A stretch of DNA of 64,000 nucleotides, taken from the NCBI RefSeq assembly GCF_006715175.1, contig NZ_VFMQ01000001.1, forward strand, positions 3,410,001 to 3,474,000. The letters are read 5' to 3'. The translations under genes and the position numbers were made by a program. Numbering within the stretch: the stretch's first letter is position 1; each line of letters opens with the position of its first letter. This document shows, in pieces, positions 1 to 64,000 of the stretch. This DNA comes from Curtobacterium citreum. GTDB taxonomy: Bacteria > Actinomycetota > Actinomycetes > Actinomycetales > Microbacteriaceae. Under the pieces are notes generated by a model that saw only the letters and a list, made by a program, of their open reading frames with translations, had not been told where the DNA came from and did no database searches.

Positions 1-479
1 ACGAGCGCGGACCGGTCGACCGTCTCGACCACCAGGTCGCCCTCGACCCGCTTGACGGTGTCGGTCACGGGCAGCGCCGGGACGACCCCGTCCCCGGTCG
101 TCTCCGCGCGCTCGAACACGGCGGCGAACTGCGCCGCCGGGGTCAGGCACCGGGCGGCGTCGTGCACGCCCACCCACTCGATGCCGTCGGGCAGCGCGTC
201 GAGCCCGGCCTGCACGGACGCGTGCCGGTCGGCGCCACCGGCGACCACGCTCGTCAGGGCAGCGGCGGGACCCGCGACGGCCGCGACGAGCGCCCGGCAC
301 TCGTCCAACCGGGCGGTCGGCGCGACGACGACCACGAAGGTCGGCTCGGCCAGGGTGAACACCGTCCGCACCGCCCGCGTCAGCATGCGCTCGCCGGCGA
401 CCGGCACGAAGGCCTTCGCGTCACCGATGCCCAGGCGCGTCCCGGAGCCGGCCGCGACGACGACGACCGCCCTGCTCAC
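1..479 (-). CDS. ispD: 2-C-methyl-D-erythritol 4-phosphate cytidylyltransferase, 3' end cut by window
   Basis: IspD transfers CMP from CTP to methylerythritol phosphate in the non-mevalonate isoprenoid pathway. About 159 N-terminal residues lie in the window and the rest runs off the left edge. The N-terminus has the nucleotidyltransferase loop AAGSGTRLG close to the start, and further on the family motifs VHDAAR and the TDTVKR region. I chose the GTG at 479; the frame stays open upstream but has no better start. It lies 61 bases downstream of carD on the same strand, the usual actinobacterial carD-ispD order. It could be an IspDF fusion, but the C-terminus is not visible. Confidence 0.88.
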   Translation of the reverse strand, partial: MSRAVVVVAAGSGTRLGIGDAKAFVPVAGERMLTRAVRTVFTLAEPTFVVVVAPTARLDECRALVAAVAGPAAALTSVVAGGADRHASVQAGLDALPDGIEWVGVHDAARCLTPAAQFAAVFERAETTGDGVVPALPVTDTVKRVEGDLVVETVDRSAL

Positions 480-540
480 CCGGGGTCCGGGGAGCAGGGC
501 GGTCGTGTCGTCGTGCTGTGGCGCCAGGGTGCTGGTCGCG

Positions 541-1023
541 CTAGGAGGCGAGGACCTCGTCGAGGACGGTCGACGCCTTGTCCTCGTCGGTCTTCTCGGC
601 CAGGGCCAGCTCGGAGATCAGGATCTGGCGCGCCTTGGCCAGCATCCGCTTCTCGCCCGCCGAGAGCCCGCGGTCCTGGTCGCGGCGCCAGAGGTCACGG
701 ACGACCTCGGACACCTTGATGACGTCACCGGAGGCGAGCTTCTCGAGGTTCGCCTTGTAGCGGCGCGACCAGTTGGTCGGTTCCTCGGTGAACGGTGCCC
801 GGAGGACCTCGAACACCTTGTCGAGTCCTTCCTTGCCGATCACGTCGCGGACGCCGACCAGGTCGACGTTGTCCGCCGGGACCTCGATCGTCAGGTCACC
901 CTGCGTGACGCGGAGTTTCAGGTAGACCTTCTCCTCGCCCTTGATGACGCGAGTCTTGACTTCAGAGATGGTTGCCGCCCCGTGGTGGGGGTAGACGACG
1001 GTCTCGCCGACCTCGAATTGCAT
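541..1023 (-). CDS. carD: CarD-family RNA polymerase-binding regulator
   Basis: CarD binds the RNA polymerase beta subunit and stabilises open promoter complexes, notably at rRNA promoters. The 160 residues match the usual family length. An N-terminal Tudor-like RNAP-interaction domain (about 1-55, beginning [15 protein letters not shown]) is followed by a helical DNA-binding domain. Trp85, in the motif TNWSRRY, is at the position of the tryptophan that wedges into the upstream edge of the bubble. The ATG start at 1023 gives the canonical N-terminus. It precedes ispD in the same direction. Confidence 0.96.
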
Positions 1024-1050
1024 GTATCAGGCTCCGTTCCCAGAACCCCC

Positions 1051-1056
1051 AGTTTA
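1051..1056 (-). promoter_or_regulatory. candidate carD -10 element
   Basis: On the minus strand a TAAACT hexamer lies about 28 bases upstream of the carD ATG and fits the actinobacterial TANNNT -10 consensus. No clear -35 hexamer is visible at the right distance. Confidence 0.35.
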
Positions 1057-1164
1057 CCACAAGGGCGTTTCGGGTAGTGGGGCCGGGGCGGACCCACACC
1101 CGGGTGATCGCTAGGATGGTGCCGGACCGTCCGGTCCACCATCGTGATCTTCCGGAGGAATCTC

Positions 1165-1788
1165 TTGCGAGCTCGGGTACTCGTGTCCGTCGCCGTTGCG
1201 GCAACCATCGCGCTCGGCGCCACCGGCTGCGAGTTCATGTCGCCGGCGCACACGACGGAGATCAAGCAGATCACCGACGGCGTGAACGTCACCACCGGCA
1301 AGCTCGACATCCGCAACGCGCTCTTCATCTCCGACCGCGGCGAGGACGCACGCTTCATCGGCACCGTCATCAACACCGACGAGTCCGAGGACATCACGCT
1401 CTCGATCGAGCTCGGCGGCGACACCCAGACGGTCGTCGTCCCCGCCGGCAGCCGCCGCGACCTCGGCACGAACACCCCGACGGTGTCGAGCAGCGAGGGC
1501 TCGAGCGCCCAGGAGGGCAGCGACTCGCAGGGCACCGAGCAGACCGGCGCGAAGGCGGTCGTCTTCGAGGGCGCGGACGCCCGGCCCGGCTCGCTCGTCA
1601 AGACCTACTTCTCGTACTCCGGCGCCGAGGGCGTCTCGGCCAGCGTCCCCGTGCTGACCAACGCGATGGAGGAGTACCAGAGCCTCGCACCGTCGCCGAG
1701 CCCCACGGGCACCGCGACGCCGGGCGCCGGCACCGAGTCCACCGACGGGGCCACCCCGACCGGCGAGGCCACCAGCTCCGGCAACTGA
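1165..1788 (+). CDS. hypothetical secreted lipoprotein, Ser/Thr/Pro-rich tail
   Basis: I do not recognise a named family. The protein starts with a basic segment, a hydrophobic stretch and a lipobox ending in Cys (ALGATGC), so it should be exported and lipidated. The middle part (about 40-110) resembles a small beta-rich domain like those of copper-chaperone-type or similar lipoproteins, but no metal-binding motif is evident. The last 40 residues are low-complexity Ser/Thr/Pro/Gly. I chose the TTG at 1165 because GGAGG (1154-1158) sits just upstream; a GTG at 1144 would add seven residues. It is divergent from carD. Confidence 0.75.
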   Translation: MRARVLVSVAVAATIALGATGCEFMSPAHTTEIKQITDGVNVTTGKLDIRNALFISDRGEDARFIGTVINTDESEDITLSIELGGDTQTVVVPAGSRRDLGTNTPTVSSSEGSSAQEGSDSQGTEQTGAKAVVFEGADARPGSLVKTYFSYSGAEGVSASVPVLTNAMEEYQSLAPSPSPTGTATPGAGTESTDGATPTGEATSSGN

Positions 1789-1825
1789 CGCAGCGCGCCA
1801 AAGCGAGCGCGCACCAGGCGCGTCA

Positions 1826-1874
1826 GACTGGAGGCCCGGGGCCGGTTCCGAGAACCGGCACCGGGCCTCCAGTC
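1826..1874. terminator. bidirectional hairpin terminator between convergent genes
   Basis: A perfect 14-bp inverted repeat (arms 1826-1839 and 1861-1874, GACTGGAGGCCCGG) encloses a loop that contains a second small inverted repeat (CCGGTTC/GAACCGG). It lies between the lipoprotein gene and regX3, which converge. The arm carries the GGAGGC core seen in several other intergenic hairpins of this window. Confidence 0.7.
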
Positions 1875-1933
1875 CGTCCGGACCCGGCCGCGTCGCCGAG
1901 GCGACGCGACCAGGAACGGCCGACGGGTCGGGC

Positions 1934-2614
1934 TCAGCCCTCGATGCGGTAGCCGAGGCCGCGGACGGTGACGAGGATCTCGGGTGTGCTCGGCACGCGC
2001 TCGATCTTCGAGCGGATCCGCTTGATGTGCACGTCGAGCGTCTTGGTGTCCCCGAAGTAGTCGGACCCCCACACCCGGTCGATGAGCTGCCCGCGGGTGA
2101 GCACACGGCCGGCGTTCCGCAGCAGCAGCTCGAGCAGCTCGAACTCCTTGAGCGGCATCGGCGTCTCGGACCCGTCCACCGACACCGTGTGCCGCTCGAC
2201 GTCCATCCGGATCCCGCCGACCTGCAGGATCCCGCTGTCGCCCGGGTCGTCCTCGGTCCGACGCCGCAGCACCGCCCGGAGCCGGGCGAGCAGCTCCCGC
2301 GTCGAGTACGGCTTCGTCACGTAGTCGTCCGCGCCGAGCTCGAGCCCGACGACGATGTCCACCTCGGAGTCCTTCGCGGTGAGCATGATGATCGGCACGT
2401 TCGACCGCGTGCGGATCTGCCGGCAGACCTCGGTGCCGCTGAGGCCCGGGAGCATGAGGTCGAGCAGCACGAGGTCCGGGTTCTCCGCGTCGAACTTCGA
2501 CAGCGCGGTCACGCCGTCCGCCGCGACGGCGGTCTCGTAGCCCTCCCGCTGCAGGAGGAACTCCAGGGGCTCGCTCAGGGCCGGCTCGTCGTCGACGATG
2601 AGGATCTTGGTCAC
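1934..2614 (-). CDS. regX3: RegX3-type phosphate response regulator
   Basis: OmpR/PhoB-family regulator, 226 residues, expected to activate phosphate-starvation genes when phosphorylated by SenX3. The receiver domain (1-~115) has the acidic pair D8/D9, the phosphoacceptor D52 in LLDLMLPG and a conserved Lys in VTKPYS. The C-terminal winged helix (~130-226) has the recognition-helix motif TKTLDVHIKRIRSK. The GTG start at 2614 overlaps the senX3 stop in a GTGA, so the two genes are probably translationally coupled. The nearby phoU and the PHO boxes upstream of phoU and pstS support the assignment. Confidence 0.93.
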   Translation of the reverse strand: MTKILIVDDEPALSEPLEFLLQREGYETAVAADGVTALSKFDAENPDLVLLDLMLPGLSGTEVCRQIRTRSNVPIIMLTAKDSEVDIVVGLELGADDYVTKPYSTRELLARLRAVLRRRTEDDPGDSGILQVGGIRMDVERHTVSVDGSETPMPLKEFELLELLLRNAGRVLTRGQLIDRVWGSDYFGDTKTLDVHIKRIRSKIERVPSTPEILVTVRGLGYRIEG

Positions 2615-3777
2615 GATGGCTGCTCTTCCAGTTGCTCTTCGAGGGCGGTGGTGAGGTCGGGATCCGCCTCGGGGAGACGGATCGTGAAGGTCGAGCCCTT
2701 GCCGGGCTGCGACCAGACGCGCACGTCGCCGCCGTGGTTGCCGACGACGTGCTTGACGATGGCGAGGCCGAGCCCGGTGCCGCCGGTCGCCCGGGAGCGC
2801 GCCGGATCGACGCGGTAGAACCGCTCGAACACGCGGTCGAGGTCGGCCTCGGGGATGCCGACGCCCTGGTCGGTCACGGCGATCTCGACGAAGCCCTTCG
2901 CCGACCGGACGCCCACGCCGACGCGGGTGTGGTCCGGCGAGTACTTCACGGCGTTGGCGATGAGGTTCGACACCGCGACCTGCAGCAGCCCCGGGTCCCC
3001 CATCACGCGGAGCTTCGTGCGCTTCGCACGGACCAGGTCGATGTCCCGGGCGCGCGCGACGACCTCGTTCGCGTCGACGGCGGCCTGCACGATCTTGTCG
3101 ATCGAGGTCTCCTCGCTGTTCTCCAGCGTGTCCACGGACTGCAGGCGCGAGAGCTCGATGATGTCCTTCGTGAGGGCACCGAGCCGCTCGGACTCGGTCA
3201 TCAGCTGCCCGGCGAACTTCTTCACGTGCTCGGGGTCGTCCGCGGCGACGACCAGGGTCTCGGCGAGCAGGCCGATCGCGCCGATCGGGGTCTTCAGCTC
3301 GTGCGAGATGTTCGCGACGAAGTCCCGTCGGACCTCGTCGATGCGGCGGCTCTCGGTGAGGTCGTCGGCCGTGACGAGGACGTACCGGTTGCCGAGCTGC
3401 GCCGCCCGGAAGCTCAGGTAGCCGATGAGCTCGCCGCTCCGGCCGCGGGGCAGCTCGAGGTCCTCCGACCCCATCTCGCCGCTCCGACGCACCCGGTCCA
3501 CCAGCTCGACGAGCTCCCGGTGCGCGAGCTTCCGCCGCACCACCAGCCCGACCGTGAGCGCCTGCGGCGAGGCCGCGACGACGGTGTTCGACGGGTCGAC
3601 CACGACCGCCGGGTTGTGCATCGTCGCGATCACCGCGGCGACGCCGTCCGGCAGGGTCCGCTCCGCGACGTCGGCGGCACGGGCGGTGCGTTCCGCCGTG
3701 ATGACGAGCACCACGACCCCCGCGCCGAACACCCCACCGAGGAGCATCGAGAGTGGCACGAGCCACACGTTGTCCAT
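2611..3777 (-). CDS. senX3: SenX3-type sensor histidine kinase
   Basis: Membrane histidine kinase that pairs with RegX3 in phosphate sensing. The 388 residues begin with one N-terminal hydrophobic segment (about 3-27), then a PAS-like region (about 45-140). The HisKA domain has the phosphorylated His159 in NISHELKTPIGA. The HATPase domain follows, with an N box (NLIANAVKYS), G1 (DQGVGIP), an F box (FERFYR) and G2 (GGTGLGLAI). I chose the ATG at 3777 because it sits just before the membrane segment; an in-frame start at 3822 would add 15 unlikely residues. Divergent from phoU. Confidence 0.92.
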   Translation of the reverse strand: MDNVWLVPLSMLLGGVFGAGVVVLVITAERTARAADVAERTLPDGVAAVIATMHNPAVVVDPSNTVVAASPQALTVGLVVRRKLAHRELVELVDRVRRSGEMGSEDLELPRGRSGELIGYLSFRAAQLGNRYVLVTADDLTESRRIDEVRRDFVANISHELKTPIGAIGLLAETLVVAADDPEHVKKFAGQLMTESERLGALTKDIIELSRLQSVDTLENSEETSIDKIVQAAVDANEVVARARDIDLVRAKRTKLRVMGDPGLLQVAVSNLIANAVKYSPDHTRVGVGVRSAKGFVEIAVTDQGVGIPEADLDRVFERFYRVDPARSRATGGTGLGLAIVKHVVGNHGGDVRVWSQPGKGSTFTIRLPEADPDLTTALEEQLEEQPS

Positions 3778-3859
3778 GCCGCCAGTGTAGGGACGGACAC
3801 GTCCGGTTCCGACGCCGTTCACCCCCGGCGACGGTGTTTCCGGGTCCGCTGCGCGAGGT

Positions 3860-3892
3860 GTTCAGCCGCAGGTCACCGTTCGTTCACCTGCC
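3860..3892 (+). promoter_or_regulatory. PHO box (RegX3 operator), three 11-bp repeats
   Basis: Three contiguous 11-base units lie 43 bases upstream of the phoU ATG: GTTCAGCCGCA, GGTCACCGTTC and GTTCACCTGCC. They match the actinobacterial PHO-box pattern of GTTCACC-like direct repeats on an 11-bp period. A further GTTCACC lies at 3817. The site sits in the senX3-phoU divergent region and could control both directions. Confidence 0.75.
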
Positions 3893-3935
3893 CTGACGAC
3901 ACTCGACCGGTACGCATCAGAGAGGCACATCCCCC

Positions 3936-4607
3936 ATGCGCGAAGTCTTCCAGCAGGAGCTCCAGGACGTCCAAGAGCGTCTGACCGAGATCGCCGGGCT
4001 CGTCGAGTCCGCGATCACCCGCGCGACGCAGGCGTTCAGCGACTCCGACGTCGCCCTCGCGGAGGAGGTGATCGCCGACGACGCCAAGATCGACGCCGCC
4101 GCGAACGCCCTCGACGAGGTCGCCATCGACATCCTCGCCCGCCAGGCCCCCGTCGCCCGCGACCTGCGCGTCGTCGTGACCGCGCTGCGCGTCAGCTCGT
4201 CGCTCGAGCGCATGGGCGACATGGCCGAGCACATCGCCCAGCTCGCCCGCCAGCGCTTCCCGGAGAAGGTCGTGCCGAAGGGCCTGCGCCCCACCTTCAA
4301 GAAGATGGGCGCGCACGACGTCGCGATGGCGCAGAAGCTCACCCGCCTGCTCGCCACCGAGGACATCGCGCTCTCCGCCGAGATCCGCGACGAGGACGAC
4401 CAGGTCGACGAGCTGCACGCCAGCGTCTTCGACTTCGTGCTCGGCGAGACCTGGAAGGGCAACCCGATCGACACGGTGGACGCCACGCTCGCCTCGCGCT
4501 ACCACGAGCGCTTCGCGGACCACGCGGTGTCGATCGCGAAGAAGGTGGAGTACCTGGCGACGGGCGACTGGGCCGGCGCCGCGTCGGTGACGGCCTCCCC
4601 CGCCTGA
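3936..4607 (+). CDS. phoU: phosphate signalling protein PhoU
   Basis: PhoU links the Pst transporter to the sensor kinase and keeps the Pho response off when phosphate is plentiful. The 223 residues make two tandem three-helix PhoU repeats (about 1-105 and 115-215). The conserved motif of repeat 1 is visible (VARDLRVVVTALRVSSSLERMGD, residues 69-91), and repeat 2 ends with the matching RYHERFADHAVSIAKKV segment. It is divergent from senX3 behind a PHO box; the pst genes it should act with are 31 kb away in this window. Confidence 0.95.
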   Translation: MREVFQQELQDVQERLTEIAGLVESAITRATQAFSDSDVALAEEVIADDAKIDAAANALDEVAIDILARQAPVARDLRVVVTALRVSSSLERMGDMAEHIAQLARQRFPEKVVPKGLRPTFKKMGAHDVAMAQKLTRLLATEDIALSAEIRDEDDQVDELHASVFDFVLGETWKGNPIDTVDATLASRYHERFADHAVSIAKKVEYLATGDWAGAASVTASPA

Positions 4608-4632
4608 CCCACCGCTCCCGTCGCGTCGCATC

Positions 4633-4704
4633 CGCAAGACGCAACGTCGGCGGTTCCTCGCAGCGCCATACCGCTGCGAGGAACCGCCCCTGTTGCGTTT
4701 TGCG
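4633..4704. terminator. long hairpin downstream of phoU
   Basis: A perfect 17-bp stem (4649-4665 with 4672-4688) and a 6-base loop. It is extended by an outer 12-bp arm (GCAAGACGCAAC with GTTGCGTTTTGC) that pairs with one G:U. Nearly the whole of 4633-4704 can fold into one rod. It ends about 30 bases before the next gene, so it can terminate phoU transcription, but it is longer than a terminator needs to be. Confidence 0.6.
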
Positions 4705-4734
4705 CTCTGCGCAGGGGGACGGGAGGATCGTGGC

Positions 4735-5280
4735 ATGGCTCAGGTCGCGATCGTCGTCAACGGGATGCCCGGTTCGGGCAAGAGCACGGTGGGGGCGGCC
4801 CTCGCCGAGGTGCTCGGCTGTCCCTTCCTGTCGAAGGACCGGATCAAGGAACCGCTCGCCGACGTCGTCGGCCCGATGATCGCCTCGCGTCCGCTCGGCG
4901 GGATCGCGATGGACACCATGTGGTCCATGGCGCGGGCCGTCGAGAACGGGGTCGTCCTCGACGCCGTCTGGCTGCCGTCGCGTGACCGGGACCGCCTGCA
5001 GGAGGGACTCGCCGCCGCCTCGTCGCCCCGCGCCGTCGAGGTGTGGTGCGACGTCGACCGGGCCACCGCCGAGGCCCGGCTGCGCGACCGGTACGACCCG
5101 GGCACCCTGCCGGTGCGCCACGAGGTGCACGGCGACCTCGCCGACGTCCTGGCGTTCTGGGACGAGCACGGCGACGCCGGCCCGGTCGCGCTGCCCGGGG
5201 TGCCCGTCGTCCGGGTGGACACCGCGCACCCGTACGACGTCGGGGCCCTCGTGCAGGAGATCGCGTCGCACTTTGTCTGA
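4735..5280 (+). CDS. P-loop kinase-like AAA family ATP-binding protein
   Basis: Small P-loop protein of 181 residues. The Walker A motif GMPGSGKST is at residues 10-18, followed by a kinase-like layout (LSKDRIKEPLADV, then an arginine-rich LID-like segment ARLRDRYDPG near 115). This is typical of the zeta-toxin/gluconate-kinase/chloramphenicol-phosphotransferase-like group, so it probably phosphorylates a small molecule; the substrate cannot be told. I chose the ATG at 4735, preceded by GGGAGG. It converges on gpmA. Confidence 0.8.
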   Translation: MAQVAIVVNGMPGSGKSTVGAALAEVLGCPFLSKDRIKEPLADVVGPMIASRPLGGIAMDTMWSMARAVENGVVLDAVWLPSRDRDRLQEGLAAASSPRAVEVWCDVDRATAEARLRDRYDPGTLPVRHEVHGDLADVLAFWDEHGDAGPVALPGVPVVRVDTAHPYDVGALVQEIASHFV

Positions 5281-5303
5281 CCCGACCGGTCCGACCGCCG
5301 CAG

Positions 5304-5344
5304 ACGACGAACGCCCCGCCGGTCGCCGGCGGGGCGTTCGTCGT
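5304..5344. terminator. bidirectional terminator between convergent genes
   Basis: A perfect 19-bp stem (5304-5322 with 5326-5344) around a TCG loop, between the P-loop protein gene and gpmA, which converge. On the minus strand it lies just past the gpmA stop. Confidence 0.8.
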
Positions 5345-5352
5345 GGGGCTGC

Positions 5353-6099
5353 TTACTTCTTGGCGCCCTGGGCGGCGACCGCGGCGGCGCCGGCTGCGGC
5401 GGCCTCCGGGTCCAGGTAGTACGAGGGCTTCGTCGGACGGAAGTCGTCGTCGAGCTCGTACACGAGCGGGATGCCCGTCGGGATGTTCAGGCCGGCGATG
5501 TCGTCGTCGGAGATGCCGTCGAGGTGCTTCACGAGCGCCCGCAGCGAGTTGCCGTGGGCCGTGACGAGGACGGTCTTGCCCGCGCCGAGGTCCTTCGTGA
5601 TGTCGGACTCCCAGTACGGCAGCAGGCGGTCGATCACGAGCTTGAGCGACTCGGTCCGGGGCAGCTGGTCGCCGAGGTCGGCGTAGCGGCGGTCGCCGGC
5701 CTGCGACCACTCGGCGTCGTCGGCGATCGGGGGCGGCGGCACGTCGAACGAGCGGCGCCACTCCATGAACTGCTGCTCGCCGTACTGCTCGAGCGTCTGC
5801 GCCTTGTCCTTGCCCTGCAGGTCGCCGTAGTGCCGCTCGTTGAGGCGCCAGTCGCGCTTGACCGGCAGCCACGCGAGGTCGGCCTCGAGCAGGGCGATGT
5901 CGGCGGTCTGGATCGCACGGGTCAGGAGCGACGTGTACAGGACGTCCGGCACGATGCCGGACTCGGCGATGAGCTCGCCGGCGCGCTTCGCCTCCTTCTC
6001 GCCCAGCTCGCTGAGCCGGACGTCGACCCAACCGGTGAACAGGTTCTTCTGGTTCCAGTCACTGTTGCCGTGACGGAGCAGGACGAGCGTGGAGGTCAT
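5353..6099 (-). CDS. gpmA: 2,3-bisphosphoglycerate-dependent phosphoglycerate mutase
   Basis: Interconverts 3- and 2-phosphoglycerate in glycolysis and gluconeogenesis. The 248 residues match the family. The catalytic RHG triplet with His10 lies in [18 protein letters not shown], the proton donor region is [14 protein letters not shown], and the second catalytic His is in [15 protein letters not shown]. The C-terminal 20 residues are alanine-rich and look like a lineage-specific tail. Divergent from the methyltransferase gene. Confidence 0.96.
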
Positions 6100-6143
6100 G
6101 CGCCCGAGTCTACCGAGCGGCGTCGGCCCCGTAGCCTGGTCCC

Positions 6144-6917
6144 ATGCCCATCGGGAACGTCACGCGCGGCACCACCGGGTACAACCGGCTCCGCCGGGTC
6201 GACCGGTGGATCGCGTCGCTCCCGGTCCTGCGGCGGACGGACGACCCGCTCGTGGCCGACGTCGGGTACGGCGCCCGGCCGACCACGACGCTCGAGCTCC
6301 GCGACCGACTGGCCCGGGTCCGTCCGGACGTCGAGGTCACCGGCATCGAGATCGAGCCCGCACGCGTGGCCCTGGCGAACGCCGGCACCCGCGACGGGGT
6401 GACCTTCCGGCTCGGCGGGTTCGAGACCCCGACGCCGGGAGACCGCCGCCCGGCAGTGATCCGGGCGTTCAACGTCCTGCGGCAGTACGACGAGTCGGCC
6501 GTCGTCGACTCGTGGCGGATCATGCAGGACCGCCTGCAGCCGGGCGGGGCGCTCGTCGAGGGCACCTGCAACGAGGTCGGGCGGGTCGCGTCGTGGGTCA
6601 CCCTCGACGAGCACGCGCCGCACACCTTCACGGTGTCGTTGCGGGTCGCCGGCCTCGAGGTGCCGAGCATCGTCGCCGAACGGCTGCCGAAGGCACTCAT
6701 CCACCGGAACGTCCCCGGGGAGCGGGTGCACGCGTTCCTGCTCGACCTCGACCGCGCGTGGGCGGTGGCCGCGCCGCTCGGCACGTACGGTCCCCGCCAG
6801 CGGTGGATCGCCACGGTGCAGGGCGTGCGCGACCGGGGCTGGCCGGTGCTGCACGGGGTGACCCGGTGGCGCCTCGGCGAGCTCAGCGTCCCCTGGTCGG
6901 CCGTCGCCCCTGCCTGA
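6144..6917 (+). CDS. class I SAM-dependent methyltransferase family protein
   Basis: A protein of 257 residues with a degenerate Rossmann motif I ([16 protein letters not shown], about 35-50), followed by an acidic segment [14 protein letters not shown] expected to contact the ribose of SAM. The N-terminus has [13 protein letters not shown]. This type occurs as a conserved single gene in Microbacteriaceae; the target is unknown. The motif I glycines are spaced unusually (DVGYGARP), so catalysis is not certain. Confidence 0.8.
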
Positions 6918-6940
6918 GCCCGGGCCGCAGGCGCTGTTGC

Positions 6941-8005
6941 TCAGCCGCGCCGGACGGCTCCGAGCCGGGGCAGGCGCGGCACGTTCGCCGTCGCGCCGGC
7001 CTGCGGCGGGACGATGGTCTCCTGCGCAGCGGTCACGACCACGTCGTCGACCGTGAGCTCGAGCGTCGCCGCCGGGTCCAGGGAGCGCTTGACGACCGCG
7101 AGCCCGATCGGCCCGAGCTCGTGGTGCAGCGCCGCCGCGGTGAGCCGGCCGACGTCCTTCCCGTCGGACACCACGGGGGTGCCGGGCGCGGGGAGCACAC
7201 CGTCCGACCCGTCGAGGTGCAGCATCACGACGCGGCGCGGCGGGTGCCCGAGGTTGTGGACCTTGGCGACCGTCTCCTGCCCGCGGTAGCAGCCCTTCGA
7301 CAGGTGGACGGCGGAGCGGAGCCAGTCGAGCTCGTGCGGGATCGTCCGCTCGTCGACGTCGGAGAGCGAGGGACGCCAGGCGGCGATGCGCAGGGCCTCG
7401 AGCGCGAGGAGCCCCGCGGCGGGGACGTCGGACGCGGCCGTGTCGGCAGCGGCCTCGGAGGTGACCACGTCGATGCGGAGGGTCCAGTCGGAGGCGGGGT
7501 GTGCCTCCAGTGCGGCGTAGCCCCACCCACCGGGCGTGACGGACGCCCACGGGTCGACCCACTCGACCACCGGGTCGGCGACCGCCGACCCCGCGAAGCG
7601 GCCCAGCGTGACGAGGTCGGCGGAGCGGTCCGCGACCTCGACGCGGAGCATGAACCGCATGCTGTCGAGCCAGGCTGCCAGCGGTGCGGCGTCGGCCGGC
7701 TCGGTGAGGAGCCACGTCGTCCCGCCGTCGTCGACGACCCGCGCGGCGTGCTCGACGCGACCGGACTGGTCGAGCACGAGCGTCTCGGTGGACGTGCCGG
7801 GCGCGAGCCCGGTGATCAGCTGCGACGTGATCGAGTTGAGCCAGGTCAGCCGGTCCGGCCCGGTCACCGTGACGATGCCGAGGCCGAGCTCGACCACGGC
7901 ACGGCCCGCGGCGAGCGCACGCTGCTCGCCCGTGGGGTTGCCGAAGTGCGCGGCGGGACCGGCGTCGGACGCGACGAAGCCGGGTCGCTCGGCGAAGACG
8001 GCCAT
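6941..8005 (-). CDS. ygfZ: YgfZ/GcvT-domain folate-binding protein
   Basis: Folate-dependent protein related to the glycine cleavage T-protein, involved in iron-sulfur cluster assembly or repair and in tRNA modification in other bacteria. The family signature KGCYRGQE, with its conserved Cys, is present (about residues 234-241). The N-terminal GcvT-like fold has LTWLNSITSQ. The 354 residues match the actinobacterial members. Its ATG overlaps the stop of the FABP gene by one base (TGATG), so the genes form an operon. Confidence 0.92.
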   Translation of the reverse strand: MAVFAERPGFVASDAGPAAHFGNPTGEQRALAAGRAVVELGLGIVTVTGPDRLTWLNSITSQLITGLAPGTSTETLVLDQSGRVEHAARVVDDGGTTWLLTEPADAAPLAAWLDSMRFMLRVEVADRSADLVTLGRFAGSAVADPVVEWVDPWASVTPGGWGYAALEAHPASDWTLRIDVVTSEAAADTAASDVPAAGLLALEALRIAAWRPSLSDVDERTIPHELDWLRSAVHLSKGCYRGQETVAKVHNLGHPPRRVVMLHLDGSDGVLPAPGTPVVSDGKDVGRLTAAALHHELGPIGLAVVKRSLDPAATLELTVDDVVVTAAQETIVPPQAGATANVPRLPRLGAVRRG

Positions 8006-8607
8006 CAGTCGACCTTCGCGAGCTGCCCCGAGGCGTGCGACGTGAGCTGCTGCCCGAGCGCGGCGATGTCCCAGGCCCAGAACAGCTTGCCCTCGACCAG
8101 GCCGTACAGCCGGGTGGCCGCGGAGTAGTCCTTCGCGTTCGGCGAGCGCATCACGGCGTCGGTCGCCAGGTCGATGCGGCCCTTCTTGACGCGTCCGACG
8201 TAGAGCTCGTCGACGCCCGTCGGGTGGATGATCGCGGCTTCCACGTCGAAGCCGTCGGTGGTGTTGCGCAGCGTCTCGACGCTCTCCACCGTGCTGAACG
8301 GGGTCGGCCCGTCACCCATGAGCATCGCGGGACCGCGGTCGCCGGGTTCGTTCGGCCGGTCGATCCGCCAGTAGCCCATCTCCGCGGCGAGCGGCGTGTG
8401 CTCGTCGTCGAGCAGCCACGTCGTGGAGGAGTAGTTGAGGTACGGCAGGCCGTCGTGGCTGAAGCTCACGCGCTGGCCGAACTCGTACTTCCGGGGCTCG
8501 TCCTCGTCGCCCACGGGGTACTCGACGACGCCGGTGCCCTCCCAGACGCCCACGAGCCACGACAGCGGGACGAGTTCGGGCGCCAGGCCCTCCGGCAGTT
8601 CGATCAA
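8005..8607 (-). CDS. FABP/nitrobindin-like heme-binding protein
   Basis: Conserved actinobacterial protein of the DUF1794/THAP4-like nitrobindin family; characterised members bind heme and isomerise peroxynitrite. The signature GVWEGTG at about 20-26 is the family GxWxGxG loop of a ten-strand barrel. The 200 residues fit. The start is TTG at 8607, overlapping the stop of the upstream small membrane protein (TTGA), with AAGGG as ribosome binding site. Upstream partner of ygfZ. Confidence 0.88.
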   Translation of the reverse strand: MIELPEGLAPELVPLSWLVGVWEGTGVVEYPVGDEDEPRKYEFGQRVSFSHDGLPYLNYSSTTWLLDDEHTPLAAEMGYWRIDRPNEPGDRGPAMLMGDGPTPFSTVESVETLRNTTDGFDVEAAIIHPTGVDELYVGRVKKGRIDLATDAVMRSPNAKDYSAATRLYGLVEGKLFWAWDIAALGQQLTSHASGQLAKVD

Positions 8608-8720
8608 CGCTGACCCTTGAACAGCTTCACGACGACGACGACCGAGATGAACGCGATCGCGAGCGACGCGAGGCCGAGGAGACCCACGTAGAACAGCTCG
8701 AGCGCAAGCAGCGAATCCAT
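8604..8720 (-). CDS. 38-residue single-pass membrane protein
   Basis: A short open frame begins with ATG at 8720 and ends in a TGA that overlaps the TTG start of the FABP gene. It encodes a hydrophobic helix (about residues 5-30, LFYVGLLGLASLAIAFI onwards) and a basic tail (KLFKGQR). The tight coupling to the FABP gene and the gene-like composition support it. Function unknown. Confidence 0.6.
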   Translation of the reverse strand: MDSLLALELFYVGLLGLASLAIAFISVVVVVKLFKGQR

Positions 8721-8743
8721 GCCGCGAGTCTACGCGGTGGACC

Positions 8744-9037
8744 TCAGCGCGCCAGGAGCACCACGGCGGTGACGAGCACGACGACGAACGCCCCCGAGGA
8801 GGCGATGCTGATCCGCTCGACCAGGCCGTCCTTCGTCGCGGTGATGAGCTGCAGCACGAAGCTGACGAGCACGCACAGCACGAACACGAGGAGCAGCCAC
8901 GCGAAGGAGTCCTTCTGCGTGAGCGTCAGGACGAGCACGGCGCCGACGACGGCGAGCAGCCAGACGGGCAGCACGGAGGTCAGACGCAGGCGACGCTGGT
9001 CGAGGGGCTGGTCCGTCTCGCTCACGCGGACCATCAT
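8744..9037 (-). CDS. hypothetical membrane protein, three predicted helices
   Basis: About 97 residues with three hydrophobic segments: VLPVWLLAVVGAVLVLTL, FAWLLLVFVLCVLVSFVL and the C-terminal SGAFVVVLVTAVVLLA. The first 20 residues are polar and cytosolic-looking. I chose the ATG at 9037; a second ATG at 9034 or a GTG at 9025 are possible. It has the same orientation as the FABP/ygfZ operon and is divergent from glnR. Family not recognised. Confidence 0.7.
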   Translation of the reverse strand: MMVRVSETDQPLDQRRLRLTSVLPVWLLAVVGAVLVLTLTQKDSFAWLLLVFVLCVLVSFVLQLITATKDGLVERISIASSGAFVVVLVTAVVLLAR

Positions 9038-9175
9038 GGCAGGCGCACGGTGTCCGGCGTCCGGTCGACGTCCGGCGTCGTTGCGCGGCGCCGGGCCGCC
9101 GTCCGGCCGGACGGGGGCCGTCTTCCCGAGCATCACTAGGATGTGTGCACGACTCCCCCACGCCCTGGAGGTCCT

Positions 9176-9859
9176 GTGGCCCAGCTCCTGGTACTCACCT
9201 CAGCCGCGCCCGGCGACGTCCTGCCGAGTCTCGGTCTCCTGAGCCACCGGATCCGCCACGTGCCCGCCGAGGCGGCGCAGCTGGTCAACGCCCCGCAGAG
9301 CGACCTGATGTTCGTGGACGCCCGCACCGACCTGGTCAGCGCGAAGGCCCTGTGCAAGATCCTCGCCACGAGCGGGTCGACGACGCCGATCGTGCTCGTC
9401 GTGACCGAGGGCGGCCTGACCGCCGTGAACAACGAGTGGAACGTCGACGACGTCGTGCTCGAGACCGCGGGACCGGCCGAGGTCGACGCCCGCATCCGCC
9501 TCACCACGGGGCGCGCCGCCAAGACCCAGACGGGCTCGAAGATCCAGGCCTCCGGCGTCGTCATCGACGAGGCGAGCTACTCCGCCAAGGTCCGGGGTCG
9601 GCCGCTCGACCTGACCTTCAAGGAGTTCGAGCTCCTCCGGTTCTTCGCCACGCACCCCTCCCGCGTGTTCACCCGCGAGCAGCTGCTCAGCGAGGTCTGG
9701 GGCTACGACTACTTCGGCGGCACCCGCACGGTCGACGTCCACGTCCGCCGACTCCGCGCGAAGCTCGGGGACCTCGAGTCCCTGATCGGCACGGTCCGGA
9801 ACGTCGGCTACCGCTTCAACGTCTACGACGACGAGGCGGACCGGCTGGCGGGTCAGTAG
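9176..9859 (+). CDS. glnR: GlnR-type orphan response regulator
   Basis: OmpR-family regulator of nitrogen assimilation in actinobacteria. The receiver domain (1-~120) is atypical: the phosphoacceptor region reads [10 protein letters not shown], without the usual full acidic pocket, as in known GlnR proteins that work without a cognate kinase. The winged helix (~130-220) is highly conserved ([39 protein letters not shown]). I chose the GTG at 9176 because GGAGG lies six bases upstream. Adjacency to mshD matches the mycobacterial order. Confidence 0.87.
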
Positions 9860-10719
9860 TGCTCGCGGTCGTCGAGCTCCTGGCCGCGGCGTCCGCCGCC
9901 GCCGGTGAGGCCCCGCCCTTCTCCGACCAGACGCTGGTCGACGTGCGCGCGGGGCGCGCGCACGTCGTGGGGGACGAGCGCGGGGTCGCCGTGGTCCGTG
10001 ACGGCGAGCTGGAGCTCGTGGTCGCACGGGAGGCCCGTGGTCGCGGGATCGGGTCGGCCCTGGTCGCGCAGGTGCTCGCGCCCGGTGACGCCGGTGCCGC
10101 CGGCGAGGCCGGCGGCACGTCCGGGGCCGGTGTCCCGCGGCTCGCGTGGGCGCACGGGGACCACCCCGCTGCCCGGGCACTCGCCCGACGGCACGGGTGG
10201 ACCGCCGTCCGGACGCTCCTGCAGCTGCGGGCGCCGATCGCCGACGGCCCCGTCGACCCCCGGGTCCCGACGGGCTGGACACTCGAGGCGTTCCGTGCCG
10301 GGGACCCCGAGGACGAGTCCGCCTGGCTCGCCCTGAACGCCGCCGCGTTCGCGCACCACCCGGAGCAGGGGCGGATGACGCTCGACGACCTCCGTGCCCG
10401 CGAGGCCGAGCCGTGGTTCTCCGGCGACGACCTGCTGCTCCTGCGCGACGACGCCGGCGAGCTCGTCGGGTCGTGCTGGCTCAAGGTCGAGGGCGACCTC
10501 GGCGAGTTCTACGCCGTGGCCGTCCGTCCCGACCAGCAGGGTCGCGGGATCGGGGGCGTGCTCATGCGCGCCGGTGCCTCGCGCCTGACCGGGCGGGGAC
10601 TGTCCGCGGCGGCGCTCTACGTCGAGGGCGACAACGAGCCGGCACTCGCGCTCTACCGCCGGTCGGGTTTCGCACAGCACGCGGTCGACGTCCAGTACGC
10701 GGCGGGTCCCGGCCGGTAA
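9859..10719 (+). CDS. mshD: mycothiol synthase
   Basis: MshD acetylates Cys-GlcN-Ins with acetyl-CoA in the last step of mycothiol synthesis. The 286 residues contain two GNAT domains. The N-terminal one (about 1-130) is degenerate, with an acetyl-CoA loop EARGRGIGSALV. The C-terminal one (about 140-286) has FYAVAVRPDQQGRGIGGVL and the LYVEGDNEPALALYRRSGF ending typical of MshD. The GTG start overlaps the glnR stop by one base (TAGTG). Confidence 0.92.
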   Translation: MLAVVELLAAASAAAGEAPPFSDQTLVDVRAGRAHVVGDERGVAVVRDGELELVVAREARGRGIGSALVAQVLAPGDAGAAGEAGGTSGAGVPRLAWAHGDHPAARALARRHGWTAVRTLLQLRAPIADGPVDPRVPTGWTLEAFRAGDPEDESAWLALNAAAFAHHPEQGRMTLDDLRAREAEPWFSGDDLLLLRDDAGELVGSCWLKVEGDLGEFYAVAVRPDQQGRGIGGVLMRAGASRLTGRGLSAAALYVEGDNEPALALYRRSGFAQHAVDVQYAAGPGR

Positions 10720-10764
10720 CATGGCGCGGTCGGCGAGGGGTCGGCCGGGGCACTCGGGGGGATC

Positions 10765-12771
10765 GTGGCGGAGCAGGGCCAGGCACAGTACGGCCGCGGA
10801 GAGCCGCTCGGCGCCTCGTACCGACTCGTCGACCTGCTCGGCACGGGTGCCACCGGCGAGGTCTGGCGTGCCGAGCACACCGCCTCGGGCGAGCACGTCG
10901 CCGCGAAGCTGCTGCGCTCCGAGCTCGCCGCGGACCCGGCGATCGTCGAACGCTTCGTGCGGGAGCGCACCGTGCTGCTCGGGCTGCAGCACCCCTCGAT
11001 CGTGCGCGTCCGGGACCTCGTGGTCGAGGGCGACCGGCTCGCGATCGTCATGGACCTGGTCGACGGCGGCTCCGCGCGGGACCTGCTCCGGGCGTCCGGC
11101 ACGCTGCCGCCCCGCGACGCGCTGACCATCACGGCGGAGACGCTCGACGCCCTGGCTGCGGCACACGGGCAGGACGTCACGCACCGGGACGTGAAGCCCG
11201 ACAACGTGCTCCTCGCGACGGCGTGGACCGCGGGTGCGACGGGCGACGTCCGGGTGTCGGACTTCGGCATCGCCTCGGTCGTGGCGGACCGCGAACGCAC
11301 GACCACCGGGCTCCTCGGCACGCCGCAGTACATGGCACCGGAGTCGATCAGCCAGGGCCGCGCGGGTCCGGCGGCCGACGTGTACGGCGCCGGGGTGATG
11401 CTCTACGAGCTCCTCGCCGGCCGCACGCCCTTCGCCGGCCCCGGCACCGACTTCGCCGTCGCCTACCGACACGTCACGTCGGACCCGCCCCGCATCGACG
11501 TCCCGGACGCACTCTGGACCGCGCTCACGACGCTGCTGGCGAAGGACCCCGGCGCCCGTCCGGCCGCGGCCGACGCCGCCGCGACCCTCCGCCGGCTCGC
11601 GCGTTCGCTGGTGGACGCCCCGGCACTCGCCCCGGCGGCCGACCCGGAGTCCTTCGCCGAGGTCGAGCGGCCGGCGACCGTCGTCCGTGGTGTCCGGCCG
11701 GACACGGCGGCAGTCGAGGCCTCGGCGGTCGAGGACGTCTCCCCCGCGCCGGAGCTCGGCCCGGCTGGCTCGCAGACCGTCATCCGCCCGCTCGCCCGGC
11801 AGCCGTTGCCCGTCGTCCGCGAACCCGAGGCACCGCCGCGGAGCCCCTGGCAGCGCCCGGACTGGCTGACGAACCGGATGGCGGCGCTCGGTGCCCTCGG
11901 TGTCGTCCTCGTCGCCGTGCTCGTCGTGGGCGGGGTCGTGTGGCTCCCCGGGGCGCTGGCAGGCCGGGGCTCGTCGACGCCCGCCGCCACCGCGCAGGCG
12001 GGCAGCGCGTACCAGCAGGACCGTCCGCTGCCGACCGGGCTGACCACGACCCGCAAGGCGACGCTCGACCCGGAGCGCGGCACGGTCGCCCTGTCGATCA
12101 CCTACGCCGCGCAGTCCGTGGCGCTCCGCGGGCCCCTGCTCGAGGTGGTGCCCGGCGCCACCGCGAAGGCATCGTGCCCCGCGGTGACCTGGACCGGCGA
12201 GGGCGTCTCCGCGGCGCGCAACCAGCCGTCGCTCACCGGCGTCGGCACCGCGTGTTCCTGGGCGCTCGACGACGTCGAGGTCCCGGCCGGCCAGGACCTC
12301 ACCGTGCAGGCCAGCGTCCGGCTCGCCGGCGTCCGCGACCAGGCGGCCCTGCAGGAGTGGCTCGACGCCGCCGGCAGTGCGACCACCGCCGCAGTCACCG
12401 ATCGCGGGGTCACGGGGACCGCGTACCCGGTGCAGCGGCTGCAGGGCGTCGAGGTCCGCACGCCCGACCGCACGGTCAGCCAGACCACGCTCCCGGTGAC
12501 GTTGGTGCCGGTGTGGCCGAGCGGCGCCGACGACCTCAACCCGCTCTACCGCAGTCCGGCGACCGGGAGCCCGTCGCAGATGTTGACCGACGTCGCCGGC
12601 GGCGAGTCGGGTGTGCGGTTCGCCGACGGGTGCTCGGGGGCGCTCGCGGTGTCGTCGGACGGACTGGTCGTGACGGCGCTGTCGGTCGCGCCGTCGTGCA
12701 CGGTGCGGGCCACGGTGGGGAACTTCACGAACCTCGAGAGCGCGCCGTTCGGGATCACCACGCGGGACTGA
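10765..12771 (+). CDS. transmembrane Ser/Thr protein kinase with extracytoplasmic domain
   Basis: PknB-like kinase of 668 residues. The catalytic domain (about 15-275) has a Gly-rich loop GTGATGEV, a Lys near 48, the catalytic loop HRDVKPDN with Asp near 141, SDFGIAS, and the activation-segment TPQYMAPES. All catalytic residues look intact. A Pro-rich juxtamembrane region leads to one membrane helix (about 372-396) and then an extracytoplasmic region of about 270 residues without PASTA repeats. It lies next to an FHA-bearing FtsK ATPase, and FHA domains bind phosphothreonine, so the kinase probably controls that machine. EssB of firmicute T7SS has a related kinase-like fold plus a membrane helix. 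Confidence 0.9.
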   Translation: MAEQGQAQYGRGEPLGASYRLVDLLGTGATGEVWRAEHTASGEHVAAKLLRSELAADPAIVERFVRERTVLLGLQHPSIVRVRDLVVEGDRLAIVMDLVDGGSARDLLRASGTLPPRDALTITAETLDALAAAHGQDVTHRDVKPDNVLLATAWTAGATGDVRVSDFGIASVVADRERTTTGLLGTPQYMAPESISQGRAGPAADVYGAGVMLYELLAGRTPFAGPGTDFAVAYRHVTSDPPRIDVPDALWTALTTLLAKDPGARPAAADAAATLRRLARSLVDAPALAPAADPESFAEVERPATVVRGVRPDTAAVEASAVEDVSPAPELGPAGSQTVIRPLARQPLPVVREPEAPPRSPWQRPDWLTNRMAALGALGVVLVAVLVVGGVVWLPGALAGRGSSTPAATAQAGSAYQQDRPLPTGLTTTRKATLDPERGTVALSITYAAQSVALRGPLLEVVPGATAKASCPAVTWTGEGVSAARNQPSLTGVGTACSWALDDVEVPAGQDLTVQASVRLAGVRDQAALQEWLDAAGSATTAAVTDRGVTGTAYPVQRLQGVEVRTPDRTVSQTTLPVTLVPVWPSGADDLNPLYRSPATGSPSQMLTDVAGGESGVRFADGCSGALAVSSDGLVVTALSVAPSCTVRATVGNFTNLESAPFGITTRD

Positions 12772-12808
12772 TCCGTCGCGTCCGATCGCCCGGCGCGCCT
12801 GGCCCCTC

Positions 12809-12850
12809 GGACGGGAGGCGCGTGGCGGGCTGGCGCCGCGCCTCCCGTCC
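12809..12850. terminator. hairpin terminator, GGAGGC family, copy 1
   Basis: Arms GGACGGGAGGCGCG (12809-12822) and its exact complement (12837-12850), just after the kinase gene and before the convergent FtsK gene. One of a window-wide family of similar palindromes. Confidence 0.65.
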
Positions 12851-12868
12851 GGCGGTGGCTCCCCGGTA

Positions 12869-12908
12869 CTGGAGGCGTGCGGCGGGCTCGCACCGTGCCT
12901 CCCGTCCG
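12869..12908. terminator. hairpin terminator, GGAGGC family, copy 2
   Basis: A second palindrome directly follows the first: TGGAGGCGTGCGGCGGGC pairs imperfectly with a segment ending GTGCCTCCCGTCC. The pair looks like a tandem duplication, since both are followed by CGGCGGTGG. Confidence 0.5.
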
Positions 12909-12925
12909 GCGGTGGGACGGGTCGG

Positions 12926-15900
12926 TCAGGCGCCGGAGGACGCGGTCTGCACGAGGCGGACCGACCCGCCCGAGGCGGCGTAGCCGCGACCGGCGCTGAG
13001 CGCGACGGGTGCGCGCCGGGGCAGGGTGATGCCGAGGAGCTCGCCGTCGTAGTCGACGTCGGGCTGCAGCAGGACCCCGCAGCGGCTCTTGCGGACCTGC
13101 CGCGTCCAGTGGCTGTAGAGCGAGCGGAGGTCCACCGAGCGGCCGGCCGCGACGACGCAGAGGCCCGGTCGTTCCGATGTGAGCAGCGCCGCGATGCCCT
13201 GGTCCGCGTCCTCGAACCGTTCGGCGTCGTCGACGAGGAGCAGGACCGGCCCGCGTTCGAGGCGGAGTCCGGCGAGGAGTGCGGGCACCTCGTCCACGCC
13301 GACGGCGACGCGGTCGAGCGGGGCCTCGGCGAGGGGTGACCGACGGTCGCAGATCCCCCACACGGCGGGACGGACACCCTCGGCAGAGCGGGCGAGGTCA
13401 GCGAGGGCGAGGAGCACCGTCGACTTGCCGGACCGCGCGGGGCCGGCGACGAGGACGTGCTCGCCGTCGTAGACCTCGAGGACGGCGGTGCCGAGGTCGT
13501 CCTCCGCGATGCCGACGGGGAGGCGCCAGGGCTCGGCGTCGAACCGGGCGGGTTCGGCGAGGTCGCCCACACGGACGGCGTCCGGCAGTCGTCCGACGGC
13601 GCTGGTCTTGGTCGGCGCCTCCGGCCACGTGGCGGCGACGTCCGCGACGGCCCGGTCGAGCGGAGCGGACGGCGTCGCGACGTGGCTCTGCAGGCGCATC
13701 GTCGAGTCGATGAAGCGACCGGGCACGGGCGGCGGGACGTCCTTCGGGCGGACGCCGATCGAGGAGTAGTCGTACGGGTCCGCGAGGCGGAACAGCCACT
13801 TCTGGGTGGTGACCTCGTCCATCGCCGACGGCACCGCCTTGGCGCGGGTCGTCGAGACGGCGAACGAGATGCCGAGCGCGGGGCCTTCGGCGTAGACGCG
13901 GTGCAGTGCGTCGAGGAGCAGCTGCCCCTCGAAGTCCTGGTACTCGTCGCGGAGGGCGGCGAGGCCGTCGATGAGCACGACCGCGCGCCGACCACCGGGG
14001 GCGGCCCGTCGGCGCTCGAGGTCCGCGCGGAGGTGGCGGAGGAACCGCGCCTGTAGTTCCCCGGCGCCCGGACCGGAGCCGACGTACGCGGTGGTGTGCG
14101 GCAGCCGCGCGAGGGGCGCGAGGTCACCGGCGCCCATGTCGAGGACGAGGAGGTCGAGGTCGGCGGGGTCGTGGGTGGCGGCGAGGCGCAGGGCGAGGCT
14201 CGCGAGGGCCGTGCTCGTGCCGCTGCCGGGGATGCCCATGAGCATGAGGTTGCCCTCGTCGAGGTCCCAGCCGGCGGGGACCTGGCGCTGGTGGTCGGGG
14301 TCGTCGGCGAGGGCGACGACGACCTGCCGCTCGGGTCGGGTGGTCGCGGTGCTGATGGGCAGCGTGTCGAGGTCGACGCGGTCGCCGAGTGCCTCGGGCC
14401 AGATCGGGCGGGGCGGCGCGTACCCGGCGGCGTCGTTCGCGCGCCGGATCGCGTCGATGAGGACGTCGAGGTCGGTCTCGTCCGACGCACTCGGTGCCGG
14501 CGTGGGCATCGGCGCCGGGACCCCGAACACGTCGGTCGGGCGCGCCGTCACCGGCTGGTACTCGCGCTGGTCGCGGGCGCGGCCGGTCACCAGTGCCGTC
14601 TGCACCGGCGTGATGTCGTCCTGCCCGAGCTTCACGAAGGCGCGACCGGTCTGCTGGCGGCCGATCGCCGATGCGGCCGGGACGCCGATCACGTTCGTCG
14701 AGTCCTCGCGGCTCTGCACGCGCAGGGCGACGCGGAGGTTCGTGTTCGCCAGGATGTCCTCGCTCACGACACCGGCGGGACGCTGCGTCGCGAGCACCAT
14801 GTGCACGCCGAGCGTGCGGCCGACCGCGGCGATCGCGACGAGGGACGTGAGGACGTCCGGGAACTCCTTCGCGAGCATGGCGAACTCGTCGACCACGAAG
14901 AGCAGCCGCGGCATCGGCTCGGTCGGACCCGTGGCGAGGTAGGCGTCGAGGTTGTCGATGTCGGCCCCCGCGGTCGCGAAGACCCGCTGGCGTCGTTCGA
15001 GCTCGGCCTCGAGCGCACGGATGGCACGGTCGGCGAGCTGCTCGTCGAGGTTGCTGATGGTGCCGATCGTGTGCGGCAGCCGTTCGCACGCGGCGAAGGC
15101 GGCGCCGCCCTTGAAGTCGACGAGCAGGAAGTTCAGGCGGGTCGGGTCGTTCCGAGCGGCGAGCCCGGCGACGAACGACCGGAGGAACTCGCTCTTGCCC
15201 GAGCCCGTCGTCCCGCCGACCAGGCCGTGCGGGCCGTCGCGGACGAGGTCGATCTCGAGCACGCCACCCTCGGACGAGCCGATCGGGGTCGAGACGCCTG
15301 TCCGCGCGTCCCACGCCGCGCGGATCGCCTCGGGGCTCGACGGGTCGAGCGCGGTGTCGCCGGCCCCGCGGCGCTGGGTCACGGCGAGGAGCTCGGGCAG
15401 GCGGACGAGCGCGGGCAGCGAGGCGCCGGGCACGGTGAGCTCTGGGTCGTCGAAGTGCGCCACGGCTCGGGCGGTCCGTTCGGCGGTCTCCGTCGACAGC
15501 CCCGCGAGCACGACGTCCTCGACGCGGGTGCGGTCCTCCGGCCGGTACACGGTCGCGGCTGCGTCCGCCGCGACCGTGACGATCGTGGTGCACGCGGCGG
15601 GGAGCTGTTGCTCGTTCGTGGCGATGACGATGCCGCTGACGCGCTGCCGACGCTCCCCCGGGCGCAGTGACGCCCCTGGGACCGTCCGTCCCTGGCCGAG
15701 CAGGTTGCGCGCCGGGGCGTCACGGCCCTCGGTCAGGACCTCGGAGTCGACGACGACGAGCAGGTTCGGTGTGGGCAGCTCGTCGAGCGACTCACGCAGG
15801 CCGCGGAGGACCGCGGCGCTCTGGTCGCGCTGCGCCGACATCCAGCGCGCCCCGGTGCTGCTGCCGGCCACGCGGGTGTGCGGCAGCCAGGATGCCCAGG

Positions 15901-17206
15901 ACCAGTCCGTCTCGCGGCCGCGGTCGCAGAAGACGCCGACGGTCAGGTCCGCGGGCCCGCAGTGCACGGTCGCCTGGGCGAGCAGGCTGCGCGCGAGGGC
16001 GAGGGCGCCGTCACGGTCGCCGACGATCCCGACGACCCCGGCGTCCGACAGGTCGGTCACCACGGGCGCCGCGGTGAGCCGGCTGTCCGCGATCGCGGCC
16101 TTGGCCTCGTCCTCGAGCTTCGTGGTCGCGGCGCGCTGGTCGACCTCGGGTCGCCACGGTGCGTCACCCGTGCCGGCGTGCAGGCTGAGGAAGTCGTCGT
16201 CGTCCGAGCGGCGCTGCCAGAGCGCGGTCGTCGGCAGCGCGGCGCGGCGGACGACGGTGGCCGGATCGGGGACGAGCTCCTGCCGGCGCGCGGCCTCGAC
16301 CGCCGCCGCGGCCGTGATCTCGCCGCGGAACGTCTCGACCGCCGCGGCGAAGCGCGTCTCCTCTTCCTTGAGGTTCTTGGCGCGGCGGTGCTTCTGCTCG
16401 AACCACATGCCGATCGCCGTCACGGGGCTGAGCAGGGCGAACAGGGCGAAGCGCGCGTCACCGAGGAGCAGGACCATCGCGCCCGCGAGGACGAGCGGTG
16501 CCGCCACCGTGATCCAGCTGAACTTCGACGCGGGAGCGACGTCCTTCCGCGTCGGCGGGACGACCGTCTCGGCGTCACCGACCCGACCGGGCCGCGGCGG
16601 ACGGTTGAACGGTGCCGTCGCGGCCGGGGTGAGGTTCGGCAGCGATCCGGCCGGCGGCACGGTGGTCTCCGGCAGCTCCGGGCGGACCAGCAGCACGGCG
16701 CCGCCGACGATGACGCTCGTCGTGCGGGTGAGCAGGACGCCCTCGTCGTCGATCCGTTCGCCGCCGATGACAGTCCCGTTCGTCGAGCCGGCGTCGCGCA
16801 CCCGGACCCCGTCGCCCTCGCGCTCGACGGTGCAGTGCTCCCACGATGCGCTCTCGGTCGGCAGGACCACGTCGGCCTGCGGCGCTCGCCCAGCCACGAG
16901 CTTCCGGTTCCGCGGCACGGCGAGGACCAGGCCGGCGTCGAGCCCTCCGGCGAGGGTCACGCTCCAGCCGTCGATCGTGCGCGGGCGTTCCTGCGCCGTG
17001 CGGGCGATCCGGGAGCCCTCGAGCAGGACGAGGTCACGGAGCGGGGTGTCCGAGCTGGTGTGGTGGCCGTCGACCGCGAGCGGGGTGGCGGGGTCGAGGA
17101 CGGTGCCGGTGGTCGCGGCGACGAGCGCGCCGAGGGTGGCCGCCCCTGTCCATCCGTCGACCTCGACGGTCTCGCGTCGGTCGTCGAGCTCGATGAGCAC
17201 CCGCAT
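12926..17206 (-). CDS. FHA-FtsK/SpoIIIE T7SS-type ATPase (EssC/EccC-like)
   Basis: Membrane ATPase of 1426 residues with the layout of type VII secretion motors. Residues 1-65 form a small beta domain. An FHA domain (about 70-165) has the GR, S..H and STNGT phosphothreonine-binding motifs. Two membrane helices follow (about 228-268, WITVAAPLVLAGAMVLLLG), then three FtsK modules. P-loop 1 (near 662-672, GTTGSGKSEF) has an intact Walker B (LLFVVDEFAML). P-loop 2 (near 990, GIPGSGTSTA) lacks the lysine. P-loop 3 (near 1254, GPARSGKSTV) is intact. The start has GGAGGGG upstream. Expected to drive WXG100 or Rhs export. Confidence 0.9.
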   Translation of the reverse strand: MRVLIELDDRRETVEVDGWTGAATLGALVAATTGTVLDPATPLAVDGHHTSSDTPLRDLVLLEGSRIARTAQERPRTIDGWSVTLAGGLDAGLVLAVPRNRKLVAGRAPQADVVLPTESASWEHCTVEREGDGVRVRDAGSTNGTVIGGERIDDEGVLLTRTTSVIVGGAVLLVRPELPETTVPPAGSLPNLTPAATAPFNRPPRPGRVGDAETVVPPTRKDVAPASKFSWITVAAPLVLAGAMVLLLGDARFALFALLSPVTAIGMWFEQKHRRAKNLKEEETRFAAAVETFRGEITAAAAVEAARRQELVPDPATVVRRAALPTTALWQRRSDDDDFLSLHAGTGDAPWRPEVDQRAATTKLEDEAKAAIADSRLTAAPVVTDLSDAGVVGIVGDRDGALALARSLLAQATVHCGPADLTVGVFCDRGRETDWSWASWLPHTRVAGSSTGARWMSAQRDQSAAVLRGLRESLDELPTPNLLVVVDSEVLTEGRDAPARNLLGQGRTVPGASLRPGERRQRVSGIVIATNEQQLPAACTTIVTVAADAAATVYRPEDRTRVEDVVLAGLSTETAERTARAVAHFDDPELTVPGASLPALVRLPELLAVTQRRGAGDTALDPSSPEAIRAAWDARTGVSTPIGSSEGGVLEIDLVRDGPHGLVGGTTGSGKSEFLRSFVAGLAARNDPTRLNFLLVDFKGGAAFAACERLPHTIGTISNLDEQLADRAIRALEAELERRQRVFATAGADIDNLDAYLATGPTEPMPRLLFVVDEFAMLAKEFPDVLTSLVAIAAVGRTLGVHMVLATQRPAGVVSEDILANTNLRVALRVQSREDSTNVIGVPAASAIGRQQTGRAFVKLGQDDITPVQTALVTGRARDQREYQPVTARPTDVFGVPAPMPTPAPSASDETDLDVLIDAIRRANDAAGYAPPRPIWPEALGDRVDLDTLPISTATTRPERQVVVALADDPDHQRQVPAGWDLDEGNLMLMGIPGSGTSTALASLALRLAATHDPADLDLLVLDMGAGDLAPLARLPHTTAYVGSGPGAGELQARFLRHLRADLERRRAAPGGRRAVVLIDGLAALRDEYQDFEGQLLLDALHRVYAEGPALGISFAVSTTRAKAVPSAMDEVTTQKWLFRLADPYDYSSIGVRPKDVPPPVPGRFIDSTMRLQSHVATPSAPLDRAVADVAATWPEAPTKTSAVGRLPDAVRVGDLAEPARFDAEPWRLPVGIAEDDLGTAVLEVYDGEHVLVAGPARSGKSTVLLALADLARSAEGVRPAVWGICDRRSPLAEAPLDRVAVGVDEVPALLAGLRLERGPVLLLVDDAERFEDADQGIAALLTSERPGLCVVAAGRSVDLRSLYSHWTRQVRKSRCGVLLQPDVDYDGELLGITLPRRAPVALSAGRGYAASGGSVRLVQTASSGA

Positions 17207-17230
17207 GCCGTGCCCCTCCGTTCGTGTCGT

Positions 17231-17333
17231 CGATCAGCGCTTCGTGTGGTTCGTCAGCGGTCCGTGCGGTCGGTCAGCGCTTCGCGGTGGTGGTCAGCGC
17301 TTCGCGGTGGTGGTCAGCCCTCCGTGTCGTCGG
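17231..17333. repeat. about five 20-bp tandem repeats between two genes
   Basis: The unit is close to GGTCAGCGCTTCGCGGTGGT. Two copies (17272-17311) are exact and three others are degenerate. The array fills the space between the stop of the periplasmic-binding-like gene and the FtsK gene start and overlaps the last codons of the former. It probably arose by replication slippage. Confidence 0.7.
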
Positions 17334-18768
17334 CGAACCAGACGAGGGACGGCGATCCGCTGGCGTCCGCGGAGTCGTCCGAGGCCGCCGGTCGGAGGCC
17401 GAGGTCCTGCGCGGACGACGCGAGCACCGAGGCCGGGCTGCGCATCGCCTCCTGCGTGCGGAACACCAGATCGGGTCCGGCGAGCCCGTCACTGCCGGAG
17501 AGGTCGAGGGTCGCGAGCGCGTCGGCGACCGCGGACGGCTCGTCGCTCCGGGCCGTCCCGACCGCGCGGACCAGGGCGATGACGGCGTCGTGGCTCCGGG
17601 CGTCCGCGACGGGAGCGACGGACGAGAACGGCCGGTCGCCGGTGAGGTTCTTCGCGTCGGCGTCGTCCGCGAGGACCCGGAGACCGCCGAGGAAGGCGGA
17701 CATCGACCGACCGGTGGCGTCCGGGTGGAGGGCACGGGCGTCGTCCGTCTCGACCCCGACCGTCCGGAAGCCGCCGCTCAGGCTGCCGCCAGCCTGGGTC
17801 AGCGCGGCCGCGAAGGTCGGGCTCGTGGCGTCCGCGGTGAGGATGATCGGGGCGCTGACGTCCGCGGACTGGAGCGCCGCGACGAGGGCACCCTGTCGTG
17901 CCGCAGGGCCGCTGAGCACGACGGCGTCGGAGTCCGCGGCGACCGGGGCGTCGGCGCCGGAACCGGTCGTGGTGTCGGCGGTCTGCGCGGCGACACCCGT
18001 GCGCTCGGCGATCGTGGTCGCGAGCGCGGCCGTGTCGGCGTCGCGGACCGCGTCGACGACGTGCGCGACCTGCAGGCCGGAGGGTGCTCCGCCCCCGAGG
18101 TCGACCAGCAGCGGGGACTTCGCGGAGCCGAGTGCCGAGCGCATCGCGGACGCCGTGGAGTCCGTCGAGGGCGCCGTCGACCATGCGTCGTCCGAGCCGG
18201 CCGCGTACGGGGCGACGACCGGGATCCCGGCGGACGCCGCGGCCGCGAAGGCACCGTCCACGTGACGACCGGACGACGCGACGACGATGCCTGCGACGCC
18301 CTGCTTCGCGAGCGCCTCGACCGCGGCACGTGCGCCGTCGGTCGAACCGGCGTCGTCCTGCGCCACGAGCTGGACCGTCGTGCCACCGAGCTGCAGCCGT
18401 CGCTGGGCGACGAGGGCACCCTGCGCGGCATCGGCCCACTCGGAGCCCTCGCCGTCGCCGAGGGTCACGACGACGCCGATCTTCGTGCCGTCGGGGACGT
18501 GGGCGACCTGGACCGGCACGGGTGTGGTGGCGGCGACGGCCTCGGCCGGGGCGTCCGCAGCGGAGCGCACGGCGACGACGGCGACCACCACGGCGGCGAC
18601 CACCAGGACCGCGAGCACCACGAGGAGGACCGTCCACCGACGGCGTCGCGTCGTCCGGTCGTTCGTCGGCTGCTCGGCGCCGGACTGTTCGACGCCGGAC
18701 GGTTCGGCGGACTGCGGGTCCGGTGTCGGCTGCTGTCCCGGTGCCGGCTGCTCGGTCGTGCGGCTCAT
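17314..18768 (-). CDS. membrane-anchored type 1 periplasmic-binding-fold protein
   Basis: 484 residues. The N-terminal 45 residues are polar, Pro/Gln-rich and probably cytosolic. One membrane helix follows (about 46-68, after RRRR), then an extracytoplasmic domain (about 80-475) like branched-chain amino-acid binding proteins (KIGVVVTLGDG, GIVVASSGRHVDGAF, PVVAPYAAGSDDAW). No permease or ABC ATPase gene is nearby, so a solute-importer role is unlikely. Its start overlaps the stop of the coiled-coil lipoprotein (ATGA) and it precedes the FtsK ATPase, so it probably belongs to that machine. Ligand unknown. Confidence 0.8.
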   Translation of the reverse strand: MSRTTEQPAPGQQPTPDPQSAEPSGVEQSGAEQPTNDRTTRRRRWTVLLVVLAVLVVAAVVVAVVAVRSAADAPAEAVAATTPVPVQVAHVPDGTKIGVVVTLGDGEGSEWADAAQGALVAQRRLQLGGTTVQLVAQDDAGSTDGARAAVEALAKQGVAGIVVASSGRHVDGAFAAAASAGIPVVAPYAAGSDDAWSTAPSTDSTASAMRSALGSAKSPLLVDLGGGAPSGLQVAHVVDAVRDADTAALATTIAERTGVAAQTADTTTGSGADAPVAADSDAVVLSGPAARQGALVAALQSADVSAPIILTADATSPTFAAALTQAGGSLSGGFRTVGVETDDARALHPDATGRSMSAFLGGLRVLADDADAKNLTGDRPFSSVAPVADARSHDAVIALVRAVGTARSDEPSAVADALATLDLSGSDGLAGPDLVFRTQEAMRSPASVLASSAQDLGLRPAASDDSADASGSPSLVWFADDTEG

Positions 18769-21545
18769 CGGTCGGCTCCGATCCGGAAGGCGTAGAGCGT
18801 CGTGGCGGTCGCGCCGGACGGCACGTCGAGCCGGAACGCCGGGAGCTTCGCGGCCGCGTCGAGCGACGACCGGAACTGCTGCTGCTGGAGCAGGATGCCG
18901 GCGACGTCCTCGGCGCGGACGTTCGCGTAGCCGGCCGCGTTCTGCGACGCCAGGGCGAGCTGGTAGTCGGCGGAGTCGGACTTGGCGGCGCTCGTCGCCA
19001 TGGCGCCGAGGATGCCGGAACCGTTGACCTTGCGGTCCCCGAGGTCGAGCATCACGCGGTTGAGGTCGCCGGTGAGCAGCGTGCTGGCGCCCTGGACGTC
19101 CCGGACCGAGGCACTCGTGCTCGCGTCGATGCGCTGGAGGCTCGCGGCCGTCTGGCTGTCCACCGCGGACGCCAGGCTGCTGCTCTGCTGTTCGAGCGCG
19201 CCCTTCTGCTCGTCGATGGTGCCCTTCGAGTCGCTCGTGACCTCGCCCGAGGTCGTGCGGAGCCCGGCGATCGACTGGTCGAACGCCTGCTCGACGGCCT
19301 GCTGGCTCTTCCCGGCGGTGCCGCTGACGTTCCGGACCTGCTCGTCGACCAGGGTTTCGATCTGCTCTTTGAGCCTGCCCTCGGACTCTGCGGCCGCATC
19401 GCGCAGCTTCTGCTCGACGACGTCCTGAGCGGTCTTGAGATCCTCAAGGTCCCCGCCGACCGTGGCGGCCTGCTCCCGCGCGTCGCTGATGCTCGTACGC
19501 AGCCGATCGAGTTGCTGCTCGGTCCCGCCCGAGCCCGATCCAGCGTCCGCGACCGCATCGATCGCCGTCTGGATGCCGTCCAGCGATTGACCGAGCGCAG
19601 GGACCGAGGCACTCAGCCCTCCCGCGGCCGTGTCGCTCCCGGTCTCGTCGATGATCGCTTGCCAAGCACTTGCCTGCTCCTCGAGGCGAACCGACATGGG
19701 CTGAGGGAACGGGAGCGGCGACGCGAGGGGCGTGGTCGAGCCGTCTGGGTTCGGGCACGACTGGGGGGACAAGTAGCGTACGAGGTCGTTCGCCTGATCC
19801 GAAGTCAGACCGGACGTCGGCGGAGTCAGCACCGACGACGGAGATTCGTTCGTCACGAGACCGCAGATCTTCGCCACCAGTGCTGCGTTCTGCGCTTGCA
19901 TCGTCCTGCTCAAGGTGAGGTCACCGGGAGCTCCGATGAGCGCTCTGGCAGCGGAAGCCTTGTCGTGCACGCTCTGGACATCAGCTCGGACCGTGTCGAG
20001 CGAGGTCCTGCTGCCAGCGAGCGACGTCCGAAGGTCGCGGAGCGATGTCTGCAGCGATCCGGAGGTGGACCCGGCCTGATCCACCAACGCGTCGAGCGAT
20101 GCTTCGAAGGCTTGGAACTCCTCGACAGCTTCGGTCGCTTTCTGCGGCTTGAGGCTCTCCGCGAGCGCCGCGCCCTGCGTTGCCAACAGCGCGACCGTCG
20201 ACGTCACCGACTGCGCGGAGAGGAAGAGCGCGCAGGTCAACGAACCACGATCCTCCTGGCTGGCGCAGCTCGTCGCGTCCGGCGCAGCCGGTCCGACGGA
20301 CGCGGCCAACTGTGTGCTCACCTGCTGCTTGCAGAGCTCGCTCGCCTGCGCGTAGCCCTCGAGCTGGGAGGAGACACGCAACAGGTTGCCGTAGACGCTG
20401 CCGCCCACGGCGTCGGTCTTCGGCGCTGCGGCGCAGCCCTGGCCGTCGAGCACCGGTACGGGCGCCGTGCCGGAAGTGTCGCCGAGCAGCGCGTCGAGGC
20501 TGCTCGTCGTCTGCTGGAGTTGCTGCAGGACGGTCGACTGCGTCGTCTGCACCGTCGCGCCGAGGTCCCCGTTGAGCGAGCCGAGCTCGCCCGCGAGCGA
20601 CTGCATCGTGCTTGCGAGGGACGCGCTGCTCTCCTGCAGCCGTTCCGCGGTGCGCACACCGAGCGTCTGGGAGGTGGACTCGAGGTTCGTCCGGACCTCG
20701 GTGATGGTCCCGCCGGCCCGGGCCAGGACCTCGTTCACCTGGGCGATGAGGTCGATGGTCCGTCGCTGCAGTGCGAGTTCGGAGTCCGTCTGCGAGCCGA
20801 ACGCCCCGTTCAGCACGCCCTCGGTCGACAGGTCGGTGGTCAGCCCGGGCTGGGCGGCGACGTCGAACGCGGGGGCCGAGAAGTCCTTGACGTCGGCGAC
20901 GAGGTGGAGCGTGCTGCTCGCGCCCGAGGTCGGCGGTGCGAGCAGCCGCCCCCACTGCACGACGGCGTCACCGTCGGCGTTCGTGCTGACCACGCCGTCG
21001 GTCGCGGCACCACCGTCGACACCCTGGGTCACGATGCGGTCCGGTGCGACGCCCGGCAGGACGGTCGACGCGGCGACGGAGAACGGCGCCCCGACCAGGG
21101 CGGGGGTCGTGCGGGACGACCCCGCGACGTCGTAGGTCAGGTTCTTCGACCGGACCGTGAGGTTCTCGATCGTGAGGTCGACCTCGACCCGGCCGGAGTA
21201 GCCGTCGAGGTCCGACAGGTCGGTCCCGGAGCGCTTGGTCGTCGTGTACTGCGTCGTGATGCGGAGGGGCAGGTCGCCCGCCGCCTTCGCGACGTCGTGG
21301 TCGGTGGTCGTCGACGAGGACCCGTCCGCTCCGACCGCGATCGTCGTGTCGGAGATGGCGCGGACCGAGCCGTTCGGGGTGAGCGTCGTGTCGACGGTCT
21401 GCAGCAGCCGGGACGGATCGTCGACCTGCCGCTGGTCGGCGGTGCACCCGGCCAGCGTCAGCGCGACGACGGCCGACACCGCGACCACCCCGGCCAGCCG
21501 ACCACCCGGTCGTAGTCCGGTTCCCCCGGCGCGCGTCAGTTCCAC
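18765..21545 (-). CDS. large coiled-coil lipoprotein of the T7SS-like locus
   Basis: 926 residues with no recognised family. A signal sequence and lipobox (VALTLAGC) put it on the outer face of the membrane. Residues about 40-250 look beta-rich. The rest is long helical stretches with heptad-like Gln/Ser/Leu/Ala patterns (for example LQQLQQTTSSLDALLG and QALEQQ-type segments) and several Cys in the middle. This recalls the extracellular stalks of EsaA/YueB/Pip proteins, but it has no C-terminal membrane helices. I chose the GTG at 21545 because of AGGGGG upstream; a TTG at 21560 is possible. ATGA overlap with the downstream gene. Confidence 0.72.
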   Translation of the reverse strand: MELTRAGGTGLRPGGRLAGVVAVSAVVALTLAGCTADQRQVDDPSRLLQTVDTTLTPNGSVRAISDTTIAVGADGSSSTTTDHDVAKAAGDLPLRITTQYTTTKRSGTDLSDLDGYSGRVEVDLTIENLTVRSKNLTYDVAGSSRTTPALVGAPFSVAASTVLPGVAPDRIVTQGVDGGAATDGVVSTNADGDAVVQWGRLLAPPTSGASSTLHLVADVKDFSAPAFDVAAQPGLTTDLSTEGVLNGAFGSQTDSELALQRRTIDLIAQVNEVLARAGGTITEVRTNLESTSQTLGVRTAERLQESSASLASTMQSLAGELGSLNGDLGATVQTTQSTVLQQLQQTTSSLDALLGDTSGTAPVPVLDGQGCAAAPKTDAVGGSVYGNLLRVSSQLEGYAQASELCKQQVSTQLAASVGPAAPDATSCASQEDRGSLTCALFLSAQSVTSTVALLATQGAALAESLKPQKATEAVEEFQAFEASLDALVDQAGSTSGSLQTSLRDLRTSLAGSRTSLDTVRADVQSVHDKASAARALIGAPGDLTLSRTMQAQNAALVAKICGLVTNESPSSVLTPPTSGLTSDQANDLVRYLSPQSCPNPDGSTTPLASPLPFPQPMSVRLEEQASAWQAIIDETGSDTAAGGLSASVPALGQSLDGIQTAIDAVADAGSGSGGTEQQLDRLRTSISDAREQAATVGGDLEDLKTAQDVVEQKLRDAAAESEGRLKEQIETLVDEQVRNVSGTAGKSQQAVEQAFDQSIAGLRTTSGEVTSDSKGTIDEQKGALEQQSSSLASAVDSQTAASLQRIDASTSASVRDVQGASTLLTGDLNRVMLDLGDRKVNGSGILGAMATSAAKSDSADYQLALASQNAAGYANVRAEDVAGILLQQQQFRSSLDAAAKLPAFRLDVPSGATATTLYAFRIGADR

Positions 21546-21663
21546 GATCGTCCCCCTCAAGAATCGACAGCGCGTCCGATGCTAGTCGCTGAAATACCGT
21601 GAGGGTTCGTCCATCCACAGGTCGGAGCACCCCCGTTCGGGCCACAGCACCGCGATGTCCGGT

Positions 21664-21691
21664 TTGACGGATCCCGTGGAATTGATACTCT
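21664..21691 (+). promoter_or_regulatory. candidate sigma-70 promoter
   Basis: TTGACG (21664-21669), a 16-base spacer and TACTCT (21686-21691), about 115 bases upstream of the frameshifted membrane gene. The local sequence is less GC-rich than its surroundings. Confidence 0.45.
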
Positions 21692-21743
21692 GCACTTCGT
21701 TGGTGGGGGGAACGCCGAGCGCTCGAAGTGCTCGGAGTTGCAC

Positions 21744-21791
21744 GATCGGATGACCAGTCCACCCCACGAGCGGTTGCCTGGTCATCCGATC
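21744..21791 (+). promoter_or_regulatory. 14-bp inverted repeat in the leader of the 21807 gene
   Basis: Perfect arms GATCGGATGACCAG (21744-21757) and CTGGTCATCCGATC (21778-21791) with a 20-base spacer. The right arm ends just before the Shine-Dalgarno AGGGGGA, so the hairpin or a bound repressor could control expression. Confidence 0.5.
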
Positions 21792-21806
21792 ACAGGGGGA
21801 ACGAAC

Positions 21807-22771
21807 ATGTGGATCTCAGTCGTGTCCGTCGGCATCGCGTTCGTCGCGGCGATCGGCATCACGTGGGGCGTGACGACCGCGACGCGTCGGAGCGACAGGC
21901 GCCGTCGAGCCCGCGGCGAGAAGCTGCCGAACGAGGGTGGCGCGCTCGTCACCGTGCGCCTCCGCCGTTGGCAGTGGCTGGTGATCCGCGTCCTCGCGAT
22001 CGTGCTGCTCGTCGTCGGCGGGCTGTTGAGCGTCGTGGTGATCGGACTCGCCGCCGAGGGCGCTCCGCCCTCGATGGTCGTCGTGGCGGTGGTCTTCGCC
22101 CTCGCCGGCACCGGCGGCATCGTGCTCGCGAGCTCGATGCGGCGGACCCGGATCCTGGCGATGGAGGACCACCTGTTGGTCCGTCAGGGCCTGCGCGAGG
22201 AGCGCCGGGTCGACCTGCGCGAGATCGCCAGCCTGGCGCCGCTCGCGAACCAGTACGGCGGGGTCCAGGGGCGTTCGGCGGACGGACGACGGCTGTTCCA
22301 CGTGATGGGGCTGGCGCGGGGGTTCGTCGAGTTCGACGCGTACCTGCAGGAGCGCGTCGTGCGAAACAGCGCTCCCGCCCCGCGGCGTTCGGACCGGACA
22401 CCCTCCCGGTGCCGCCGTGGCGCGGCACCTCGGCGAGCGCCGAATGGACGAACGTCCCGCTCGGCCACGGGGGTCGCCCACGTCCGGTCGTCCGGCTGTT
22501 CGTCGGAGGCGACGTGGTCGTGCTGCACACCTCTGACGTCCGGGCGCTCGTCGACGGCCGGCAGGCGGTCGCCGAGTCCGACTCACAGCCACTCGCGTTC
22601 CTCGCAAGCCCCGCGCTCGTCGACCCGACGTCGCTCGGGGGTCGACAGGTGGCTGGTCTACCGCCGGAGAGCCTCGTCCTCCTCCGCGATGCGCAGGAGG
22701 TACCGACAGCAGTACTTCGCGACGCTGATGCCCGCACGTTCCGGAAGTGGGTCAGCGGTCTGCCGCGCTGA
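21807..22771 (+). pseudogene. membrane protein gene with a -1 frameshift near 22365
   Basis: The reading frame from ATG 21807 encodes an N-terminal membrane helix, a basic linker, two more helices (LVIRVLAIVLLVVGGLLSVV; VVVAVVFALAGTGGIVLAS) and a PH-like cytosolic part up to about FVEFDAYLQERVV. Past 22365 this frame turns into Arg/Ser-rich nonsense. The continuation with protein-like composition (from PDTLPVPPWRG to FRKWVSGLPR) lies one frame back and stops at 22771. Adding one base restores a 321-residue protein. Either a real mutation or a sequencing error; no classical slippery heptamer is seen. AGGGGGA precedes the start. Confidence 0.6.
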
Positions 22772-23306
22772 CCATCGGAGGCTGTCCAGCGAGTACCTGC
22801 CTGGAGGCACGGTGCGGTCCGCGCGGGCGCCGTTTGCGATGCGCGAACGACGCCGCGCGCTTCACGGAAGCGAGGGGCGGACGGACATCACGGCTTGCCC
22901 ACGCAAGGTTCCGGCCGACCCGGCGACACTCCTCCCGCCGTGGAACTCCCGAGCGATGGACGACGCTTGGTGTGCGTCGACGAGCAGGCCACGGGCCACC
23001 GGTGCGGAGACGTTCCCCATCGCGGTCTCGGTCCGATCGTCGTCGTCGACTTCTGCGCCGAGCGGAACTTCCCAGCGGGATTCGTCACCTGAGTCCTCGG
23101 TTCGGAACACGATGATGCCGGTCGCAGCGTCGCCACAGAGATCCAGCTCCCGCGCTCCGTCATGCATGATCGCGAGCGTTCGGTCCCGGCCGTCGAGAGC
23201 TCGGACCTTGGCCTCGACTCGCTCGAGAGTCGGGTCGCGTTCTTCGAAGCGCCGCCCACGAACCCACCGGGATCAGCAGCCGGCGCCGCGAAAGCCCTCC
23301 GCGGCC
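22772..23306. other. degenerate stretch between the membrane gene and the small-protein array
   Basis: 535 bases with no intact gene. It holds half of a GGAGGC-type palindrome (GCCTGGAGGCACGG near 22800) and, on the minus strand, the immunity-like fragment described separately. The rest shows no feature I can support. Confidence 0.5.
22862..23167 (-). pseudogene. possible Imm1-like immunity protein fragment
   Basis: From ATG 23167 the frame encodes 101 residues; it stays open upstream to about 23262 with coding-like composition (EERDPTLERVEAKVRALDG) but no usable start. The pattern RALDGRDRTLAIMHDG, then W-E-V-P, then a late SSIAREFHGG segment resembles Imm1-type immunity proteins found beside polymorphic toxins. 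The missing start and the position in a decayed stretch suggest an old, broken immunity gene. Assignment is by eye and tentative. Confidence 0.35.
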
Positions 23307-23702
23307 TCAGCTTCTTCCGCGGTCACTTCGCCACCAGGGCCCTTCGGGCCTGGCGAGCAACAGACCCGTCAATGCCGAGAAGAGCCAGGCGAACTGGTAC
23401 GAGTGCCCACGGCCAGCCAGTGCGGAGAACGTGATGAGGCCGGCGAGGAGGACGAGCATCGTGACTCCGCGCGCGCCTCGGCGACGACTCCGCCCACCGG
23501 CCAGACCCATCAGGACCGCTACTGACGCGACACCAGTAGCGACGAGGGCGTTCGATCGACTCTTGATCACGGTCGCCCAGAATGCCGCGACCAGCAGGGC
23601 GAGGATGAGCACCGAGAAGTACCCCAGGAGGAGCTTCCGGTCGAGCGCCCGATCGGGTTCCTGATACGCCCTGTTCCTGTCCACGGTTCTCCGCACGATC
23701 AT
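23307..23702 (-). CDS. small membrane protein, family B copy 1 (candidate immunity)
   Basis: 131 residues. A charged N-terminus (DRNRAYQEPDRALDRK) precedes four hydrophobic segments, the first being LLLGYFSVLILALLVAAFW. The first 70 residues align with the protein at 24680-24970, so they are paralogues. AGGAGG lies just upstream (ATG at 23702 or GTG at 23696). It overlaps the stop of the gene before it (ATGA). Last gene of the array downstream of the rhs gene. Function unknown; an immunity or accessory role is inferred from position. Confidence 0.65.
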   Translation of the reverse strand: MIVRRTVDRNRAYQEPDRALDRKLLLGYFSVLILALLVAAFWATVIKSRSNALVATGVASVAVLMGLAGGRSRRRGARGVTMLVLLAGLITFSALAGRGHSYQFAWLFSALTGLLLARPEGPWWRSDRGRS

Positions 23703-24100
23703 CGACCTCCTGGGCGCCTGCGGCCGCGCTTCGGGTCCGCCGTGGAAGCTCGCGCAACCACCCGTTCCCCGATGGCCGACCCGATGATGACCCCTGCGAA
23801 CGAGGTGAGCAGCCACGCCCACCGCGTGCCAGCGAGTTGCGGCGGCGCACCCACGAGCAGCACGAACACGACGACGACCACCAGCAGTCCCACGACGGAG
23901 AACGACCGTCGTCGACCGCTCCGCGCCCACCAGCCGATCCCCACGCCGTACAGGGCCGCCGCCGCGGACACCAGGACCAGTCCGAACGGCATCGGCTGGT
24001 GTTCCAGGCTCGAGGTCCGCCACCACGCGATCGCGAGACAGAAAAGAGCCGCGAGGACATCGATGAACAAGGGCCGGGGTCGCCGGGTACGCGGGGTCAT
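23699..24100 (-). CDS. small membrane protein, array member C
   Basis: About 133 residues with four hydrophobic segments (LFIDVLAALFCLAIAWW; FGLVLVSAAAALYGVGIGWW; FSVVGLLVVVVVFVLLVG; RWAWLLTSFAGVIIGSAIG) and a basic tail. The last two helices resemble the C-terminal half of family B copy 1, so it may be a distant relative. GGAGG precedes two ATGs (24103 and 24100); spacing favours the second. Coupled to the next gene by ATGA. Confidence 0.65.
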   Translation of the reverse strand: MTPRTRRPRPLFIDVLAALFCLAIAWWRTSSLEHQPMPFGLVLVSAAAALYGVGIGWWARSGRRRSFSVVGLLVVVVVFVLLVGAPPQLAGTRWAWLLTSFAGVIIGSAIGERVVARASTADPKRGRRRPGGR

Positions 24101-24224
24101 CATCCACCTCCGTTCTTCTGCGAGTTTGTGACTGCTTCGCCCCCGCCGGTCAGGGGCCGTCGGATGAGCACATCGACGAGCCCGTGGCGGCCGAAGGCCA
24201 ATGGGACGTCCTTGTTCGGCGGGA

Positions 24225-24656
24225 TCACCCTCGTGGCTCGACCTCATAGGCGTACGCCGTCGGTGACACACCGAACACTGCGGTCACCGCGCGCAAGTCC
24301 CACGACGCGGCGCCGACGGTGAACCGAACGCGATCAGCACCGGAGAGCTCTTCAGCGATCCTGTCAGCGTTGAATCGATTGACTCCGTCCTGGAGCAGGA
24401 TCTTGCCGCCTTGATCGGTCACGACGACCACTTGCGACCCCGACGCTCCGCCGCCCTTCAGGGACGCGCTCGACTCCGAACCGGTGGTGGCGCTCCGGAT
24501 CTCGCACGAGACCGACAACTGATGACCGTCGTCGTAGACCTTCACACCGAGCGGGACGACGAAGAACAACAGCACCGGGATGACGATGACGAGCAACAGG
24601 ATGGCGACAGCGACGGCGCGTTTCCGTAGCGTCACCACTGGTGTTCCGTCGGTCAT
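24225..24656 (-). CDS. single-pass membrane protein, family A copy 3
   Basis: 143 residues. One membrane helix (AVAVAILLLVIVIPVLLFFVV), the conserved VKVYDDGHQLSVSCE motif, then an extracytoplasmic beta-rich domain with VRFTVGAASWDLR. It is paralogous to the proteins at 24967 and 25425. It keeps the first Cys but has lost the second, where the copies have a CG pair. An upstream in-frame ATG at 24686 would add ten residues. Confidence 0.65.
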   Translation of the reverse strand: MTDGTPVVTLRKRAVAVAILLLVIVIPVLLFFVVPLGVKVYDDGHQLSVSCEIRSATTGSESSASLKGGGASGSQVVVVTDQGGKILLQDGVNRFNADRIAEELSGADRVRFTVGAASWDLRAVTAVFGVSPTAYAYEVEPRG

Positions 24657-24679
24657 GTCGAGAGCGTTCCTCCTTGCGC

Positions 24680-24970
24680 TCACCATGTCCGATGAACCCC
24701 GCCTGCAGGGCCGTCGCCGCCGTGCGCCGCGCCGGTGTCGAGCGTTCCGATCGCGCCCGTACGTCGTCGACTCAGCCCACCAGCCAGGACCGCCATAACC
24801 GCAACAGCTGCACCAGCCAAGAGATCCGAGCGACTCGCGATCACCGAGATCCAGAATGCCTCGACCAGGAGGGCAAGTACGAGCGCCGATAAGTAAGCCA
24901 GGAGGAGCTCTCGATCGAACGCGAGGTCGGCTTCCCGGTTCGCATTCCTGCCGCCCGTCACCCTGTTCAT
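24680..24970 (-). CDS. small membrane protein, family B copy 2 (shortened)
   Basis: 96 residues. Residues 8-70 (RNANREADLAFDRELLLAYL onwards) match family B copy 1 helix for helix, ending at the shared SRRR turn. Its C-terminus then diverges into a Gly/His-rich tail without the last two helices, so this copy is truncated or frameshifted. The ATG overlaps the stop of the preceding family A gene. Confidence 0.55.
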   Translation of the reverse strand: MNRVTGGRNANREADLAFDRELLLAYLSALVLALLVEAFWISVIASRSDLLAGAAVAVMAVLAGGLSRRRTGAIGTLDTGAAHGGDGPAGGVHRTW

Positions 24971-25428
24971 GATGCGCTCGATTGACTGAGCCGTTCCGGA
25001 TCGCGCACGAACACTGCCTGGTTGACGAGTTTCAGGGTGTCCCGCAACTCGTAGGACGCCGCGCCGACGGTGAACCTCCTGGGACCGCCCCGATCAAGAT
25101 CGCTCGTGAGCCGCTCGATGTTGTCACGAGTGACCCCCCACCGCAGCACGAGGAGCCCGCAGTCGGTCGTCTCGATGTAGATCTGCTGATTCGAGGACCC
25201 GACGCCTCGCGGCGAGTAGGAGGACGCCGTCCGACCTGCGGCCCCGACCACATCGCAGGCCACCTGCTCCTGATGCGCTGCGTCATAGGCCTTCAGCGTG
25301 ACCGGCCCGACGAACAGGAAGAGGACCGGGAGCAGCACGACGAGCACGAGCAGCCCGACAGCGACCAGCCGATTCCGCACAACGCTTTCGTCCCCCGCCT
25401 GTCGTTCTTCACTCCGCAGCAGGCTCAC
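24967..25428 (-). CDS. single-pass membrane protein, family A copy 2
   Basis: 153 residues: a polar N-terminus, one helix (LVAVGLLVLVVLLPVLFLFVG), the motif KAYDAAHQEQVACDV, a Ser/Gly linker and an extracytoplasmic domain with TTDCG and RRFTVGAASYELRD. The two Cys are conserved with copy 1 and could form a disulfide. Start and stop are coupled to both neighbours by 4-base overlaps, showing an operon. Confidence 0.65.
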   Translation of the reverse strand: MSLLRSEERQAGDESVVRNRLVAVGLLVLVVLLPVLFLFVGPVTLKAYDAAHQEQVACDVVGAAGRTASSYSPRGVGSSNQQIYIETTDCGLLVLRWGVTRDNIERLTSDLDRGGPRRFTVGAASYELRDTLKLVNQAVFVRDPERLSQSSAS

Positions 25429-25853
25429 GAGATCTTTCGGAAGCCAGTAGTCGTAACGTCTCTTCCGATCAACCTCAGCAGTTCGCGGACCGAGTACGAG
25501 CCTTGGCCCACCTCGAAGCGATAGGTCCCGCCAGCATCGAGTTGACGCGCTGTTGAACCAGCATTTTGATCTGTCACACCCTCCCTGAGAAGGAGCTTGC
25601 CGCAGTTCTTCGTCGTGATCTCGACTTCAGCCGACGAGCTGCCGAGCCCGGTTCTCGTCACACTACCGCCGCTCAGGGACCTCGCTGCCCCAACCGAGCA
25701 TTCGACTTTGATTTGGTGCTGCCCGTCGTACCAATTCAGGAACGCCGGCAAGACGAGAGCGACCAGGCCGATGATCAGCAGCACGGCGAGGGCACGGTAA
25801 AAGCGCCACTTCGCTCTCGACGGAGGGCTTGCTTTTCCCCCTTGAGCACTCAT
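25425..25853 (-). CDS. single-pass membrane protein, family A copy 1
   Basis: 142 residues, directly downstream of the rhs gene (35 bases). One helix (LAVLLIIGLVALVLPAFL), the motif NWYDGQHQIKVECSV, a Ser-rich linker, KNCGKLLL and YRFEVGQGSYSVRELL. Being the first gene after the toxin it is the best candidate for the cognate immunity protein, which would act at the membrane from the outside. Confidence 0.65.
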   Translation of the reverse strand: MSAQGGKASPPSRAKWRFYRALAVLLIIGLVALVLPAFLNWYDGQHQIKVECSVGAARSLSGGSVTRTGLGSSSAEVEITTKNCGKLLLREGVTDQNAGSTARQLDAGGTYRFEVGQGSYSVRELLRLIGRDVTTTGFRKIS

Positions 25854-25888
25854 CGGCTCTCCGCTTCACTGGAGTCCATCTCGATTTT

Positions 25889-28800
25889 CTACTCCCTCGG
25901 TCCGCGAGCGCCGCCGACGAGACCGTTCAGAGCGTCCGTGACCAGATCAGAGCCACGGTCGCCATCCGGCCGCAAGAACTCGTTCGTCAAGGACTGACCA
26001 GCTCCCACGACATGGTCGGCGGTGAACGCCGAAGCCTCATTGATGATCGACATAGCCGGGGTTGTGCCGAGGTTGGGATCTGCCGGGATCCTGAGATCGA
26101 CAGCAAGTTTCGACGCAAGCGCGCTCCCACCTGCGCCGGTAACGAGCCCACTCGTGAAAGCTTGAGCGTAGCTCCCGATGCTCTGGTCCTTACTGTTCAA
26201 GGCGTGATCCACGGTGTTCGACACTGCACCCTGGGTGCCAGCGGTCGCTGCACGCTGACCGGCCGAGCCAACAGCTGCTCTCGCTACGCTTTGAACTGTG
26301 GGATTGGTCATTTGCTGAATTCGAGGCAGAGCAGCTTGAGCAACTGACGAACCGTACTTACCGACGACTGCGCCTCCGACGCCGCCTGCAGCGCCCGCTG
26401 CACCCCCCACGATCATCTGCAGGCCGACCTTGCCCCAATCGACCTTGCCACTGTCCGGCCCCTGCTGGATGATCGAGAATCCCCCCGCAAGAAGTGCTCC
26501 GGAGCCTGCCGCGGCAGCCACGGTGACCGCGATGTTGACACCGGGAACGAGCATCAGAGCAACGCCTCCCACGATCATCGCCGTCGCCGCAATCGCTTCC
26601 TTGTGCTCGTCGAAGAATCGCTTCGCATTCGCCCACGCACCCTGGTTCGCATCCCGGTACGCCTGCAGGTCCGCATCCGTCGCCGGCCGCAGCCCGAGCG
26701 GGTCCACCGCATGCACAGGGTCGTTCCCGGCGTAGGAGTACGGGTTCGCCGCCCACGCCGCCCCGAGCACGGGCGCGAGCGGGTCGGTCGACAGGAAGCC
26801 CCGCGCCACGGGGTCGTACACCCGCGCTCCGAGCCACTCGAGTCCAGCGATCGACACGCCACCGTCCGCGGTGAGCCCGACGCCTGCGGGGAGCCCCGAA
26901 CCGCCGACCGCAGCGAGCACCGCCCACGGGTCGTCGGCAGCGGTGGCCCGCGCGCTGCGCCACCCCGCGGTCGTCCAGGCATCGTCGATCGCGACGACCC
27001 CGCCCGGCAGGTCCAGGACGCTCGTGCCGCCGAGCGAGACGATCCCCGGCACGCTCGCCGCGGAGTCCCACCACGCCTCGGCACCGCCGACGTCGGCCAG
27101 CTCGCCGAGGCCGTCCGTCCAGACGTCGACCCGACCGGTCTCGGCGTAGGCGGGGTCGCGCTCGACGACCTCGGCGAGCGTCCCGAGGTCGGACCACGCG
27201 TACTCCACCGTCGAGCCGTCGGGGTCGGTCCGCCGGATGCGTCGACCGAGCCCGTCGTAGCGGTACTCGGTACGGGCATCGTCCTGTTCGGAGGCGACGA
27301 GCTCGCCGGCGAGGTCGTACGAGAAGCGCGTCTCGACACCGCCGATCACCTGGCGGACCAGGCGGCCGGCCTCGTACTCCCAGCGTGCGTCACCGGCGGC
27401 GACGAGCTGGCCGGCGTCGTCGTAGCGGTGCTCCACCCGCCCGTCCGGGCCGTCGACGGCGGTGATGCGGCCGTCGGCGTCCCGTTCGGTGCGGGTCGTC
27501 GTGAGGCCCTCGGGCGAGGTCGCGGTGTGCGCGACGAGGACGCCGCGCTCGTACGACCACGACTGCACGAGGTCGCCGGTGACCGCCTCGACGATCCGAC
27601 CCGCGGCGTCGTGTCGGAAGGTCGCGGCTCCGAGCCCGTCGCGCTCGAGCGCGGTCGTCCGACCGACCGCGTCGCGGACCCACGTGGTCCGGCGGCCGGA
27701 CGGGTCGACCCGGGCGACCCGGTGCCCGTCGGCGTCGTACTCCCACCGGATCGCGGCCCCACCGCGACTGCGGCGGACGAGGAGCCCGCGTCGGTCGTAC
27801 TCGAGCTCGTGGTCGACGGCGCGACCAGCGCCCCGCGTGTGGTCGGTGACGACGACGGTCCGGGCGACCGGGTCACGGTCCACCTCGGTCTGCACCTGAC
27901 CGTCGACGAGCACCTGGTGCTCACGCCCCGCTGCGTCGTACGTCCAGGCGGTCGTCCGCCCGTCCGGGTCGGTCTGCTCGACCCGCCGGCCCGCCGCGTC
28001 ACGACGGACGCTGGTGCGCCGGCCGAGCGGATCGGTGACCGCGACGAGGCGGTCGGCGTCGTCGTACTCGCGCCGGGTGACGCCCCCGGCCGGGTCGGTC
28101 GTCGCGACCACCCGACCGCGCTCGTCGTACTCGTGGCGGGTGATCCCGCCGAGCCCGTCGACCACCTCGGTGACCTGCCCCGCGACGTCGTAGCGGAACC
28201 GACGCCGACCGAAGCGTGCGTCGTGGGCCGAGACGAGCCTCCCGGCCGTGTCCCAACGGAACCGGCTCGTCCCCGCTCCGGGTGTCGTCTGCTCGACCAC
28301 GCGCCCCACCGGGTCGTACGCGGTCCGGGCGACCTCGCCGGTGGGGAGTGTCCGCGCGACGACCCGGGAGTCGGCGTCGTAGGTCAGCGTGGTGCGCGCA
28401 CCGGTGGCGTCCACGGCGGCCGACGGCCGCCCGCAGGCGTCGTACTCGTACGACGTGCGCGCGCCGGACGGCGCGATGACCGCGGTGACGCGGCCAGCGA
28501 GGTCACGCTCGATCCGCGTCAGCCCACCTTCTCCGTCGACGAGCTCCACCGGGCGTCCGGCCGCGTCGTAGGTGACGAGTTCGGATCCGGCGCCCGGACT
28601 GGTCGACTCGACGGGGCGCCCGAACGCGTCGAAGCGCACGGTCGTCGTCGAGAACGCGTCGCGCAGCGTCGCGACACCGGCGGTGGGGTCCCGGCTCACG
28701 TCCTGACGGACGCCCGTCGGGTCGACGGTCGCGGTCAGGACGCCGTTCGCGTCGTACTCGTGGCGCCACGTCGCGCCCGTCGGGTCGGTGACGGCCTGGA

Positions 28801-31198
28801 GGCGCGACAACGCGTCGTGCGCGAACGTCCAGACCGCGTCACCCGGCACGGCGAGCGTCGCCAGGTTGCCCTGGTCGTCGAAGGAGCGGACGACCCGGCG
28901 ACCGAGCGGGTCCGTGGTCGCGTGGAGCTCGCCGTCGGGGCCGTACCCGAACGCGGTCCGCCCGCCGAGGGGATCGGTGATCGCCGAGATGCGTCCACCG
29001 GTGGTGTGCTCGAAGCGCCAGACCGCGCCGTCCGGGTCACGGCGCTCGACCAGCAGGCCGGCGGCGTCGTGGCGGTACTCGGTGCGGGCCCCCGACGGGC
29101 TGGTCGCCACGGCCGGACGCCCGGCGGCGTCGCGGTCGATGCGGGCCGTGTCGCCGAGGGCGTTCGTGGTGGCGACGAGTTCGCCGTGCTCGTCGCGCTC
29201 GAGGACGAGGACCACGCCGGTCGGGTCGACCACCCGCGTCAGCACGCCGTCCGACCAGGTCAGCTCGGTGCGGCCCCCGACGGGGTCCGTGATGACGGAC
29301 GGGTCCCGGTCGTCGCCGCGGTACTCGAACGTGACGACGCCGCCGGACTCGGCGACGACGGTCGTGGTCCGGTCCTGGTCGTCGTAGCCGTACGTGAGGT
29401 CGCCGCCGGTCGGGGTGACCGTCCGGGTCCGACGCCCACGCTCGTCGTAGGCGTGGACGGTGACCGACCCGTCGCGCTCGGTGACGGAGACGAGGTTCCC
29501 GTGCCGGTCGTAGCTCATCGACTGCCGGTGGTCGTCGGAGTCGACCACACCGACGAGCCGACCCCTGGTGTCCGCGATGTAGGAGTTCGACCGCGAGCCG
29601 TCGTGGTCGGAGACGACGGTCACCCGACCGGGCAGGTAGGCGAAGCGGACGGCGCGACCGTGCGGGCTCACCTGCTCGACGACGCGGCGGCGCTCGTCGT
29701 AGGTGTTCTCGACCTCGACGACCCCGGCGGCACTCGTGACGGTGAGCACGAGGTCGTGGTCGTCCCACCCGTAGCGGCGTGTGCCCACCGCGTCGGTGAC
29801 CGCGACGAGTCGCCCGCGGTCGTCGTACGAGTACTCGACCCGGCGCCCGTCGGAGCTCCGCGCCACGGCGACTCGGCCAGCCAGGTACTCGACGTCGATC
29901 GACCGTCCGCGGTCGTGGACGAGTCGGTTGATGAGCCCGTCGGCGTCCCGCTCGACCCGGACGCCGGTCCCGGGACCGCCGCGCTCGCCCAGCCAGACGC
30001 CCGACGGCGTGAAGTCGATCCGCCCGCCACGGTTGTCGCGGACCACGAGCTGGTCGCCCTCTGCCACGAGCCACCGGTTCTCACCGACGCCGCGCTCCCA
30101 GCCGTCGGAGGCCCGCGGGAACCGGATCTGCCGCCCGTCCGCGCCGACGAAGGACGCCCCCTCGTCGTCGAGTTCGACTCGGGTCTCGAGGACCGAGGCC
30201 CAACCGGGGCCGAAGAGCCCGACGTGCTCGTCGAGCGAGTTGTACATGCGGGTGAGGGCGAGCGACGCGCTCGCGCCGGTGAAGCCGAGGTCGGTCTCCG
30301 GTTCGACGAAGTTCCCGGTCGTCGTGTTCACCGGATCCATCGAGTACCCGGTGGTCGGCTGGGCGCCGTAGGCGGAGGGCGGGTCGAACTGCACGTCGGA
30401 CCGGGTCGCCGAGACGCCCGCCGCCTGCAGCGCTGCGGCGAGCGCCGAGTCCGCGACGCTCGACACCGCGCCTTCGCCACCGGCAGCGGCGAAGGCGTCG
30501 GCGATCGTGGTGGCCCACGTCACGTCCTGGCCGTTCGCCTGCAACCACTGGTCGAACGCGCTGACGAGCCCGGTGGCGTCGATCCGCCCCCAGGAGCAGC
30601 GGTCCGCGAAGTCGGCGAGCTTGCCGCGGAGCATCGCGGGCTTGCCCTCGAGGGCCTGGTCGAGTCCCCGGCTGCCGTCGGCGAACGAGCGGAGGTCGGC
30701 CGGTCGGGCGGAGGACGTGCCCCCGCCACCACCGCCACCGGAGCCGGGCGACGGGGTCTGTCGCGGGGTCGCGGGGCCGGTCGCGTCGGCGAACCGGGGC
30801 GGGTCCTCGTGGTGGACCTCCGGCGGCTGGTCGTTGCCGGTGACCCAGTCCGCGACGACCTCGCCGACCCAGCGGTTCTCGTGGTGCTCGTACCAGTCGC
30901 GGGCGGTCTTGCGTCGGGCGTTCTCGCGCTCGGCGGCGGCCTGCATCTTGCCGACCCAGCCGGCCACGGTGCGCAGGTTCGCGGCGATGGCGGAGCCGTC
31001 GCTCCTGGCGGTCTGGGCGTTCGCGGCGAAGAGCTCGGAGAAGTGGCCGCGGAACTCCTGGGCGGCGGTGCTGACGTACGACTGGCGGCTGCCGGCCTGC
31101 CCCTCGATCGACTCCGCCGCGCCGTTCAGCGCCTGACTCAGCGCGTCGGCCGTGCCGTTGTCGAACTCGACCGGTTCGTTGCCGTGCAGGTCGCCCAT
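25889..31198 (-). CDS. Rhs/YD-repeat polymorphic toxin with WXG100-like N-terminus
   Basis: 1769 residues. Residues 1-110 form a helical hairpin like WXG100/LXG export domains, with EFRGHFSELF in place of WxG. A Gly-rich linker (near 150) and an alpha region follow. Near 288 comes the DUF6531 entry motif DPVNTTTGNF. YD repeats fill about 330-1440, for example RYDGLGRRIRR. The core closes with GFLSTDPLAP and DPLGLRP (about 1499-1505), the usual boundary to the variable tip. The last 265 residues contain a glycine-rich hydrophobic stretch (ATAMIVGGVALMLVPGVNI onwards) and no nuclease, deaminase or ADP-ribosylation motif that I recognise. A membrane-active tip fits the membrane-type neighbours. 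Start ATG at 31198. Confidence 0.9.
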   Translation of the reverse strand: MGDLHGNEPVEFDNGTADALSQALNGAAESIEGQAGSRQSYVSTAAQEFRGHFSELFAANAQTARSDGSAIAANLRTVAGWVGKMQAAAERENARRKTARDWYEHHENRWVGEVVADWVTGNDQPPEVHHEDPPRFADATGPATPRQTPSPGSGGGGGGGTSSARPADLRSFADGSRGLDQALEGKPAMLRGKLADFADRCSWGRIDATGLVSAFDQWLQANGQDVTWATTIADAFAAAGGEGAVSSVADSALAAALQAAGVSATRSDVQFDPPSAYGAQPTTGYSMDPVNTTTGNFVEPETDLGFTGASASLALTRMYNSLDEHVGLFGPGWASVLETRVELDDEGASFVGADGRQIRFPRASDGWERGVGENRWLVAEGDQLVVRDNRGGRIDFTPSGVWLGERGGPGTGVRVERDADGLINRLVHDRGRSIDVEYLAGRVAVARSSDGRRVEYSYDDRGRLVAVTDAVGTRRYGWDDHDLVLTVTSAAGVVEVENTYDERRRVVEQVSPHGRAVRFAYLPGRVTVVSDHDGSRSNSYIADTRGRLVGVVDSDDHRQSMSYDRHGNLVSVTERDGSVTVHAYDERGRRTRTVTPTGGDLTYGYDDQDRTTTVVAESGGVVTFEYRGDDRDPSVITDPVGGRTELTWSDGVLTRVVDPTGVVLVLERDEHGELVATTNALGDTARIDRDAAGRPAVATSPSGARTEYRHDAAGLLVERRDPDGAVWRFEHTTGGRISAITDPLGGRTAFGYGPDGELHATTDPLGRRVVRSFDDQGNLATLAVPGDAVWTFAHDALSRLQAVTDPTGATWRHEYDANGVLTATVDPTGVRQDVSRDPTAGVATLRDAFSTTTVRFDAFGRPVESTSPGAGSELVTYDAAGRPVELVDGEGGLTRIERDLAGRVTAVIAPSGARTSYEYDACGRPSAAVDATGARTTLTYDADSRVVARTLPTGEVARTAYDPVGRVVEQTTPGAGTSRFRWDTAGRLVSAHDARFGRRRFRYDVAGQVTEVVDGLGGITRHEYDERGRVVATTDPAGGVTRREYDDADRLVAVTDPLGRRTSVRRDAAGRRVEQTDPDGRTTAWTYDAAGREHQVLVDGQVQTEVDRDPVARTVVVTDHTRGAGRAVDHELEYDRRGLLVRRSRGGAAIRWEYDADGHRVARVDPSGRRTTWVRDAVGRTTALERDGLGAATFRHDAAGRIVEAVTGDLVQSWSYERGVLVAHTATSPEGLTTTRTERDADGRITAVDGPDGRVEHRYDDAGQLVAAGDARWEYEAGRLVRQVIGGVETRFSYDLAGELVASEQDDARTEYRYDGLGRRIRRTDPDGSTVEYAWSDLGTLAEVVERDPAYAETGRVDVWTDGLGELADVGGAEAWWDSAASVPGIVSLGGTSVLDLPGGVVAIDDAWTTAGWRSARATAADDPWAVLAAVGGSGLPAGVGLTADGGVSIAGLEWLGARVYDPVARGFLSTDPLAPVLGAAWAANPYSYAGNDPVHAVDPLGLRPATDADLQAYRDANQGAWANAKRFFDEHKEAIAATAMIVGGVALMLVPGVNIAVTVAAAAGSGALLAGGFSIIQQGPDSGKVDWGKVGLQMIVGGAAGAAGGVGGAVVGKYGSSVAQAALPRIQQMTNPTVQSVARAAVGSAGQRAATAGTQGAVSNTVDHALNSKDQSIGSYAQAFTSGLVTGAGGSALASKLAVDLRIPADPNLGTTPAMSIINEASAFTADHVVGAGQSLTNEFLRPDGDRGSDLVTDALNGLVGGARGPRE

Positions 31199-31283
31199 GA
31201 TCCGTCCCCCGATGGTGATCGTGCTGGTCGTGCTGTGCTGGTGGAGCAGATCGAGCTCCGTCCGCGGCCCACCCCGGACCGCG

Positions 31284-31318
31284 GACGCCCGGTCCGCCGA
31301 GGTGGCGGACCGGGCGTC
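31284..31318 (-). terminator. hairpin between the WXG100 and rhs genes
   Basis: A perfect 15-bp stem (31284-31298 with 31304-31318) and a GAGGT loop, 9 bases after the WXG100 stop. It probably ends most transcripts after the WXG100 gene, so the rhs gene is made at a lower level or from its own promoter. Confidence 0.7.
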
Positions 31319-31327
31319 GGGTGGTGG

Positions 31328-31609
31328 CTACGCGCCGCCGCCCGCGGTGAAGATGTCCTGCGAGATCTTGTCGAGCTGGGTGCGGAGCTGCTCGAGCTCG
31401 GTCTTGGCCTTGTCCAGCGCCGCCTTCGTCTCGGGCCAGGTCGAACCGCGGAACGTCGAGGCGAGCGGGCCGTCCCAGACGTTCGAGTCCGACAGGATGC
31501 GGCCCTGGGCGTCGAGCTGCGAGATCTGGTCGGTGAACCCACCGTTCACGATCGACTGGATCTGGCGGATGGCGGACTTGGCCTGCTCGGTGGAGAGCAC
31601 ACGCGACAT
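31328..31609 (-). CDS. WXG100 (ESAT-6-like) protein
   Basis: 93 residues, the standard size of a WXG100 T7SS substrate or chaperone. A helical hairpin with W45-D46-G47 in the turn (NVWDGPLASTF), flanked by helices rich in Gln/Ala/Lys. The C-terminus after KISQDIFTAGG has no clear YxxxD/E export signal; such proteins can export as dimers with a partner that has one. I chose the ATG at 31609 because AGAGG lies six bases upstream. Upstream of, and in the same direction as, the rhs gene. Confidence 0.85.
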   Translation of the reverse strand: MSRVLSTEQAKSAIRQIQSIVNGGFTDQISQLDAQGRILSDSNVWDGPLASTFRGSTWPETKAALDKAKTELEQLRTQLDKISQDIFTAGGGA

Positions 31610-31872
31610 GGTGAACCTCTTTCGTTTCGTAGCTGCACCCCCGCGCAGTGGAATCCCCCCGGAGGCTCTGACGCGGCCCACCATACCCACGAACACCCGA
31701 CAATGTCACCGTTCGTATTTCGTGACGTTCCCTCCCCCAGTTCGAGGGTCGAGCGATGCTCACTCGCTGGAGCGTTCCCGACGCTCCTCCACAGGGCCGT
31801 CGTTCACGCCTGGTTTCCCCAGCGTCCACCGCCCCGCTCCCCCGCGGAGACCCCGGGTGGCAGGATGGCGAC

Positions 31873-34038
31873 ATGGACACCGAACCGCAGCTCGACGGCG
31901 ACTCCGTCGCTCCCGACCTCGACGACTTCGACGAGGTCGTCGAGATCGAGCACGAGTCGCTGCCGTCGGACCGCTACTTCGATCGCGAGCTCAGCTGGCT
32001 CCGGTTCAACCAGCGCGTGCTCGAGCTGGGCGAGGACCGGACGCAGCCCCTGCTCGAACGGGCGAACTTCCTGGCGATCTTCGCGTCCAACCTCGACGAG
32101 TTCTTCATGGTCCGGGTCGCCGGCCTGAAGCGTCGCATCGACACCGGCATCGCCGTACCGACGAACGTCGGGCGTGCGCCGAGCGACGTGCTGCGGGACA
32201 TCGCCAAGAAGGCGCACGAGCTGCAGGACCGGCACGCCGACGCGTTCATCAACTCGCTCAAGCCGGACCTGGACGCCGCGGGCATCCACGTCGAGCACTG
32301 GTCCGACCTCGACGAGGCCGACCGGCTCCGCATGCGCGAGTACTTCAACGAGCAGATCTTCCCGGTGCTCATGCCGCTCGCGGTCGACCCGGCGCACCCC
32401 TTCCCCTACATCTCCGGGCTGTCGCTCAACCTCGCGGTGCGCGTGCGCAACCCGAAGTCGCAGCGGCAGGAGTTCGCGCGCCTCAAGGTCCCGCAGAACT
32501 TCTCGCGCTTCATCGCCCTGCCCGACGACGGCAGCGGTCGGATGCGGTTCATCCCGCTCGAGGACCTCATCGCGAACCACCTCGACGACCTGTTCCCGGG
32601 GATGGAGGTCCTCGAGCACCACGTCTTCCGCGTGACCCGGAACGAGGACGTCGAGATCGAGGAGGACGAGGCCGAGAACCTCATCCAGGCACTCGAGCGC
32701 GAGCTCCTCCGCCGCCGCTTCGGTCCGCCCATCCGTCTCGAGATCACCGAGGACATGGACCCGGTGACCCTCGACCTGCTCGTGCGCGAGCTCGACATCA
32801 CCGAGCAAGAGGTCTACCGACTGCCGTCTCCGCTCGACCTCGGCGGCCTGTTCGAGATCGCGAAGATCAGCCGGCCGGACCTGCACTACCCCAAGCACGT
32901 GCCGACGACCCCGGTGCAGTTCCAGCCGGGCGAACCGAACACCAAGCCCGACCTGTTCCGCGCGATCGGCTCCCGCGACGTGCTCGTGCACCACCCGTAC
33001 GAGTCCTTCGCCACGAGCGTGCAGGCCTTCCTGGAGCAGGCCGCGGCGGACCCGAACGTCCTCGCCATCAAGCAGACGCTCTACCGCACGTCCGGCGACA
33101 GCCCCATCGTCGAGGCCCTGATCGACGCGGCCGCCGCGGGCAAGCAGGTCCTCGCCCTCGTCGAGATCAAGGCGCGCTTCGACGAGCAGAACAACATCGG
33201 CTGGGCGCGGAAGCTCGAGAAGGCCGGCGTGCACGTCGTGTACGGCCTGGTCGGGCTCAAGACGCACTCGAAGCTCGTGCTCGTGATCCGGCAGGAGGGC
33301 GGCACGCTCCGCCACTACAGCCACATCGGGACGGGCAACTACAACCCGAAGACCTCGCGCATCTACGAGGACATGGGCCTGTTCACCGCGGACGACACCG
33401 TCGGCAAGGACCTCACGCGTCTGTTCAACGAGCTGTCGGGCTACGCGATCGAGAAGAAGTTCAAGCGGCTCCTCGTCGCGCCGCTGCACCTGCGGAAGGG
33501 CCTGGTGAAGCGGATCCAGGCCGAGGCTGAGAACGCCGCGGCCGGCAAGCCCTCCGGCATCCGGATCAAGGTCAACTCGATGGTCGACGAGCAGGTCATC
33601 GACGCGCTCTACCTGGCCAGCCAGGCCGGCGTCCCGATCGACGTCTGGGTCCGCGGCATCTGCTCGCTCAAGCCCGGCATCGAGGGCGTCAGCGAGACGA
33701 TCCGCGTCCGGAGCGTCGTGGGGCGGTACCTCGAGCACTCGCGGGCGTTCGCGTTCCACAACGACGGCGACCCGGTGGTCTTCATCGGCTCGGCCGACAT
33801 GATGCACCGCAACCTCGACCGCCGTGTCGAGGCCCTGGTGCGCCTGTCCGACCCGGCGCACGTGGCCGAGGTGCAGGAGATGTTCGACCTGGCGATGGCC
33901 GAGACGACGAGCTCGTGGCACCTGGAGTCCGACGGCGAGTGGACGCGGCACTCCACCGACCAGGACGGCCGCCCACTCGACGACGTGCAGAATGTCCTCA
34001 TGCGGAAGATCTCGGCCCGGAAGCGCTCGGCTCGGTGA
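31873..34038 (+). CDS. ppk: polyphosphate kinase 1
   Basis: Makes inorganic polyphosphate from ATP and works in reverse as well. The 721 residues match the family. The N-terminal domain starts [20 protein letters not shown]. The catalytic domains carry the autophosphorylated His in [16 protein letters not shown] and the second active-site region [17 protein letters not shown] chose the ATG at 31873, giving a short acidic leader. The next gene starts in its stop codon (GTGA). Confidence 0.96.
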
Positions 34039-34982
34039 GCGGCGGCCCCACGGGGCCCGTCGTCGCGGCGGGCGCGGTCGTCTGGCGTGAGCACCGGGGC
34101 GTCCCGCTCGTGCTGCTCGTGCACCGCGACCACCACCACGACGTCTCCTTCGCCAAGGGCAAGGTCGACCCGGGCGAGAGCGTCCCGACGACGGCCGTCC
34201 GCGAGATCGAGGAGGAGACGGGCTACCGCGTGCACCTCGGCGCTCCCCTGGGCACCGCGGAGTACGTCCTGCCGAGCGGTCGCGACAAGGTCGTGCACTA
34301 CTGGTCGGCCCGGGTCTCCGGCAAGGAGTACGACCGCGCCGGCACGTTCCGCCCGAACGACGAGGTCGCCGCGATCGAGTGGGTCACGACCGACCAGGCC
34401 CGCTCGCGGCTGACCTACGAACGCGACGTCGCGATCCTCGACCGCTTCGCCGACCGCGTGGCGGCCGGCGAGCACCGGACGTTCGCCCTCATCGCCCTCC
34501 GGCACGCCAAGACCGTCCCGGGTTCGGACTGGGACGGCCCCGACTCGACCCGGCCGCTGCTCCCCGTCGGCCGGAACCAGGCACGGGCCGCCGCGGCACC
34601 CGTCGCGGCGTTCGGGCCGAAGAAGATCGTCAGCAGCACGGCTGCCCGGTGCCTCGCGACCGTGGAGCCGCTGTCCGCCCGCACGAAGGTGGGCGTCTCG
34701 GCGACCCCGGACATCAGCCAAGACGCCCACGACCGCGGCGCCGCAGACGTCAAGGGCGTGGTGCGTCGCCGCCTCGAGAAGGCGAAGTCGACCGTGCTCT
34801 GCTCGCACGGCCCCGTCCTGCCGGACATCATCGCGCGCATCGCCGCGTCGACCGCCGGCGAGGACCGTCGGTTCGACCTCCGCCGTGCCGCGATGCTGTC
34901 GGTCGGCGACTTCGCCGTGATGCACATCGCGGGCGACCGACTCGTGGCCGTCGAGACGCACCGCAACACCGTCCCGGCCTGA
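34035..34982 (+). CDS. mutT1: MutT1-type Nudix hydrolase fused to a histidine phosphatase
   Basis: 315 residues. The N-terminal Nudix domain has a full Nudix box starting [16 protein letters not shown] (residues about 40-62). The C-terminal part is a histidine-phosphatase domain beginning [11 protein letters not shown] with RHA as catalytic motif. This fusion next to ppk is the arrangement of mycobacterial MutT1, which degrades 8-oxo-(d)GTP and diadenosine polyphosphates. GTG start overlapping the ppk stop, so it is translationally coupled. Confidence 0.88.
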
Positions 34983-35283
34983 CGACGAGTCGGCGCAGCG
35001 ACCAGCGCCGACCAACCCACCACGCGACGCCCGTGGCGGCCGCACCCCGCGCCTCCAGGCCGATGCATGCGCATGCGTCCACCCCACGCACGCCGATTCG
35101 ATCCTGCACCCGACGCGCGAGCGCCGCACGGCGCCCCGTCGGACACAACCCCTCGTTCACCTCCCGTTCACCAGCGGTCGTGATCCCCGTCACCTCGCGT
35201 CCCTACAGTCGCTCCCGGGTCAGCACCGGCCCCCGGGACCAGCAGCGGTCCCAACCTGCACTGACATTCCCGAAGGGACCCCT
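34983..35283 (+). other. mutT1-pstS intergenic region
   Basis: About 300 bases without a gene. It holds a small hairpin after mutT1 (34989-34996 with 35005-35012, arms GTCGGCGC), a 12-bp perfect palindrome GCATGCGCATGC at 35066-35077 of unknown meaning, and the PHO box described separately. Confidence 0.6.
35155..35176 (+). promoter_or_regulatory. PHO box upstream of pstS
   Basis: Two contiguous 11-base repeats, GTTCACCTCCC and GTTCACCAGCG, 108 bases upstream of the pstS start; weaker matches (GTCGTGATCCC, GTCACCTCG) follow in roughly the same spacing. Same motif and period as the senX3-phoU site, so RegX3 should bind both. Confidence 0.8.
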
Positions 35284-36396
35284 GTGAACATCAAGCGAAT
35301 CGGCACGGTCGCGGCGATCGCGGTCGTCGGCGCCGTCGCGCTGTCCTCCTGCGCCTCGAACGAAGGCGGCGCGGGCGCTGGAGCCTCCGCTACGTCGAGC
35401 TCCGGCACGGACTACTCGTCGCTGAAGGGCACGCTGACCGGCTCGGGCTCGTCGGCACAGCAGACCGCCGAGGCCACCTGGGCCGCCGGCTTCCAGAACG
35501 TCGCCTCCGGCGTCACGGTCAACTACTCGCCCGACGGTTCGGGCGCCGGCCGCAAGAACTTCATCTCGGGTGCCGCGGACTTCGCCGGCTCCGACGCCGC
35601 GCTGAAGGACGAGGAGCTCTCGGGCTCGTTCGCCAAGTGCGCCGCGGACTCGAAGGCCATCGACATCCCGGTCTACATCTCCCCGATCGCCATCGCCTAC
35701 AAGGTCGAGGGCGTCAAGGAGCTGACGCTCGACGCGAAGACCATCGCGGGCATCTTCTCCGGCAAGATCACCAAGTGGAACGCCTCCGAGATCGCCGACC
35801 TGAACAAGGGCGTCGACCTGCCGGACGCGAACATCACCGTGATCCACCGCTCGGACGACTCCGGCACCACGCAGAACTTCTCGGAGTACGTCTCCGCGAA
35901 CGCGTCGGACGTCTGGACCGAGGCCCCCAGCCAGACCTTCCCCTACCAGGTCGGCGACAGCGCGAAGGGCACCTCGGGTGTGGCCTCGGCCATGGCGAGC
36001 GCCTCGAACGCGATCACCTACATCGACGACTCGGGCGCGGGTGACCTCGACAAGGCCAAGCTCATGGTCGGTTCCACGGCCACCGAGATCTCGGCCGAGG
36101 GTGCTGCGAAGGTCGTCGCCGACTCCGACACGGTGTCGGGCCGCTCGGAGAACGACCTCGCGATCAACATCAACCGCAAGGACACCGCCGAGGGTGCGTG
36201 GCCGCTGGTCCTCGTCTCCTACGCGATCGCCTGCCAGGAGTACAAGGACGCCGACACCGGCAAGCTCGTGAAGGGCTACCTGGACTACGTCGTCTCGAAG
36301 GACGCGCAGGACGCGGCCGCGAAGGAGGCCAAGTCGGCCGCCCTCTCGTCCGACCTGGCGGAGAAGGCCGCGAAGGCCGTCGCCACCATCAAGTAG
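35284..36396 (+). CDS. pstS: phosphate ABC transporter substrate-binding lipoprotein
   Basis: Captures phosphate outside the membrane for PstCA-B. The 370 residues start with a signal peptide ending in a lipobox, Cys23 (ALSSC). The mature part has GSGSSAQQTAEATW, the phosphate-contacting PDGSGAGRKNF, GAADFAGSDAAL and RSDDSGTTQNF motifs. GTG start. First gene of pstSCAB behind a PHO box, so it should be induced by phosphate starvation. Confidence 0.96.
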   Translation: MNIKRIGTVAAIAVVGAVALSSCASNEGGAGAGASATSSSGTDYSSLKGTLTGSGSSAQQTAEATWAAGFQNVASGVTVNYSPDGSGAGRKNFISGAADFAGSDAALKDEELSGSFAKCAADSKAIDIPVYISPIAIAYKVEGVKELTLDAKTIAGIFSGKITKWNASEIADLNKGVDLPDANITVIHRSDDSGTTQNFSEYVSANASDVWTEAPSQTFPYQVGDSAKGTSGVASAMASASNAITYIDDSGAGDLDKAKLMVGSTATEISAEGAAKVVADSDTVSGRSENDLAININRKDTAEGAWPLVLVSYAIACQEYKDADTGKLVKGYLDYVVSKDAQDAAAKEAKSAALSSDLAEKAAKAVATIK

Positions 36397-36408
36397 CACT
36401 CCCCGAGC

Positions 36409-36449
36409 GCCCGGACGCCGATCCCACCCACCTCGATCGGCGTCCGGGC
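36409..36449 (+). terminator. hairpin between pstS and pstC
   Basis: A perfect 15-bp stem (36409-36423 with 36435-36449) starting 13 bases after pstS. It probably stops part of the transcription so that the binding protein is made in excess over the permease, a common arrangement in binding-protein operons. Confidence 0.65.
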
Positions 36450-36522
36450 ACTCGCCCGTCACGGCAGCACCTCCCCACCTCCCCGCTCCCCCGATCCCGG
36501 GTGATCCTCCGACAGGAGTCCC

Positions 36523-37470
36523 ATGACGACCGCACCGGCCCAGCCAGGGGCCACCGTCTCCCCCAAGCCGAAGGCCGTCGTCCGCGTCGGCGACCGGGTC
36601 TTCTCCGCCGCCTCCGTCATCGCGGGCAGCCTGATCCTCTTCGTGCTCGTGCTCGTCGCCGCCTTCCTGGTCTGGCAGAGCATCCCCGCCTTCAGCGCCA
36701 AGGTCGGCCAGCTGCCGAACAACGCGACGAGCTTCTGGGACTACGTCGGTCCGCTCGTCTTCGGCACCGTCTGGTCCGCGCTCATCGCGCTCGTGATCTC
36801 CGTGCCGCTCGCGCTCGGCATCGCACTCTTCATCTCGCACTACGCGCCGCGTCGGGTCGCCCCGGTCCTCGGCTACGTCATCGACCTGCTCGCCGCGGTC
36901 CCCTCGGTCGTCTACGGCCTGTGGGGCATCGTCGTGCTGGCGCCGTTCGTGAAGCCCTTCTACGCGTTCCTCAACGAGTACCTCGGCTGGTTCCCGCTGT
37001 TCTCCGGCCAGGTGTCCGGCACCGGCCGCACGATCCTGACCGCTTCGATCGTGCTCGCCGTCATGGCGATCCCGATCATGACCGCCGTGATGCGCGAGAT
37101 CTTCCTGCAGGCGCCGCGCCTCAACGAGGAGGCCGCCCTGGCCCTCGGCGCCACGCGCTGGGAGATGATCCGCCTGTCGGTACTGCCGTTCGCGAAGTCC
37201 GGCATCGTCTCGGCGATCATGCTCGGCCTCGGCCGCGCCCTCGGCGAGACGATGGCGATCGCCCTCGTGCTTTCCGTCTCGACGAACGTCACCTTCCAGA
37301 TGCTGACCTCGCTGAACCCCTCGACGATCGCCGCGAACATCGCGCTGCAGTTCGCCGAGGCCTCGGGTACGGCCCTGAACGCGCTCATCGCGTCCGGCCT
37401 GATCCTCTTCGTCATCACCCTGGTCATCAACATGCTGGCGCGCTACATCGTGCGCAAGCGGGTCTCCTGA
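36523..37470 (+). CDS. pstC: phosphate ABC transporter permease PstC
   Basis: Inner-membrane subunit of the phosphate importer, 315 residues. The first helix is at about 28-52. The permease core carries the EAA loop (EAALALGATRWEMIRLSVLPFAK), which contacts PstB, and a GLGRALGETMAIALV segment. The downstream pstA start is 13 bases away. Confidence 0.95.
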   Translation: MTTAPAQPGATVSPKPKAVVRVGDRVFSAASVIAGSLILFVLVLVAAFLVWQSIPAFSAKVGQLPNNATSFWDYVGPLVFGTVWSALIALVISVPLALGIALFISHYAPRRVAPVLGYVIDLLAAVPSVVYGLWGIVVLAPFVKPFYAFLNEYLGWFPLFSGQVSGTGRTILTASIVLAVMAIPIMTAVMREIFLQAPRLNEEAALALGATRWEMIRLSVLPFAKSGIVSAIMLGLGRALGETMAIALVLSVSTNVTFQMLTSLNPSTIAANIALQFAEASGTALNALIASGLILFVITLVINMLARYIVRKRVS

Positions 37471-37483
37471 GAGGTCACGCCCG

Positions 37484-38569
37484 ATGTCCCTCGCCCTCCG
37501 TCAGTCCGGCATGCCCGGCAACGTCTACGCCAACGGGAAGCTGCACAAGTCGGTCCCGTGGCTCCTGCTCGTCGGCTCCTGGGTCGCCCTGATCCTGGTC
37601 TTCGCGCTCCTCAACGCCGGCGGCGCCGTCAAGGACTTCAACGTCGTCGCGGCGCTGTTCCTCGGCACGGTCCTGTTCGACGTGCTCATCGTCGTCGTCT
37701 CCCGCATCGTCGAGGGTGGTCGACAGGCCGTCGACCGGCTCATCACCTCGCTCGTCGTCACGGCCTTCGTGATCGCGGTGCTGCCGCTCGTGTCGCTGCT
37801 CTGGACGGTCCTGGCGGACGGCCTGGCCCGCTTCGACGCGCAGTTCTTCTCGTACTCGATGCGCGGCGTGATCTCCGAGGGCGGCGGCGCCGTCCACGCC
37901 CTGGTCGGCACGCTCGAGATCACGCTGTTCGCGGCGCTCATCTCGGTCCCGATCGGCCTGCTCACCTCGATCTACCTGGTCGAGTACGGCAAGGGCGCCC
38001 TCGCGCGCGGCATCACGTTCTTCGTGGACGTCATGACGGGCATCCCGTCGATCGTCGCCGGTCTGTTCGCCTACTCGCTGTTCGCGCTGTTCCTCGGCCC
38101 CGGCGCCCGCTTCGGTCTCGTCGGCTCGGTCGCGCTGAGCGTCCTGATGATCCCGATCGTCGTGCGCTCCACGGAGGAGGTCCTGAAGATCGTCCCGATG
38201 GAGCTCCGCGAGGCCTCGTACGCACTCGGCGTCCCGAAGTACCTGACGATCCTCAAGGTCGTGCTCCCCACGAGCCTCGCCGGCATCACGACGGGCGTCA
38301 TGCTCTCGATCGCCCGCGTCATCGGCGAGACGGCCCCGCTGCTCGTCACCGCCGGGTTCACCGCGAGCATGAACTACGACCTGTTCCGGGACCCGATGAT
38401 GACGCTGCCGGTGTTCGCGTACACGCAGTACTCGCAGCAGGGCGCCAACCCGGTGCCGTTCGTCGACCGGGCCTGGACCGCGGCGCTGCTGCTCATCCTG
38501 ATCGTGATGGTGCTCAACCTGCTGGCCCGCTTCATCACCCGCCTCTTCGCTCCCAAGCTCCCCCGCTAG
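37484..38569 (+). CDS. pstA: phosphate ABC transporter permease PstA
   Basis: Second permease subunit, 361 residues, with extra N-terminal helices (about 25-105) before the six-helix core. The EAA loop is [20 protein letters not shown] and the helix after it has [15 protein letters not shown]. Sits between pstC and pstB in the usual order. Confidence 0.95.
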
Positions 38570-38619
38570 CCCGACCCGGCAGCGACGCGGCAACGACCAC
38601 CCACCCCGAAGGAAACCAC

Positions 38620-39399
38620 GTGTCCAAGCGCATCGAGGTCGACGGCCTCAACGTCTACTACTCGAAGTTCAAGGCGGTCGAGGGCGTCGACATGACGATC
38701 GAGCCCCGCACCGTGACCGCGTTCATCGGTCCGTCCGGCTGCGGCAAGTCCACCTTCCTCCGCACGCTCAACCGCATGCACGAGGTCATCCCCGGCGCGT
38801 ACGTCGAGGGCTCGGTCAAGGTCGACGGCGACGACCTCTACGGCGCCGGGGTCGACCCCGTGCTCGTCCGCCGCCAGGTCGGCATGGTGTTCCAGCGCCC
38901 GAACCCGTTCCCGACGATGTCGATCCGCGACAACGTCCTGGCCGGCGTGAAGCTCAACAACAAGCGGATCTCGAAGTCGGAGGGCGACGAGGTCGTCGAG
39001 CGTTCCCTGCAGGGCGCGAACCTGTGGAACGAGGTCAAGGACCGCCTCGAGAAGCCCGGCATGGGCCTGTCCGGTGGGCAGCAGCAGCGGCTCTGCATCG
39101 CCCGTGCGATCGCGGTGCAGCCCGACGTGCTCCTGATGGACGAGCCGTGCTCGGCGCTCGACCCGATCTCGACGCTCGCGATCGAGGACCTCATCGAGGA
39201 GCTCAAGAAGGACTTCACGATCGTGATCGTGACGCACAACATGCAGCAGGCGTCGCGTGTCAGCGACAAGACCGCGTTCTTCAACATCGCGGGCACGGGC
39301 GCGCCCGGCAAGCTCATCGAGTACGACGACACCGCGACGATCTTCTCGAACCCGTCGGTGCAGGCGACCGAGGACTACGTCTCGGGTCGCTTCGGGTGA
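38620..39399 (+). CDS. pstB: phosphate ABC transporter ATPase PstB
   Basis: Cytosolic ATPase that powers PstCA, 259 residues. Walker A is [10 protein letters not shown], the Q loop lies in [12 protein letters not shown], the signature is LSGGQQQRL, Walker B is [11 protein letters not shown] and the switch His is in IVTHNMQQA. It ends with the family YVSGRFG. GTG start; last gene of the operon, followed by two terminators. Confidence 0.96.
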
Positions 39400-39420
39400 T
39401 CCCCGCCTGACACACGGCCT

Positions 39421-39463
39421 GGAGGCCCGGTGCACGTCCTCCACGGACGCGCACCGGGCCTCC
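39421..39463. terminator. terminator after pstB, GGAGGC family
   Basis: Arms GGAGGCCCGGTGC (39421-39433) and GCACCGGGCCTCC (39451-39463), 13 bp perfect, with a smaller hairpin in the loop. Confidence 0.7.
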
Positions 39464-39493
39464 TCGGTTGCGCTGGGAACGGTCGCGCCGGTG

Positions 39494-39532
39494 ACGACGG
39501 AACCCCGGGACTCGGTCCCGGGGTTCCGTCGT
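39494..39532. terminator. second terminator between pstB and rskA-like gene
   Basis: A perfect 18-bp stem (39494-39511 with 39515-39532) and a TCG loop between convergent genes; it most likely serves the minus-strand anti-sigma gene. Confidence 0.75.
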
Positions 39533-39558
39533 GCGAGGTCGTCGGGCCTGCGAGCTCG

Positions 39559-40455
39559 CTAGGCCTGGGTGGTCGGCACGGCCATGACCGGTGCCGAGGT
39601 CGGCTGGTCGGAACCGCCGGCCGGCTCGACGGTCATGCCGATCGAGTCGCCCTTGCTCAGCGTGCCGTCGAGGACCGCGGTGTGGACACCGTCACGGGCG
39701 CCGTCGAGCAGTCCGGCCGGGACGACCTTCGTGCCCTCGGAGCCGATGTACCAGAGCTCGTAGGTCTTGCCGGCCGGGGCCTCCTGGACGCCGTCGAGGA
39801 TGACGGCGGACTTGCCGACCTCGTGCGACCAGACGACCGTGGCCGATCCGCCGCCGGGCATCTTCGCGGTGGTCCGCTGGAAGTCCGACGCGGCGTAGAT
39901 CGAGTCGAGCGTGCCGGACGCCTGCGTGGTGCCCGGGCCGGGCTGCTCACCCGTGCCGACGACACCGCCGATGCCCAGGCCGACACCGAGGAACACGACC
40001 GCGACGGCAGCCGCGGCACCGAGGGCGGCGGCCGGACGCTGGAACCAGCGTCGGCGAGCCGTGGCGGCGGCGCGGCCCCCTGCGAACCGGGCGTCCGTGG
40101 CGTCGGACGAGTCGGAGTCCACCGATGTGACGGGGGTGGGCCGTGCCTCCCGGTCGTCCACGGGTGCGTCGGCGGTGACCGCCGCGCTGCCGGCATCGTC
40201 TACCGGAGCAGCGGCGTCTACCTGCGGCGTCCGCGCGATCTGTGCCATCAGTGAGGCCTTGAGCGACGCGGGCGGCTCGATCGGCTCGACGGCGTACGCG
40301 AGCTGCAGCGCGGTCTCGCGCAGCGAGTCGGTCTCGGCCTGCAGTGCCGGCGAGGTGGTCAGGGCGTGGTCGAGCAGCGCGCGCTCCTCGTCCGACAGGG
40401 CGTCGAGTGCGTGCGACCCGGTGAGCAGGGCAGGGTCGTCGTGGTGTTCGGTCAT
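39559..40455 (-). CDS. rskA: RskA-type anti-sigma factor
   Basis: Membrane protein that holds its sigma factor inactive, 298 residues. The cytosolic N-terminal domain (about 1-85, LTGSHALDALSDEERALLDHAL) is the RskA sigma-binding fold. One helix follows (about 143-167), then an extracytoplasmic RskA domain (SAVILDGVQEAPAGKTYELWYI, residues about 218-239). Members are cleaved by site-1 and site-2 proteases to release the sigma factor. ATG overlaps the stop of the sigma gene (ATGA). Confidence 0.88.
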   Translation of the reverse strand: MTEHHDDPALLTGSHALDALSDEERALLDHALTTSPALQAETDSLRETALQLAYAVEPIEPPASLKASLMAQIARTPQVDAAAPVDDAGSAAVTADAPVDDREARPTPVTSVDSDSSDATDARFAGGRAAATARRRWFQRPAAALGAAAAVAVVFLGVGLGIGGVVGTGEQPGPGTTQASGTLDSIYAASDFQRTTAKMPGGGSATVVWSHEVGKSAVILDGVQEAPAGKTYELWYIGSEGTKVVPAGLLDGARDGVHTAVLDGTLSKGDSIGMTVEPAGGSDQPTSAPVMAVPTTQA

Positions 40456-41051
40456 GACGTCACCCCCATCTCGTCTCGGAGTCGGATCATCCCGTCACGG
40501 AGACGGGTCTTGACGGTGCCGATCGGGACACCGAGCCGTTCGGCCATCTCGCTGTGCGAGTAGCCGCCGTAGTACGCGAGCTGCACCGCCTGGCGCTGGA
40601 ACTCGGTGAGCTTGCCGAGCGCCCGGCTGACCCGCTCGTGCTCGATGCGGATCTCGACCGATTCGGACACCTGGTCGTACCCGGACTCGAGGTCGCGGAT
40701 GCCGATCTTGGTGTCGCGGTCGTGCGAGGACTGCGAGGCGCGGACCCGGTCGACCGCGCGACGGTGCGCCATGGTGAGGACCCAGCTGGCCGCCGTGCCC
40801 CGGGACCGGTCGAAGCGCGCAGCCTGCTGCCACACCTCGAGGAAGATCTCCTGCGTGACCTCTTCCGACTGCGCACGGTCCCGGAGGAGCCGCGTCACGA
40901 GGCCGAGGACCCGTCCGGAAAGCGCGTCGTACAGCTCGGAGAAGGCAGCCTGGTCGCCGTCGGCGACGCGAGCGAGCATGTCGTCGGGCGAGGCGGGAGC
41001 GGGCTCGGCCGAGCTCCAGGCTTCCGTGTCGCGTTCCACGAGGGCAAGCAT
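40452..41051 (-). CDS. sigK: SigK-type ECF sigma factor
   Basis: Extracytoplasmic-function sigma factor of 199 residues. Region 2 (about 30-95) has FSELYDALSGRVLGLV and the core-binding EEVTQEIFLEVW. Region 4 (about 140-190) ends with the helix-turn-helix SHSEMAERLGVPIGTVKTRL. I chose the ATG at 41051, with GAGGAGG upstream. Paired with the overlapping anti-sigma gene; SigK-RskA pairs respond to redox or envelope cues. Confidence 0.87.
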   Translation of the reverse strand: MLALVERDTEAWSSAEPAPASPDDMLARVADGDQAAFSELYDALSGRVLGLVTRLLRDRAQSEEVTQEIFLEVWQQAARFDRSRGTAASWVLTMAHRRAVDRVRASQSSHDRDTKIGIRDLESGYDQVSESVEIRIEHERVSRALGKLTEFQRQAVQLAYYGGYSHSEMAERLGVPIGTVKTRLRDGMIRLRDEMGVTS

Positions 41052-41593
41052 TGCAGGTTTCGCCTCCTCTCGGTGCGTTCGTGACCCGCGGTGCCGGTGC
41101 TTCACAGGGACCGGTGCGGGAGCGGATCGTCGTCTGGTCGGGTTCCTCGCGGCGGGTCGTGCTCGTGAGCGGGGCCGCACGGCCCGCAGGGAATTGACCG
41201 GCGGGTACCGGACCGGGTCGCACGGACCCCGCCGTGACGTCCGCGAGGAGCGTCACACCCTCTGTTCGGCGCGGTCGTCGGAGCGGATTGCCCGGAGTTC
41301 GAGGAGCGCTCGGTCGTCGCGCTCCCGCTCCGGCGCACGCGTCGCCCGTCCCGGTGTGCGGGGCACGCCCGGGTGGCGGTCGTGTCCGTCGAGAGTGAAC
41401 ACGGCCTCGTGCTCAGGACGGTTCTCGTAGACTCGGTGTCGCCGGGCCGCAGCAAGCCCCGGGCTCCAAAATTCGCCGCTTCGAGCGGCCTCGCGCCGAG
41501 AGGCGCTTCTGCGGCCCGGTCTTCTGCTGTCCGGGGCCGTTCCGGCGCCGTGTGGCGCGGACGCCGCGACTCGTGTCGGTGTGCCGCCGGGTC
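41052..41593. other. 542-base gap upstream of sigK
   Basis: No protein gene that I can support. The right part holds a candidate small RNA (41442-41519) with a possible promoter; the left part is the likely sigK promoter region, where I see no clear hexamers. Confidence 0.5.
41428..41519 (+). ncRNA. candidate structured small RNA with -10 box
   Basis: A TAGACT -10-like box (41428-41433) is followed 8 bases later by a compact foldable segment. Arms CCGGGCCGCAG (41442-41452) and CTGCGGCCCGG (41509-41519) form a perfect 11-bp closing stem. Inside are two hairpins, GCCGC-TTCGA-GCGGC and GCGCC-GAGA-GGCGC, and a smaller AGC/GCT one. The closing arm is followed by a T-rich TCTTCTGCTG. I do not recognise it as a known RNA class. 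No -35 is clear. Confidence 0.4.
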
Positions 41594-42223
41594 TCAGTCC
41601 AGGCTGTCGCGACGCCAGAGCGCCGCCGCCTCGGTCAGGTCGGCCGCGAGCTCCGTCAGGCGGAGCGCCCGCCGGGTCAGCTCGCTCGAACGGTCGTCGG
41701 CGGTCAGGTCGGCGTCGTCCGCCACCGAGGTCGCCCCGGCCGCCGTCAGCCGGCAGAACGCGGCACCACGGTCGAGCGCGACCGCGAGGTCCCCCGTGTA
41801 CAGGCCGTGCAGGATCCGGTCCGCCAGGGTCAGGATCTCGGCCGGGCCCGTCGGCTGTTCGGCACCCGCGACGGCTTGGTCGATCGTGCCGATCCGCTCC
41901 GTGCCGCGCTGGAAGAAGTAGGCGATCTCCTCGGGGTTCTGCCGGATCACCGTGCGGACCAGGTAGATCCGCCAGAGCGCCCCCGGCAGGGTGTGTGCGC
42001 CCACCCGTGCCCACAGCTCCGCGATCGCGTCGATGCCGTGCACATCCGTGTAGGTCACGAGGCGCTCGACGACCGCCGGGTCCGGGTCCTGCCGCACACG
42101 GTGCAGCAGCGCGTTCGCGGTCTCGTGCGCGACGCGGTTCACCACGGCCGGGTCGTCACCGCCCTGGATCGCGGCGAACTCCTGGTCGGTGAAGTGGACG
42201 GGACGGTGGTGATCGCGAGGCAC
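41594..42223 (-). CDS. conserved hypothetical protein
   Basis: 209 residues, soluble, alpha-helical, with no recognised domain. Features are HFTDQEFAAIQGGDDPAVVN near the start and a run of helices (LWRIYLVRTVIRQNPEEIAYFFQRG) typical of an all-helical fold. I chose the GTG at 42223, since composition changes there; no strong ribosome binding site is visible. Divergent from the small membrane protein gene. Confidence 0.75.
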   Translation of the reverse strand: MPRDHHRPVHFTDQEFAAIQGGDDPAVVNRVAHETANALLHRVRQDPDPAVVERLVTYTDVHGIDAIAELWARVGAHTLPGALWRIYLVRTVIRQNPEEIAYFFQRGTERIGTIDQAVAGAEQPTGPAEILTLADRILHGLYTGDLAVALDRGAAFCRLTAAGATSVADDADLTADDRSSELTRRALRLTELAADLTEAAALWRRDSLD

Positions 42224-42350
42224 CCGGAGAGTGTAGGCGCGGCCGGTGACGCCCACGAGTGCCGTTCGCCCTGAACGCAACCGGATCGATCGGCGTACCT
42301 TGCTCCGGCGGGGAGGTACCCCTGGTCGGACGTCGGAAAGAGGACCATCC

Positions 42351-42512
42351 ATGAACGCCCTGCTCGTCATCCTGGCCGTGATCGCGGTCATCCTGCTGTT
42401 CGTCGGTGGCTTCACCGCGAGCCTGAAGTTCCTGCTCTGGGTGGGCATCGTCCTGTTCGTCGTCGCGCTGGTCCTGTGGCTGCTGCGCACCCTGACCGGT
42501 CGGCGCAGCTGA
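42351..42512 (+). CDS. 53-residue two-helix membrane protein
   Basis: Two hydrophobic helices (ALLVILAVIAVILLFVGGF and FLLWVGIVLFVVALVLWLL) with a basic tail. I chose the ATG at 42351, behind AGAGGA; an earlier in-frame start would add a polar segment unlike the rest. Small hydrophobic proteins of this kind are common in actinobacteria and of unknown function. It lies just upstream of tRNA-Lys. Confidence 0.75.
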   Translation: MNALLVILAVIAVILLFVGGFTASLKFLLWVGIVLFVVALVLWLLRTLTGRRS

Positions 42513-42568
42513 CCGGTCCGCCGTCCGTTCCCGAGCAGGGGGTCCTCACGCGCTAGCCTTGCGGGTGA

Positions 42569-42644
42569 GGGCCTCTAGCTCAGTCGGTAGAGCACCGGAC
42601 TTTTAATCCGAGGGTCGTGGGTTCGAGCCCCACGGGGCCCACCA
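42569..42644 (+). tRNA. tRNA-Lys (anticodon TTT)
   Basis: Cloverleaf from GGGCCTC (acceptor 5') to GGGGCCC plus A and an encoded CCA. D-arm GCTC..GAGC, anticodon loop CTTTTAA with TTT at 42602-42604, T-arm GTGGG-TTCGAGC-CCCAC. The first base pair of the anticodon stem (C-A) is not paired. A TAGCCT -10-like box lies at 42554-42559. Confidence 0.96.
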
Positions 42645-42661
42645 CCCTCCTGGACCCCGCC

Positions 42662-42945
42662 TTTTCATCCGAGGGTCGTGGGTTCGAGCCCCACGGGGCC
42701 CACCACCCTCCTGGACCCCGCCTTTTCATCCGAGGGTCGTGGGTTCGAGCCCCACGGGGCCCACCACCCTCCTGGACCCCGCCTTTTCATCCGAGGGTCG
42801 TGGGTTCGAGCCCCACGGGGCCCACCACCCTCCTGGACCCCGCCTTTTCATCCGAGGGTCGTGGGTTCGAGCCCCACGGGGCCCACCACCCTCCTGGACC
42901 CCGCCTTCACATCCGAGGGTCGGGGTTCGAGCCCCACGGGGCCCA
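42662..42945 (+). repeat. tandem 61-bp repeats of the tRNA-Lys 3' half
   Basis: Five units follow the tRNA on an exact 61-base period, starting at 42662, 42723, 42784, 42845 and 42906. Each has the anticodon-loop 3' side, variable region, T-arm, acceptor 3' strand and CCA of the tRNA, followed by CCCTCCTGGACCCCGCC. The first four are identical to one another and differ from the tRNA by one base (TTTTCATCC for TTTTAATCC); the fifth is degenerate. No unit has a 5' half, so none is a tRNA gene. Confidence 0.95.
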
Positions 42946-42993
42946 ACGTGCTCCCGACACCGTCACCGTCCACCCCGTCCCGCGAGGAGTGCC

Positions 42994-43386
42994 GTGGTCA
43001 CGCGCATCCGCACCGCTGCGGGCGTCGCGCTCGCGCTCGGGGTGCTGGCGTCCGTCGGTCTGGCGGGGTGCACGCAGCCGGACGACGCCGTGCAGGGGGT
43101 CGCCCGGGCAGCGTGCGAGCAGCGGATGGGGCCGGCGATCGTCGCCTGGTGGCGGGACCAGTACGACGAGACGCCCTGGAAGGTCGTCGACACGCGCGGC
43201 TCCGGGGTCCAGGAGGCGTCGGACAGCTCGTCAGCAGCGACCGTGCTCGACGTCTCCGGCACGTCCTCGGTCCAGCGCGACGAGGTCGGGCAGCGCACGG
43301 CGGTCCGGTGGTCCTGCGCGGCGCGGTACTCGAGCGCCGATCCGCAGACCGTGGCCGCGACGGTGGAGGAGATCACGCTGCGCTGA
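42994..43386 (+). CDS. hypothetical lipoprotein
   Basis: 130 residues with a signal peptide ending in a lipobox (SVGLAGC) and a small soluble domain containing two further Cys (ARAACEQRMG and VRWSCAARYS) that may pair. I chose the GTG at 42994, preceded by CGAGGAG. No family recognised. Confidence 0.75.
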   Translation: MVTRIRTAAGVALALGVLASVGLAGCTQPDDAVQGVARAACEQRMGPAIVAWWRDQYDETPWKVVDTRGSGVQEASDSSSAATVLDVSGTSSVQRDEVGQRTAVRWSCAARYSSADPQTVAATVEEITLR

Positions 43387-43505
43387 GCGCTGGCGCGCGG
43401 CTGCGACGGGGTACAAGGCGTCCACAGCGTGTTCATGGCGCGTCCTCTGCACAGTTCAGTCGTCGTTCAGCCGATTGTTGGCGGGACGCCGATAGTGTCG
43501 TGCCC

Positions 43506-43524
43506 GGATCCGATCAGCGGATCC
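43506..43524 (+). promoter_or_regulatory. palindrome in the leader of the 43563 gene
   Basis: GGATCCG-ATCAG-CGGATCC forms a 7-bp hairpin about 40 bases upstream of the start codon, downstream of a possible -10 (TAGTGT near 43493). It could be a regulator site or a leader hairpin. Confidence 0.35.
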
Positions 43525-43562
43525 TGGAGCACAGCACCACGACAGAACGAACGGGGTACACC

Positions 43563-43883
43563 GTGACCGAGCCCATCGACGCCACGCAGACCAGCACCAC
43601 CGGTGACGCGCGCCGCATCGTCGAGCTCGCGGCAGCGACGAACACCAGCATGAGCAACCAGCTCCTGCTCGACACCCTGCGCCGCAACGCGCAGGTCAGC
43701 ACCCGCCACATCCGCAAGGACTTCATCGAGGTCGCGAACGCGCAGACCGTCCTCGGCTACGTCTGCCGACAGCGCAAGGACTACGTCGCACTGCGCGGGG
43801 ACGACCCCGCGTGGGCGCAGGAGGTCGGCCGGTACGGCACCGAGGCTCTGGCGGTCGAGGCGCTCCGGATGCGCCGCGCCTGA
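43563..43883 (+). CDS. conserved hypothetical protein
   Basis: 106 residues, soluble, helical and Arg/Ala-rich, with RNAQVSTRHIRKDFIEVANA near the middle. No recognised domain. GTG start preceded by a purine-rich ACGGGG. Followed by a strong terminator. Confidence 0.75.
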   Translation: MTEPIDATQTSTTGDARRIVELAAATNTSMSNQLLLDTLRRNAQVSTRHIRKDFIEVANAQTVLGYVCRQRKDYVALRGDDPAWAQEVGRYGTEALAVEALRMRRA

Positions 43884-43903
43884 CGCGCCACCCACGACGA
43901 CGC

Positions 43904-43937
43904 GACGAAGGCCGCCCCCGTCGGGGCGGCCTTCGTC
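43904..43937. terminator. bidirectional terminator
   Basis: A perfect 15-bp stem (43904-43918 with 43923-43937) and a CGTC loop between the hypothetical gene and the aldose epimerase gene, which converge. Confidence 0.8.
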
Positions 43938-43967
43938 GTCCGCGTCTGCGCTGGCCCGCCCGCGCCG

Positions 43968-44903
43968 TCAGGACCAGACGCGGCGGATGCCCCAGGTACC
44001 GGTCCACGACTCGTCCGGCTCGAGCCAGCGCAGCCCCTCGCCCGAGTTGAGGGCGTTCGCCGGCGCGGTCATCGGCTCGACCGCGACCGCGAGCCCGGTG
44101 CCGTCGCCGCGGGGGAACTCGCGCGAGGTGAACACCTGGACGTAGGGGAACGAGGCGTCCTGCCACAGCTCGACCCCGTCGCCCTCGGGGCCGTGCAACG
44201 CGGTGCGGCGGACGCCGTCCTGGTCCGGGGTGATGTCCCGGTAGGCGGTGTCGAGGTCGGCGTCCCCGGCCCGCACCCCGGCGCGCAGGTCGTACGGCGT
44301 GCCCTCGACGGCGACGGTGCCGTCCGGGATCTTCTGCGCGTCCACCGTGAAGGCGGTCGCGGCGTCCAGCGTCACGACGAGGTCCTCGGCGGGGGTGTCG
44401 CCCGCGCGCAGGTACGGGTGGGCCCCCACCGCGAACGGCACCCGGACGCCCGAGCGGTTGACGATCGTGTGCGTCACCCGGATGCCGTCGTCGACGAGCT
44501 CGTGGTGCACGCGGGTCTCGAGCGTGAAGGGCCAGCCGTGCTGCGGGTGGACCGTGGCCTGCTGCTCGATCGCCGACTCGGTCTGCGAGACGACGCGGTA
44601 CGGCGAGAACCGGAGCAGGCCGTGCGAGGCGTTGCCGTACTTCGGCTCCGAGACGTCGAGTTGCTGCCGCTTCCCGTCGAGCTCCCACACGGCGCCGGCG
44701 ACCCGGTTCGGCCACGGCACGAGCACGATGCCGTCCGCGCCGGGCGGGGCCGAGGTGACGGGGAAGGGCTCGGTCAGGTCGAAGCCAGCGACCCGGAGCT
44801 CGCGGATGCCCGCGGCGACCTCGGTGACGACGGCCTCGACGACCCCGGTCTGTCCGGCGTGACGGAGGTGGTACTGCCCCCCGGTGGGTGCTGCTGCGGT
44901 CAT
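43968..44903 (-). CDS. galM: aldose 1-epimerase family protein
   Basis: Probably interconverts the anomers of galactose or a related sugar before galactokinase. The 311 residues show the family layout: LVPWPNRVAGAVWELDG near the N-terminus, ASHGLLRFSPYRV with one catalytic His, VPFAVGAHPYLRAGD with the second, and a late Glu in VAVEPMTAPANAL. ATG overlaps the stop of the DeoR regulator gene (ATGA); divergent from galTK. Confidence 0.88.
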   Translation of the reverse strand: MTAAAPTGGQYHLRHAGQTGVVEAVVTEVAAGIRELRVAGFDLTEPFPVTSAPPGADGIVLVPWPNRVAGAVWELDGKRQQLDVSEPKYGNASHGLLRFSPYRVVSQTESAIEQQATVHPQHGWPFTLETRVHHELVDDGIRVTHTIVNRSGVRVPFAVGAHPYLRAGDTPAEDLVVTLDAATAFTVDAQKIPDGTVAVEGTPYDLRAGVRAGDADLDTAYRDITPDQDGVRRTALHGPEGDGVELWQDASFPYVQVFTSREFPRGDGTGLAVAVEPMTAPANALNSGEGLRWLEPDESWTGTWGIRRVWS

Positions 44904-45754
44904 GCGGTCGCCTTCCTTCCGTCTGGTGCTGCGGTGCCGTCCCCGTCGGCGACGACGACCCGGACGCCCGCCGCCCGGATCGGGGCGACCGCGTCCGCCG
45001 TGGTGCCGGCGGTGACGACGACGTCGATGTCCTGGAGCGGACGGACGACACCGAGGTGTACCCGGCCGAACTTCGAGCCGTCCGCCACCACGACGGTACG
45101 CCGGGCCGTCGCGGCGAGCATCCGCTTCGCCTCGGTCTCCGGCAGGTTGACGTTCGTCAGACCGTGCTCGACGTCGAGCCCGGTGCCGCCGATGAACGCG
45201 ACGTCGGCGGCGATCGCGGGCAGCACGGCACCCATGAACGGCGCGACGAGCGAGTGCTGGAGCGGCCGCAGGGTCCCGCCGGTGACGACGACGGTGAACC
45301 GCGGCACGGCGGGTTCGAGCGTGAGGGCCGTGGTGAGCGAGTTCGTCACGATCGTCAGGTCGGCCAGGTCCGCCCGCGCCACGAGCGCCGTCGCCACCGC
45401 AGCCGGGGTCGTGCCGACGTCGAGCACGACGCACTGGCCGGAGCGGACGAGGTCGGCCGCCGCGCGGCCGATGGCCGCCTTCTCGACCTGGTGCTCGACC
45501 GCGGTCTCCTCGAGGGGCCGCTCGCCGGAGGTGACCCCGAGGCGGACGGCACCGCCGCGCACCCGCCGGATCCGTGCCTCCAGTTCGAGCGTGGCGAGGT
45601 CCTGGCGGACCGTCACCTCACTCGTGCCCAGGGCCGCGGCCAGGGCGGCGGTCCGGACGAGTCCGGGCGCGCCCTCGACGATGGAGACGATGCGGTCCTG
45701 CCGCAGGGGTGCCGGGAGGGCGCCGGCGAGGAAGGACAGATCGTCAGCGCTCAC
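44900..45754 (-). CDS. DeoR/GlpR-family sugar regulator
   Basis: 284 residues. An N-terminal helix-turn-helix (about 20-60, AALAAALGTSEVTVRQDLATLE) precedes a sugar-phosphate sensing domain with VVLDVGTTPAAVA and VTNSLTTALTL. Its position between the galM-like gene and the divergent galTK points to control of galactose genes. I chose the GTG at 45754; a GTG at 45772 would add six residues. The divergent region has three TTCGC-type half sites. Confidence 0.87.
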   Translation of the reverse strand: MSADDLSFLAGALPAPLRQDRIVSIVEGAPGLVRTAALAAALGTSEVTVRQDLATLELEARIRRVRGGAVRLGVTSGERPLEETAVEHQVEKAAIGRAAADLVRSGQCVVLDVGTTPAAVATALVARADLADLTIVTNSLTTALTLEPAVPRFTVVVTGGTLRPLQHSLVAPFMGAVLPAIAADVAFIGGTGLDVEHGLTNVNLPETEAKRMLAATARRTVVVADGSKFGRVHLGVVRPLQDIDVVVTAGTTADAVAPIRAAGVRVVVADGDGTAAPDGRKATA

Positions 45755-45771
45755 GGTTGCAGTTTCGCGCA

Positions 45772-45802
45772 CTTACGGAGACTTTCGCAACGCTTCGCGG
45801 AG
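45772..45802. promoter_or_regulatory. possible DeoR-regulator operator
   Basis: Between the regulator gene and galT, TTTCGC occurs twice and CTTCGC once with spacings of about 21 and 10 bases. DeoR-family proteins often bind such direct repeats. Short motif, so moderate support only. Confidence 0.35.
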
Positions 45803-45818
45803 GCGCTAGGCTCGTCCG

Positions 45819-46916
45819 GTGATCACCAAGCGCGTGACGACGCTCGCCGACGGCCGCGAGCTCATCTACTTCGACGACGCCGACACGCAGCTGCCCGCCG
45901 AGCGCAGCATCGACGAGCGTGTCCTCGACCCCCGACCCGAGACCGCGCGGATGCGGCAGGACGTCCTGACGGGCGAGTGGGTGTCGATCGCGGCGAGCCG
46001 GCAGAACCGAGTGTTCCTGCCGCCCGCCGACCAGGACCCGCTCGCGCCGCAGACGGCCGCGAACCCCTCCGAGATCCCGAGCCGGTACGACGTCGCGGTG
46101 TTCGAGAACCGGTCGCCGTCGTTCGGGCCGCTGCTCGAGGCCGAGGACGCCCCCGAGTCGCTCGAGTCGCTGTCCGACGTCGGCCTGAACCGCCAGCTGC
46201 GGTCGGTCGGGCGGTGCGAGGTCGTGTGCTTCTCCCCCGAGACGAGCGGCTCGTTCGCATCCATCTCCGAGTCGCGTGCCCGCACCGTGGTCGAGGCGTG
46301 GGCGGACCGCACCGCCGCACTCTCGGCCCTGCCCGGCATCCAGCAGGTGTTCCCGTTCGAGAACCGCGGCGAGGCGATCGGCGTCACGCTGCACCACCCG
46401 CACGGGCAGATCTACTCGTACCCGTACGTCACCCCGCGCACGCAGCGCCTGCTCGCGTCGATCGAGCGCTTCGGTCCGGACCTGTTCGAGCAGCACCTGG
46501 CGAACGAGCGGAGCTCGGATCGCGTCGTGCTGCAGGGCGAGCACTTCACGGCGTTCGTGCCGTTCGCCGCGCGCTGGCCGATCGAGGTCCACATGCTCCC
46601 GCACCGGCACGTGCCGGACTTCGCCGGGCTGACCGACGCCGAGAAGGACGAGCTCGCGTCGATGCACCTGCGGCTGACCCGCGGACTCGACGCGCTGTAC
46701 GACACCCCCACGCCGTACATCGCCGCCTGGCACCAGGCGCCGGTGCACGTCGCGCGGGACACCGTGCGCCTGATGCTGCAGATCACCTCTCCGCGTCGGG
46801 CGGCGGACAAGTTGAAGTTCCTGGCCGGCAGCGAAGCCGCCATGGGCGCCTGGATCGGGGACCTCGTGCCCGAGAAGGCGGCCGAGTTCATCCGAGGAGG
46901 GATCGAACGCGCATGA
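45819..46916 (+). CDS. galT: galactose-1-phosphate uridylyltransferase
   Basis: Leloir pathway enzyme that swaps UMP between UDP-glucose and galactose-1-phosphate. The 365 residues contain the active-site HHPHGQIYSYPYV with the nucleophilic His, the upstream ENRSPSFG motif, and a second region LPHRHVPDFAGL. The end ITSPRRAADKLKFLAGSE is typical. GTG start; overlaps galK by ATGA. Confidence 0.95.
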   Translation: MITKRVTTLADGRELIYFDDADTQLPAERSIDERVLDPRPETARMRQDVLTGEWVSIAASRQNRVFLPPADQDPLAPQTAANPSEIPSRYDVAVFENRSPSFGPLLEAEDAPESLESLSDVGLNRQLRSVGRCEVVCFSPETSGSFASISESRARTVVEAWADRTAALSALPGIQQVFPFENRGEAIGVTLHHPHGQIYSYPYVTPRTQRLLASIERFGPDLFEQHLANERSSDRVVLQGEHFTAFVPFAARWPIEVHMLPHRHVPDFAGLTDAEKDELASMHLRLTRGLDALYDTPTPYIAAWHQAPVHVARDTVRLMLQITSPRRAADKLKFLAGSEAAMGAWIGDLVPEKAAEFIRGGIERA

Positions 46917-48049
46917 CGTTCCAGCAGGTCTACGGGTACGAGCCGTCGGTGCGGTACTCCGCGCCGGGTCGGGTCAACCTGATCGGCGAGCACACCGACT
47001 ACAACGACGGGTACGTCCTGCCCTTCGCGATCGACCGGCGGACCGTCGCGTCGATCGGGCAGCGGGACGACCGTCTGCTCCGGGTCGCGTCGGCGTTCGA
47101 GCCCGACGCGGTGCACGAGCTCTCCCTCGACGAGCTCGACCCGTCGCGCATGAGCGGCTGGTCGGCGTACGTCTTCGGCATCGCGTGGGCGCTCCGCGAG
47201 CAGGCCGGTGCGGACCTGTCCGGCAAGTCCGGCTTCGACGTCTTCATCGAGTCGGACGTCCCGGTCGGCGCGGGCCTGTCGTCGAGCGCCGCGATCGAGT
47301 GCGGCGTGGCGCTTGCGTTCACCGACCTGTGGGACCTCGGCCTCTCACGCAAGCAGCTGGCCCGCGTCGGGCAGTACTCCGAGAACCACGCCGTCGGTGC
47401 CCCGACCGGCATCATGGACCAGTCGGCATCGCTCCTCGGCGAGCAGGACGCGGTCGTGTTCCTGGACTGCCGGACGCTCGACACCGCCGTGGTGGACCTG
47501 GCGCTCGAGTCGAACGACCTCGAGGTCCTGGTGATCGACACCCGCGTGGAGCACGCGCACGCCACCGGCGGCTACAAGGCCCGGCGCGACTCGTGCGAGC
47601 GCGGCGCGGCAGCGATGGGCGTCGAGGCGCTGCGCGACGTGTCCGTCGACGACCTGCCCCGTGCGCAGGAGCTGCTCGACGACGAGACCTTCCGTCGCGT
47701 CCGCCACATCGTGACCGAGGACCAGCGCGTCCTCGACACGGTGCGCACGCTGCGCGAGCAGGGACCGCGGGCGATCGGGTCGCTGCTCGTCGCCTCGCAC
47801 GAGTCGATGCGTGACGACTTCGAGATCTCGGTGCCGGAGCTCGACCTGGCGGTCGAGACCGCGATGGCGCACGGTGCGGTCGGCGCGCGGATGACCGGTG
47901 GCGGCTTCGGCGGTGCGGCGATCGCGCTGGTCGACCAGGAGGCCCGTGGCACGATCACGGACGCCGTCACGGCCGCCTTCGCCGCGTCCGGGTACCGCGA
48001 GCCGAACGTGTTCACGGTGCACGCGGCGCAGGGCGCCCGGCGCGACTGA
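46913..48049 (+). CDS. galK: galactokinase
   Basis: Phosphorylates galactose at C1, first step of the Leloir pathway. The 378 residues show the GHMP motifs: PGRVNLIGEHTDYNDGYVL near 20, the ATP loop VGAGLSSSAAIECG near 120, and the late GARMTGGGFGGAAIALV. The ATG is inside the galT stop overlap, so the two are translationally coupled. Confidence 0.95.
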   Translation: MTFQQVYGYEPSVRYSAPGRVNLIGEHTDYNDGYVLPFAIDRRTVASIGQRDDRLLRVASAFEPDAVHELSLDELDPSRMSGWSAYVFGIAWALREQAGADLSGKSGFDVFIESDVPVGAGLSSSAAIECGVALAFTDLWDLGLSRKQLARVGQYSENHAVGAPTGIMDQSASLLGEQDAVVFLDCRTLDTAVVDLALESNDLEVLVIDTRVEHAHATGGYKARRDSCERGAAAMGVEALRDVSVDDLPRAQELLDDETFRRVRHIVTEDQRVLDTVRTLREQGPRAIGSLLVASHESMRDDFEISVPELDLAVETAMAHGAVGARMTGGGFGGAAIALVDQEARGTITDAVTAAFAASGYREPNVFTVHAAQGARRD

Positions 48050-48063
48050 GCGCCGCGGAACCA

Positions 48064-48105
48064 GAAGCAGCTCGCGCCACGGATCCCCACGGCGCGAGCT
48101 GCTTC
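48064..48105. terminator. long hairpin after galK
   Basis: A 15-bp perfect stem (GAAGCAGCTCGCGCC, 48064-48078, with 48091-48105), extended outward with mismatches to about 48058-48110. Confidence 0.65.
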
Positions 48106-48142
48106 CTGTTGTGCGAACGGCTCTGGGGCCGCCACCCGCTGA

Positions 48143-48180
48143 ACGGGAGGCGCGTGGCGGGCCCCAGCCGCGCCTCCCGT
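48143..48180. terminator. hairpin, GGAGGC family
   Basis: Arms ACGGGAGGCGCG (48143-48154) and CGCGCCTCCCGT (48169-48180). Same core and flanks (CGTCCGTCGG after it) as the hairpins behind the kinase gene. Confidence 0.6.
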
Positions 48181-48209
48181 CCGTCGGTCGGCCGCGACCA
48201 GCCCGCGAG

Positions 48210-48250
48210 AGCGACAGATCGCCGCGGACATCCCACGGCGATCTGTCGCT
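48210..48250. terminator. hairpin before folD 3' end
   Basis: A perfect 15-bp stem (AGCGACAGATCGCCG, 48210-48224, with 48236-48250). With the two hairpins before it and a GC-rich inverted repeat at about 48264-48292, the 276-base galK-folD gap is almost wholly palindromic. Function beyond termination unknown. Confidence 0.6.
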
Positions 48251-48325
48251 TCGGCGAAGAAGCAGCGGGCCGGCGGCGGGCCGGCCGCCCGCGGCACGCG
48301 CTCGGCCAGTGCAGGAGGCGCTCGT

Positions 48326-49264
48326 CTAGTGCAGGTGGCGCTCGGCGGCCTCGACGACGTTCTTCATGAGCATCGCCCGGGTCATCGGCCCGACGCCGCC
48401 CGGTGTCGGCGAGAGGAACCCCGCGACGGACGCCACCGCGGGGTCGACGTCGCCGTGCAGCTTCGCCTTGCCCGTGTCCTGGTCCACGATGCGGCTGATG
48501 CCCACGTCGATCACGGCCGCCCCGGGCTGCACCCAGTCCGGCTGGACGAGCCGGGCGACCCCGGCCGCGGCGACGATGATGTCCGCGCGACGGCACTCGG
48601 CGGCGACGTCCTCGGTCAGCGAGTGCGTCAGCGTGGCCGTGGCCTCGAGCCGGGTGAGCAGCAGCCCGAGCGGGCGGCCGACGGTGAGCCCCTGCCCGAT
48701 GATCGTGACGTGCTGACCCCGGATCGGGACGTCGTACGCCTCGAGCATCGCCACGATGCCGCGCGGAGTGCACGGCAGCGGGGCGTCGATCGTCCCGGCA
48801 CCACCGGGGACCGCGATGACGAGCTCCCCGAGGTTCGTCGGGTGCAGGCCGTCGGCGTCCTTCGCCGGGTTCATCAGCTCGAGCATCGGGATCGGGTCGA
48901 TGCCCTGCGGCAGCGGGAGCTGCACGATGAACGCCGTGACCCGGGGGTCGTCGTTCATCTGCAGGATCGCCGCCCTGATGTCGGCGGCACTCGCGGACGA
49001 GGGCAGGTCGATGCGGACCGAGTCGAGCCCGATCTGCGCCGAGTCCTTGTGCTTGCCGGCGACGTACGACACCGAGCCGGGGTTCTGGCCGACCATGATC
49101 GTGCCGAGACCGGGTCGGAACCCGTGGTCGTGCAGCCGGTCGATCCGGACCTTCAGGTCGTCGAGCGTGCGGGCGGCGAGGGCGGTGCCGTCGATGCGGA
49201 CGGCACTGCCCTCACCCGCCCAGCGCTCGCGCGGCAGGGGCGCGATCGAGGGCGCGGCGCTCAC
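48326..49264 (-). CDS. folD: bifunctional methylenetetrahydrofolate dehydrogenase/cyclohydrolase
   Basis: Converts 5,10-methylene-THF to 10-formyl-THF. The 312 residues include the catalytic [13 protein letters not shown] with its Lys, the substrate motif [26 protein letters not shown] and the NADP loop [11 protein letters not shown]. It ends with the family [16 protein letters not shown] start overlaps the glyA stop (GTGA); expressed with glyA behind the ZTP riboswitch. Confidence 0.95.
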
Positions 49265-50550
49265 GCGTACAGCGGGAACGCGTCGGCCAGCGCCTTCACC
49301 CGGGCCGAGAGTGCCGCGATGTCCGGGTTCGGCATGAGCGTCAGCGCGATGATGTCGGCGACCTCGGTGAACTCGGCGTCGCCGAACCCGCGGGTCGCCA
49401 GCGCCGGGGTGCCGATCCGGACACCCGAGGTGACCATCGGCGGGCGCGGGTCGAACGGCACGGAGTTGCGGTTCACGGTGATGCCGACCTGGTGCAGCAG
49501 GTCCTCGGCCTGCTTGCCGTCGACCTCGGACTCGCGCAGGTCGACGAGCACCAGGTGCACGTCGGTGCCGCCGGTGAGGACGTCGATGCCGGCGGCCTTC
49601 GCGTCGGCCTGCGTGAGGCGGTCCGCCAGCAGACGGGCACCGCGGAGCGTGCGCTCCTGGCGGTCCTTGAACTCGGGCTGCGCGGCGAGCAGGAACGCGG
49701 TGGCCTTGGCGGCGATCACGTGCATGAGCGGACCGCCCTGCTGGCCCGGGAACACGGCCGAGTTGAGCTTCTTGAAGAGCGACTCGTCGTTGGACAGGAT
49801 GATGCCCGAGCGCGGACCGGCGAGGGTCTTGTGCACGGTCGACGACACGACGTGGGCGTGCGGCAGGGGCGACGGGTGCAGGCCCGCGGCGACGAGGCCC
49901 GCGAAGTGCGCCATGTCCACCCAGAGGGTCGCGCCGACCTCGTCCGCGATCTCGCGGAACTTCGCGAAGTCGAGCTGGCGGGGGTAGGCCGACCATCCGG
50001 CGATGAGCACCTTGGGCTGGTGCTCGACGGCCTTGGCGCGGATGTCGTCGTAGTCGACCTCGAACGTCTCCGGGTCGACGCCGTACGACACGGCGTTGTA
50101 GATGCGGCCGGAGAAGTTGAGCTTCATGCCGTGGGTCAGGTGACCGCCGTGGGCGAGCTCGAGGCCCAGGATGGTGTCCCCGGCGGAGGCGATGGCGTGC
50201 AGGACCGCGGCGTTCGCGCTGGCGCCGGAGTGCGGCTGGACGTTCGCGTACGCGGCGCCGAACAGGGCCTTCGCCCGGTCGATGGCGAGCTGCTCGGCGA
50301 CGTCGACGAACTCGCAGCCGCCGTAGTAGCGCTTGCCCGGGTAGCCCTCGGCGTACTTGTTCGTCAGGACGGACCCCTGCGACTCGAGCACGGCGCGCGG
50401 GACGAAGTTCTCGGACGCGATCATCTCGAGGGTGTCGCGCTGGCGGCCGAGCTCCTGCTCGAGCACCTTGGCGATCTCGGGATCGACCGCGCTGAGCGGG
50501 GCGTTGAACGTCGACTGCGTGGACGCAGCGGGCAGATCGGTGATGGACAC
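49261..50550 (-). CDS. glyA: serine hydroxymethyltransferase
   Basis: PLP enzyme that makes glycine and methylene-THF from serine, feeding folD. The 429 residues include [29 protein letters not shown] and the PLP-lysine region [19 protein letters not shown] start with GAGGAG upstream. The leader carries a ZTP riboswitch, which fits a one-carbon supply gene. Confidence 0.96.
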
Positions 50551-50603
50551 GGGACTCCTCGTTGTCTGTTCCGTCGCGCGCGTGCACGACGAGGTGGACT
50601 GGT

Positions 50604-50690
50604 GGGCGCGGCCCAGGCGTACGGCCGCGCTCCGTGTCAGGTGTCGCTCCCCGATGGTGACCCATCCAACGCCAGTCGCGACCCGTCGAT
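50604..50690 (-). promoter_or_regulatory. ZTP (pfl) riboswitch upstream of glyA-folD
   Basis: The minus-strand leader of glyA contains the pfl-RNA signature: CGCGACTGGCG, then ACCATCGGGGAGCG in the first half and GTACGCCTGGGC at the 3' end, with helices to match. This class senses ZTP/ZMP, which builds up when 10-formyl-THF is short, and turns on folate one-carbon genes. The expression platform lies in the last 54 bases before the GTG. Confidence 0.92.
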
Positions 50691-50726
50691 CGTACCGAGC
50701 CGGTCGGTTCGTGTCACCCTTGTCGC

Positions 50727-51026
50727 ATGACCCTGAGCAGCCCGGAGCTCGACGAACGCACCGATCTCCGCGCCCGGTACGACGTGCCGTGGACGACGGT
50801 GGTGTGGGACGACCCGGTCAACCTCATGTCCTACGTGACGTACGTCTTCCAGAGCTACTTCGGCTTCAGCCACGACCGCGCGGACCACCTGATGCGCCAG
50901 GTGCACGTCGACGGGCGGGCGATCGTCGCGAGCGGCGCGCGCGAGGCCATGGAACGCCACGTCGAGGCGATGCACGGGTTCGGCCTGCAGGCCACGGTCG
51001 AGCGGGCGCCGGGAGCGGACGCGTGA
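50727..51026 (+). CDS. clpS: ATP-dependent Clp protease adaptor ClpS
   Basis: Delivers N-degron substrates to ClpAP/ClpCP. The 99 residues have the core motif [19 protein letters not shown] (about 22-40), where the Asp-rich loop holds the N-terminal residue of the substrate, followed by the [10 protein letters not shown] segment. Overlaps the next gene by GTGA. Confidence 0.95.
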
Positions 51027-51499
51027 TCCCGTTCGTGCGACGGCGGGACGGCGTGCACCTGGGCCTGTCCTCCGGCGAGCGCGCCCTGCTCGCGAGCCTG
51101 ACGGAGCAGCTGCAGCAGGTGCTCGACGGCGACCTGTCGGACGACCCGATCGCGTCGCGCATGTTCCCGGACGCCTACCCGCAGGACCCCGAGGCGAGCG
51201 CCGAGTTCGCGCAGTACACGCGGTCGGACCTGCTGGCGCAGAAGACCACGAACGCGGGGGTCGTCCTGGCGTGGGCGACCGGGGCGCGGGACGGCGTGCT
51301 CACCCAGGAGGACGAGCAGGCTTGGCTCCGCTGCCTGACCGACCTGCGGCTCACGATCGCGGAGCGGCTCGGCATCGTGGACGCCGCGACCGAGGAGTCG
51401 TCGTACACCGGCGACGCCGGTGTCGGGCTCCGGGACGTGTACGACTGGCTCGGGTTCGTGCAGGAACACCTGGTCGCGACGCTCACGTCCGCGCGCTGA
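51023..51499 (+). CDS. DUF2017 family protein
   Basis: 158 residues, soluble and mostly helical, with LLASLTEQLQQVLDG and MFPDAYPQDPEASAEF motifs typical of DUF2017 proteins encoded right after clpS in actinobacteria. GTG start in the clpS stop. Exact role unknown; the linkage suggests a part in Clp-dependent proteolysis. Confidence 0.85.
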   Translation: MIPFVRRRDGVHLGLSSGERALLASLTEQLQQVLDGDLSDDPIASRMFPDAYPQDPEASAEFAQYTRSDLLAQKTTNAGVVLAWATGARDGVLTQEDEQAWLRCLTDLRLTIAERLGIVDAATEESSYTGDAGVGLRDVYDWLGFVQEHLVATLTSAR

Positions 51500-51506
51500 C
51501 GACCGG

Positions 51507-51540
51507 ACGGGAGGCACGGGGCACGTCCGCCCCGCGCCTC
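51507..51540. terminator. hairpin, GGAGGC family, overlapping a stop codon
   Basis: ACGGGAGGC and GCGCCTC arms around a GC-rich centre between convergent genes. The right arm ends in the stop codon of the oxidoreductase gene. Confidence 0.5.
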
Positions 51541-52411
51541 ACCCGAGCAGGTCGTCGCGGTGGTCGGCCGCCCACGCCCGGAGCGGGCGCGGCGCGGTCC
51601 CGGTGATCCGGGTGACGTCGTCGCGCATCACGTCGACGCCGTCGAGACCCCGTCGGAGCACCCGCCCGAACTGCTGGCGGAGGCCCTCGGCCTGCCAGGC
51701 GGGCACGCCGCCGGCGCGGACCACGGCGCGGTACACGCGGCTCGGCAGGTGCAGCGGCCGGACGCGTCGGCCGAGGCCGGCGGTCAGCTCGTCGGCGATG
51801 CCGTGCGCGTCGAGGGACGCCGGGCCGGTGAGCACCGGTTCGGTGCCGTCGTGCCCGTCGGTCGTCAGCACGGTCGCGGCCGTGCGGGCGATGTCGGCGG
51901 TGTCGATCCACCCGGCGCGGCCGCGGCCGGTGGTGTGCGGGAACCAGCCGCGACGGATCGCCGGCGCGGAGGGCAGCAGGTTCGTCATGAAGGCCGACGG
52001 GTGCAGGATCGTCCACGCCGTCCCGCTCGCGCGGAGCAGCCGGTCCGTGCGCCAGGCCGCCGCGGCCCAGGGCATCGGGGAGTGCTCGGCGGCGTCGCCC
52101 CCGGACAGGTGCACGACCCGCGGGACCCCCGCGCACTGGGCCGCCCGGACGCCGGTCGCCCCCTGCTCGGCCTGCCGCTCGCTGACCGGGGTGACGAGGA
52201 AGAACCGGTCGACGCCGTCGAGCGCCCGGGTCAGGGCGTCGAGGTCGTCGAGGTCCGCGAGCCGCGCGTCGACGCCCCGTGCACGGAGAAGCTCGGCCTG
52301 GTCCTGACGGCGGACGACGGCGCGAACCTGGACACCCTCGGCGTGCAGCAGCTCGAGGGTCTTCCCGCCGACGTCGCCGGTGACCCCGGTGATGGCGATG
52401 GTCTCGGTCAC
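51539..52411 (-). CDS. NmrA-type NAD(P)H-binding oxidoreductase
   Basis: 290 residues. An N-terminal Rossmann fold has the loop ITGVTGDVGGKTLELL (about 7-22), then VRAVVRRQDQ for cofactor choice. The rest follows NmrA/quinone-reductase-2-like proteins (RVVHLSGGDAAEHSP; WTILHPSAFMTNLL). Substrate unknown. Divergent from a MarR regulator that probably controls it. Confidence 0.88.
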   Translation of the reverse strand: MTETIAITGVTGDVGGKTLELLHAEGVQVRAVVRRQDQAELLRARGVDARLADLDDLDALTRALDGVDRFFLVTPVSERQAEQGATGVRAAQCAGVPRVVHLSGGDAAEHSPMPWAAAAWRTDRLLRASGTAWTILHPSAFMTNLLPSAPAIRRGWFPHTTGRGRAGWIDTADIARTAATVLTTDGHDGTEPVLTGPASLDAHGIADELTAGLGRRVRPLHLPSRVYRAVVRAGGVPAWQAEGLRQQFGRVLRRGLDGVDVMRDDVTRITGTAPRPLRAWAADHRDDLLG

Positions 52412-52471
52412 GGTGCTCCTCCTTCGGTATCAGTTTCCTGTTACTCGACGGTACGCCGGTACCATCGGTGC

Positions 52472-52930
52472 GTGTCCAGCGACTTCTCGGTGACCCACGA
52501 CGACGTGGACGCGATCGCCGCGTGGACGGTCGTCCGTGCCGCGCGCGAGCTCGCCCGCCGCCTCGACGAGGAACTCGCGCCCCTCGGCCTGACCCCCGTC
52601 GGCTTCGGCGCACTCGTGCAGCTCGCCGCCGCCGACGAGCTCAACCAGGCCGAGCTCGCGCGGGCGGTGGGGGTCCGCGCGCAGAGCATGGGCAGCCTGG
52701 TCGAGTCGCTCGCGACGCGGAGACTCGTGGCGCGCGGTGCTGCACCCGGTCGGGGACGAGCCTCCCGGCTGCACCTGACGGACGCCGGACGCGAGCTGCT
52801 CGCCGCGGCCTGGCCACGCGTCCTGGCCAGCAACACGTGGTTCCCCGACGGCGGCGAGTCGGTGGCGCGCGCCCTGCGCCCCTTCACGACCGACGGGACG
52901 GTCAGCGCGCGAGCGGACGGTCTCGCCTGA
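52472..52930 (+). CDS. MarR-family regulator, divergent from NmrA-type gene
   Basis: 152 residues with a winged helix (about 50-115, LNQAELARAVGVRAQSMGSLVESLATRRLV). The 60-base divergent region contains GGTACGCCGGTACC, an inverted repeat that could be its operator. The recognition helix sequence RAQSMG resembles that of the next gene's VRPQSMGA, so the two regulators are probably related. GTG start. Confidence 0.85.
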   Translation: MSSDFSVTHDDVDAIAAWTVVRAARELARRLDEELAPLGLTPVGFGALVQLAAADELNQAELARAVGVRAQSMGSLVESLATRRLVARGAAPGRGRASRLHLTDAGRELLAAAWPRVLASNTWFPDGGESVARALRPFTTDGTVSARADGLA

Positions 52931-52991
52931 GCACCGACGGAATCGCAAGGCAGCCTTGCAAGTTCTCCTGCGGGAGGAGTACCGTTCCGGT

Positions 52992-53411
52992 GTGGAATCA
53001 TCCGAGGAGCTCGCCGGCGACCTGCTGACCCTGCACGGACGGATCCGGCGGACCCTGCTCACCGGCAAGGCCGACGAGGTGACCGCCTCGCAGACCGCCG
53101 CGCTCGGCCGGCTGCTGCGCCACGGTGAGTCCACCGTCGCCGACCTCGCCCGGGCCGAGGGGGTCCGGCCGCAGTCCATGGGCGCGACCGTCCAGGCACT
53201 CGTCGACCTCGGACTGGCCGAGCGCCGACCGGACCCGGACGACGGCCGCCGCACCCTCGTCCGCGCGACGGACACCGGCTCCCGCGCGCGCGAGGACGCC
53301 TGGGCCACCCGCACCCGCGTGCTCGCCGAGCGGCTCGCGGCGCTGCCGGAGGACGACCGCCGGACCGTCGCCCGCGCGCTCGAGATCCTCACCCCGCTCA
53401 CCGAAGCCTGA
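52992..53411 (+). CDS. MarR-family regulator upstream of MFS exporter
   Basis: 139 residues. Winged helix (ESTVADLARAEGVRPQSMGATV), then the wing with RRPDPDDGRRTLV. GTG start at 52992 with GGAGGAG upstream at a long spacing; an earlier start at 52956 is possible. CTTGCAAG just upstream of the start could be an operator. It is 18 bases before the likely start of the exporter, so it probably controls it. Confidence 0.82.
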   Translation: MESSEELAGDLLTLHGRIRRTLLTGKADEVTASQTAALGRLLRHGESTVADLARAEGVRPQSMGATVQALVDLGLAERRPDPDDGRRTLVRATDTGSRAREDAWATRTRVLAERLAALPEDDRRTVARALEILTPLTEA

Positions 53412-53429
53412 CCCGGAAGAAGCCCCACC

Positions 53430-54839
53430 ACGTCCACCTCGACCTCCCCCACGCCCACCGTCGCGTCCCCGGACGGCGGCAGCGGCTTCGGCCCGAAGCT
53501 GCTGATCCCGGTCCTGGTCGGGCCGCTCCTCAACCCGATCAACACGACGATGGTCTCCGTCGCCCTCGCGCCGATCTCGCGGGACCTCGGCATCGGGGCG
53601 TCGCAGGCGATCTGGCTCGTCGCCGCCCTGTACCTGGCGAGCGCGGTCGCCCAGCCCACGATGGGGAAGCTCGCCGACCGGTTCGGGCCGAAGAAGGTCT
53701 TCCTGGCCGGGCTCGTCGTCGTCGGCGTCGCCGGGGTCGTGCCCGAGGTCCTGACCGGGTTCGGTGGTGCCGTGACCGCGCGCGTGCTCATCGGCATCGG
53801 TACCTCGTCGGCGTACCCGGCGGCGCTCACCACGCTGCGCCAGCACTCCGCACGGATCGGGAAGCCCACACCGCCCCTCGTGCTCGGTGCGCTGTCGATC
53901 ACCTCGCTCGTGTCCGCCGCAGCCGGACCACCCCTCGGCGGTGCGCTCATCGCGGCGTTCGGGTGGCACGCGATCTTCCTGGTGAACGTCCCCCTGGCGG
54001 TCTTCGGGATCGTCGTCGCGGCGATGTGGCTGCCCTCCGACCGGCTCCGCCCGCAGGACACCGACCGGGTGCCGGTCCGCACCGCGCTCGACCCGGTGGG
54101 CATGCTGCTGATGACCGGCGCGGTCTCGGCCCTGCTCGTGTTCCTGCTCGACCTGGCCGCCGGGCTCTGGTGGCTGCTCGCGGTGGCGGTCGTGCTCGTC
54201 GTCGCCCTGGTCCGGTGGGAGCTCCGGGCGACGCAGCCGTTCGTCGACGTCCGGCTGCTCGTCCGGAACGGCGCGCTGTCGCGGACGTACGCGCGGCTGT
54301 TCCTGACCTACCTGCTCGCGTACACGATGACCTACGGGTTCTCGCAGTGGGTGCAGGACGTCGCCGGGTACCCGAGCGACGTGGCCGGGTACCTGCAGCT
54401 GCCCGCCGCGGTCGTCGCCGGGGTCGCGTCGTTCCTCGTCGCCCGCAAGACCGCGGTCCGCGGGCCCCTCGTCGTCGCGGCGCTCACCCCCCTGCTCGGT
54501 GCCGGGCTCCTGCTGCTCCTGCACGCCGGGTCGCCCCTCGTGCTGCTGCTCGTGGTGCCGGCACTGTTCGGGGTGCCGCAGGCCCTGGCGTCCGTGTCGA
54601 ACCAGGCGGCGCTGTACAAGGTGGTGCCGTCGGAGTACATCGGGACGGCCGCCGGGCTGTCGCGGACCAGCGTCTACATCGGCGCGATCGCGGCGTCCTC
54701 GCTGATCGGCGGCGTGTTCGGACAGGCGCCCACCACGCCGGACCTGCACGTGCTGGCGTGGGTGATGCTCGGGGTCGGCGTGCTCCTCAGCGTGCTGACG
54801 CTCGCCGACCGGGCGCTCGCCCGGGCGACCACGCGCTGA
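53430..54839 (+). CDS. MFS drug-exporter-like transporter with apparent ACG start
   Basis: About 469 residues with 14 hydrophobic segments in the DHA2 drug-proton antiporter pattern. The first clear ATG (53550) lies inside helix 1 (LLIPVLVGPLLNPINTTMV), and no ATG, GTG or TTG occurs in frame between the MarR stop and it. A good candidate is ACG at 53430, preceded by GGAAGAAG and followed by a polar leader (STSTSPTPTVASPDGG). Motif A is GKLADRFGPKKVF. Either a mutated start, a weak non-standard start or a sequencing error. Follows its MarR regulator. Confidence 0.85.
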   Translation, partial: TSTSTSPTPTVASPDGGSGFGPKLLIPVLVGPLLNPINTTMVSVALAPISRDLGIGASQAIWLVAALYLASAVAQPTMGKLADRFGPKKVFLAGLVVVGVAGVVPEVLTGFGGAVTARVLIGIGTSSAYPAALTTLRQHSARIGKPTPPLVLGALSITSLVSAAAGPPLGGALIAAFGWHAIFLVNVPLAVFGIVVAAMWLPSDRLRPQDTDRVPVRTALDPVGMLLMTGAVSALLVFLLDLAAGLWWLLAVAVVLVVALVRWELRATQPFVDVRLLVRNGALSRTYARLFLTYLLAYTMTYGFSQWVQDVAGYPSDVAGYLQLPAAVVAGVASFLVARKTAVRGPLVVAALTPLLGAGLLLLLHAGSPLVLLLVVPALFGVPQALASVSNQAALYKVVPSEYIGTAAGLSRTSVYIGAIAASSLIGGVFGQAPTTPDLHVLAWVMLGVGVLLSVLTLADRALARATTR

Positions 54840-54917
54840 CGGGGGCGGCGGAGCGGGCGGGCCACGGGCCTCCCGTCGGTGCGCGGCGGCGGCGGCTGGT
54901 GCGGCTGGTGCGGCCGT

Positions 54918-54972
54918 GATGGAGCAGAAGACGTCGGGTCCGCAGCACCGAGCCGACGTTTCCTGCTCCATC
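54918..54972. terminator. 20-bp hairpin between MFS gene and purU
   Basis: GATGGAGCAGAAGACGTCG (54918 on) pairs with CGACGTTTCCTGCTCCATC (to 54972) with two G:U pairs. In the 226-base gap before purU, which also holds half a GGAGGC-type palindrome (GGGCCTCCCGTCGG near 54866). Confidence 0.6.
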
Positions 54973-55065
54973 CCGGGGCGGGCCGACCCGGCGTCCCGCG
55001 TGACGGCCCGATCCGGCGTCCGATCCCCGCCGGAACGTGCCCACCCCGGCCGGTAGCCTGTTCCG

Positions 55066-55956
55066 GTGACCGACCCGACCCCCGCGCACGAGACCCACGC
55101 GCACCAGACCCCGACGCACTGGACCCTCACGCTCGTCTGCGACGACCGTCCCGGGATCGTGCACGCCGTGTCCGGAGCCGTCGTGGCGGCGAACGGCAAC
55201 ATCACCGAGTCGCAGCAGTTCTCGAGCGCCGACACGAACACGTTCTTCATGCGGCTGCAGGTCATGGCCCCCGTCGACCGGGCGGCCTTCGAGCAGGCGC
55301 TCGCCCCCGTGGTCGAACGCTACGACGCCCGCGTCCAGCTCGACGTCGTCGGCCGGCCGATGCGCACGCTCGTGCTCGTGTCGAAGGCCGGGCACTGCCT
55401 GAACGACCTGCTCTACCGGCAGCGGGGTGGGCAGCTCCCGATCGAGGTCCCGCTCGTCCTGTCGAACCACCCGGAGCTCGCCGGTCTGGCGTCGTTCTAC
55501 TCCGTCCCGTTCGAGCACCGGCCCGTCACCGACCCGGCCTCGAAGCAGGCGATGGAGCAGCGCATCCTCGACGCCGTCGACGAGCACGACATCGAGCTCG
55601 TCGTCCTGGCCCGCTACATGCAGATCCTGTCGCCGGAGCTCTGCGCGGCACTGCAGGGTCGGGCGGTCAACATCCACCACTCGTTCCTGCCGGGCTTCAA
55701 GGGGGCGAACCCCTACCGGCAGGCGCACGCCCGCGGCGTCAAGCTCATCGGTGCGACGGCCCACTTCGTGACGAGCGACCTCGACGAAGGCCCGATCATC
55801 GAGCAGAACGTGGTCCGGGTCGACCACACCAAGGACCCGTCCGAGCTCGTGTCCATCGGCCAGGACGAGGAGTCCCGCACGCTCACCCAGGCGGTGCGTT
55901 GGATCGCCGAGGACCGCGTGCTCCTCGACGGCGCCCGCACGATCATCTTCAAGTAG
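55066..55956 (+). CDS. purU: formyltetrahydrofolate deformylase
   Basis: Hydrolyses 10-formyl-THF to THF and formate, balancing the one-carbon pool. The 296 residues have an N-terminal ACT domain (about 15-95, LVCDDRPGIVHAVSGAV) and a formyl-transferase domain with INI-type HHSFLPGFKGANPYRQA, GATAHFVTSDLDEGPIIEQ and the catalytic Asn/His/Asp set. GTG start. Confidence 0.94.
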   Translation: MTDPTPAHETHAHQTPTHWTLTLVCDDRPGIVHAVSGAVVAANGNITESQQFSSADTNTFFMRLQVMAPVDRAAFEQALAPVVERYDARVQLDVVGRPMRTLVLVSKAGHCLNDLLYRQRGGQLPIEVPLVLSNHPELAGLASFYSVPFEHRPVTDPASKQAMEQRILDAVDEHDIELVVLARYMQILSPELCAALQGRAVNIHHSFLPGFKGANPYRQAHARGVKLIGATAHFVTSDLDEGPIIEQNVVRVDHTKDPSELVSIGQDEESRTLTQAVRWIAEDRVLLDGARTIIFK

Positions 55957-55962
55957 GACCAC

Positions 55963-56379
55963 ATGACGAACGCACCGCAGAGCCCGGTCGACTGGGGCGA
56001 GGTCCCGCCGCCCACCGAGCCGGCCGCATCCCGTCGGCCGTCCCGGCCCGTGTCCGCATGGACCGTGCTGCGGGTGGTCGTGTGCGCGTTCGGCCTGCTG
56101 TCCCTGGCGTACTGGGGCTACCTGGCGTGGCCGTTCCCGTTCCCGGGCGTGCTGTTCATGGTCGGGGCGCCGCTGTTCGCCGCGGTCGTGTGGTTCCTGT
56201 TCCGGTCGCCCCGGTCGCCGATCGACACGGACGTGGTCGGCAAGGTGATCGTCGAGGTCGCACTCGTCATCGCAGGCGGTGCGGCGTGGGTGTCGCTCGG
56301 GCACCCGGTGGTCGGACTGGTCTTCATCGTGGTGGCCGCGCTGTCCGGGGTGGTCGCGTTCCGTCGGGAGACGGCGTGA
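55963..56379 (+). CDS. YrdB/DUF2568-like membrane protein
   Basis: 138 residues with four hydrophobic segments (VLRVVVCAFGLLSLAYWGYL; FPGVLFMVGAPLFAAVVWFLF; VIVEVALVIAGGAAWVSLG; VVGLVFIVVAALSGVVAF). The FxGVLFMVGAPLFAA pattern fits DUF2568. Seven bases after purU and overlapping nagA by GTGA. Confidence 0.78.
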   Translation: MTNAPQSPVDWGEVPPPTEPAASRRPSRPVSAWTVLRVVVCAFGLLSLAYWGYLAWPFPFPGVLFMVGAPLFAAVVWFLFRSPRSPIDTDVVGKVIVEVALVIAGGAAWVSLGHPVVGLVFIVVAALSGVVAFRRETA

Positions 56380-57557
56380 GCGACGTGTCGGGTTCGGGTT
56401 CCGTTCCGGGCTCCGGCCTGGAGGCGCGGCGCACCCTGGTCCGCGCCGCACACGTCGTCGACGCGGCCGGGTCCACGGCGGACGGCTGGGTCCTGCTCGC
56501 CGGTGCCGTCATCGAGGCGGTCGGCTCCGGCCCCGCAGCACCCGAGGCGACGGAGGTGCTCGACCTCGGTGACGCCGTCCTGACGCCCGGGTTCGTCGAT
56601 CTCCACGGCCACGGGGGTGCCGGCGCCGCCTACGAGGACGAGGCGTTCGACGCCGCCCTCGCCGTGCACCGCGCACACGGCACGACCCGCTCGGTGCTGT
56701 CCCTCGTCGCGAACCCGCTGCCCTCGCTCGTGGCGTCCCTCGAGCGCATCCGCACCGTCGCCGCGACCGACCCGCTCGTCCTCGGGGCGCACCTCGAGGG
56801 ACCGTTCCTGTCGCCGCACAACAAGGGCGCGCACAACGAGTCGTTCCTGGTCGACCCCACGCCCGACGTCGTCGACGCCCTGCTCGACGCCGGCGCCGGG
56901 GTCCTCCGCCAGGTCACGATCGCGCCGGAGCTGCCGGGGGCGATCGACGCCGTCCGCCGGTTCGTCGACGCCGGGGTGGTCGTCGCCGTCGGGCACACCG
57001 TCTGCTCGTACGACCAGGCCCGTGCCGCGTTCGACGCGGGCGCCACACTGCTCACCCACGCGTGCAACGCCATGCCGGGGTTGCACCACCGGACGCCGGG
57101 CCCGATCGCCGCGGCACTCGAGGACGACCGGGTGACGCTCGAGCTCATCCTCGACGGTGTGCACGTGCACCCCGCGGTCGCCCGGGTCCTGCTCCGCGGG
57201 GCACCGGGGCGGGTCGCGCTCATCACGGACGCGATGGCCGCGGCCGGGTCGCCGGACGGCTCGTACGCGCTCGGGTCGCTCAGCGTCGAGGTGGTGGAAG
57301 GCGTCGCGCGGGTCGCCGGCACGGACACGATCGCCGGGTCGACGCTGACCCAGGACCGGGCGCTGCGGCTCGCCGTGGCGGAAGCAGGGGCGTCGCTGCC
57401 CGACGCCGTGGGAGCGCTCACCGCCGTCCCCGCCGCCGCGCTCGGGCTCGGCGACCGGCTGGGTCGGATCGCGCCCGGGTACGCGGCCGACCTCGTGGCG
57501 CTGTCACCCGAGCTGGACGTGCAGCGGGTGTGGGGCGCCGGGGAGCACCTGCCCTGA
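56376..57557 (+). CDS. nagA: N-acetylglucosamine-6-phosphate deacetylase
   Basis: Removes acetate from GlcNAc-6-P; its product is used by NagB, encoded 3.2 kb further on. The 393 residues have the amidohydrolase metal motif FVDLHGHGG, GAHLEGPFLSPHNKGAHN, the metal His in VVAVGHTV and LLTHACNAMPGLHHR, and the catalytic Asp in ALITDAMAAAG. GTG start in the stop of the preceding gene. The first 16 residues are a Ser/Gly-rich leader. Confidence 0.94.
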   Translation: MSDVSGSGSVPGSGLEARRTLVRAAHVVDAAGSTADGWVLLAGAVIEAVGSGPAAPEATEVLDLGDAVLTPGFVDLHGHGGAGAAYEDEAFDAALAVHRAHGTTRSVLSLVANPLPSLVASLERIRTVAATDPLVLGAHLEGPFLSPHNKGAHNESFLVDPTPDVVDALLDAGAGVLRQVTIAPELPGAIDAVRRFVDAGVVVAVGHTVCSYDQARAAFDAGATLLTHACNAMPGLHHRTPGPIAAALEDDRVTLELILDGVHVHPAVARVLLRGAPGRVALITDAMAAAGSPDGSYALGSLSVEVVEGVARVAGTDTIAGSTLTQDRALRLAVAEAGASLPDAVGALTAVPAAALGLGDRLGRIAPGYAADLVALSPELDVQRVWGAGEHLP

Positions 57558-57603
57558 CCACACGGCGCTGACGACACGGCGCTGACGATCGGGCGGCGCT
57601 CGT

Positions 57604-58434
57604 TCAGGCGGGCGCGAGGACGGACAGCAGGCGGAGCCGCTCGTGGCTCACCGTCCCCGGTTCCGCCGTGTAGACGAGCAGCACGTGGGCCTGCTCCGGG
57701 TCGAGCAGCATCTGGCACTGCAGCTCGAGCCGCCCCACGTCGGGGTGGTCGTAGCGCTTCACCGAACCCGGGACGAGCCCGACCTCCTGCTCGTCCCAGA
57801 GCGCCCGGAACTCCTCCGAACGCTTGAGCAGCGCCGTGGCCAACCCGGCCGCGGTCGACCCGGGGCCCCGACGCGCAGCGATCTCGCGGAGTGACGAGAC
57901 GTAGAGCCGACCCGTCTCCTCCCGGTCCTCCACGGGGAACAGCGCCCGCGCCTCCGGGTCGGTGAACCACCGCCACCCGATCGACCGAGCGCGACCCTGC
58001 CGCTCGCGCGCGTCCCCGAACAGCGCCGCCGCCAGGGGTGTCTGCAGCAGGGTCTCGCCGAGCTCCGACACGACCTCGGCCGGGGTGTCGACGAGCCGGT
58101 CGAAGATCCGCATCATGCCCGGGCCGACGTGGTCCGTCCCGGCGCCGTGGTCCGGCGGTCGGTGCCCGGCCAGGCGGAACACGTGGTCCCGCTCGGCCCG
58201 GCTCAGGTGCAGTCCCTGCGCGATCGCGGCGACCATCTGCTCGGACGGGTGCGGCCCGGTGCCCCGCTCGAGCCGGGCGTAGTAGTCGGCCGACATGTGG
58301 CAGAGCGTCGCGACCTCCTCGCGTCGCAGGCCGTCGGTCCGACGGCGCTGGCCCGGTGGCAGGCCGACGTCGGCGGGCTGCAGGGCCGCTCGGCGACGGC
58401 GGAGGAAGGCGCCCAGTCCCGGTCGATCGATCAC
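57604..58434 (-). CDS. XRE-family regulator with MmyB-like ligand domain
   Basis: 276 residues. An N-terminal helix-turn-helix (about 12-85, RRTDGLRREEVATLCHMSADYYARLE) and a C-terminal MmyB-like ligand-binding domain (about 100-270, with IGWRWFTDPEARALFP). This domain pair is common next to short-chain dehydrogenase genes, and here the divergent neighbour is one. GTG start. Confidence 0.88.
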   Translation of the reverse strand: MIDRPGLGAFLRRRRAALQPADVGLPPGQRRRTDGLRREEVATLCHMSADYYARLERGTGPHPSEQMVAAIAQGLHLSRAERDHVFRLAGHRPPDHGAGTDHVGPGMMRIFDRLVDTPAEVVSELGETLLQTPLAAALFGDARERQGRARSIGWRWFTDPEARALFPVEDREETGRLYVSSLREIAARRGPGSTAAGLATALLKRSEEFRALWDEQEVGLVPGSVKRYDHPDVGRLELQCQMLLDPEQAHVLLVYTAEPGTVSHERLRLLSVLAPA

Positions 58435-58558
58435 GTGCCCATCATCGCGGGACACGGACCCGGGAGCCACGGTCCGACAGGTCCTGGTTCGACCGGCGGC
58501 GCCGCGGCACGCTGGGGACGACCCGGGACGACCGGGGGCCGACGACGAGGAGCACACC

Positions 58559-59497
58559 GTGCCGAGACGACCGATCGAGATCTCCCTCCCCCGCCTGGAC
58601 GGGCAGACCGCCGTGGTGACCGGTGCCAGCGACGGGATCGGCCTGGGCATCGCCACCGCCCTCGCCGGAGCCGGTGCGGCGGTCGTCCTGCCGGTCCGGA
58701 ACACCGCCAAGGGCGAGGCCGCGCGGGCCCAGGTGCTCCGCGAGCACCCCGGTGCCTCGGTGACCCTCGGGACGCTCGACCTGTCGTCGCTCGACTCCGT
58801 GCGCGCCTTCGCCCGCTCGATGGTCGACGCGGGGACCCCCGTCGACCTGCTCGTGGGCAACGCGGGCGTGATGACCCCGCCCGAGCGGCAGACCACGCAG
58901 GACGGCTTCGAGCTGCAGTTCGGCACGAACCACCTCGGGCACGTCGCCCTGGTCGCCGGGCTCCTCCCCCTGCTGCGCGCGGCGCGCGGCCACGTCGTCT
59001 CCCAGATCAGCGTCGCGGCGCGGAGCGGCTCGGTGCACTGGGACGACCCGAACTGGGAGCGCAGCTACCACGGCATGCGTGCCTACCAGCAGTCGAAGGT
59101 CGCCTTCGGGCTCTTCGGGCTCGAACTCGCCCGACGCAGCCGCCGGCACGGCTGGGGTGTGACGAGCACCCTCGCGCACCCCGGCGTCGCGCCGACGAGC
59201 CTGCTCGCCGCCCGTCCGGAGCTCGGCCGCTCCGGGGACACCGCGTCGGTCCGGGCGATCCGGTGGCTGTCGGGGCGGGGCCTCCTGGTCGGGACCGCGC
59301 ACACGGCGGGTCTGCCGGCGCTGCTCGCGGCGACCGACCCGGCCGGCCGGGACGGCGCACTGTACGGTCCGCTCGGCCCCGGGAACGTCGGCGGCGCACC
59401 GGGCCGGCACGCGCTCTGGCGACCGCTGCGGAGCGAGGCGGACGCGGCGCGCGTGTGGGACCTGTCCGAGGAGCTGACCGGCGCGACGTTCGCCTGA
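58559..59497 (+). CDS. short-chain dehydrogenase/reductase
   Basis: 312 residues. Cofactor loop TGASDGIGLGIA (about 22-33), LDLSSLDSVRAF, NAGVM and the catalytic YxxxK in YQQSKVAFGLFGLEL; the Ser is in SQISVAARSGS. Size and RxNTxKG pattern fit the retinol-dehydrogenase/WWOX-like group. GTG start with GAGGAG upstream. Probably controlled by the divergent XRE regulator. Confidence 0.9.
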   Translation: MPRRPIEISLPRLDGQTAVVTGASDGIGLGIATALAGAGAAVVLPVRNTAKGEAARAQVLREHPGASVTLGTLDLSSLDSVRAFARSMVDAGTPVDLLVGNAGVMTPPERQTTQDGFELQFGTNHLGHVALVAGLLPLLRAARGHVVSQISVAARSGSVHWDDPNWERSYHGMRAYQQSKVAFGLFGLELARRSRRHGWGVTSTLAHPGVAPTSLLAARPELGRSGDTASVRAIRWLSGRGLLVGTAHTAGLPALLAATDPAGRDGALYGPLGPGNVGGAPGRHALWRPLRSEADAARVWDLSEELTGATFA

Positions 59498-59525
59498 CCG
59501 GTGCCCGCGGTGCCAGGCTGGGCAC

Positions 59526-60695
59526 ATGAGCGTCATGGTCTCGCCGTTCGATGCCCACCGCGACCGCACGAGCGAGAAGTACACCGCGTACCCCGCCGAC
59601 GTGCTGCCGATGTTCGTCGCGGAGATGGACTCGGTGCCCGCCGAGCCGATCCGGGACGCCCTCGTGCGGGCCGTCACGAACGGGGACACCGGGTACGTCG
59701 GGCACACGCGGGTGCTCCCCGAGGTGTTCGCCGACTTCGCCGGGCGCCGGTGGGGGTGGGAGGTCGACCCGGACCTGGTCCGCACGACGACGGACGTCTC
59801 GGTCGCGGCGGTCGAGGTGCTCCGCCGGGTCATCGCCCCCGGTGACCAGGTCGTCGTGATGCCGCCCGTCTACCCGCCGTTCTGGGACTACGTGCGCGAG
59901 GCCGGCGGCACCGTCACCGAGGTCCCGCTGCTCCCGCCGGCCGGCGACCCGGACCCGTACGACACGACGGCCGGCTGGCGGATGGACCTGGACGGCATCG
60001 CCGCGGCCCTCGCGGCGGGTGCCCGGACGGTCCTGCTCTGCAACCCGCACAACCCCCTCGGCCTCGTGCACGCCCGGGAGTCACTCGTCGCGCTGGCCCG
60101 GCTCGCGGCGGCGTGGGACGCCGTGGTGGTGTCCGACGAGATCCACGCGCCGCTCACCCACGCCGACGCGGTGTTCACGCCCTTCCTGACCTGCGGGCCC
60201 GAGGCGGTCGAGCACGGGGTCGCCCTGACGAGCGCGAGCAAGGCCTGGAACCTCGCCGGGACGAAGTGCGCGCTCATGGTCGGTGCATCGGACCGTGCCC
60301 GCGGGTGGTTCGACGGCCTGCCGGTCGAGGTCGTCGAGCGGACCGGCATCCTCGGCTACACCGCGAGCGTGGCGGCGTTCCGCGACGGTGAACCCTGGCT
60401 GGCGTCGCTGCTGGCCGAGCTCGCCGCGAACCGACGGGTCCTCGCCGAGGAGCTCGGGACGGCGCTGCCCGGTGCCGGGTACCGGCAGCCGCAGGCGTCC
60501 TACCTGGCGTGGCTCGACCTGCGGGCGCTGCCGTGGGGCGACGAGCCCGCTCGGCTCCTGGTCGACCGGGCGAAGGTGGCGCTGTCGAACGGGCGCGACT
60601 TCGGACGCCAGGGCACCGGGCACGCCCGGCTCAACTTCGGCTGCTCCGAGGAGACGCTGCGCGAGGGCCTCGCGCGCCTGTCCGCCGCCCGCTGA
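59526..60695 (+). CDS. MalY/PatB-type aminotransferase (cystathionine beta-lyase-like)
   Basis: PLP fold-type I enzyme, 389 residues. N-terminus MFVAEMDSVPAEPIRDAL, PLP-lysine region SASKAWNLAGTKCAL, and CNPHNPLG with the Asn for the cofactor ring. MalY/PatB enzymes cleave C-S bonds in cystathionine or related thioethers; some also regulate. Exact substrate not resolvable. Confidence 0.9.
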   Translation: MSVMVSPFDAHRDRTSEKYTAYPADVLPMFVAEMDSVPAEPIRDALVRAVTNGDTGYVGHTRVLPEVFADFAGRRWGWEVDPDLVRTTTDVSVAAVEVLRRVIAPGDQVVVMPPVYPPFWDYVREAGGTVTEVPLLPPAGDPDPYDTTAGWRMDLDGIAAALAAGARTVLLCNPHNPLGLVHARESLVALARLAAAWDAVVVSDEIHAPLTHADAVFTPFLTCGPEAVEHGVALTSASKAWNLAGTKCALMVGASDRARGWFDGLPVEVVERTGILGYTASVAAFRDGEPWLASLLAELAANRRVLAEELGTALPGAGYRQPQASYLAWLDLRALPWGDEPARLLVDRAKVALSNGRDFGRQGTGHARLNFGCSEETLREGLARLSAAR

Positions 60696-60740
60696 CCCGA
60701 GCCCGGGCCTGGAGCCCGTGCCCGTGCCCGTGCCGGGGCG

Positions 60741-61526
60741 TCACTCGAACCGCTGCCACTCCGGCTTGTGGTCGTACGTGTACCGGTAGTAATCGGCGAG
60801 CTGCAGGCCGGCCGCCGCTTCCTCGTCGACCACCACGGTGGCGTGCTCGTGCAGCTGCAGCGCCGACCCCGGCACGAACGACGACAGCGGCCCCTCGACC
60901 GCCGCGGCGACCGCGTCCGCCTTCGCCGCCCCCTGCGCGACGAGCACGAGCTCGCGCGCCGCGAGGATGGTGCCGAGCCCCTGCGTCATGCAGTGCGTCG
61001 GGACGTCGTCGAGCGAGTCGAAGAAGCGGGCGTTGGCCTCGCGCGTGGACGGCGCGAGCGTCTTGATCCGCGTGCGGGACGCGAACGACGAGGTCGGCTC
61101 GTTGAACCCGATGTGCCCGTTCGCGCCGATGCCCAGGATCTGCACGTCGACCCCGCCGGCAGCCCGGATGGCGGCGTCGTACTCCTTCGCGGCGAAGGCC
61201 AGGTCGGTGGCCCGGCCGTCGGGCACGCGGACGCGCGCGGGGTCGAAGCCGAGCGGCTCGACGACGTCGCGGGCGATCACGGACGCGTACGACTCGGGGT
61301 GGTCGAGCGGGATGCCGACGTACTCGTCGAGGGCGAACCCGCGGGCCTGGGCGAACGAGACCTGCCCGGCCTGCACGCGACGGCGCAGGTCGGCGTAGAT
61401 CCCCTGGGGGCTCGACCCGGTGGCGAGCCCGACGACGGCGGACGGCTTCTCGGCGACGACCGAGGCGATCTTGGCGGCGGCGACGCGACCGACCTCGGCC
61501 GGCGAGGACAGGATGATGATCTCCAC
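60741..61526 (-). CDS. nagB: glucosamine-6-phosphate deaminase
   Basis: Converts glucosamine-6-P to fructose-6-P and ammonia. The 261 residues have VGLATGSSPQGIYADL, the catalytic LDEYVGIPLDHPESYA, the IGANGHIGFNEP loop and the RIKTLAPSTREANARFF segment. It ends in HKPEWQRF. A DasR-type operator lies just upstream. Confidence 0.96.
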   Translation of the reverse strand: MEIIILSSPAEVGRVAAAKIASVVAEKPSAVVGLATGSSPQGIYADLRRRVQAGQVSFAQARGFALDEYVGIPLDHPESYASVIARDVVEPLGFDPARVRVPDGRATDLAFAAKEYDAAIRAAGGVDVQILGIGANGHIGFNEPTSSFASRTRIKTLAPSTREANARFFDSLDDVPTHCMTQGLGTILAARELVLVAQGAAKADAVAAAVEGPLSSFVPGSALQLHEHATVVVDEEAAAGLQLADYYRYTYDHKPEWQRFE

Positions 61527-61537
61527 GCGCCCACCCT

Positions 61538-61553
61538 ACTGGTCATGACCAGT
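61538..61553. promoter_or_regulatory. DasR-type (dre) operator
   Basis: The 16-base perfect palindrome ACTGGTCATGACCAGT sits 11 bases upstream of the nagB start. It matches the DasR consensus half site ACTGGTC. DasR represses GlcNAc-use genes until GlcN-6-P accumulates. It could also affect the divergent Nudix gene. Confidence 0.85.
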
Positions 61554-61584
61554 TCGCGACAGGGTTCGTCGGTAGCGTGGGGGC

Positions 61585-62064
61585 ATGCCCACCCCCGAGT
61601 ACGTCCTGTCCCTGCGCGAGAAGATCGGCACCGACCTGCTCTGGCTGACCGGCGTGACCGCCGTGGTCACCCGCGGCGAGGGCGCCGACCGCGAACTCCT
61701 GGTCGTCCGACGTGCCGACACCGGGGCGTACACACCGGTCACCGGGATCGTCGACCCGGGCGAGGAACCCGCGGTGGCGGCCGAGCGCGAGGTCCTCGAG
61801 GAGGCCGACGTCGTCGCGGTCGCCGAACGCCTGGCGTGGGTGCAGGTCCTGCCCGAGATGACGTACCCGAACGGGGACCGTGCGCAGTACCTCGACCTGG
61901 TCTTCACGTGCCGGTACGTGTCCGGCACGCCGGCCCCGGCCGACGGCGAGAACACCGAGGCGTTCTGGGCACCGCTCGACGCGCTGCCCGCGATGAGCGC
62001 GGACATGCGGGCGCGGGTCGCCGCGGCGCTGTCCGGCGAGCAGGCGGCGCGCTTCGAGCGCTGA
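61585..62064 (+). CDS. Nudix hydrolase
   Basis: 159 residues. Nudix box starts GIVDPGEEPAVAAEREVLEE (about 54 on), with the metal-binding Glu residues present; the segment reads EEADV in place of EETG. The N-terminus has SLREKIGTDLLWLTGVTAVV. Substrate unknown. Confidence 0.88.
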   Translation: MPTPEYVLSLREKIGTDLLWLTGVTAVVTRGEGADRELLVVRRADTGAYTPVTGIVDPGEEPAVAAEREVLEEADVVAVAERLAWVQVLPEMTYPNGDRAQYLDLVFTCRYVSGTPAPADGENTEAFWAPLDALPAMSADMRARVAAALSGEQAARFER

Positions 62065-62074
62065 CGCGCACCGG

Positions 62075-62112
62075 ACGGGAGGCACGGTGTGGGCCCGCCA
62101 CGCGCCTCCCGT
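62075..62112. terminator. hairpin, GGAGGC family
   Basis: ACGGGAGGC (62075-62083) and GCCTCCCGT (62104-62112) between the Nudix gene and the convergent ABC ATPase gene; the centre also pairs partly (GTGTGGGCCCGCCAC). Confidence 0.65.
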
Positions 62113-62142
62113 GGACGACGGCGCGGGTCGCGCCCTCGAGGG

Positions 62143-63213
62143 CTACGCGATCGGGGCGGTCGCGACCGGGGCGCCGAGCAGCCGGAGCGCGACGGCGTCC
62201 CCGGCGGTGCGGCGGTCGCCGACCTCGTGCTGGACGGTCACGACGGTGTCGTCGTCGAGCCGGACCGTGGTGCGCCGGATCGACCCGAGGAAGCTCGACG
62301 CGACGACGGTGCCGGTGACCCCGTCGGACGCGAAGGCGACGTCCTCCGGCCGGACGTAGGCGAGCACCGGGCCGTCCACCGCCCCGGTGTCGAGCGCCGG
62401 CACGCGGAAGCCGTACACGAACACGTCGCCGCCGCGCAGGTCCCCGCGGAGCCGGTTCGACTGCCCGACGAAGTCCGCCGTGAACGCCGAGGTCGGGGTG
62501 CGGTACAGCTCCTCCGGCGTCCCGACCTGCTCGACGTCCCCGGCGTGCATCACCGCGATCCGGTCGGAGACGGCGAGCGCCTCCTCTTGGTCGTGGGTGA
62601 CGAACACGGTCGTGATGCCGAGGTCGCTCTGGATGCGGCGGATCTCGTCGCGCAGGGACACCCGGACCTTGGCGTCGAGGGCGGAGAGCGGCTCGTCGAG
62701 CAGCAGGACCCGGGGGCGGGTGACGAGCGCCCGGGCCAGGGCGACGCGCTGCTGCTGACCGCCGGAGAGCTGGTGCGGGTACCGGTCCGCGAACTCGCCG
62801 AGGTGCACCATGTCGAGCGCGTCGACGACCTGGGCGCGACGCTCGGCAGCGGGGACCTTCCGCATCTCGAGGCCGAACGCGACGTTCTGGCGCACGGTCA
62901 TGTGCGGGAACAGCGAGTACTGCTGGAACACCATCCCGATGTCGCGCTTGTTCACCGGGGTCTGCGCGACGTCGACGCCGTCGATGCGGATCGCGCCGGC
63001 GTCGATCGCCTCGAGCCCGGCGAGGGCCCGGAGCGCCGTGGTCTTGCCGCAGCCGGACGGGCCGAGGAGCGAGACGAACTCCCCCGGCTCGATGCGGAGG
63101 GACAGCCCGGCGAGGGCGCGGTGCGTGCCGTAGTGCTTCTCGACGGCCTCGAGCTCCACGGTCGCGCCCTCGGTGACGAGGGACGACGGGGCGGCGGGCG
63201 CGGTGACGGTCAT
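62143..63213 (-). CDS. ABC importer ATPase, PotA/CysA-type
   Basis: 356 residues. Walker A GPSGCGKTTA, the Q loop in VFQQYSLFPHM, signature LSGGQQQRV, Walker B LLLDEPLSALD and switch HDQEEA. The C-terminal TOBE domain (about 245-356) is typical of ATPases for spermidine, iron, sulfate or phosphonate importers. ATG overlaps the stop of the permease gene (ATGA). Substrate not resolvable. Confidence 0.9.
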   Translation of the reverse strand: MTVTAPAAPSSLVTEGATVELEAVEKHYGTHRALAGLSLRIEPGEFVSLLGPSGCGKTTALRALAGLEAIDAGAIRIDGVDVAQTPVNKRDIGMVFQQYSLFPHMTVRQNVAFGLEMRKVPAAERRAQVVDALDMVHLGEFADRYPHQLSGGQQQRVALARALVTRPRVLLLDEPLSALDAKVRVSLRDEIRRIQSDLGITTVFVTHDQEEALAVSDRIAVMHAGDVEQVGTPEELYRTPTSAFTADFVGQSNRLRGDLRGGDVFVYGFRVPALDTGAVDGPVLAYVRPEDVAFASDGVTGTVVASSFLGSIRRTTVRLDDDTVVTVQHEVGDRRTAGDAVALRLLGAPVATAPIA

Positions 63214-64000
63214 GCGGACTCCTTGGAGCGGGACCGGCGGGACGTCCCGACGCGGCCGATGAGGACGAGCAGCACGAACCCGAACAGCAGTGCGGCGAGC
63301 GAGAACACCGCGGCGACGTACGGGTCGGTCCCCTGGACGAGCAGCAGCGCGGTCTGGAAGGTCGTCCGGGACAGGAACGAGGCGAGCGTGTACTCGCCGA
63401 GGACGACGGTGATCGTGAGGAAGCACGCGGCCGTGATGCCGCGGCGGAGGTTCGGCAGCAGGATCCGCCACGTCACGGTCCACCACGAGGCACCGAGCGA
63501 GCGGGCCGCCTCGGACAGGGTGGTGACGTCGACGGCGGTCAGCGCGGTCGCGATCGGGCGGAACGCGAACGGCAGGGCCACGATCCCGATCGCGAAGGAC
63601 AGCGTCCACGCGTCCGAGCCGAGGAGCTGCGCGACCACCTGGTACACGGGGATGAACCCGACGACGAGCACGACCAGGGGCACCGTGATCGGGACGAGGC
63701 AGACGAACTCGAGCACCCGCCGCAGCCGCGGGTACCGCAGCGCCGTGACGACCTGCGCGGGCAGGAGGACGAACAGCACGATCGCCACCGTGATGACGGC
63801 GATGAGCAGGGACGCGGACAGGCCGTCGAACACCGGCTGGTAGGTGCCCGCGTTCGCCGGGTCGAGGATCGCTGCGTAGTGCGCGAGCGTCAGCGACCCG
63901 TCGGTGCCCTGCCGGAACGTGAACTGCAGGAGCGCGAGGAGCGGGACGGCGAACACGAGGCCGACCACGCCGAGCACGATCGCGGCGGTGACCCGTGACG
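63210..64000 (-). CDS. ABC transporter permease, 5' end beyond window
   Basis: At least 263 residues are in the window and the frame stays open to the right edge, so the true start may lie outside; the first in-window start is a GTG at 63977. Six hydrophobic segments and an EAA loop (EAARSLGASWWTVTWRILLPNL) fit the PotB/PotC type. C-terminus is basic (GTSRRSRSK). Partner of the ATPase downstream. Confidence 0.88.
   Translation of the reverse strand, partial: SRVTAAIVLGVVGLVFAVPLLALLQFTFRQGTDGSLTLAHYAAILDPANAGTYQPVFDGLSASLLIAVITVAIVLFVLLPAQVVTALRYPRLRRVLEFVCLVPITVPLVVLVVGFIPVYQVVAQLLGSDAWTLSFAIGIVALPFAFRPIATALTAVDVTTLSEAARSLGASWWTVTWRILLPNLRRGITAACFLTITVVLGEYTLASFLSRTTFQTALLLVQGTDPYVAAVFSLAALLFGFVLLVLIGRVGTSRRSRSKESA

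Follow-up and report, generated by a model that had tools for sequence, protein, structure and literature searches.

The genome of Curtobacterium citreum encodes, in the window considered in the current analysis (64,000 nucleotides, positions 3,410,001 to 3,474,000 of contig NZ_VFMQ01000001.1), a receptor Ser/Thr kinase (KIN), an FHA-bearing ATPase (ATP), a periplasmic-binding-fold protein (PBP) and a lipoprotein (LIP), together with WXG and Rhs proteins. The initial annotation suggested that this island could be a reduced or distinct actinobacterial type VII secretion system (T7SS), with the kinase in the place of EssB and the lipoprotein in the place of EsaA, and the question is which of these descriptions is appropriate. 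All the parts that it named are present in the window sequence (Table 1), where KIN, ATP, PBP and LIP read as a single coherent block. The island is probably a distinct T7SS, outside the types T7SSa to T7SSj as described in the main text of PMC11217815, that would export the WXG and Rhs proteins and be switched by the kinase.

Table 1. Features of the island, with positions in the window
Feature	Position	Strand	Basis or remark
KIN, receptor Ser/Thr kinase	10765-12771	+	Pfam Pkinase 1.5e-49
KIN linker motif 1, T-V-V-R (T305)	11677-11688	+	invariant in 15/15 aligned kinases
KIN linker motif 2, T-V-I-R (T338)	11776-11787	+	invariant in 15/15 aligned kinases
ATP, EccC/EssC-like membrane ATPase	12926-17206	-	NCBIfam and PDB profile matches
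FHA domain, ATPase residues about 88-172	16691-16945	-	Pfam FHA 1.6e-11
Probable ubiquitin-like domain, ATPase residues 1-80	16967-17206	-	profile match to PDB
PBP, type I periplasmic-binding-fold protein	17314-18768	-	4obb/4nqr E 1e-7 by profile
LIP, lipoprotein (beta base, long coiled-coil helices)	18765-21560	-	lipobox; start codon uncertain
B3, small single-TM protein	24225-24686	-	no Pfam match
B2, small single-TM protein	24967-25428	-	no Pfam match
B1, small single-TM protein	25425-25853	-	relatives beside Rhs in other loci
Rhs protein, polymorphic toxin-like	25889-31198	-	RHS_repeat 1.2e-117, 27 stretches
WXG protein, 93 residues, W-D-G	31328-31609	-	size, motif, homologues

The KIN ectodomain, the ATP orthologue and LIP are encoded in the same 32 of the 60 Curtobacterium genomes. 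The order and strands of KIN, ATP, PBP and LIP are identical in all the 31 genus loci read, which represent the 32 positive genomes except G171 (a contig of 9650 bases) and from which the presence of PBP across the genus has also been counted. In 14 of 15 genomes read among the 28 that have no locus, the flanking genes abut, 26-111 bases apart. The block is present or absent as one unit across the genus. It is accompanied by WXG and a polymorphic Rhs, in other genera too, where the flanks differ; nine loci not titled Curtobacterium all have LIP, PBP and ATP, with KIN adjoining in seven, WXG in seven and Rhs in seven. The kinase of Klugiella lies within the same region but does not adjoin ATP, and in a Micrococcaceae MAG locus (L105) no KIN is seen and the stretch has neither WXG nor Rhs. 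PBP was missed by the home-made gene caller in two loci (L016 and L108) and recovered by BLAST and profiles. With order and strands constant throughout the 31 loci and the same set found again in other genera, the arrangement is more than chance, and the locus is real and coherent. Independent scattering of these genes, named in the initial annotation as evidence against its view, did not appear, and the description of a coherent, distinct T7SS-like system agrees with the conserved block and the recurrent set. The term reduced fits poorly because the locus carries its own set of envelope parts.

No promoters were found for the island, and the terminator-like sites between positions 10600 and 25800 number 2, against 2.3 expected. 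The chance that two sets of 32 among 60 genomes coincide is 1e-17 when kinship is ignored, a figure that is not used as evidence.

The ATPase is comprised of N-terminal extra domains, a single FHA domain, a TM region and three FtsK_SpoIIIE stretches, as expected of the EssC/EccC layout first noticed in it. Profile comparison with PDB has revealed matches to 4nh0 (2e-115) and YukB (9qks, 1.6e-94). The scores against the NCBIfam models of EssC (460 bits), EccCa (367.1 bits) and EccCb (252.8 bits) are below the respective cut-offs of 778.4, 509.15 and 346.55. Judged by matches over most of its length, ATP is a member of the EccC/EssC family, yet it stays under every subtype cut-off. Residues R107, S121 and N143 of the FHA domain, which we take to be the phospho-Thr residues, are the same in all 14 aligned ATPases.

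PADLOC matches to PD-T4-6 kinases for KIN, to mad8 and SspH for ATP and, weakly, to ZorA for LIP (4.5e-5) could be read as pointing to an island for phage defence or DNA handling that has an FtsK-type ATPase and a kinase and is not a secretion system. These matches lie in stretches of common type (kinase, P-loop, coiled coil), neither PBP nor Rhs has a PADLOC match, ATP matches the EccC and EssC models far better, and WXG and Rhs recur beside the ATP locus; this reading is very improbable and has been rejected.

The N-terminus of the ATPase is probably ubiquitin-like, as suggested by one E-value of 2.3e-4, the best obtained with a profile of residues 1-80 against PDB and belonging to a redesigned ubiquitin. 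About 24 of the 32 rows listed for this profile, which extend to E 5, carry ubiquitin-like names, the first alone being below 0.001. No match to residues 1-80 of the window's ATPase was found in Pfam; for the N-termini of its relatives, weak rows of ubiquitin-like families were obtained for L110 and L190 and none for the other seven. Given beside these results is a count of 23 distinct sequences, among 44 ATPases outside the model-building set, that match the model at E <1e-3, E-values being available for 57 sequences. No separate ubiquitin-like protein is seen in the locus.

KIN has a cytoplasmic kinase domain (residues 19-271), a variable linker, one TM stretch (367-401) and an ectodomain, in keeping with the transmembrane Ser/Thr kinase originally described. 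With the motifs HRDVKPDN, DFG and APE intact, it is predicted to be an active receptor kinase. The two T-V-x-R motifs are situated in the otherwise variable linker (alignment of 15 kinases), and all 39 distinct kinases have two such motifs, which are looser in L109 and L110; a control kinase (L178) also has one. The NCBIfam search of KIN gave 15 matches, the EssB model not being among them. The structure model of the ectodomain is poor (mean pLDDT 57.5), and with this poor model as query neither EssB nor EsaA is among the fold matches listed.

PBP, whose description as a membrane-tethered periplasmic-binding-fold protein holds, has one N-terminal TM anchor (residues 42-75) and is related in sequence to solved type I periplasmic-binding proteins of the HAAT/Leu-binding kind. 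Its gene overlaps that of LIP by 4 bases in 32 of the 32 loci listed and is separated from that of ATP by 6-167 bases across loci; no ABC transporter adjoins it. LIP has the lipobox LAGC, whose Cys39 is conserved to 90% or more across 58 rows, and its hydrophobic stretch is N-terminal only, with no C-terminal TM. Its structure model (mean pLDDT 73.5) is mostly helical, with long helices and beta regions at 51-238 and 918-927, which agrees with the coiled-coil lipoprotein proposed at first. NCBIfam includes models of EssB, EsaA and EccB; none of these matched KIN, LIP or PBP, LIP having no NCBIfam match at all, and neither EsaA nor EssB is among the fold matches listed for the LIP model.

KIN, PBP and LIP could also constitute an independent envelope-sensing unit, its place next to a small T7SS (ATP, WXG and Rhs) being incidental. 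Two outer relatives of ATP (L174 and L190) lie near a W-D-G protein, with no match to LIP, PBP or KIN in the stretch, and the loci with LIP and PBP divide between two separate ATPase clades. Both of these clades are of T7SS motors, however, LIP was found in none of 40 other EssC-like ATPase loci read, and the co-occurrence of KIN, ATP and LIP in the genus is exact, which make such independence improbable. The kinases of the LIP loci form one clade on the kinase tree, so the KIN-PBP-LIP unit has apparently remained associated with T7SS motors.

Among published systems, T7SSd comes closest. Garrett, Higginson and Palmer 2024 (PMC11217815) describe it in their main text, for Olsenella and Bifidobacterium, as having an EssC-like ATPase whose FHA domain conserves the phospho-Thr residues, a kinase, WXG100 and Rhs. 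The island is likewise actinobacterial and shares the FHA ATPase with these residues conserved, the membrane Ser/Thr kinase, the WXG protein and an adjoining Rhs. In place of PBP and LIP, the T7SSd of that account has TsdH, a small single-TM protein, and TsdI, which is large and secreted, with Ig-like domains and a C-terminal TM. It is also described there as being without a ubiquitin-like protein, in contrast to the probable ubiquitin-like domain on the motor of the island, which occurs in Micrococcales-type genera. The island could nevertheless be a divergent member of T7SSd in which PBP and LIP either replaced TsdH and TsdI or arose from them by divergence. Apart from the common core kit, this would be consistent with the kinase tree, where the outside row that comes nearest (99/97, but with a long branch) is the kinase of L183, a locus that resembles T7SSd. 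The lipobox, the long helices and the solely N-terminal hydrophobic stretch of LIP are unlike TsdI as described, the LIP profile matches a 1049-residue protein of L183 at only E 0.18, and the KIN-ATP-PBP-LIP block has no conserved TsdH-like gene; T7SSd membership is thus unlikely.

T7SSb (EssC, EssB, EsaA) resembles the distinct T7SS favoured here in its EssC-like FHA motor, kinase-fold membrane protein, large outside coiled-coil protein, and Rhs and immunity-like genes. It differs in that ATP is under the EssC cut-off and neither EssB nor EsaA is matched. EssB, a pseudokinase that in Bacillus binds the motor at its FHA region as described in PMC9600267, contrasts with the intact motifs of KIN, and the FHA phospho-Thr residues, lost in T7SSb according to the accounts in PMC11217815 and PMC9600267, are kept in ATP. 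The kinase as a counterpart of EssB and the lipoprotein as a counterpart of EsaA are analogies only. T7SSa/ESX (EccB, EccC, EccD, EccE, mycosin) shares the motor family and a WXG-type partner, with the differences that ATP is under the EccC cut-offs and has an FHA domain. No EccB, EccD, EccE or mycosin family was found among the island proteins scanned (eight by NCBIfam, fourteen by Pfam), as had been noticed at the outset. A second FHA/EssC-like ATPase locus, near 1.385 Mb in the same genome, has its own ATPase and no matches to these four among seven scanned proteins; complete ESX genes elsewhere that own the ATPase of the island, looked for as counter-evidence, did not appear.

These observations suggest a possible mode of control. 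The KIN ectodomain would read an outside signal, with or without PBP, which could be a ligand sensor or structural part held outside on its TM anchor, and LIP, which may be lipid-anchored outside with a long coiled-coil hairpin projecting outward to span the wall or to serve as a contact arm. In response to the signal, the two T-V-x-R linker motifs would become phosphorylated and the FHA domain of ATP, the putative motor, would dock on them, and the assembled machine would export WXG, its presumed small secreted partner, and Rhs. A fuller version is put forward tentatively, as somewhat doubtful in its entirety: a separate T7SS subtype in which PBP and a wall-spanning LIP read signal or contact, KIN phosphorylates itself at T-V-x-R, the motor docks by FHA and carries an EsaB-like ubiquitin domain, and KIN-PBP-LIP is a portable unit paired with two different T7SS motors. 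A membrane kinase and FHA partner governing a secretion machine recall the T6SS, controlled by threonine phosphorylation in work cited in PMC11217815, though that machine is unrelated and the FHA domain here is part of the motor.

The island apparently exports large toxin-like Rhs proteins, perhaps switched by a membrane sensor kinase; its importance lies in enlarging a small known family by one machine type and by a switch that can be tested. It would add a T7SS subtype in actinobacteria outside mycobacteria, with LIP and PBP as two component families unmentioned for any T7SS in the main text of PMC11217815, where 'lipoprotein', 'periplasmic binding', 'Curtobacterium' and 'Microbacter' have 0 occurrences. 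An open-access literature search found no description of this gene set. A ubiquitin-like part may sit on the motor in a system without a separate EsaB, and the open question of kinase and FHA control of T7SS is reduced to testing two residues and one domain.

The WXG protein is so named because of its size, W-D-G motif and homologues, and its co-occurrence with the block agrees with the WXG100 assignment made originally; the family models do not reach their cut-offs (15.7 bits against 27.3 in Pfam, 18.5 against 44.85 in NCBIfam), and the protein is not listed in the Pfam search of its own genome. It is encoded in 33 of the 60 genus genomes, namely the 32 with the core and G177; in five genomes the sole intact copy is far away or on another contig. 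It is 77% identical in L108, which belongs to another family. The Rhs protein, recognised from the beginning, varies at its C-terminus where the remainder does not, and is a candidate polymorphic toxin-like substrate; three flank-reaching loci are without a full Rhs. The combination of a highly conserved WXG and polymorphic Rhs partners lends itself to the study of cargo choice. B1, B2 and B3, which form one family between LIP and Rhs, are candidate immunity proteins that may guard against the Rhs protein. Copies related to B2 and B3 beside Rhs vary in number among the genus loci.

The nearest published system to this locus is the type VII secretion system (T7SS) subtype T7SSd. In a comparison of the two on TsdI and TsdH, no counterpart of TsdI was found, and no TsdH was seen in the block formed by the receptor Ser/Thr kinase (KIN), the FHA-FtsK ATPase (ATP), the membrane-tethered binding-fold protein (PBP) and the coiled-coil lipoprotein (LIP). 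A new T7SS subtype is the likely explanation of the locus as a whole. The genome is a single contig of 3.61 Mb, with the window at C1:3410001-3474000. The positions proposed in the initial annotation for these four genes, the small single-TM B proteins, the candidate cargo Rhs and a 93-residue W-D-G protein (WXG) agree with the gene content found. LIP, PBP and ATP form one apparent operon on the minus strand, and KIN is convergent with ATP. By protein search, the closest proteins by identity among the matches listed are those of Curtobacterium sp. C1 (LIP 94%, PBP 96%). Another membrane-protein gene of the window is apparently split over two frames; its intact form, of 193-329 residues, is present at 19 related loci.

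Positions of the features considered in the window and at other loci
Feature	Location	Position	Strand
KIN	window	10765-12771	+
ATP	window	12926-17206	-
P-loop motif GTTGSGKS	ATP	residue 665	
P-loop motif GIPGSGTS, degenerate	ATP	residue 991	
P-loop motif GPARSGKS	ATP	residue 1255	
PBP	window	17314-18768	-
LIP	window	18765-21560	-
Split membrane-protein gene	window	21804-22771	+
Rhs	window	25889-31198	-
WXG	window	31328-31609	-
W-D-G protein	L174	13622-13900	
W-D-G protein	L190	7270-7557	
T7SSd-like locus	L183	7855-19811	
ATPase of second locus	L015 (G000:C1:1378000-1397000)	6487-10956	

Within the genus the core genes come and go together. Of 60 Curtobacterium genomes 32 have LIP, and the same 32 encode the KIN ectodomain and an ATP orthologue (≥83% identity). 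WXG is found in these 32 genomes and in G177, and G194 has fragments only, at contig ends. Order and strands of KIN, ATP, PBP and LIP are identical at all 31 loci read from the 32 positive genomes, KIN of L049 being interrupted by a contig end. A 4-base overlap between LIP and PBP is present in 32/32 loci compared, including one from Frigoribacterium. The genes flanking the island, a GNAT acetyltransferase gene and what we take to be a polyphosphate-kinase-like gene, lie 26-111 bases apart in 14 of the 15 locus-less genomes read (of 28). Between these flanks G177 (L120) carries Rhs and WXG without KIN, ATP, PBP or LIP. Rhs is matched at 23/31 genus loci; of the other eight stretches, five stop short of the flank, and L070, L074 and L075 extend to it but contain no full Rhs. 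In G156, G168, G173, G183 and G198 the sole intact WXG is separated from the core, either by more than 2 Mb or by lying on a different contig.

The relationship of ATP to EssC/EccC covers most of its length, yet is below the curated cut-offs for both. Residues 1-80 were aligned with the same region of twelve related ATPases, and the resulting model is matched by 23 of 44 other ATPase rows. When this model was compared with the PDB, about 24 of the 32 rows bore the names of ubiquitin-like proteins (best E-value 2.3e-4, the sole row below 0.001), and the motor is therefore probably of Ubl-FHA-TM-FtsK architecture. In a published account, the ubiquitin-like fold is the separate protein EsaB in T7SSb and lies within EccD in ESX, with none given for T7SSd (PMC11217815).

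Conservation is lower in the KIN linker than in the kinase domain (means 0.64 and 0.85, 15 rows), except at two motifs, P-A-T-V-V-R-G and T-V-I-R in the window protein. The pattern T[VI][VIL][RK] occurs twice in 36 of 39 distinct kinases, the remaining three having T-V-V-R and T-V-F-R; shuffling the window linker gave two matches in 2 of 20000 shuffles. Ten kinases encoded close to other T7SS ATPases were compared: two motifs occur in none of them and a single one in three, that of L178 closely resembling the linker motif. In Klugiella and L108 the motifs read T-V-L-R twice and T-V-[LM]-K; they are looser in L109 and L110. The FHA residues R107, S121 and N143 do not vary among 14 aligned ATPases, and T142 hardly does; these residues are presumably the phospho-Thr binders. 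In T7SSb these residues are lost, and the FHA region binds the pseudokinase EssB, apparently with no phosphorylation involved (PMC9600267, PMC11217815). The most economical idea is that the phosphorylated KIN linker would serve as docking site for the motor. The machine is surer than this switch.

PBP has relatives among the binding proteins of the HAAT family (E-value 1e-7). The predicted model of LIP (mean pLDDT 73.5, pTM 0.40) combines a confident β base, to which the last strand belongs, with long helices, of which 677-837 is the longest and has a low-confidence end. Since both chain ends are at the base, the helices would project outward as a hairpin. Such an arrangement is alike in idea to EsaA of T7SSb; no EsaA match was obtained by sequence or fold search.

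The system is patchily distributed. LIP is matched in 5 of 150 genomes of a family sample (3 strongly) and in 6 of 396 of an order sample (one weakly). Two peptide patterns, run once against a collection with one genome per species, picked out 30 loci, titled Curtobacterium (21), Frigoribacterium (four), and Frondihabitans, Klugiella, Xylanimonas, a Microbacteriaceae genome and a Micrococcaceae MAG (one each). The nine titled other than Curtobacterium all have LIP, PBP and ATP together, with KIN adjoining in 7/9, WXG in 7/9 and Rhs in 7/9; L094 starts near LIP, and in Klugiella some 14 kb separate LIP from the kinase beyond it. Flanking genes vary from genus to genus. In protein searches, the best 120 of 163 matches to LIP also include Arthrobacter, Paeniglutamicibacter, Microbacterium and Rathayibacter, and the best 120 of 185 matches to PBP include Leucobacter and Brooklawnia. 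LIP, ATP and Rhs in Frondihabitans (L107), and LIP in the Micrococcaceae MAG (L105), each appear as two overlapping frames, either true breaks or sequencing errors. Klugiella (G019:C1 and C2) has four WXG copies with identical scores at four places.

Compared with 16 other Rhs proteins, Rhs has an identity of about 0.6-0.85 at residues 121-1500 and about 0.2-0.3 beyond 1620, and the small membrane proteins beside it vary. This pattern fits polymorphic toxin/immunity pairs; a domain scan recognised no toxin domain in Rhs. WXG identity is 96-100% among intact genus copies, 88-100% at other named loci and 77% at L108.

Among the distant forms, L108 (48% GC) has all of WXG, LIP, PBP, ATP, KIN and Rhs. 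In L109 and L110, KIN, PBP and LIP accompany another ATPase, and L111 showed LIP and PBP only. Identities of the window proteins to L108/L109/L110 are 46/29/29% for ATP, 37/40/36% for KIN, 26/37/34% for PBP and 26/23/21% for LIP. A quick tree of 57 ATPase rows requires two changes to account for the LIP-PBP loci. The 18 kinases of such loci form one side of a branch (support 100/98) in a 28-row kinase tree, which has several long branches. A simple reading of these comparisons is that KIN-PBP-LIP may have been paired with two different T7SS motors. In stretches of up to 20 kb, some ending at contig ends, around 40 other EssC-like ATPases (36 from the best EssC-model matches and four genus loci), LIP had no match, PBP one of 17 bits and the KIN model nine. 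W-D-G proteins resembling WXG occur near outer ATP relatives at L174 and L190, where the stretches read have no match to LIP, PBP or KIN; these are possibly a simpler ancestral kit.

L183 looks T7SSd-like: it encodes an FHA-type ATPase and a membrane kinase together with small WXG-like proteins and a secreted protein of 1049 residues. On the kinase tree, no other outside row is as near as the L183 kinase. The C. citreum genome has a second FHA/EssC-like T7SS locus (L015), accompanied by WXG100 (50.8 bits), T7SS_signal-like helical and α/β-hydrolase-like proteins. Further, different EssC-like ATPases of 30-37% identity are present in many genus genomes (G159, G161, G163 and others). Across the phylum, the EssC model has matches at E <1e-40 in 72 of 396 genomes, only 2 of them above its cut-off. 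On both counts actinobacterial T7SS motors look under-classified.
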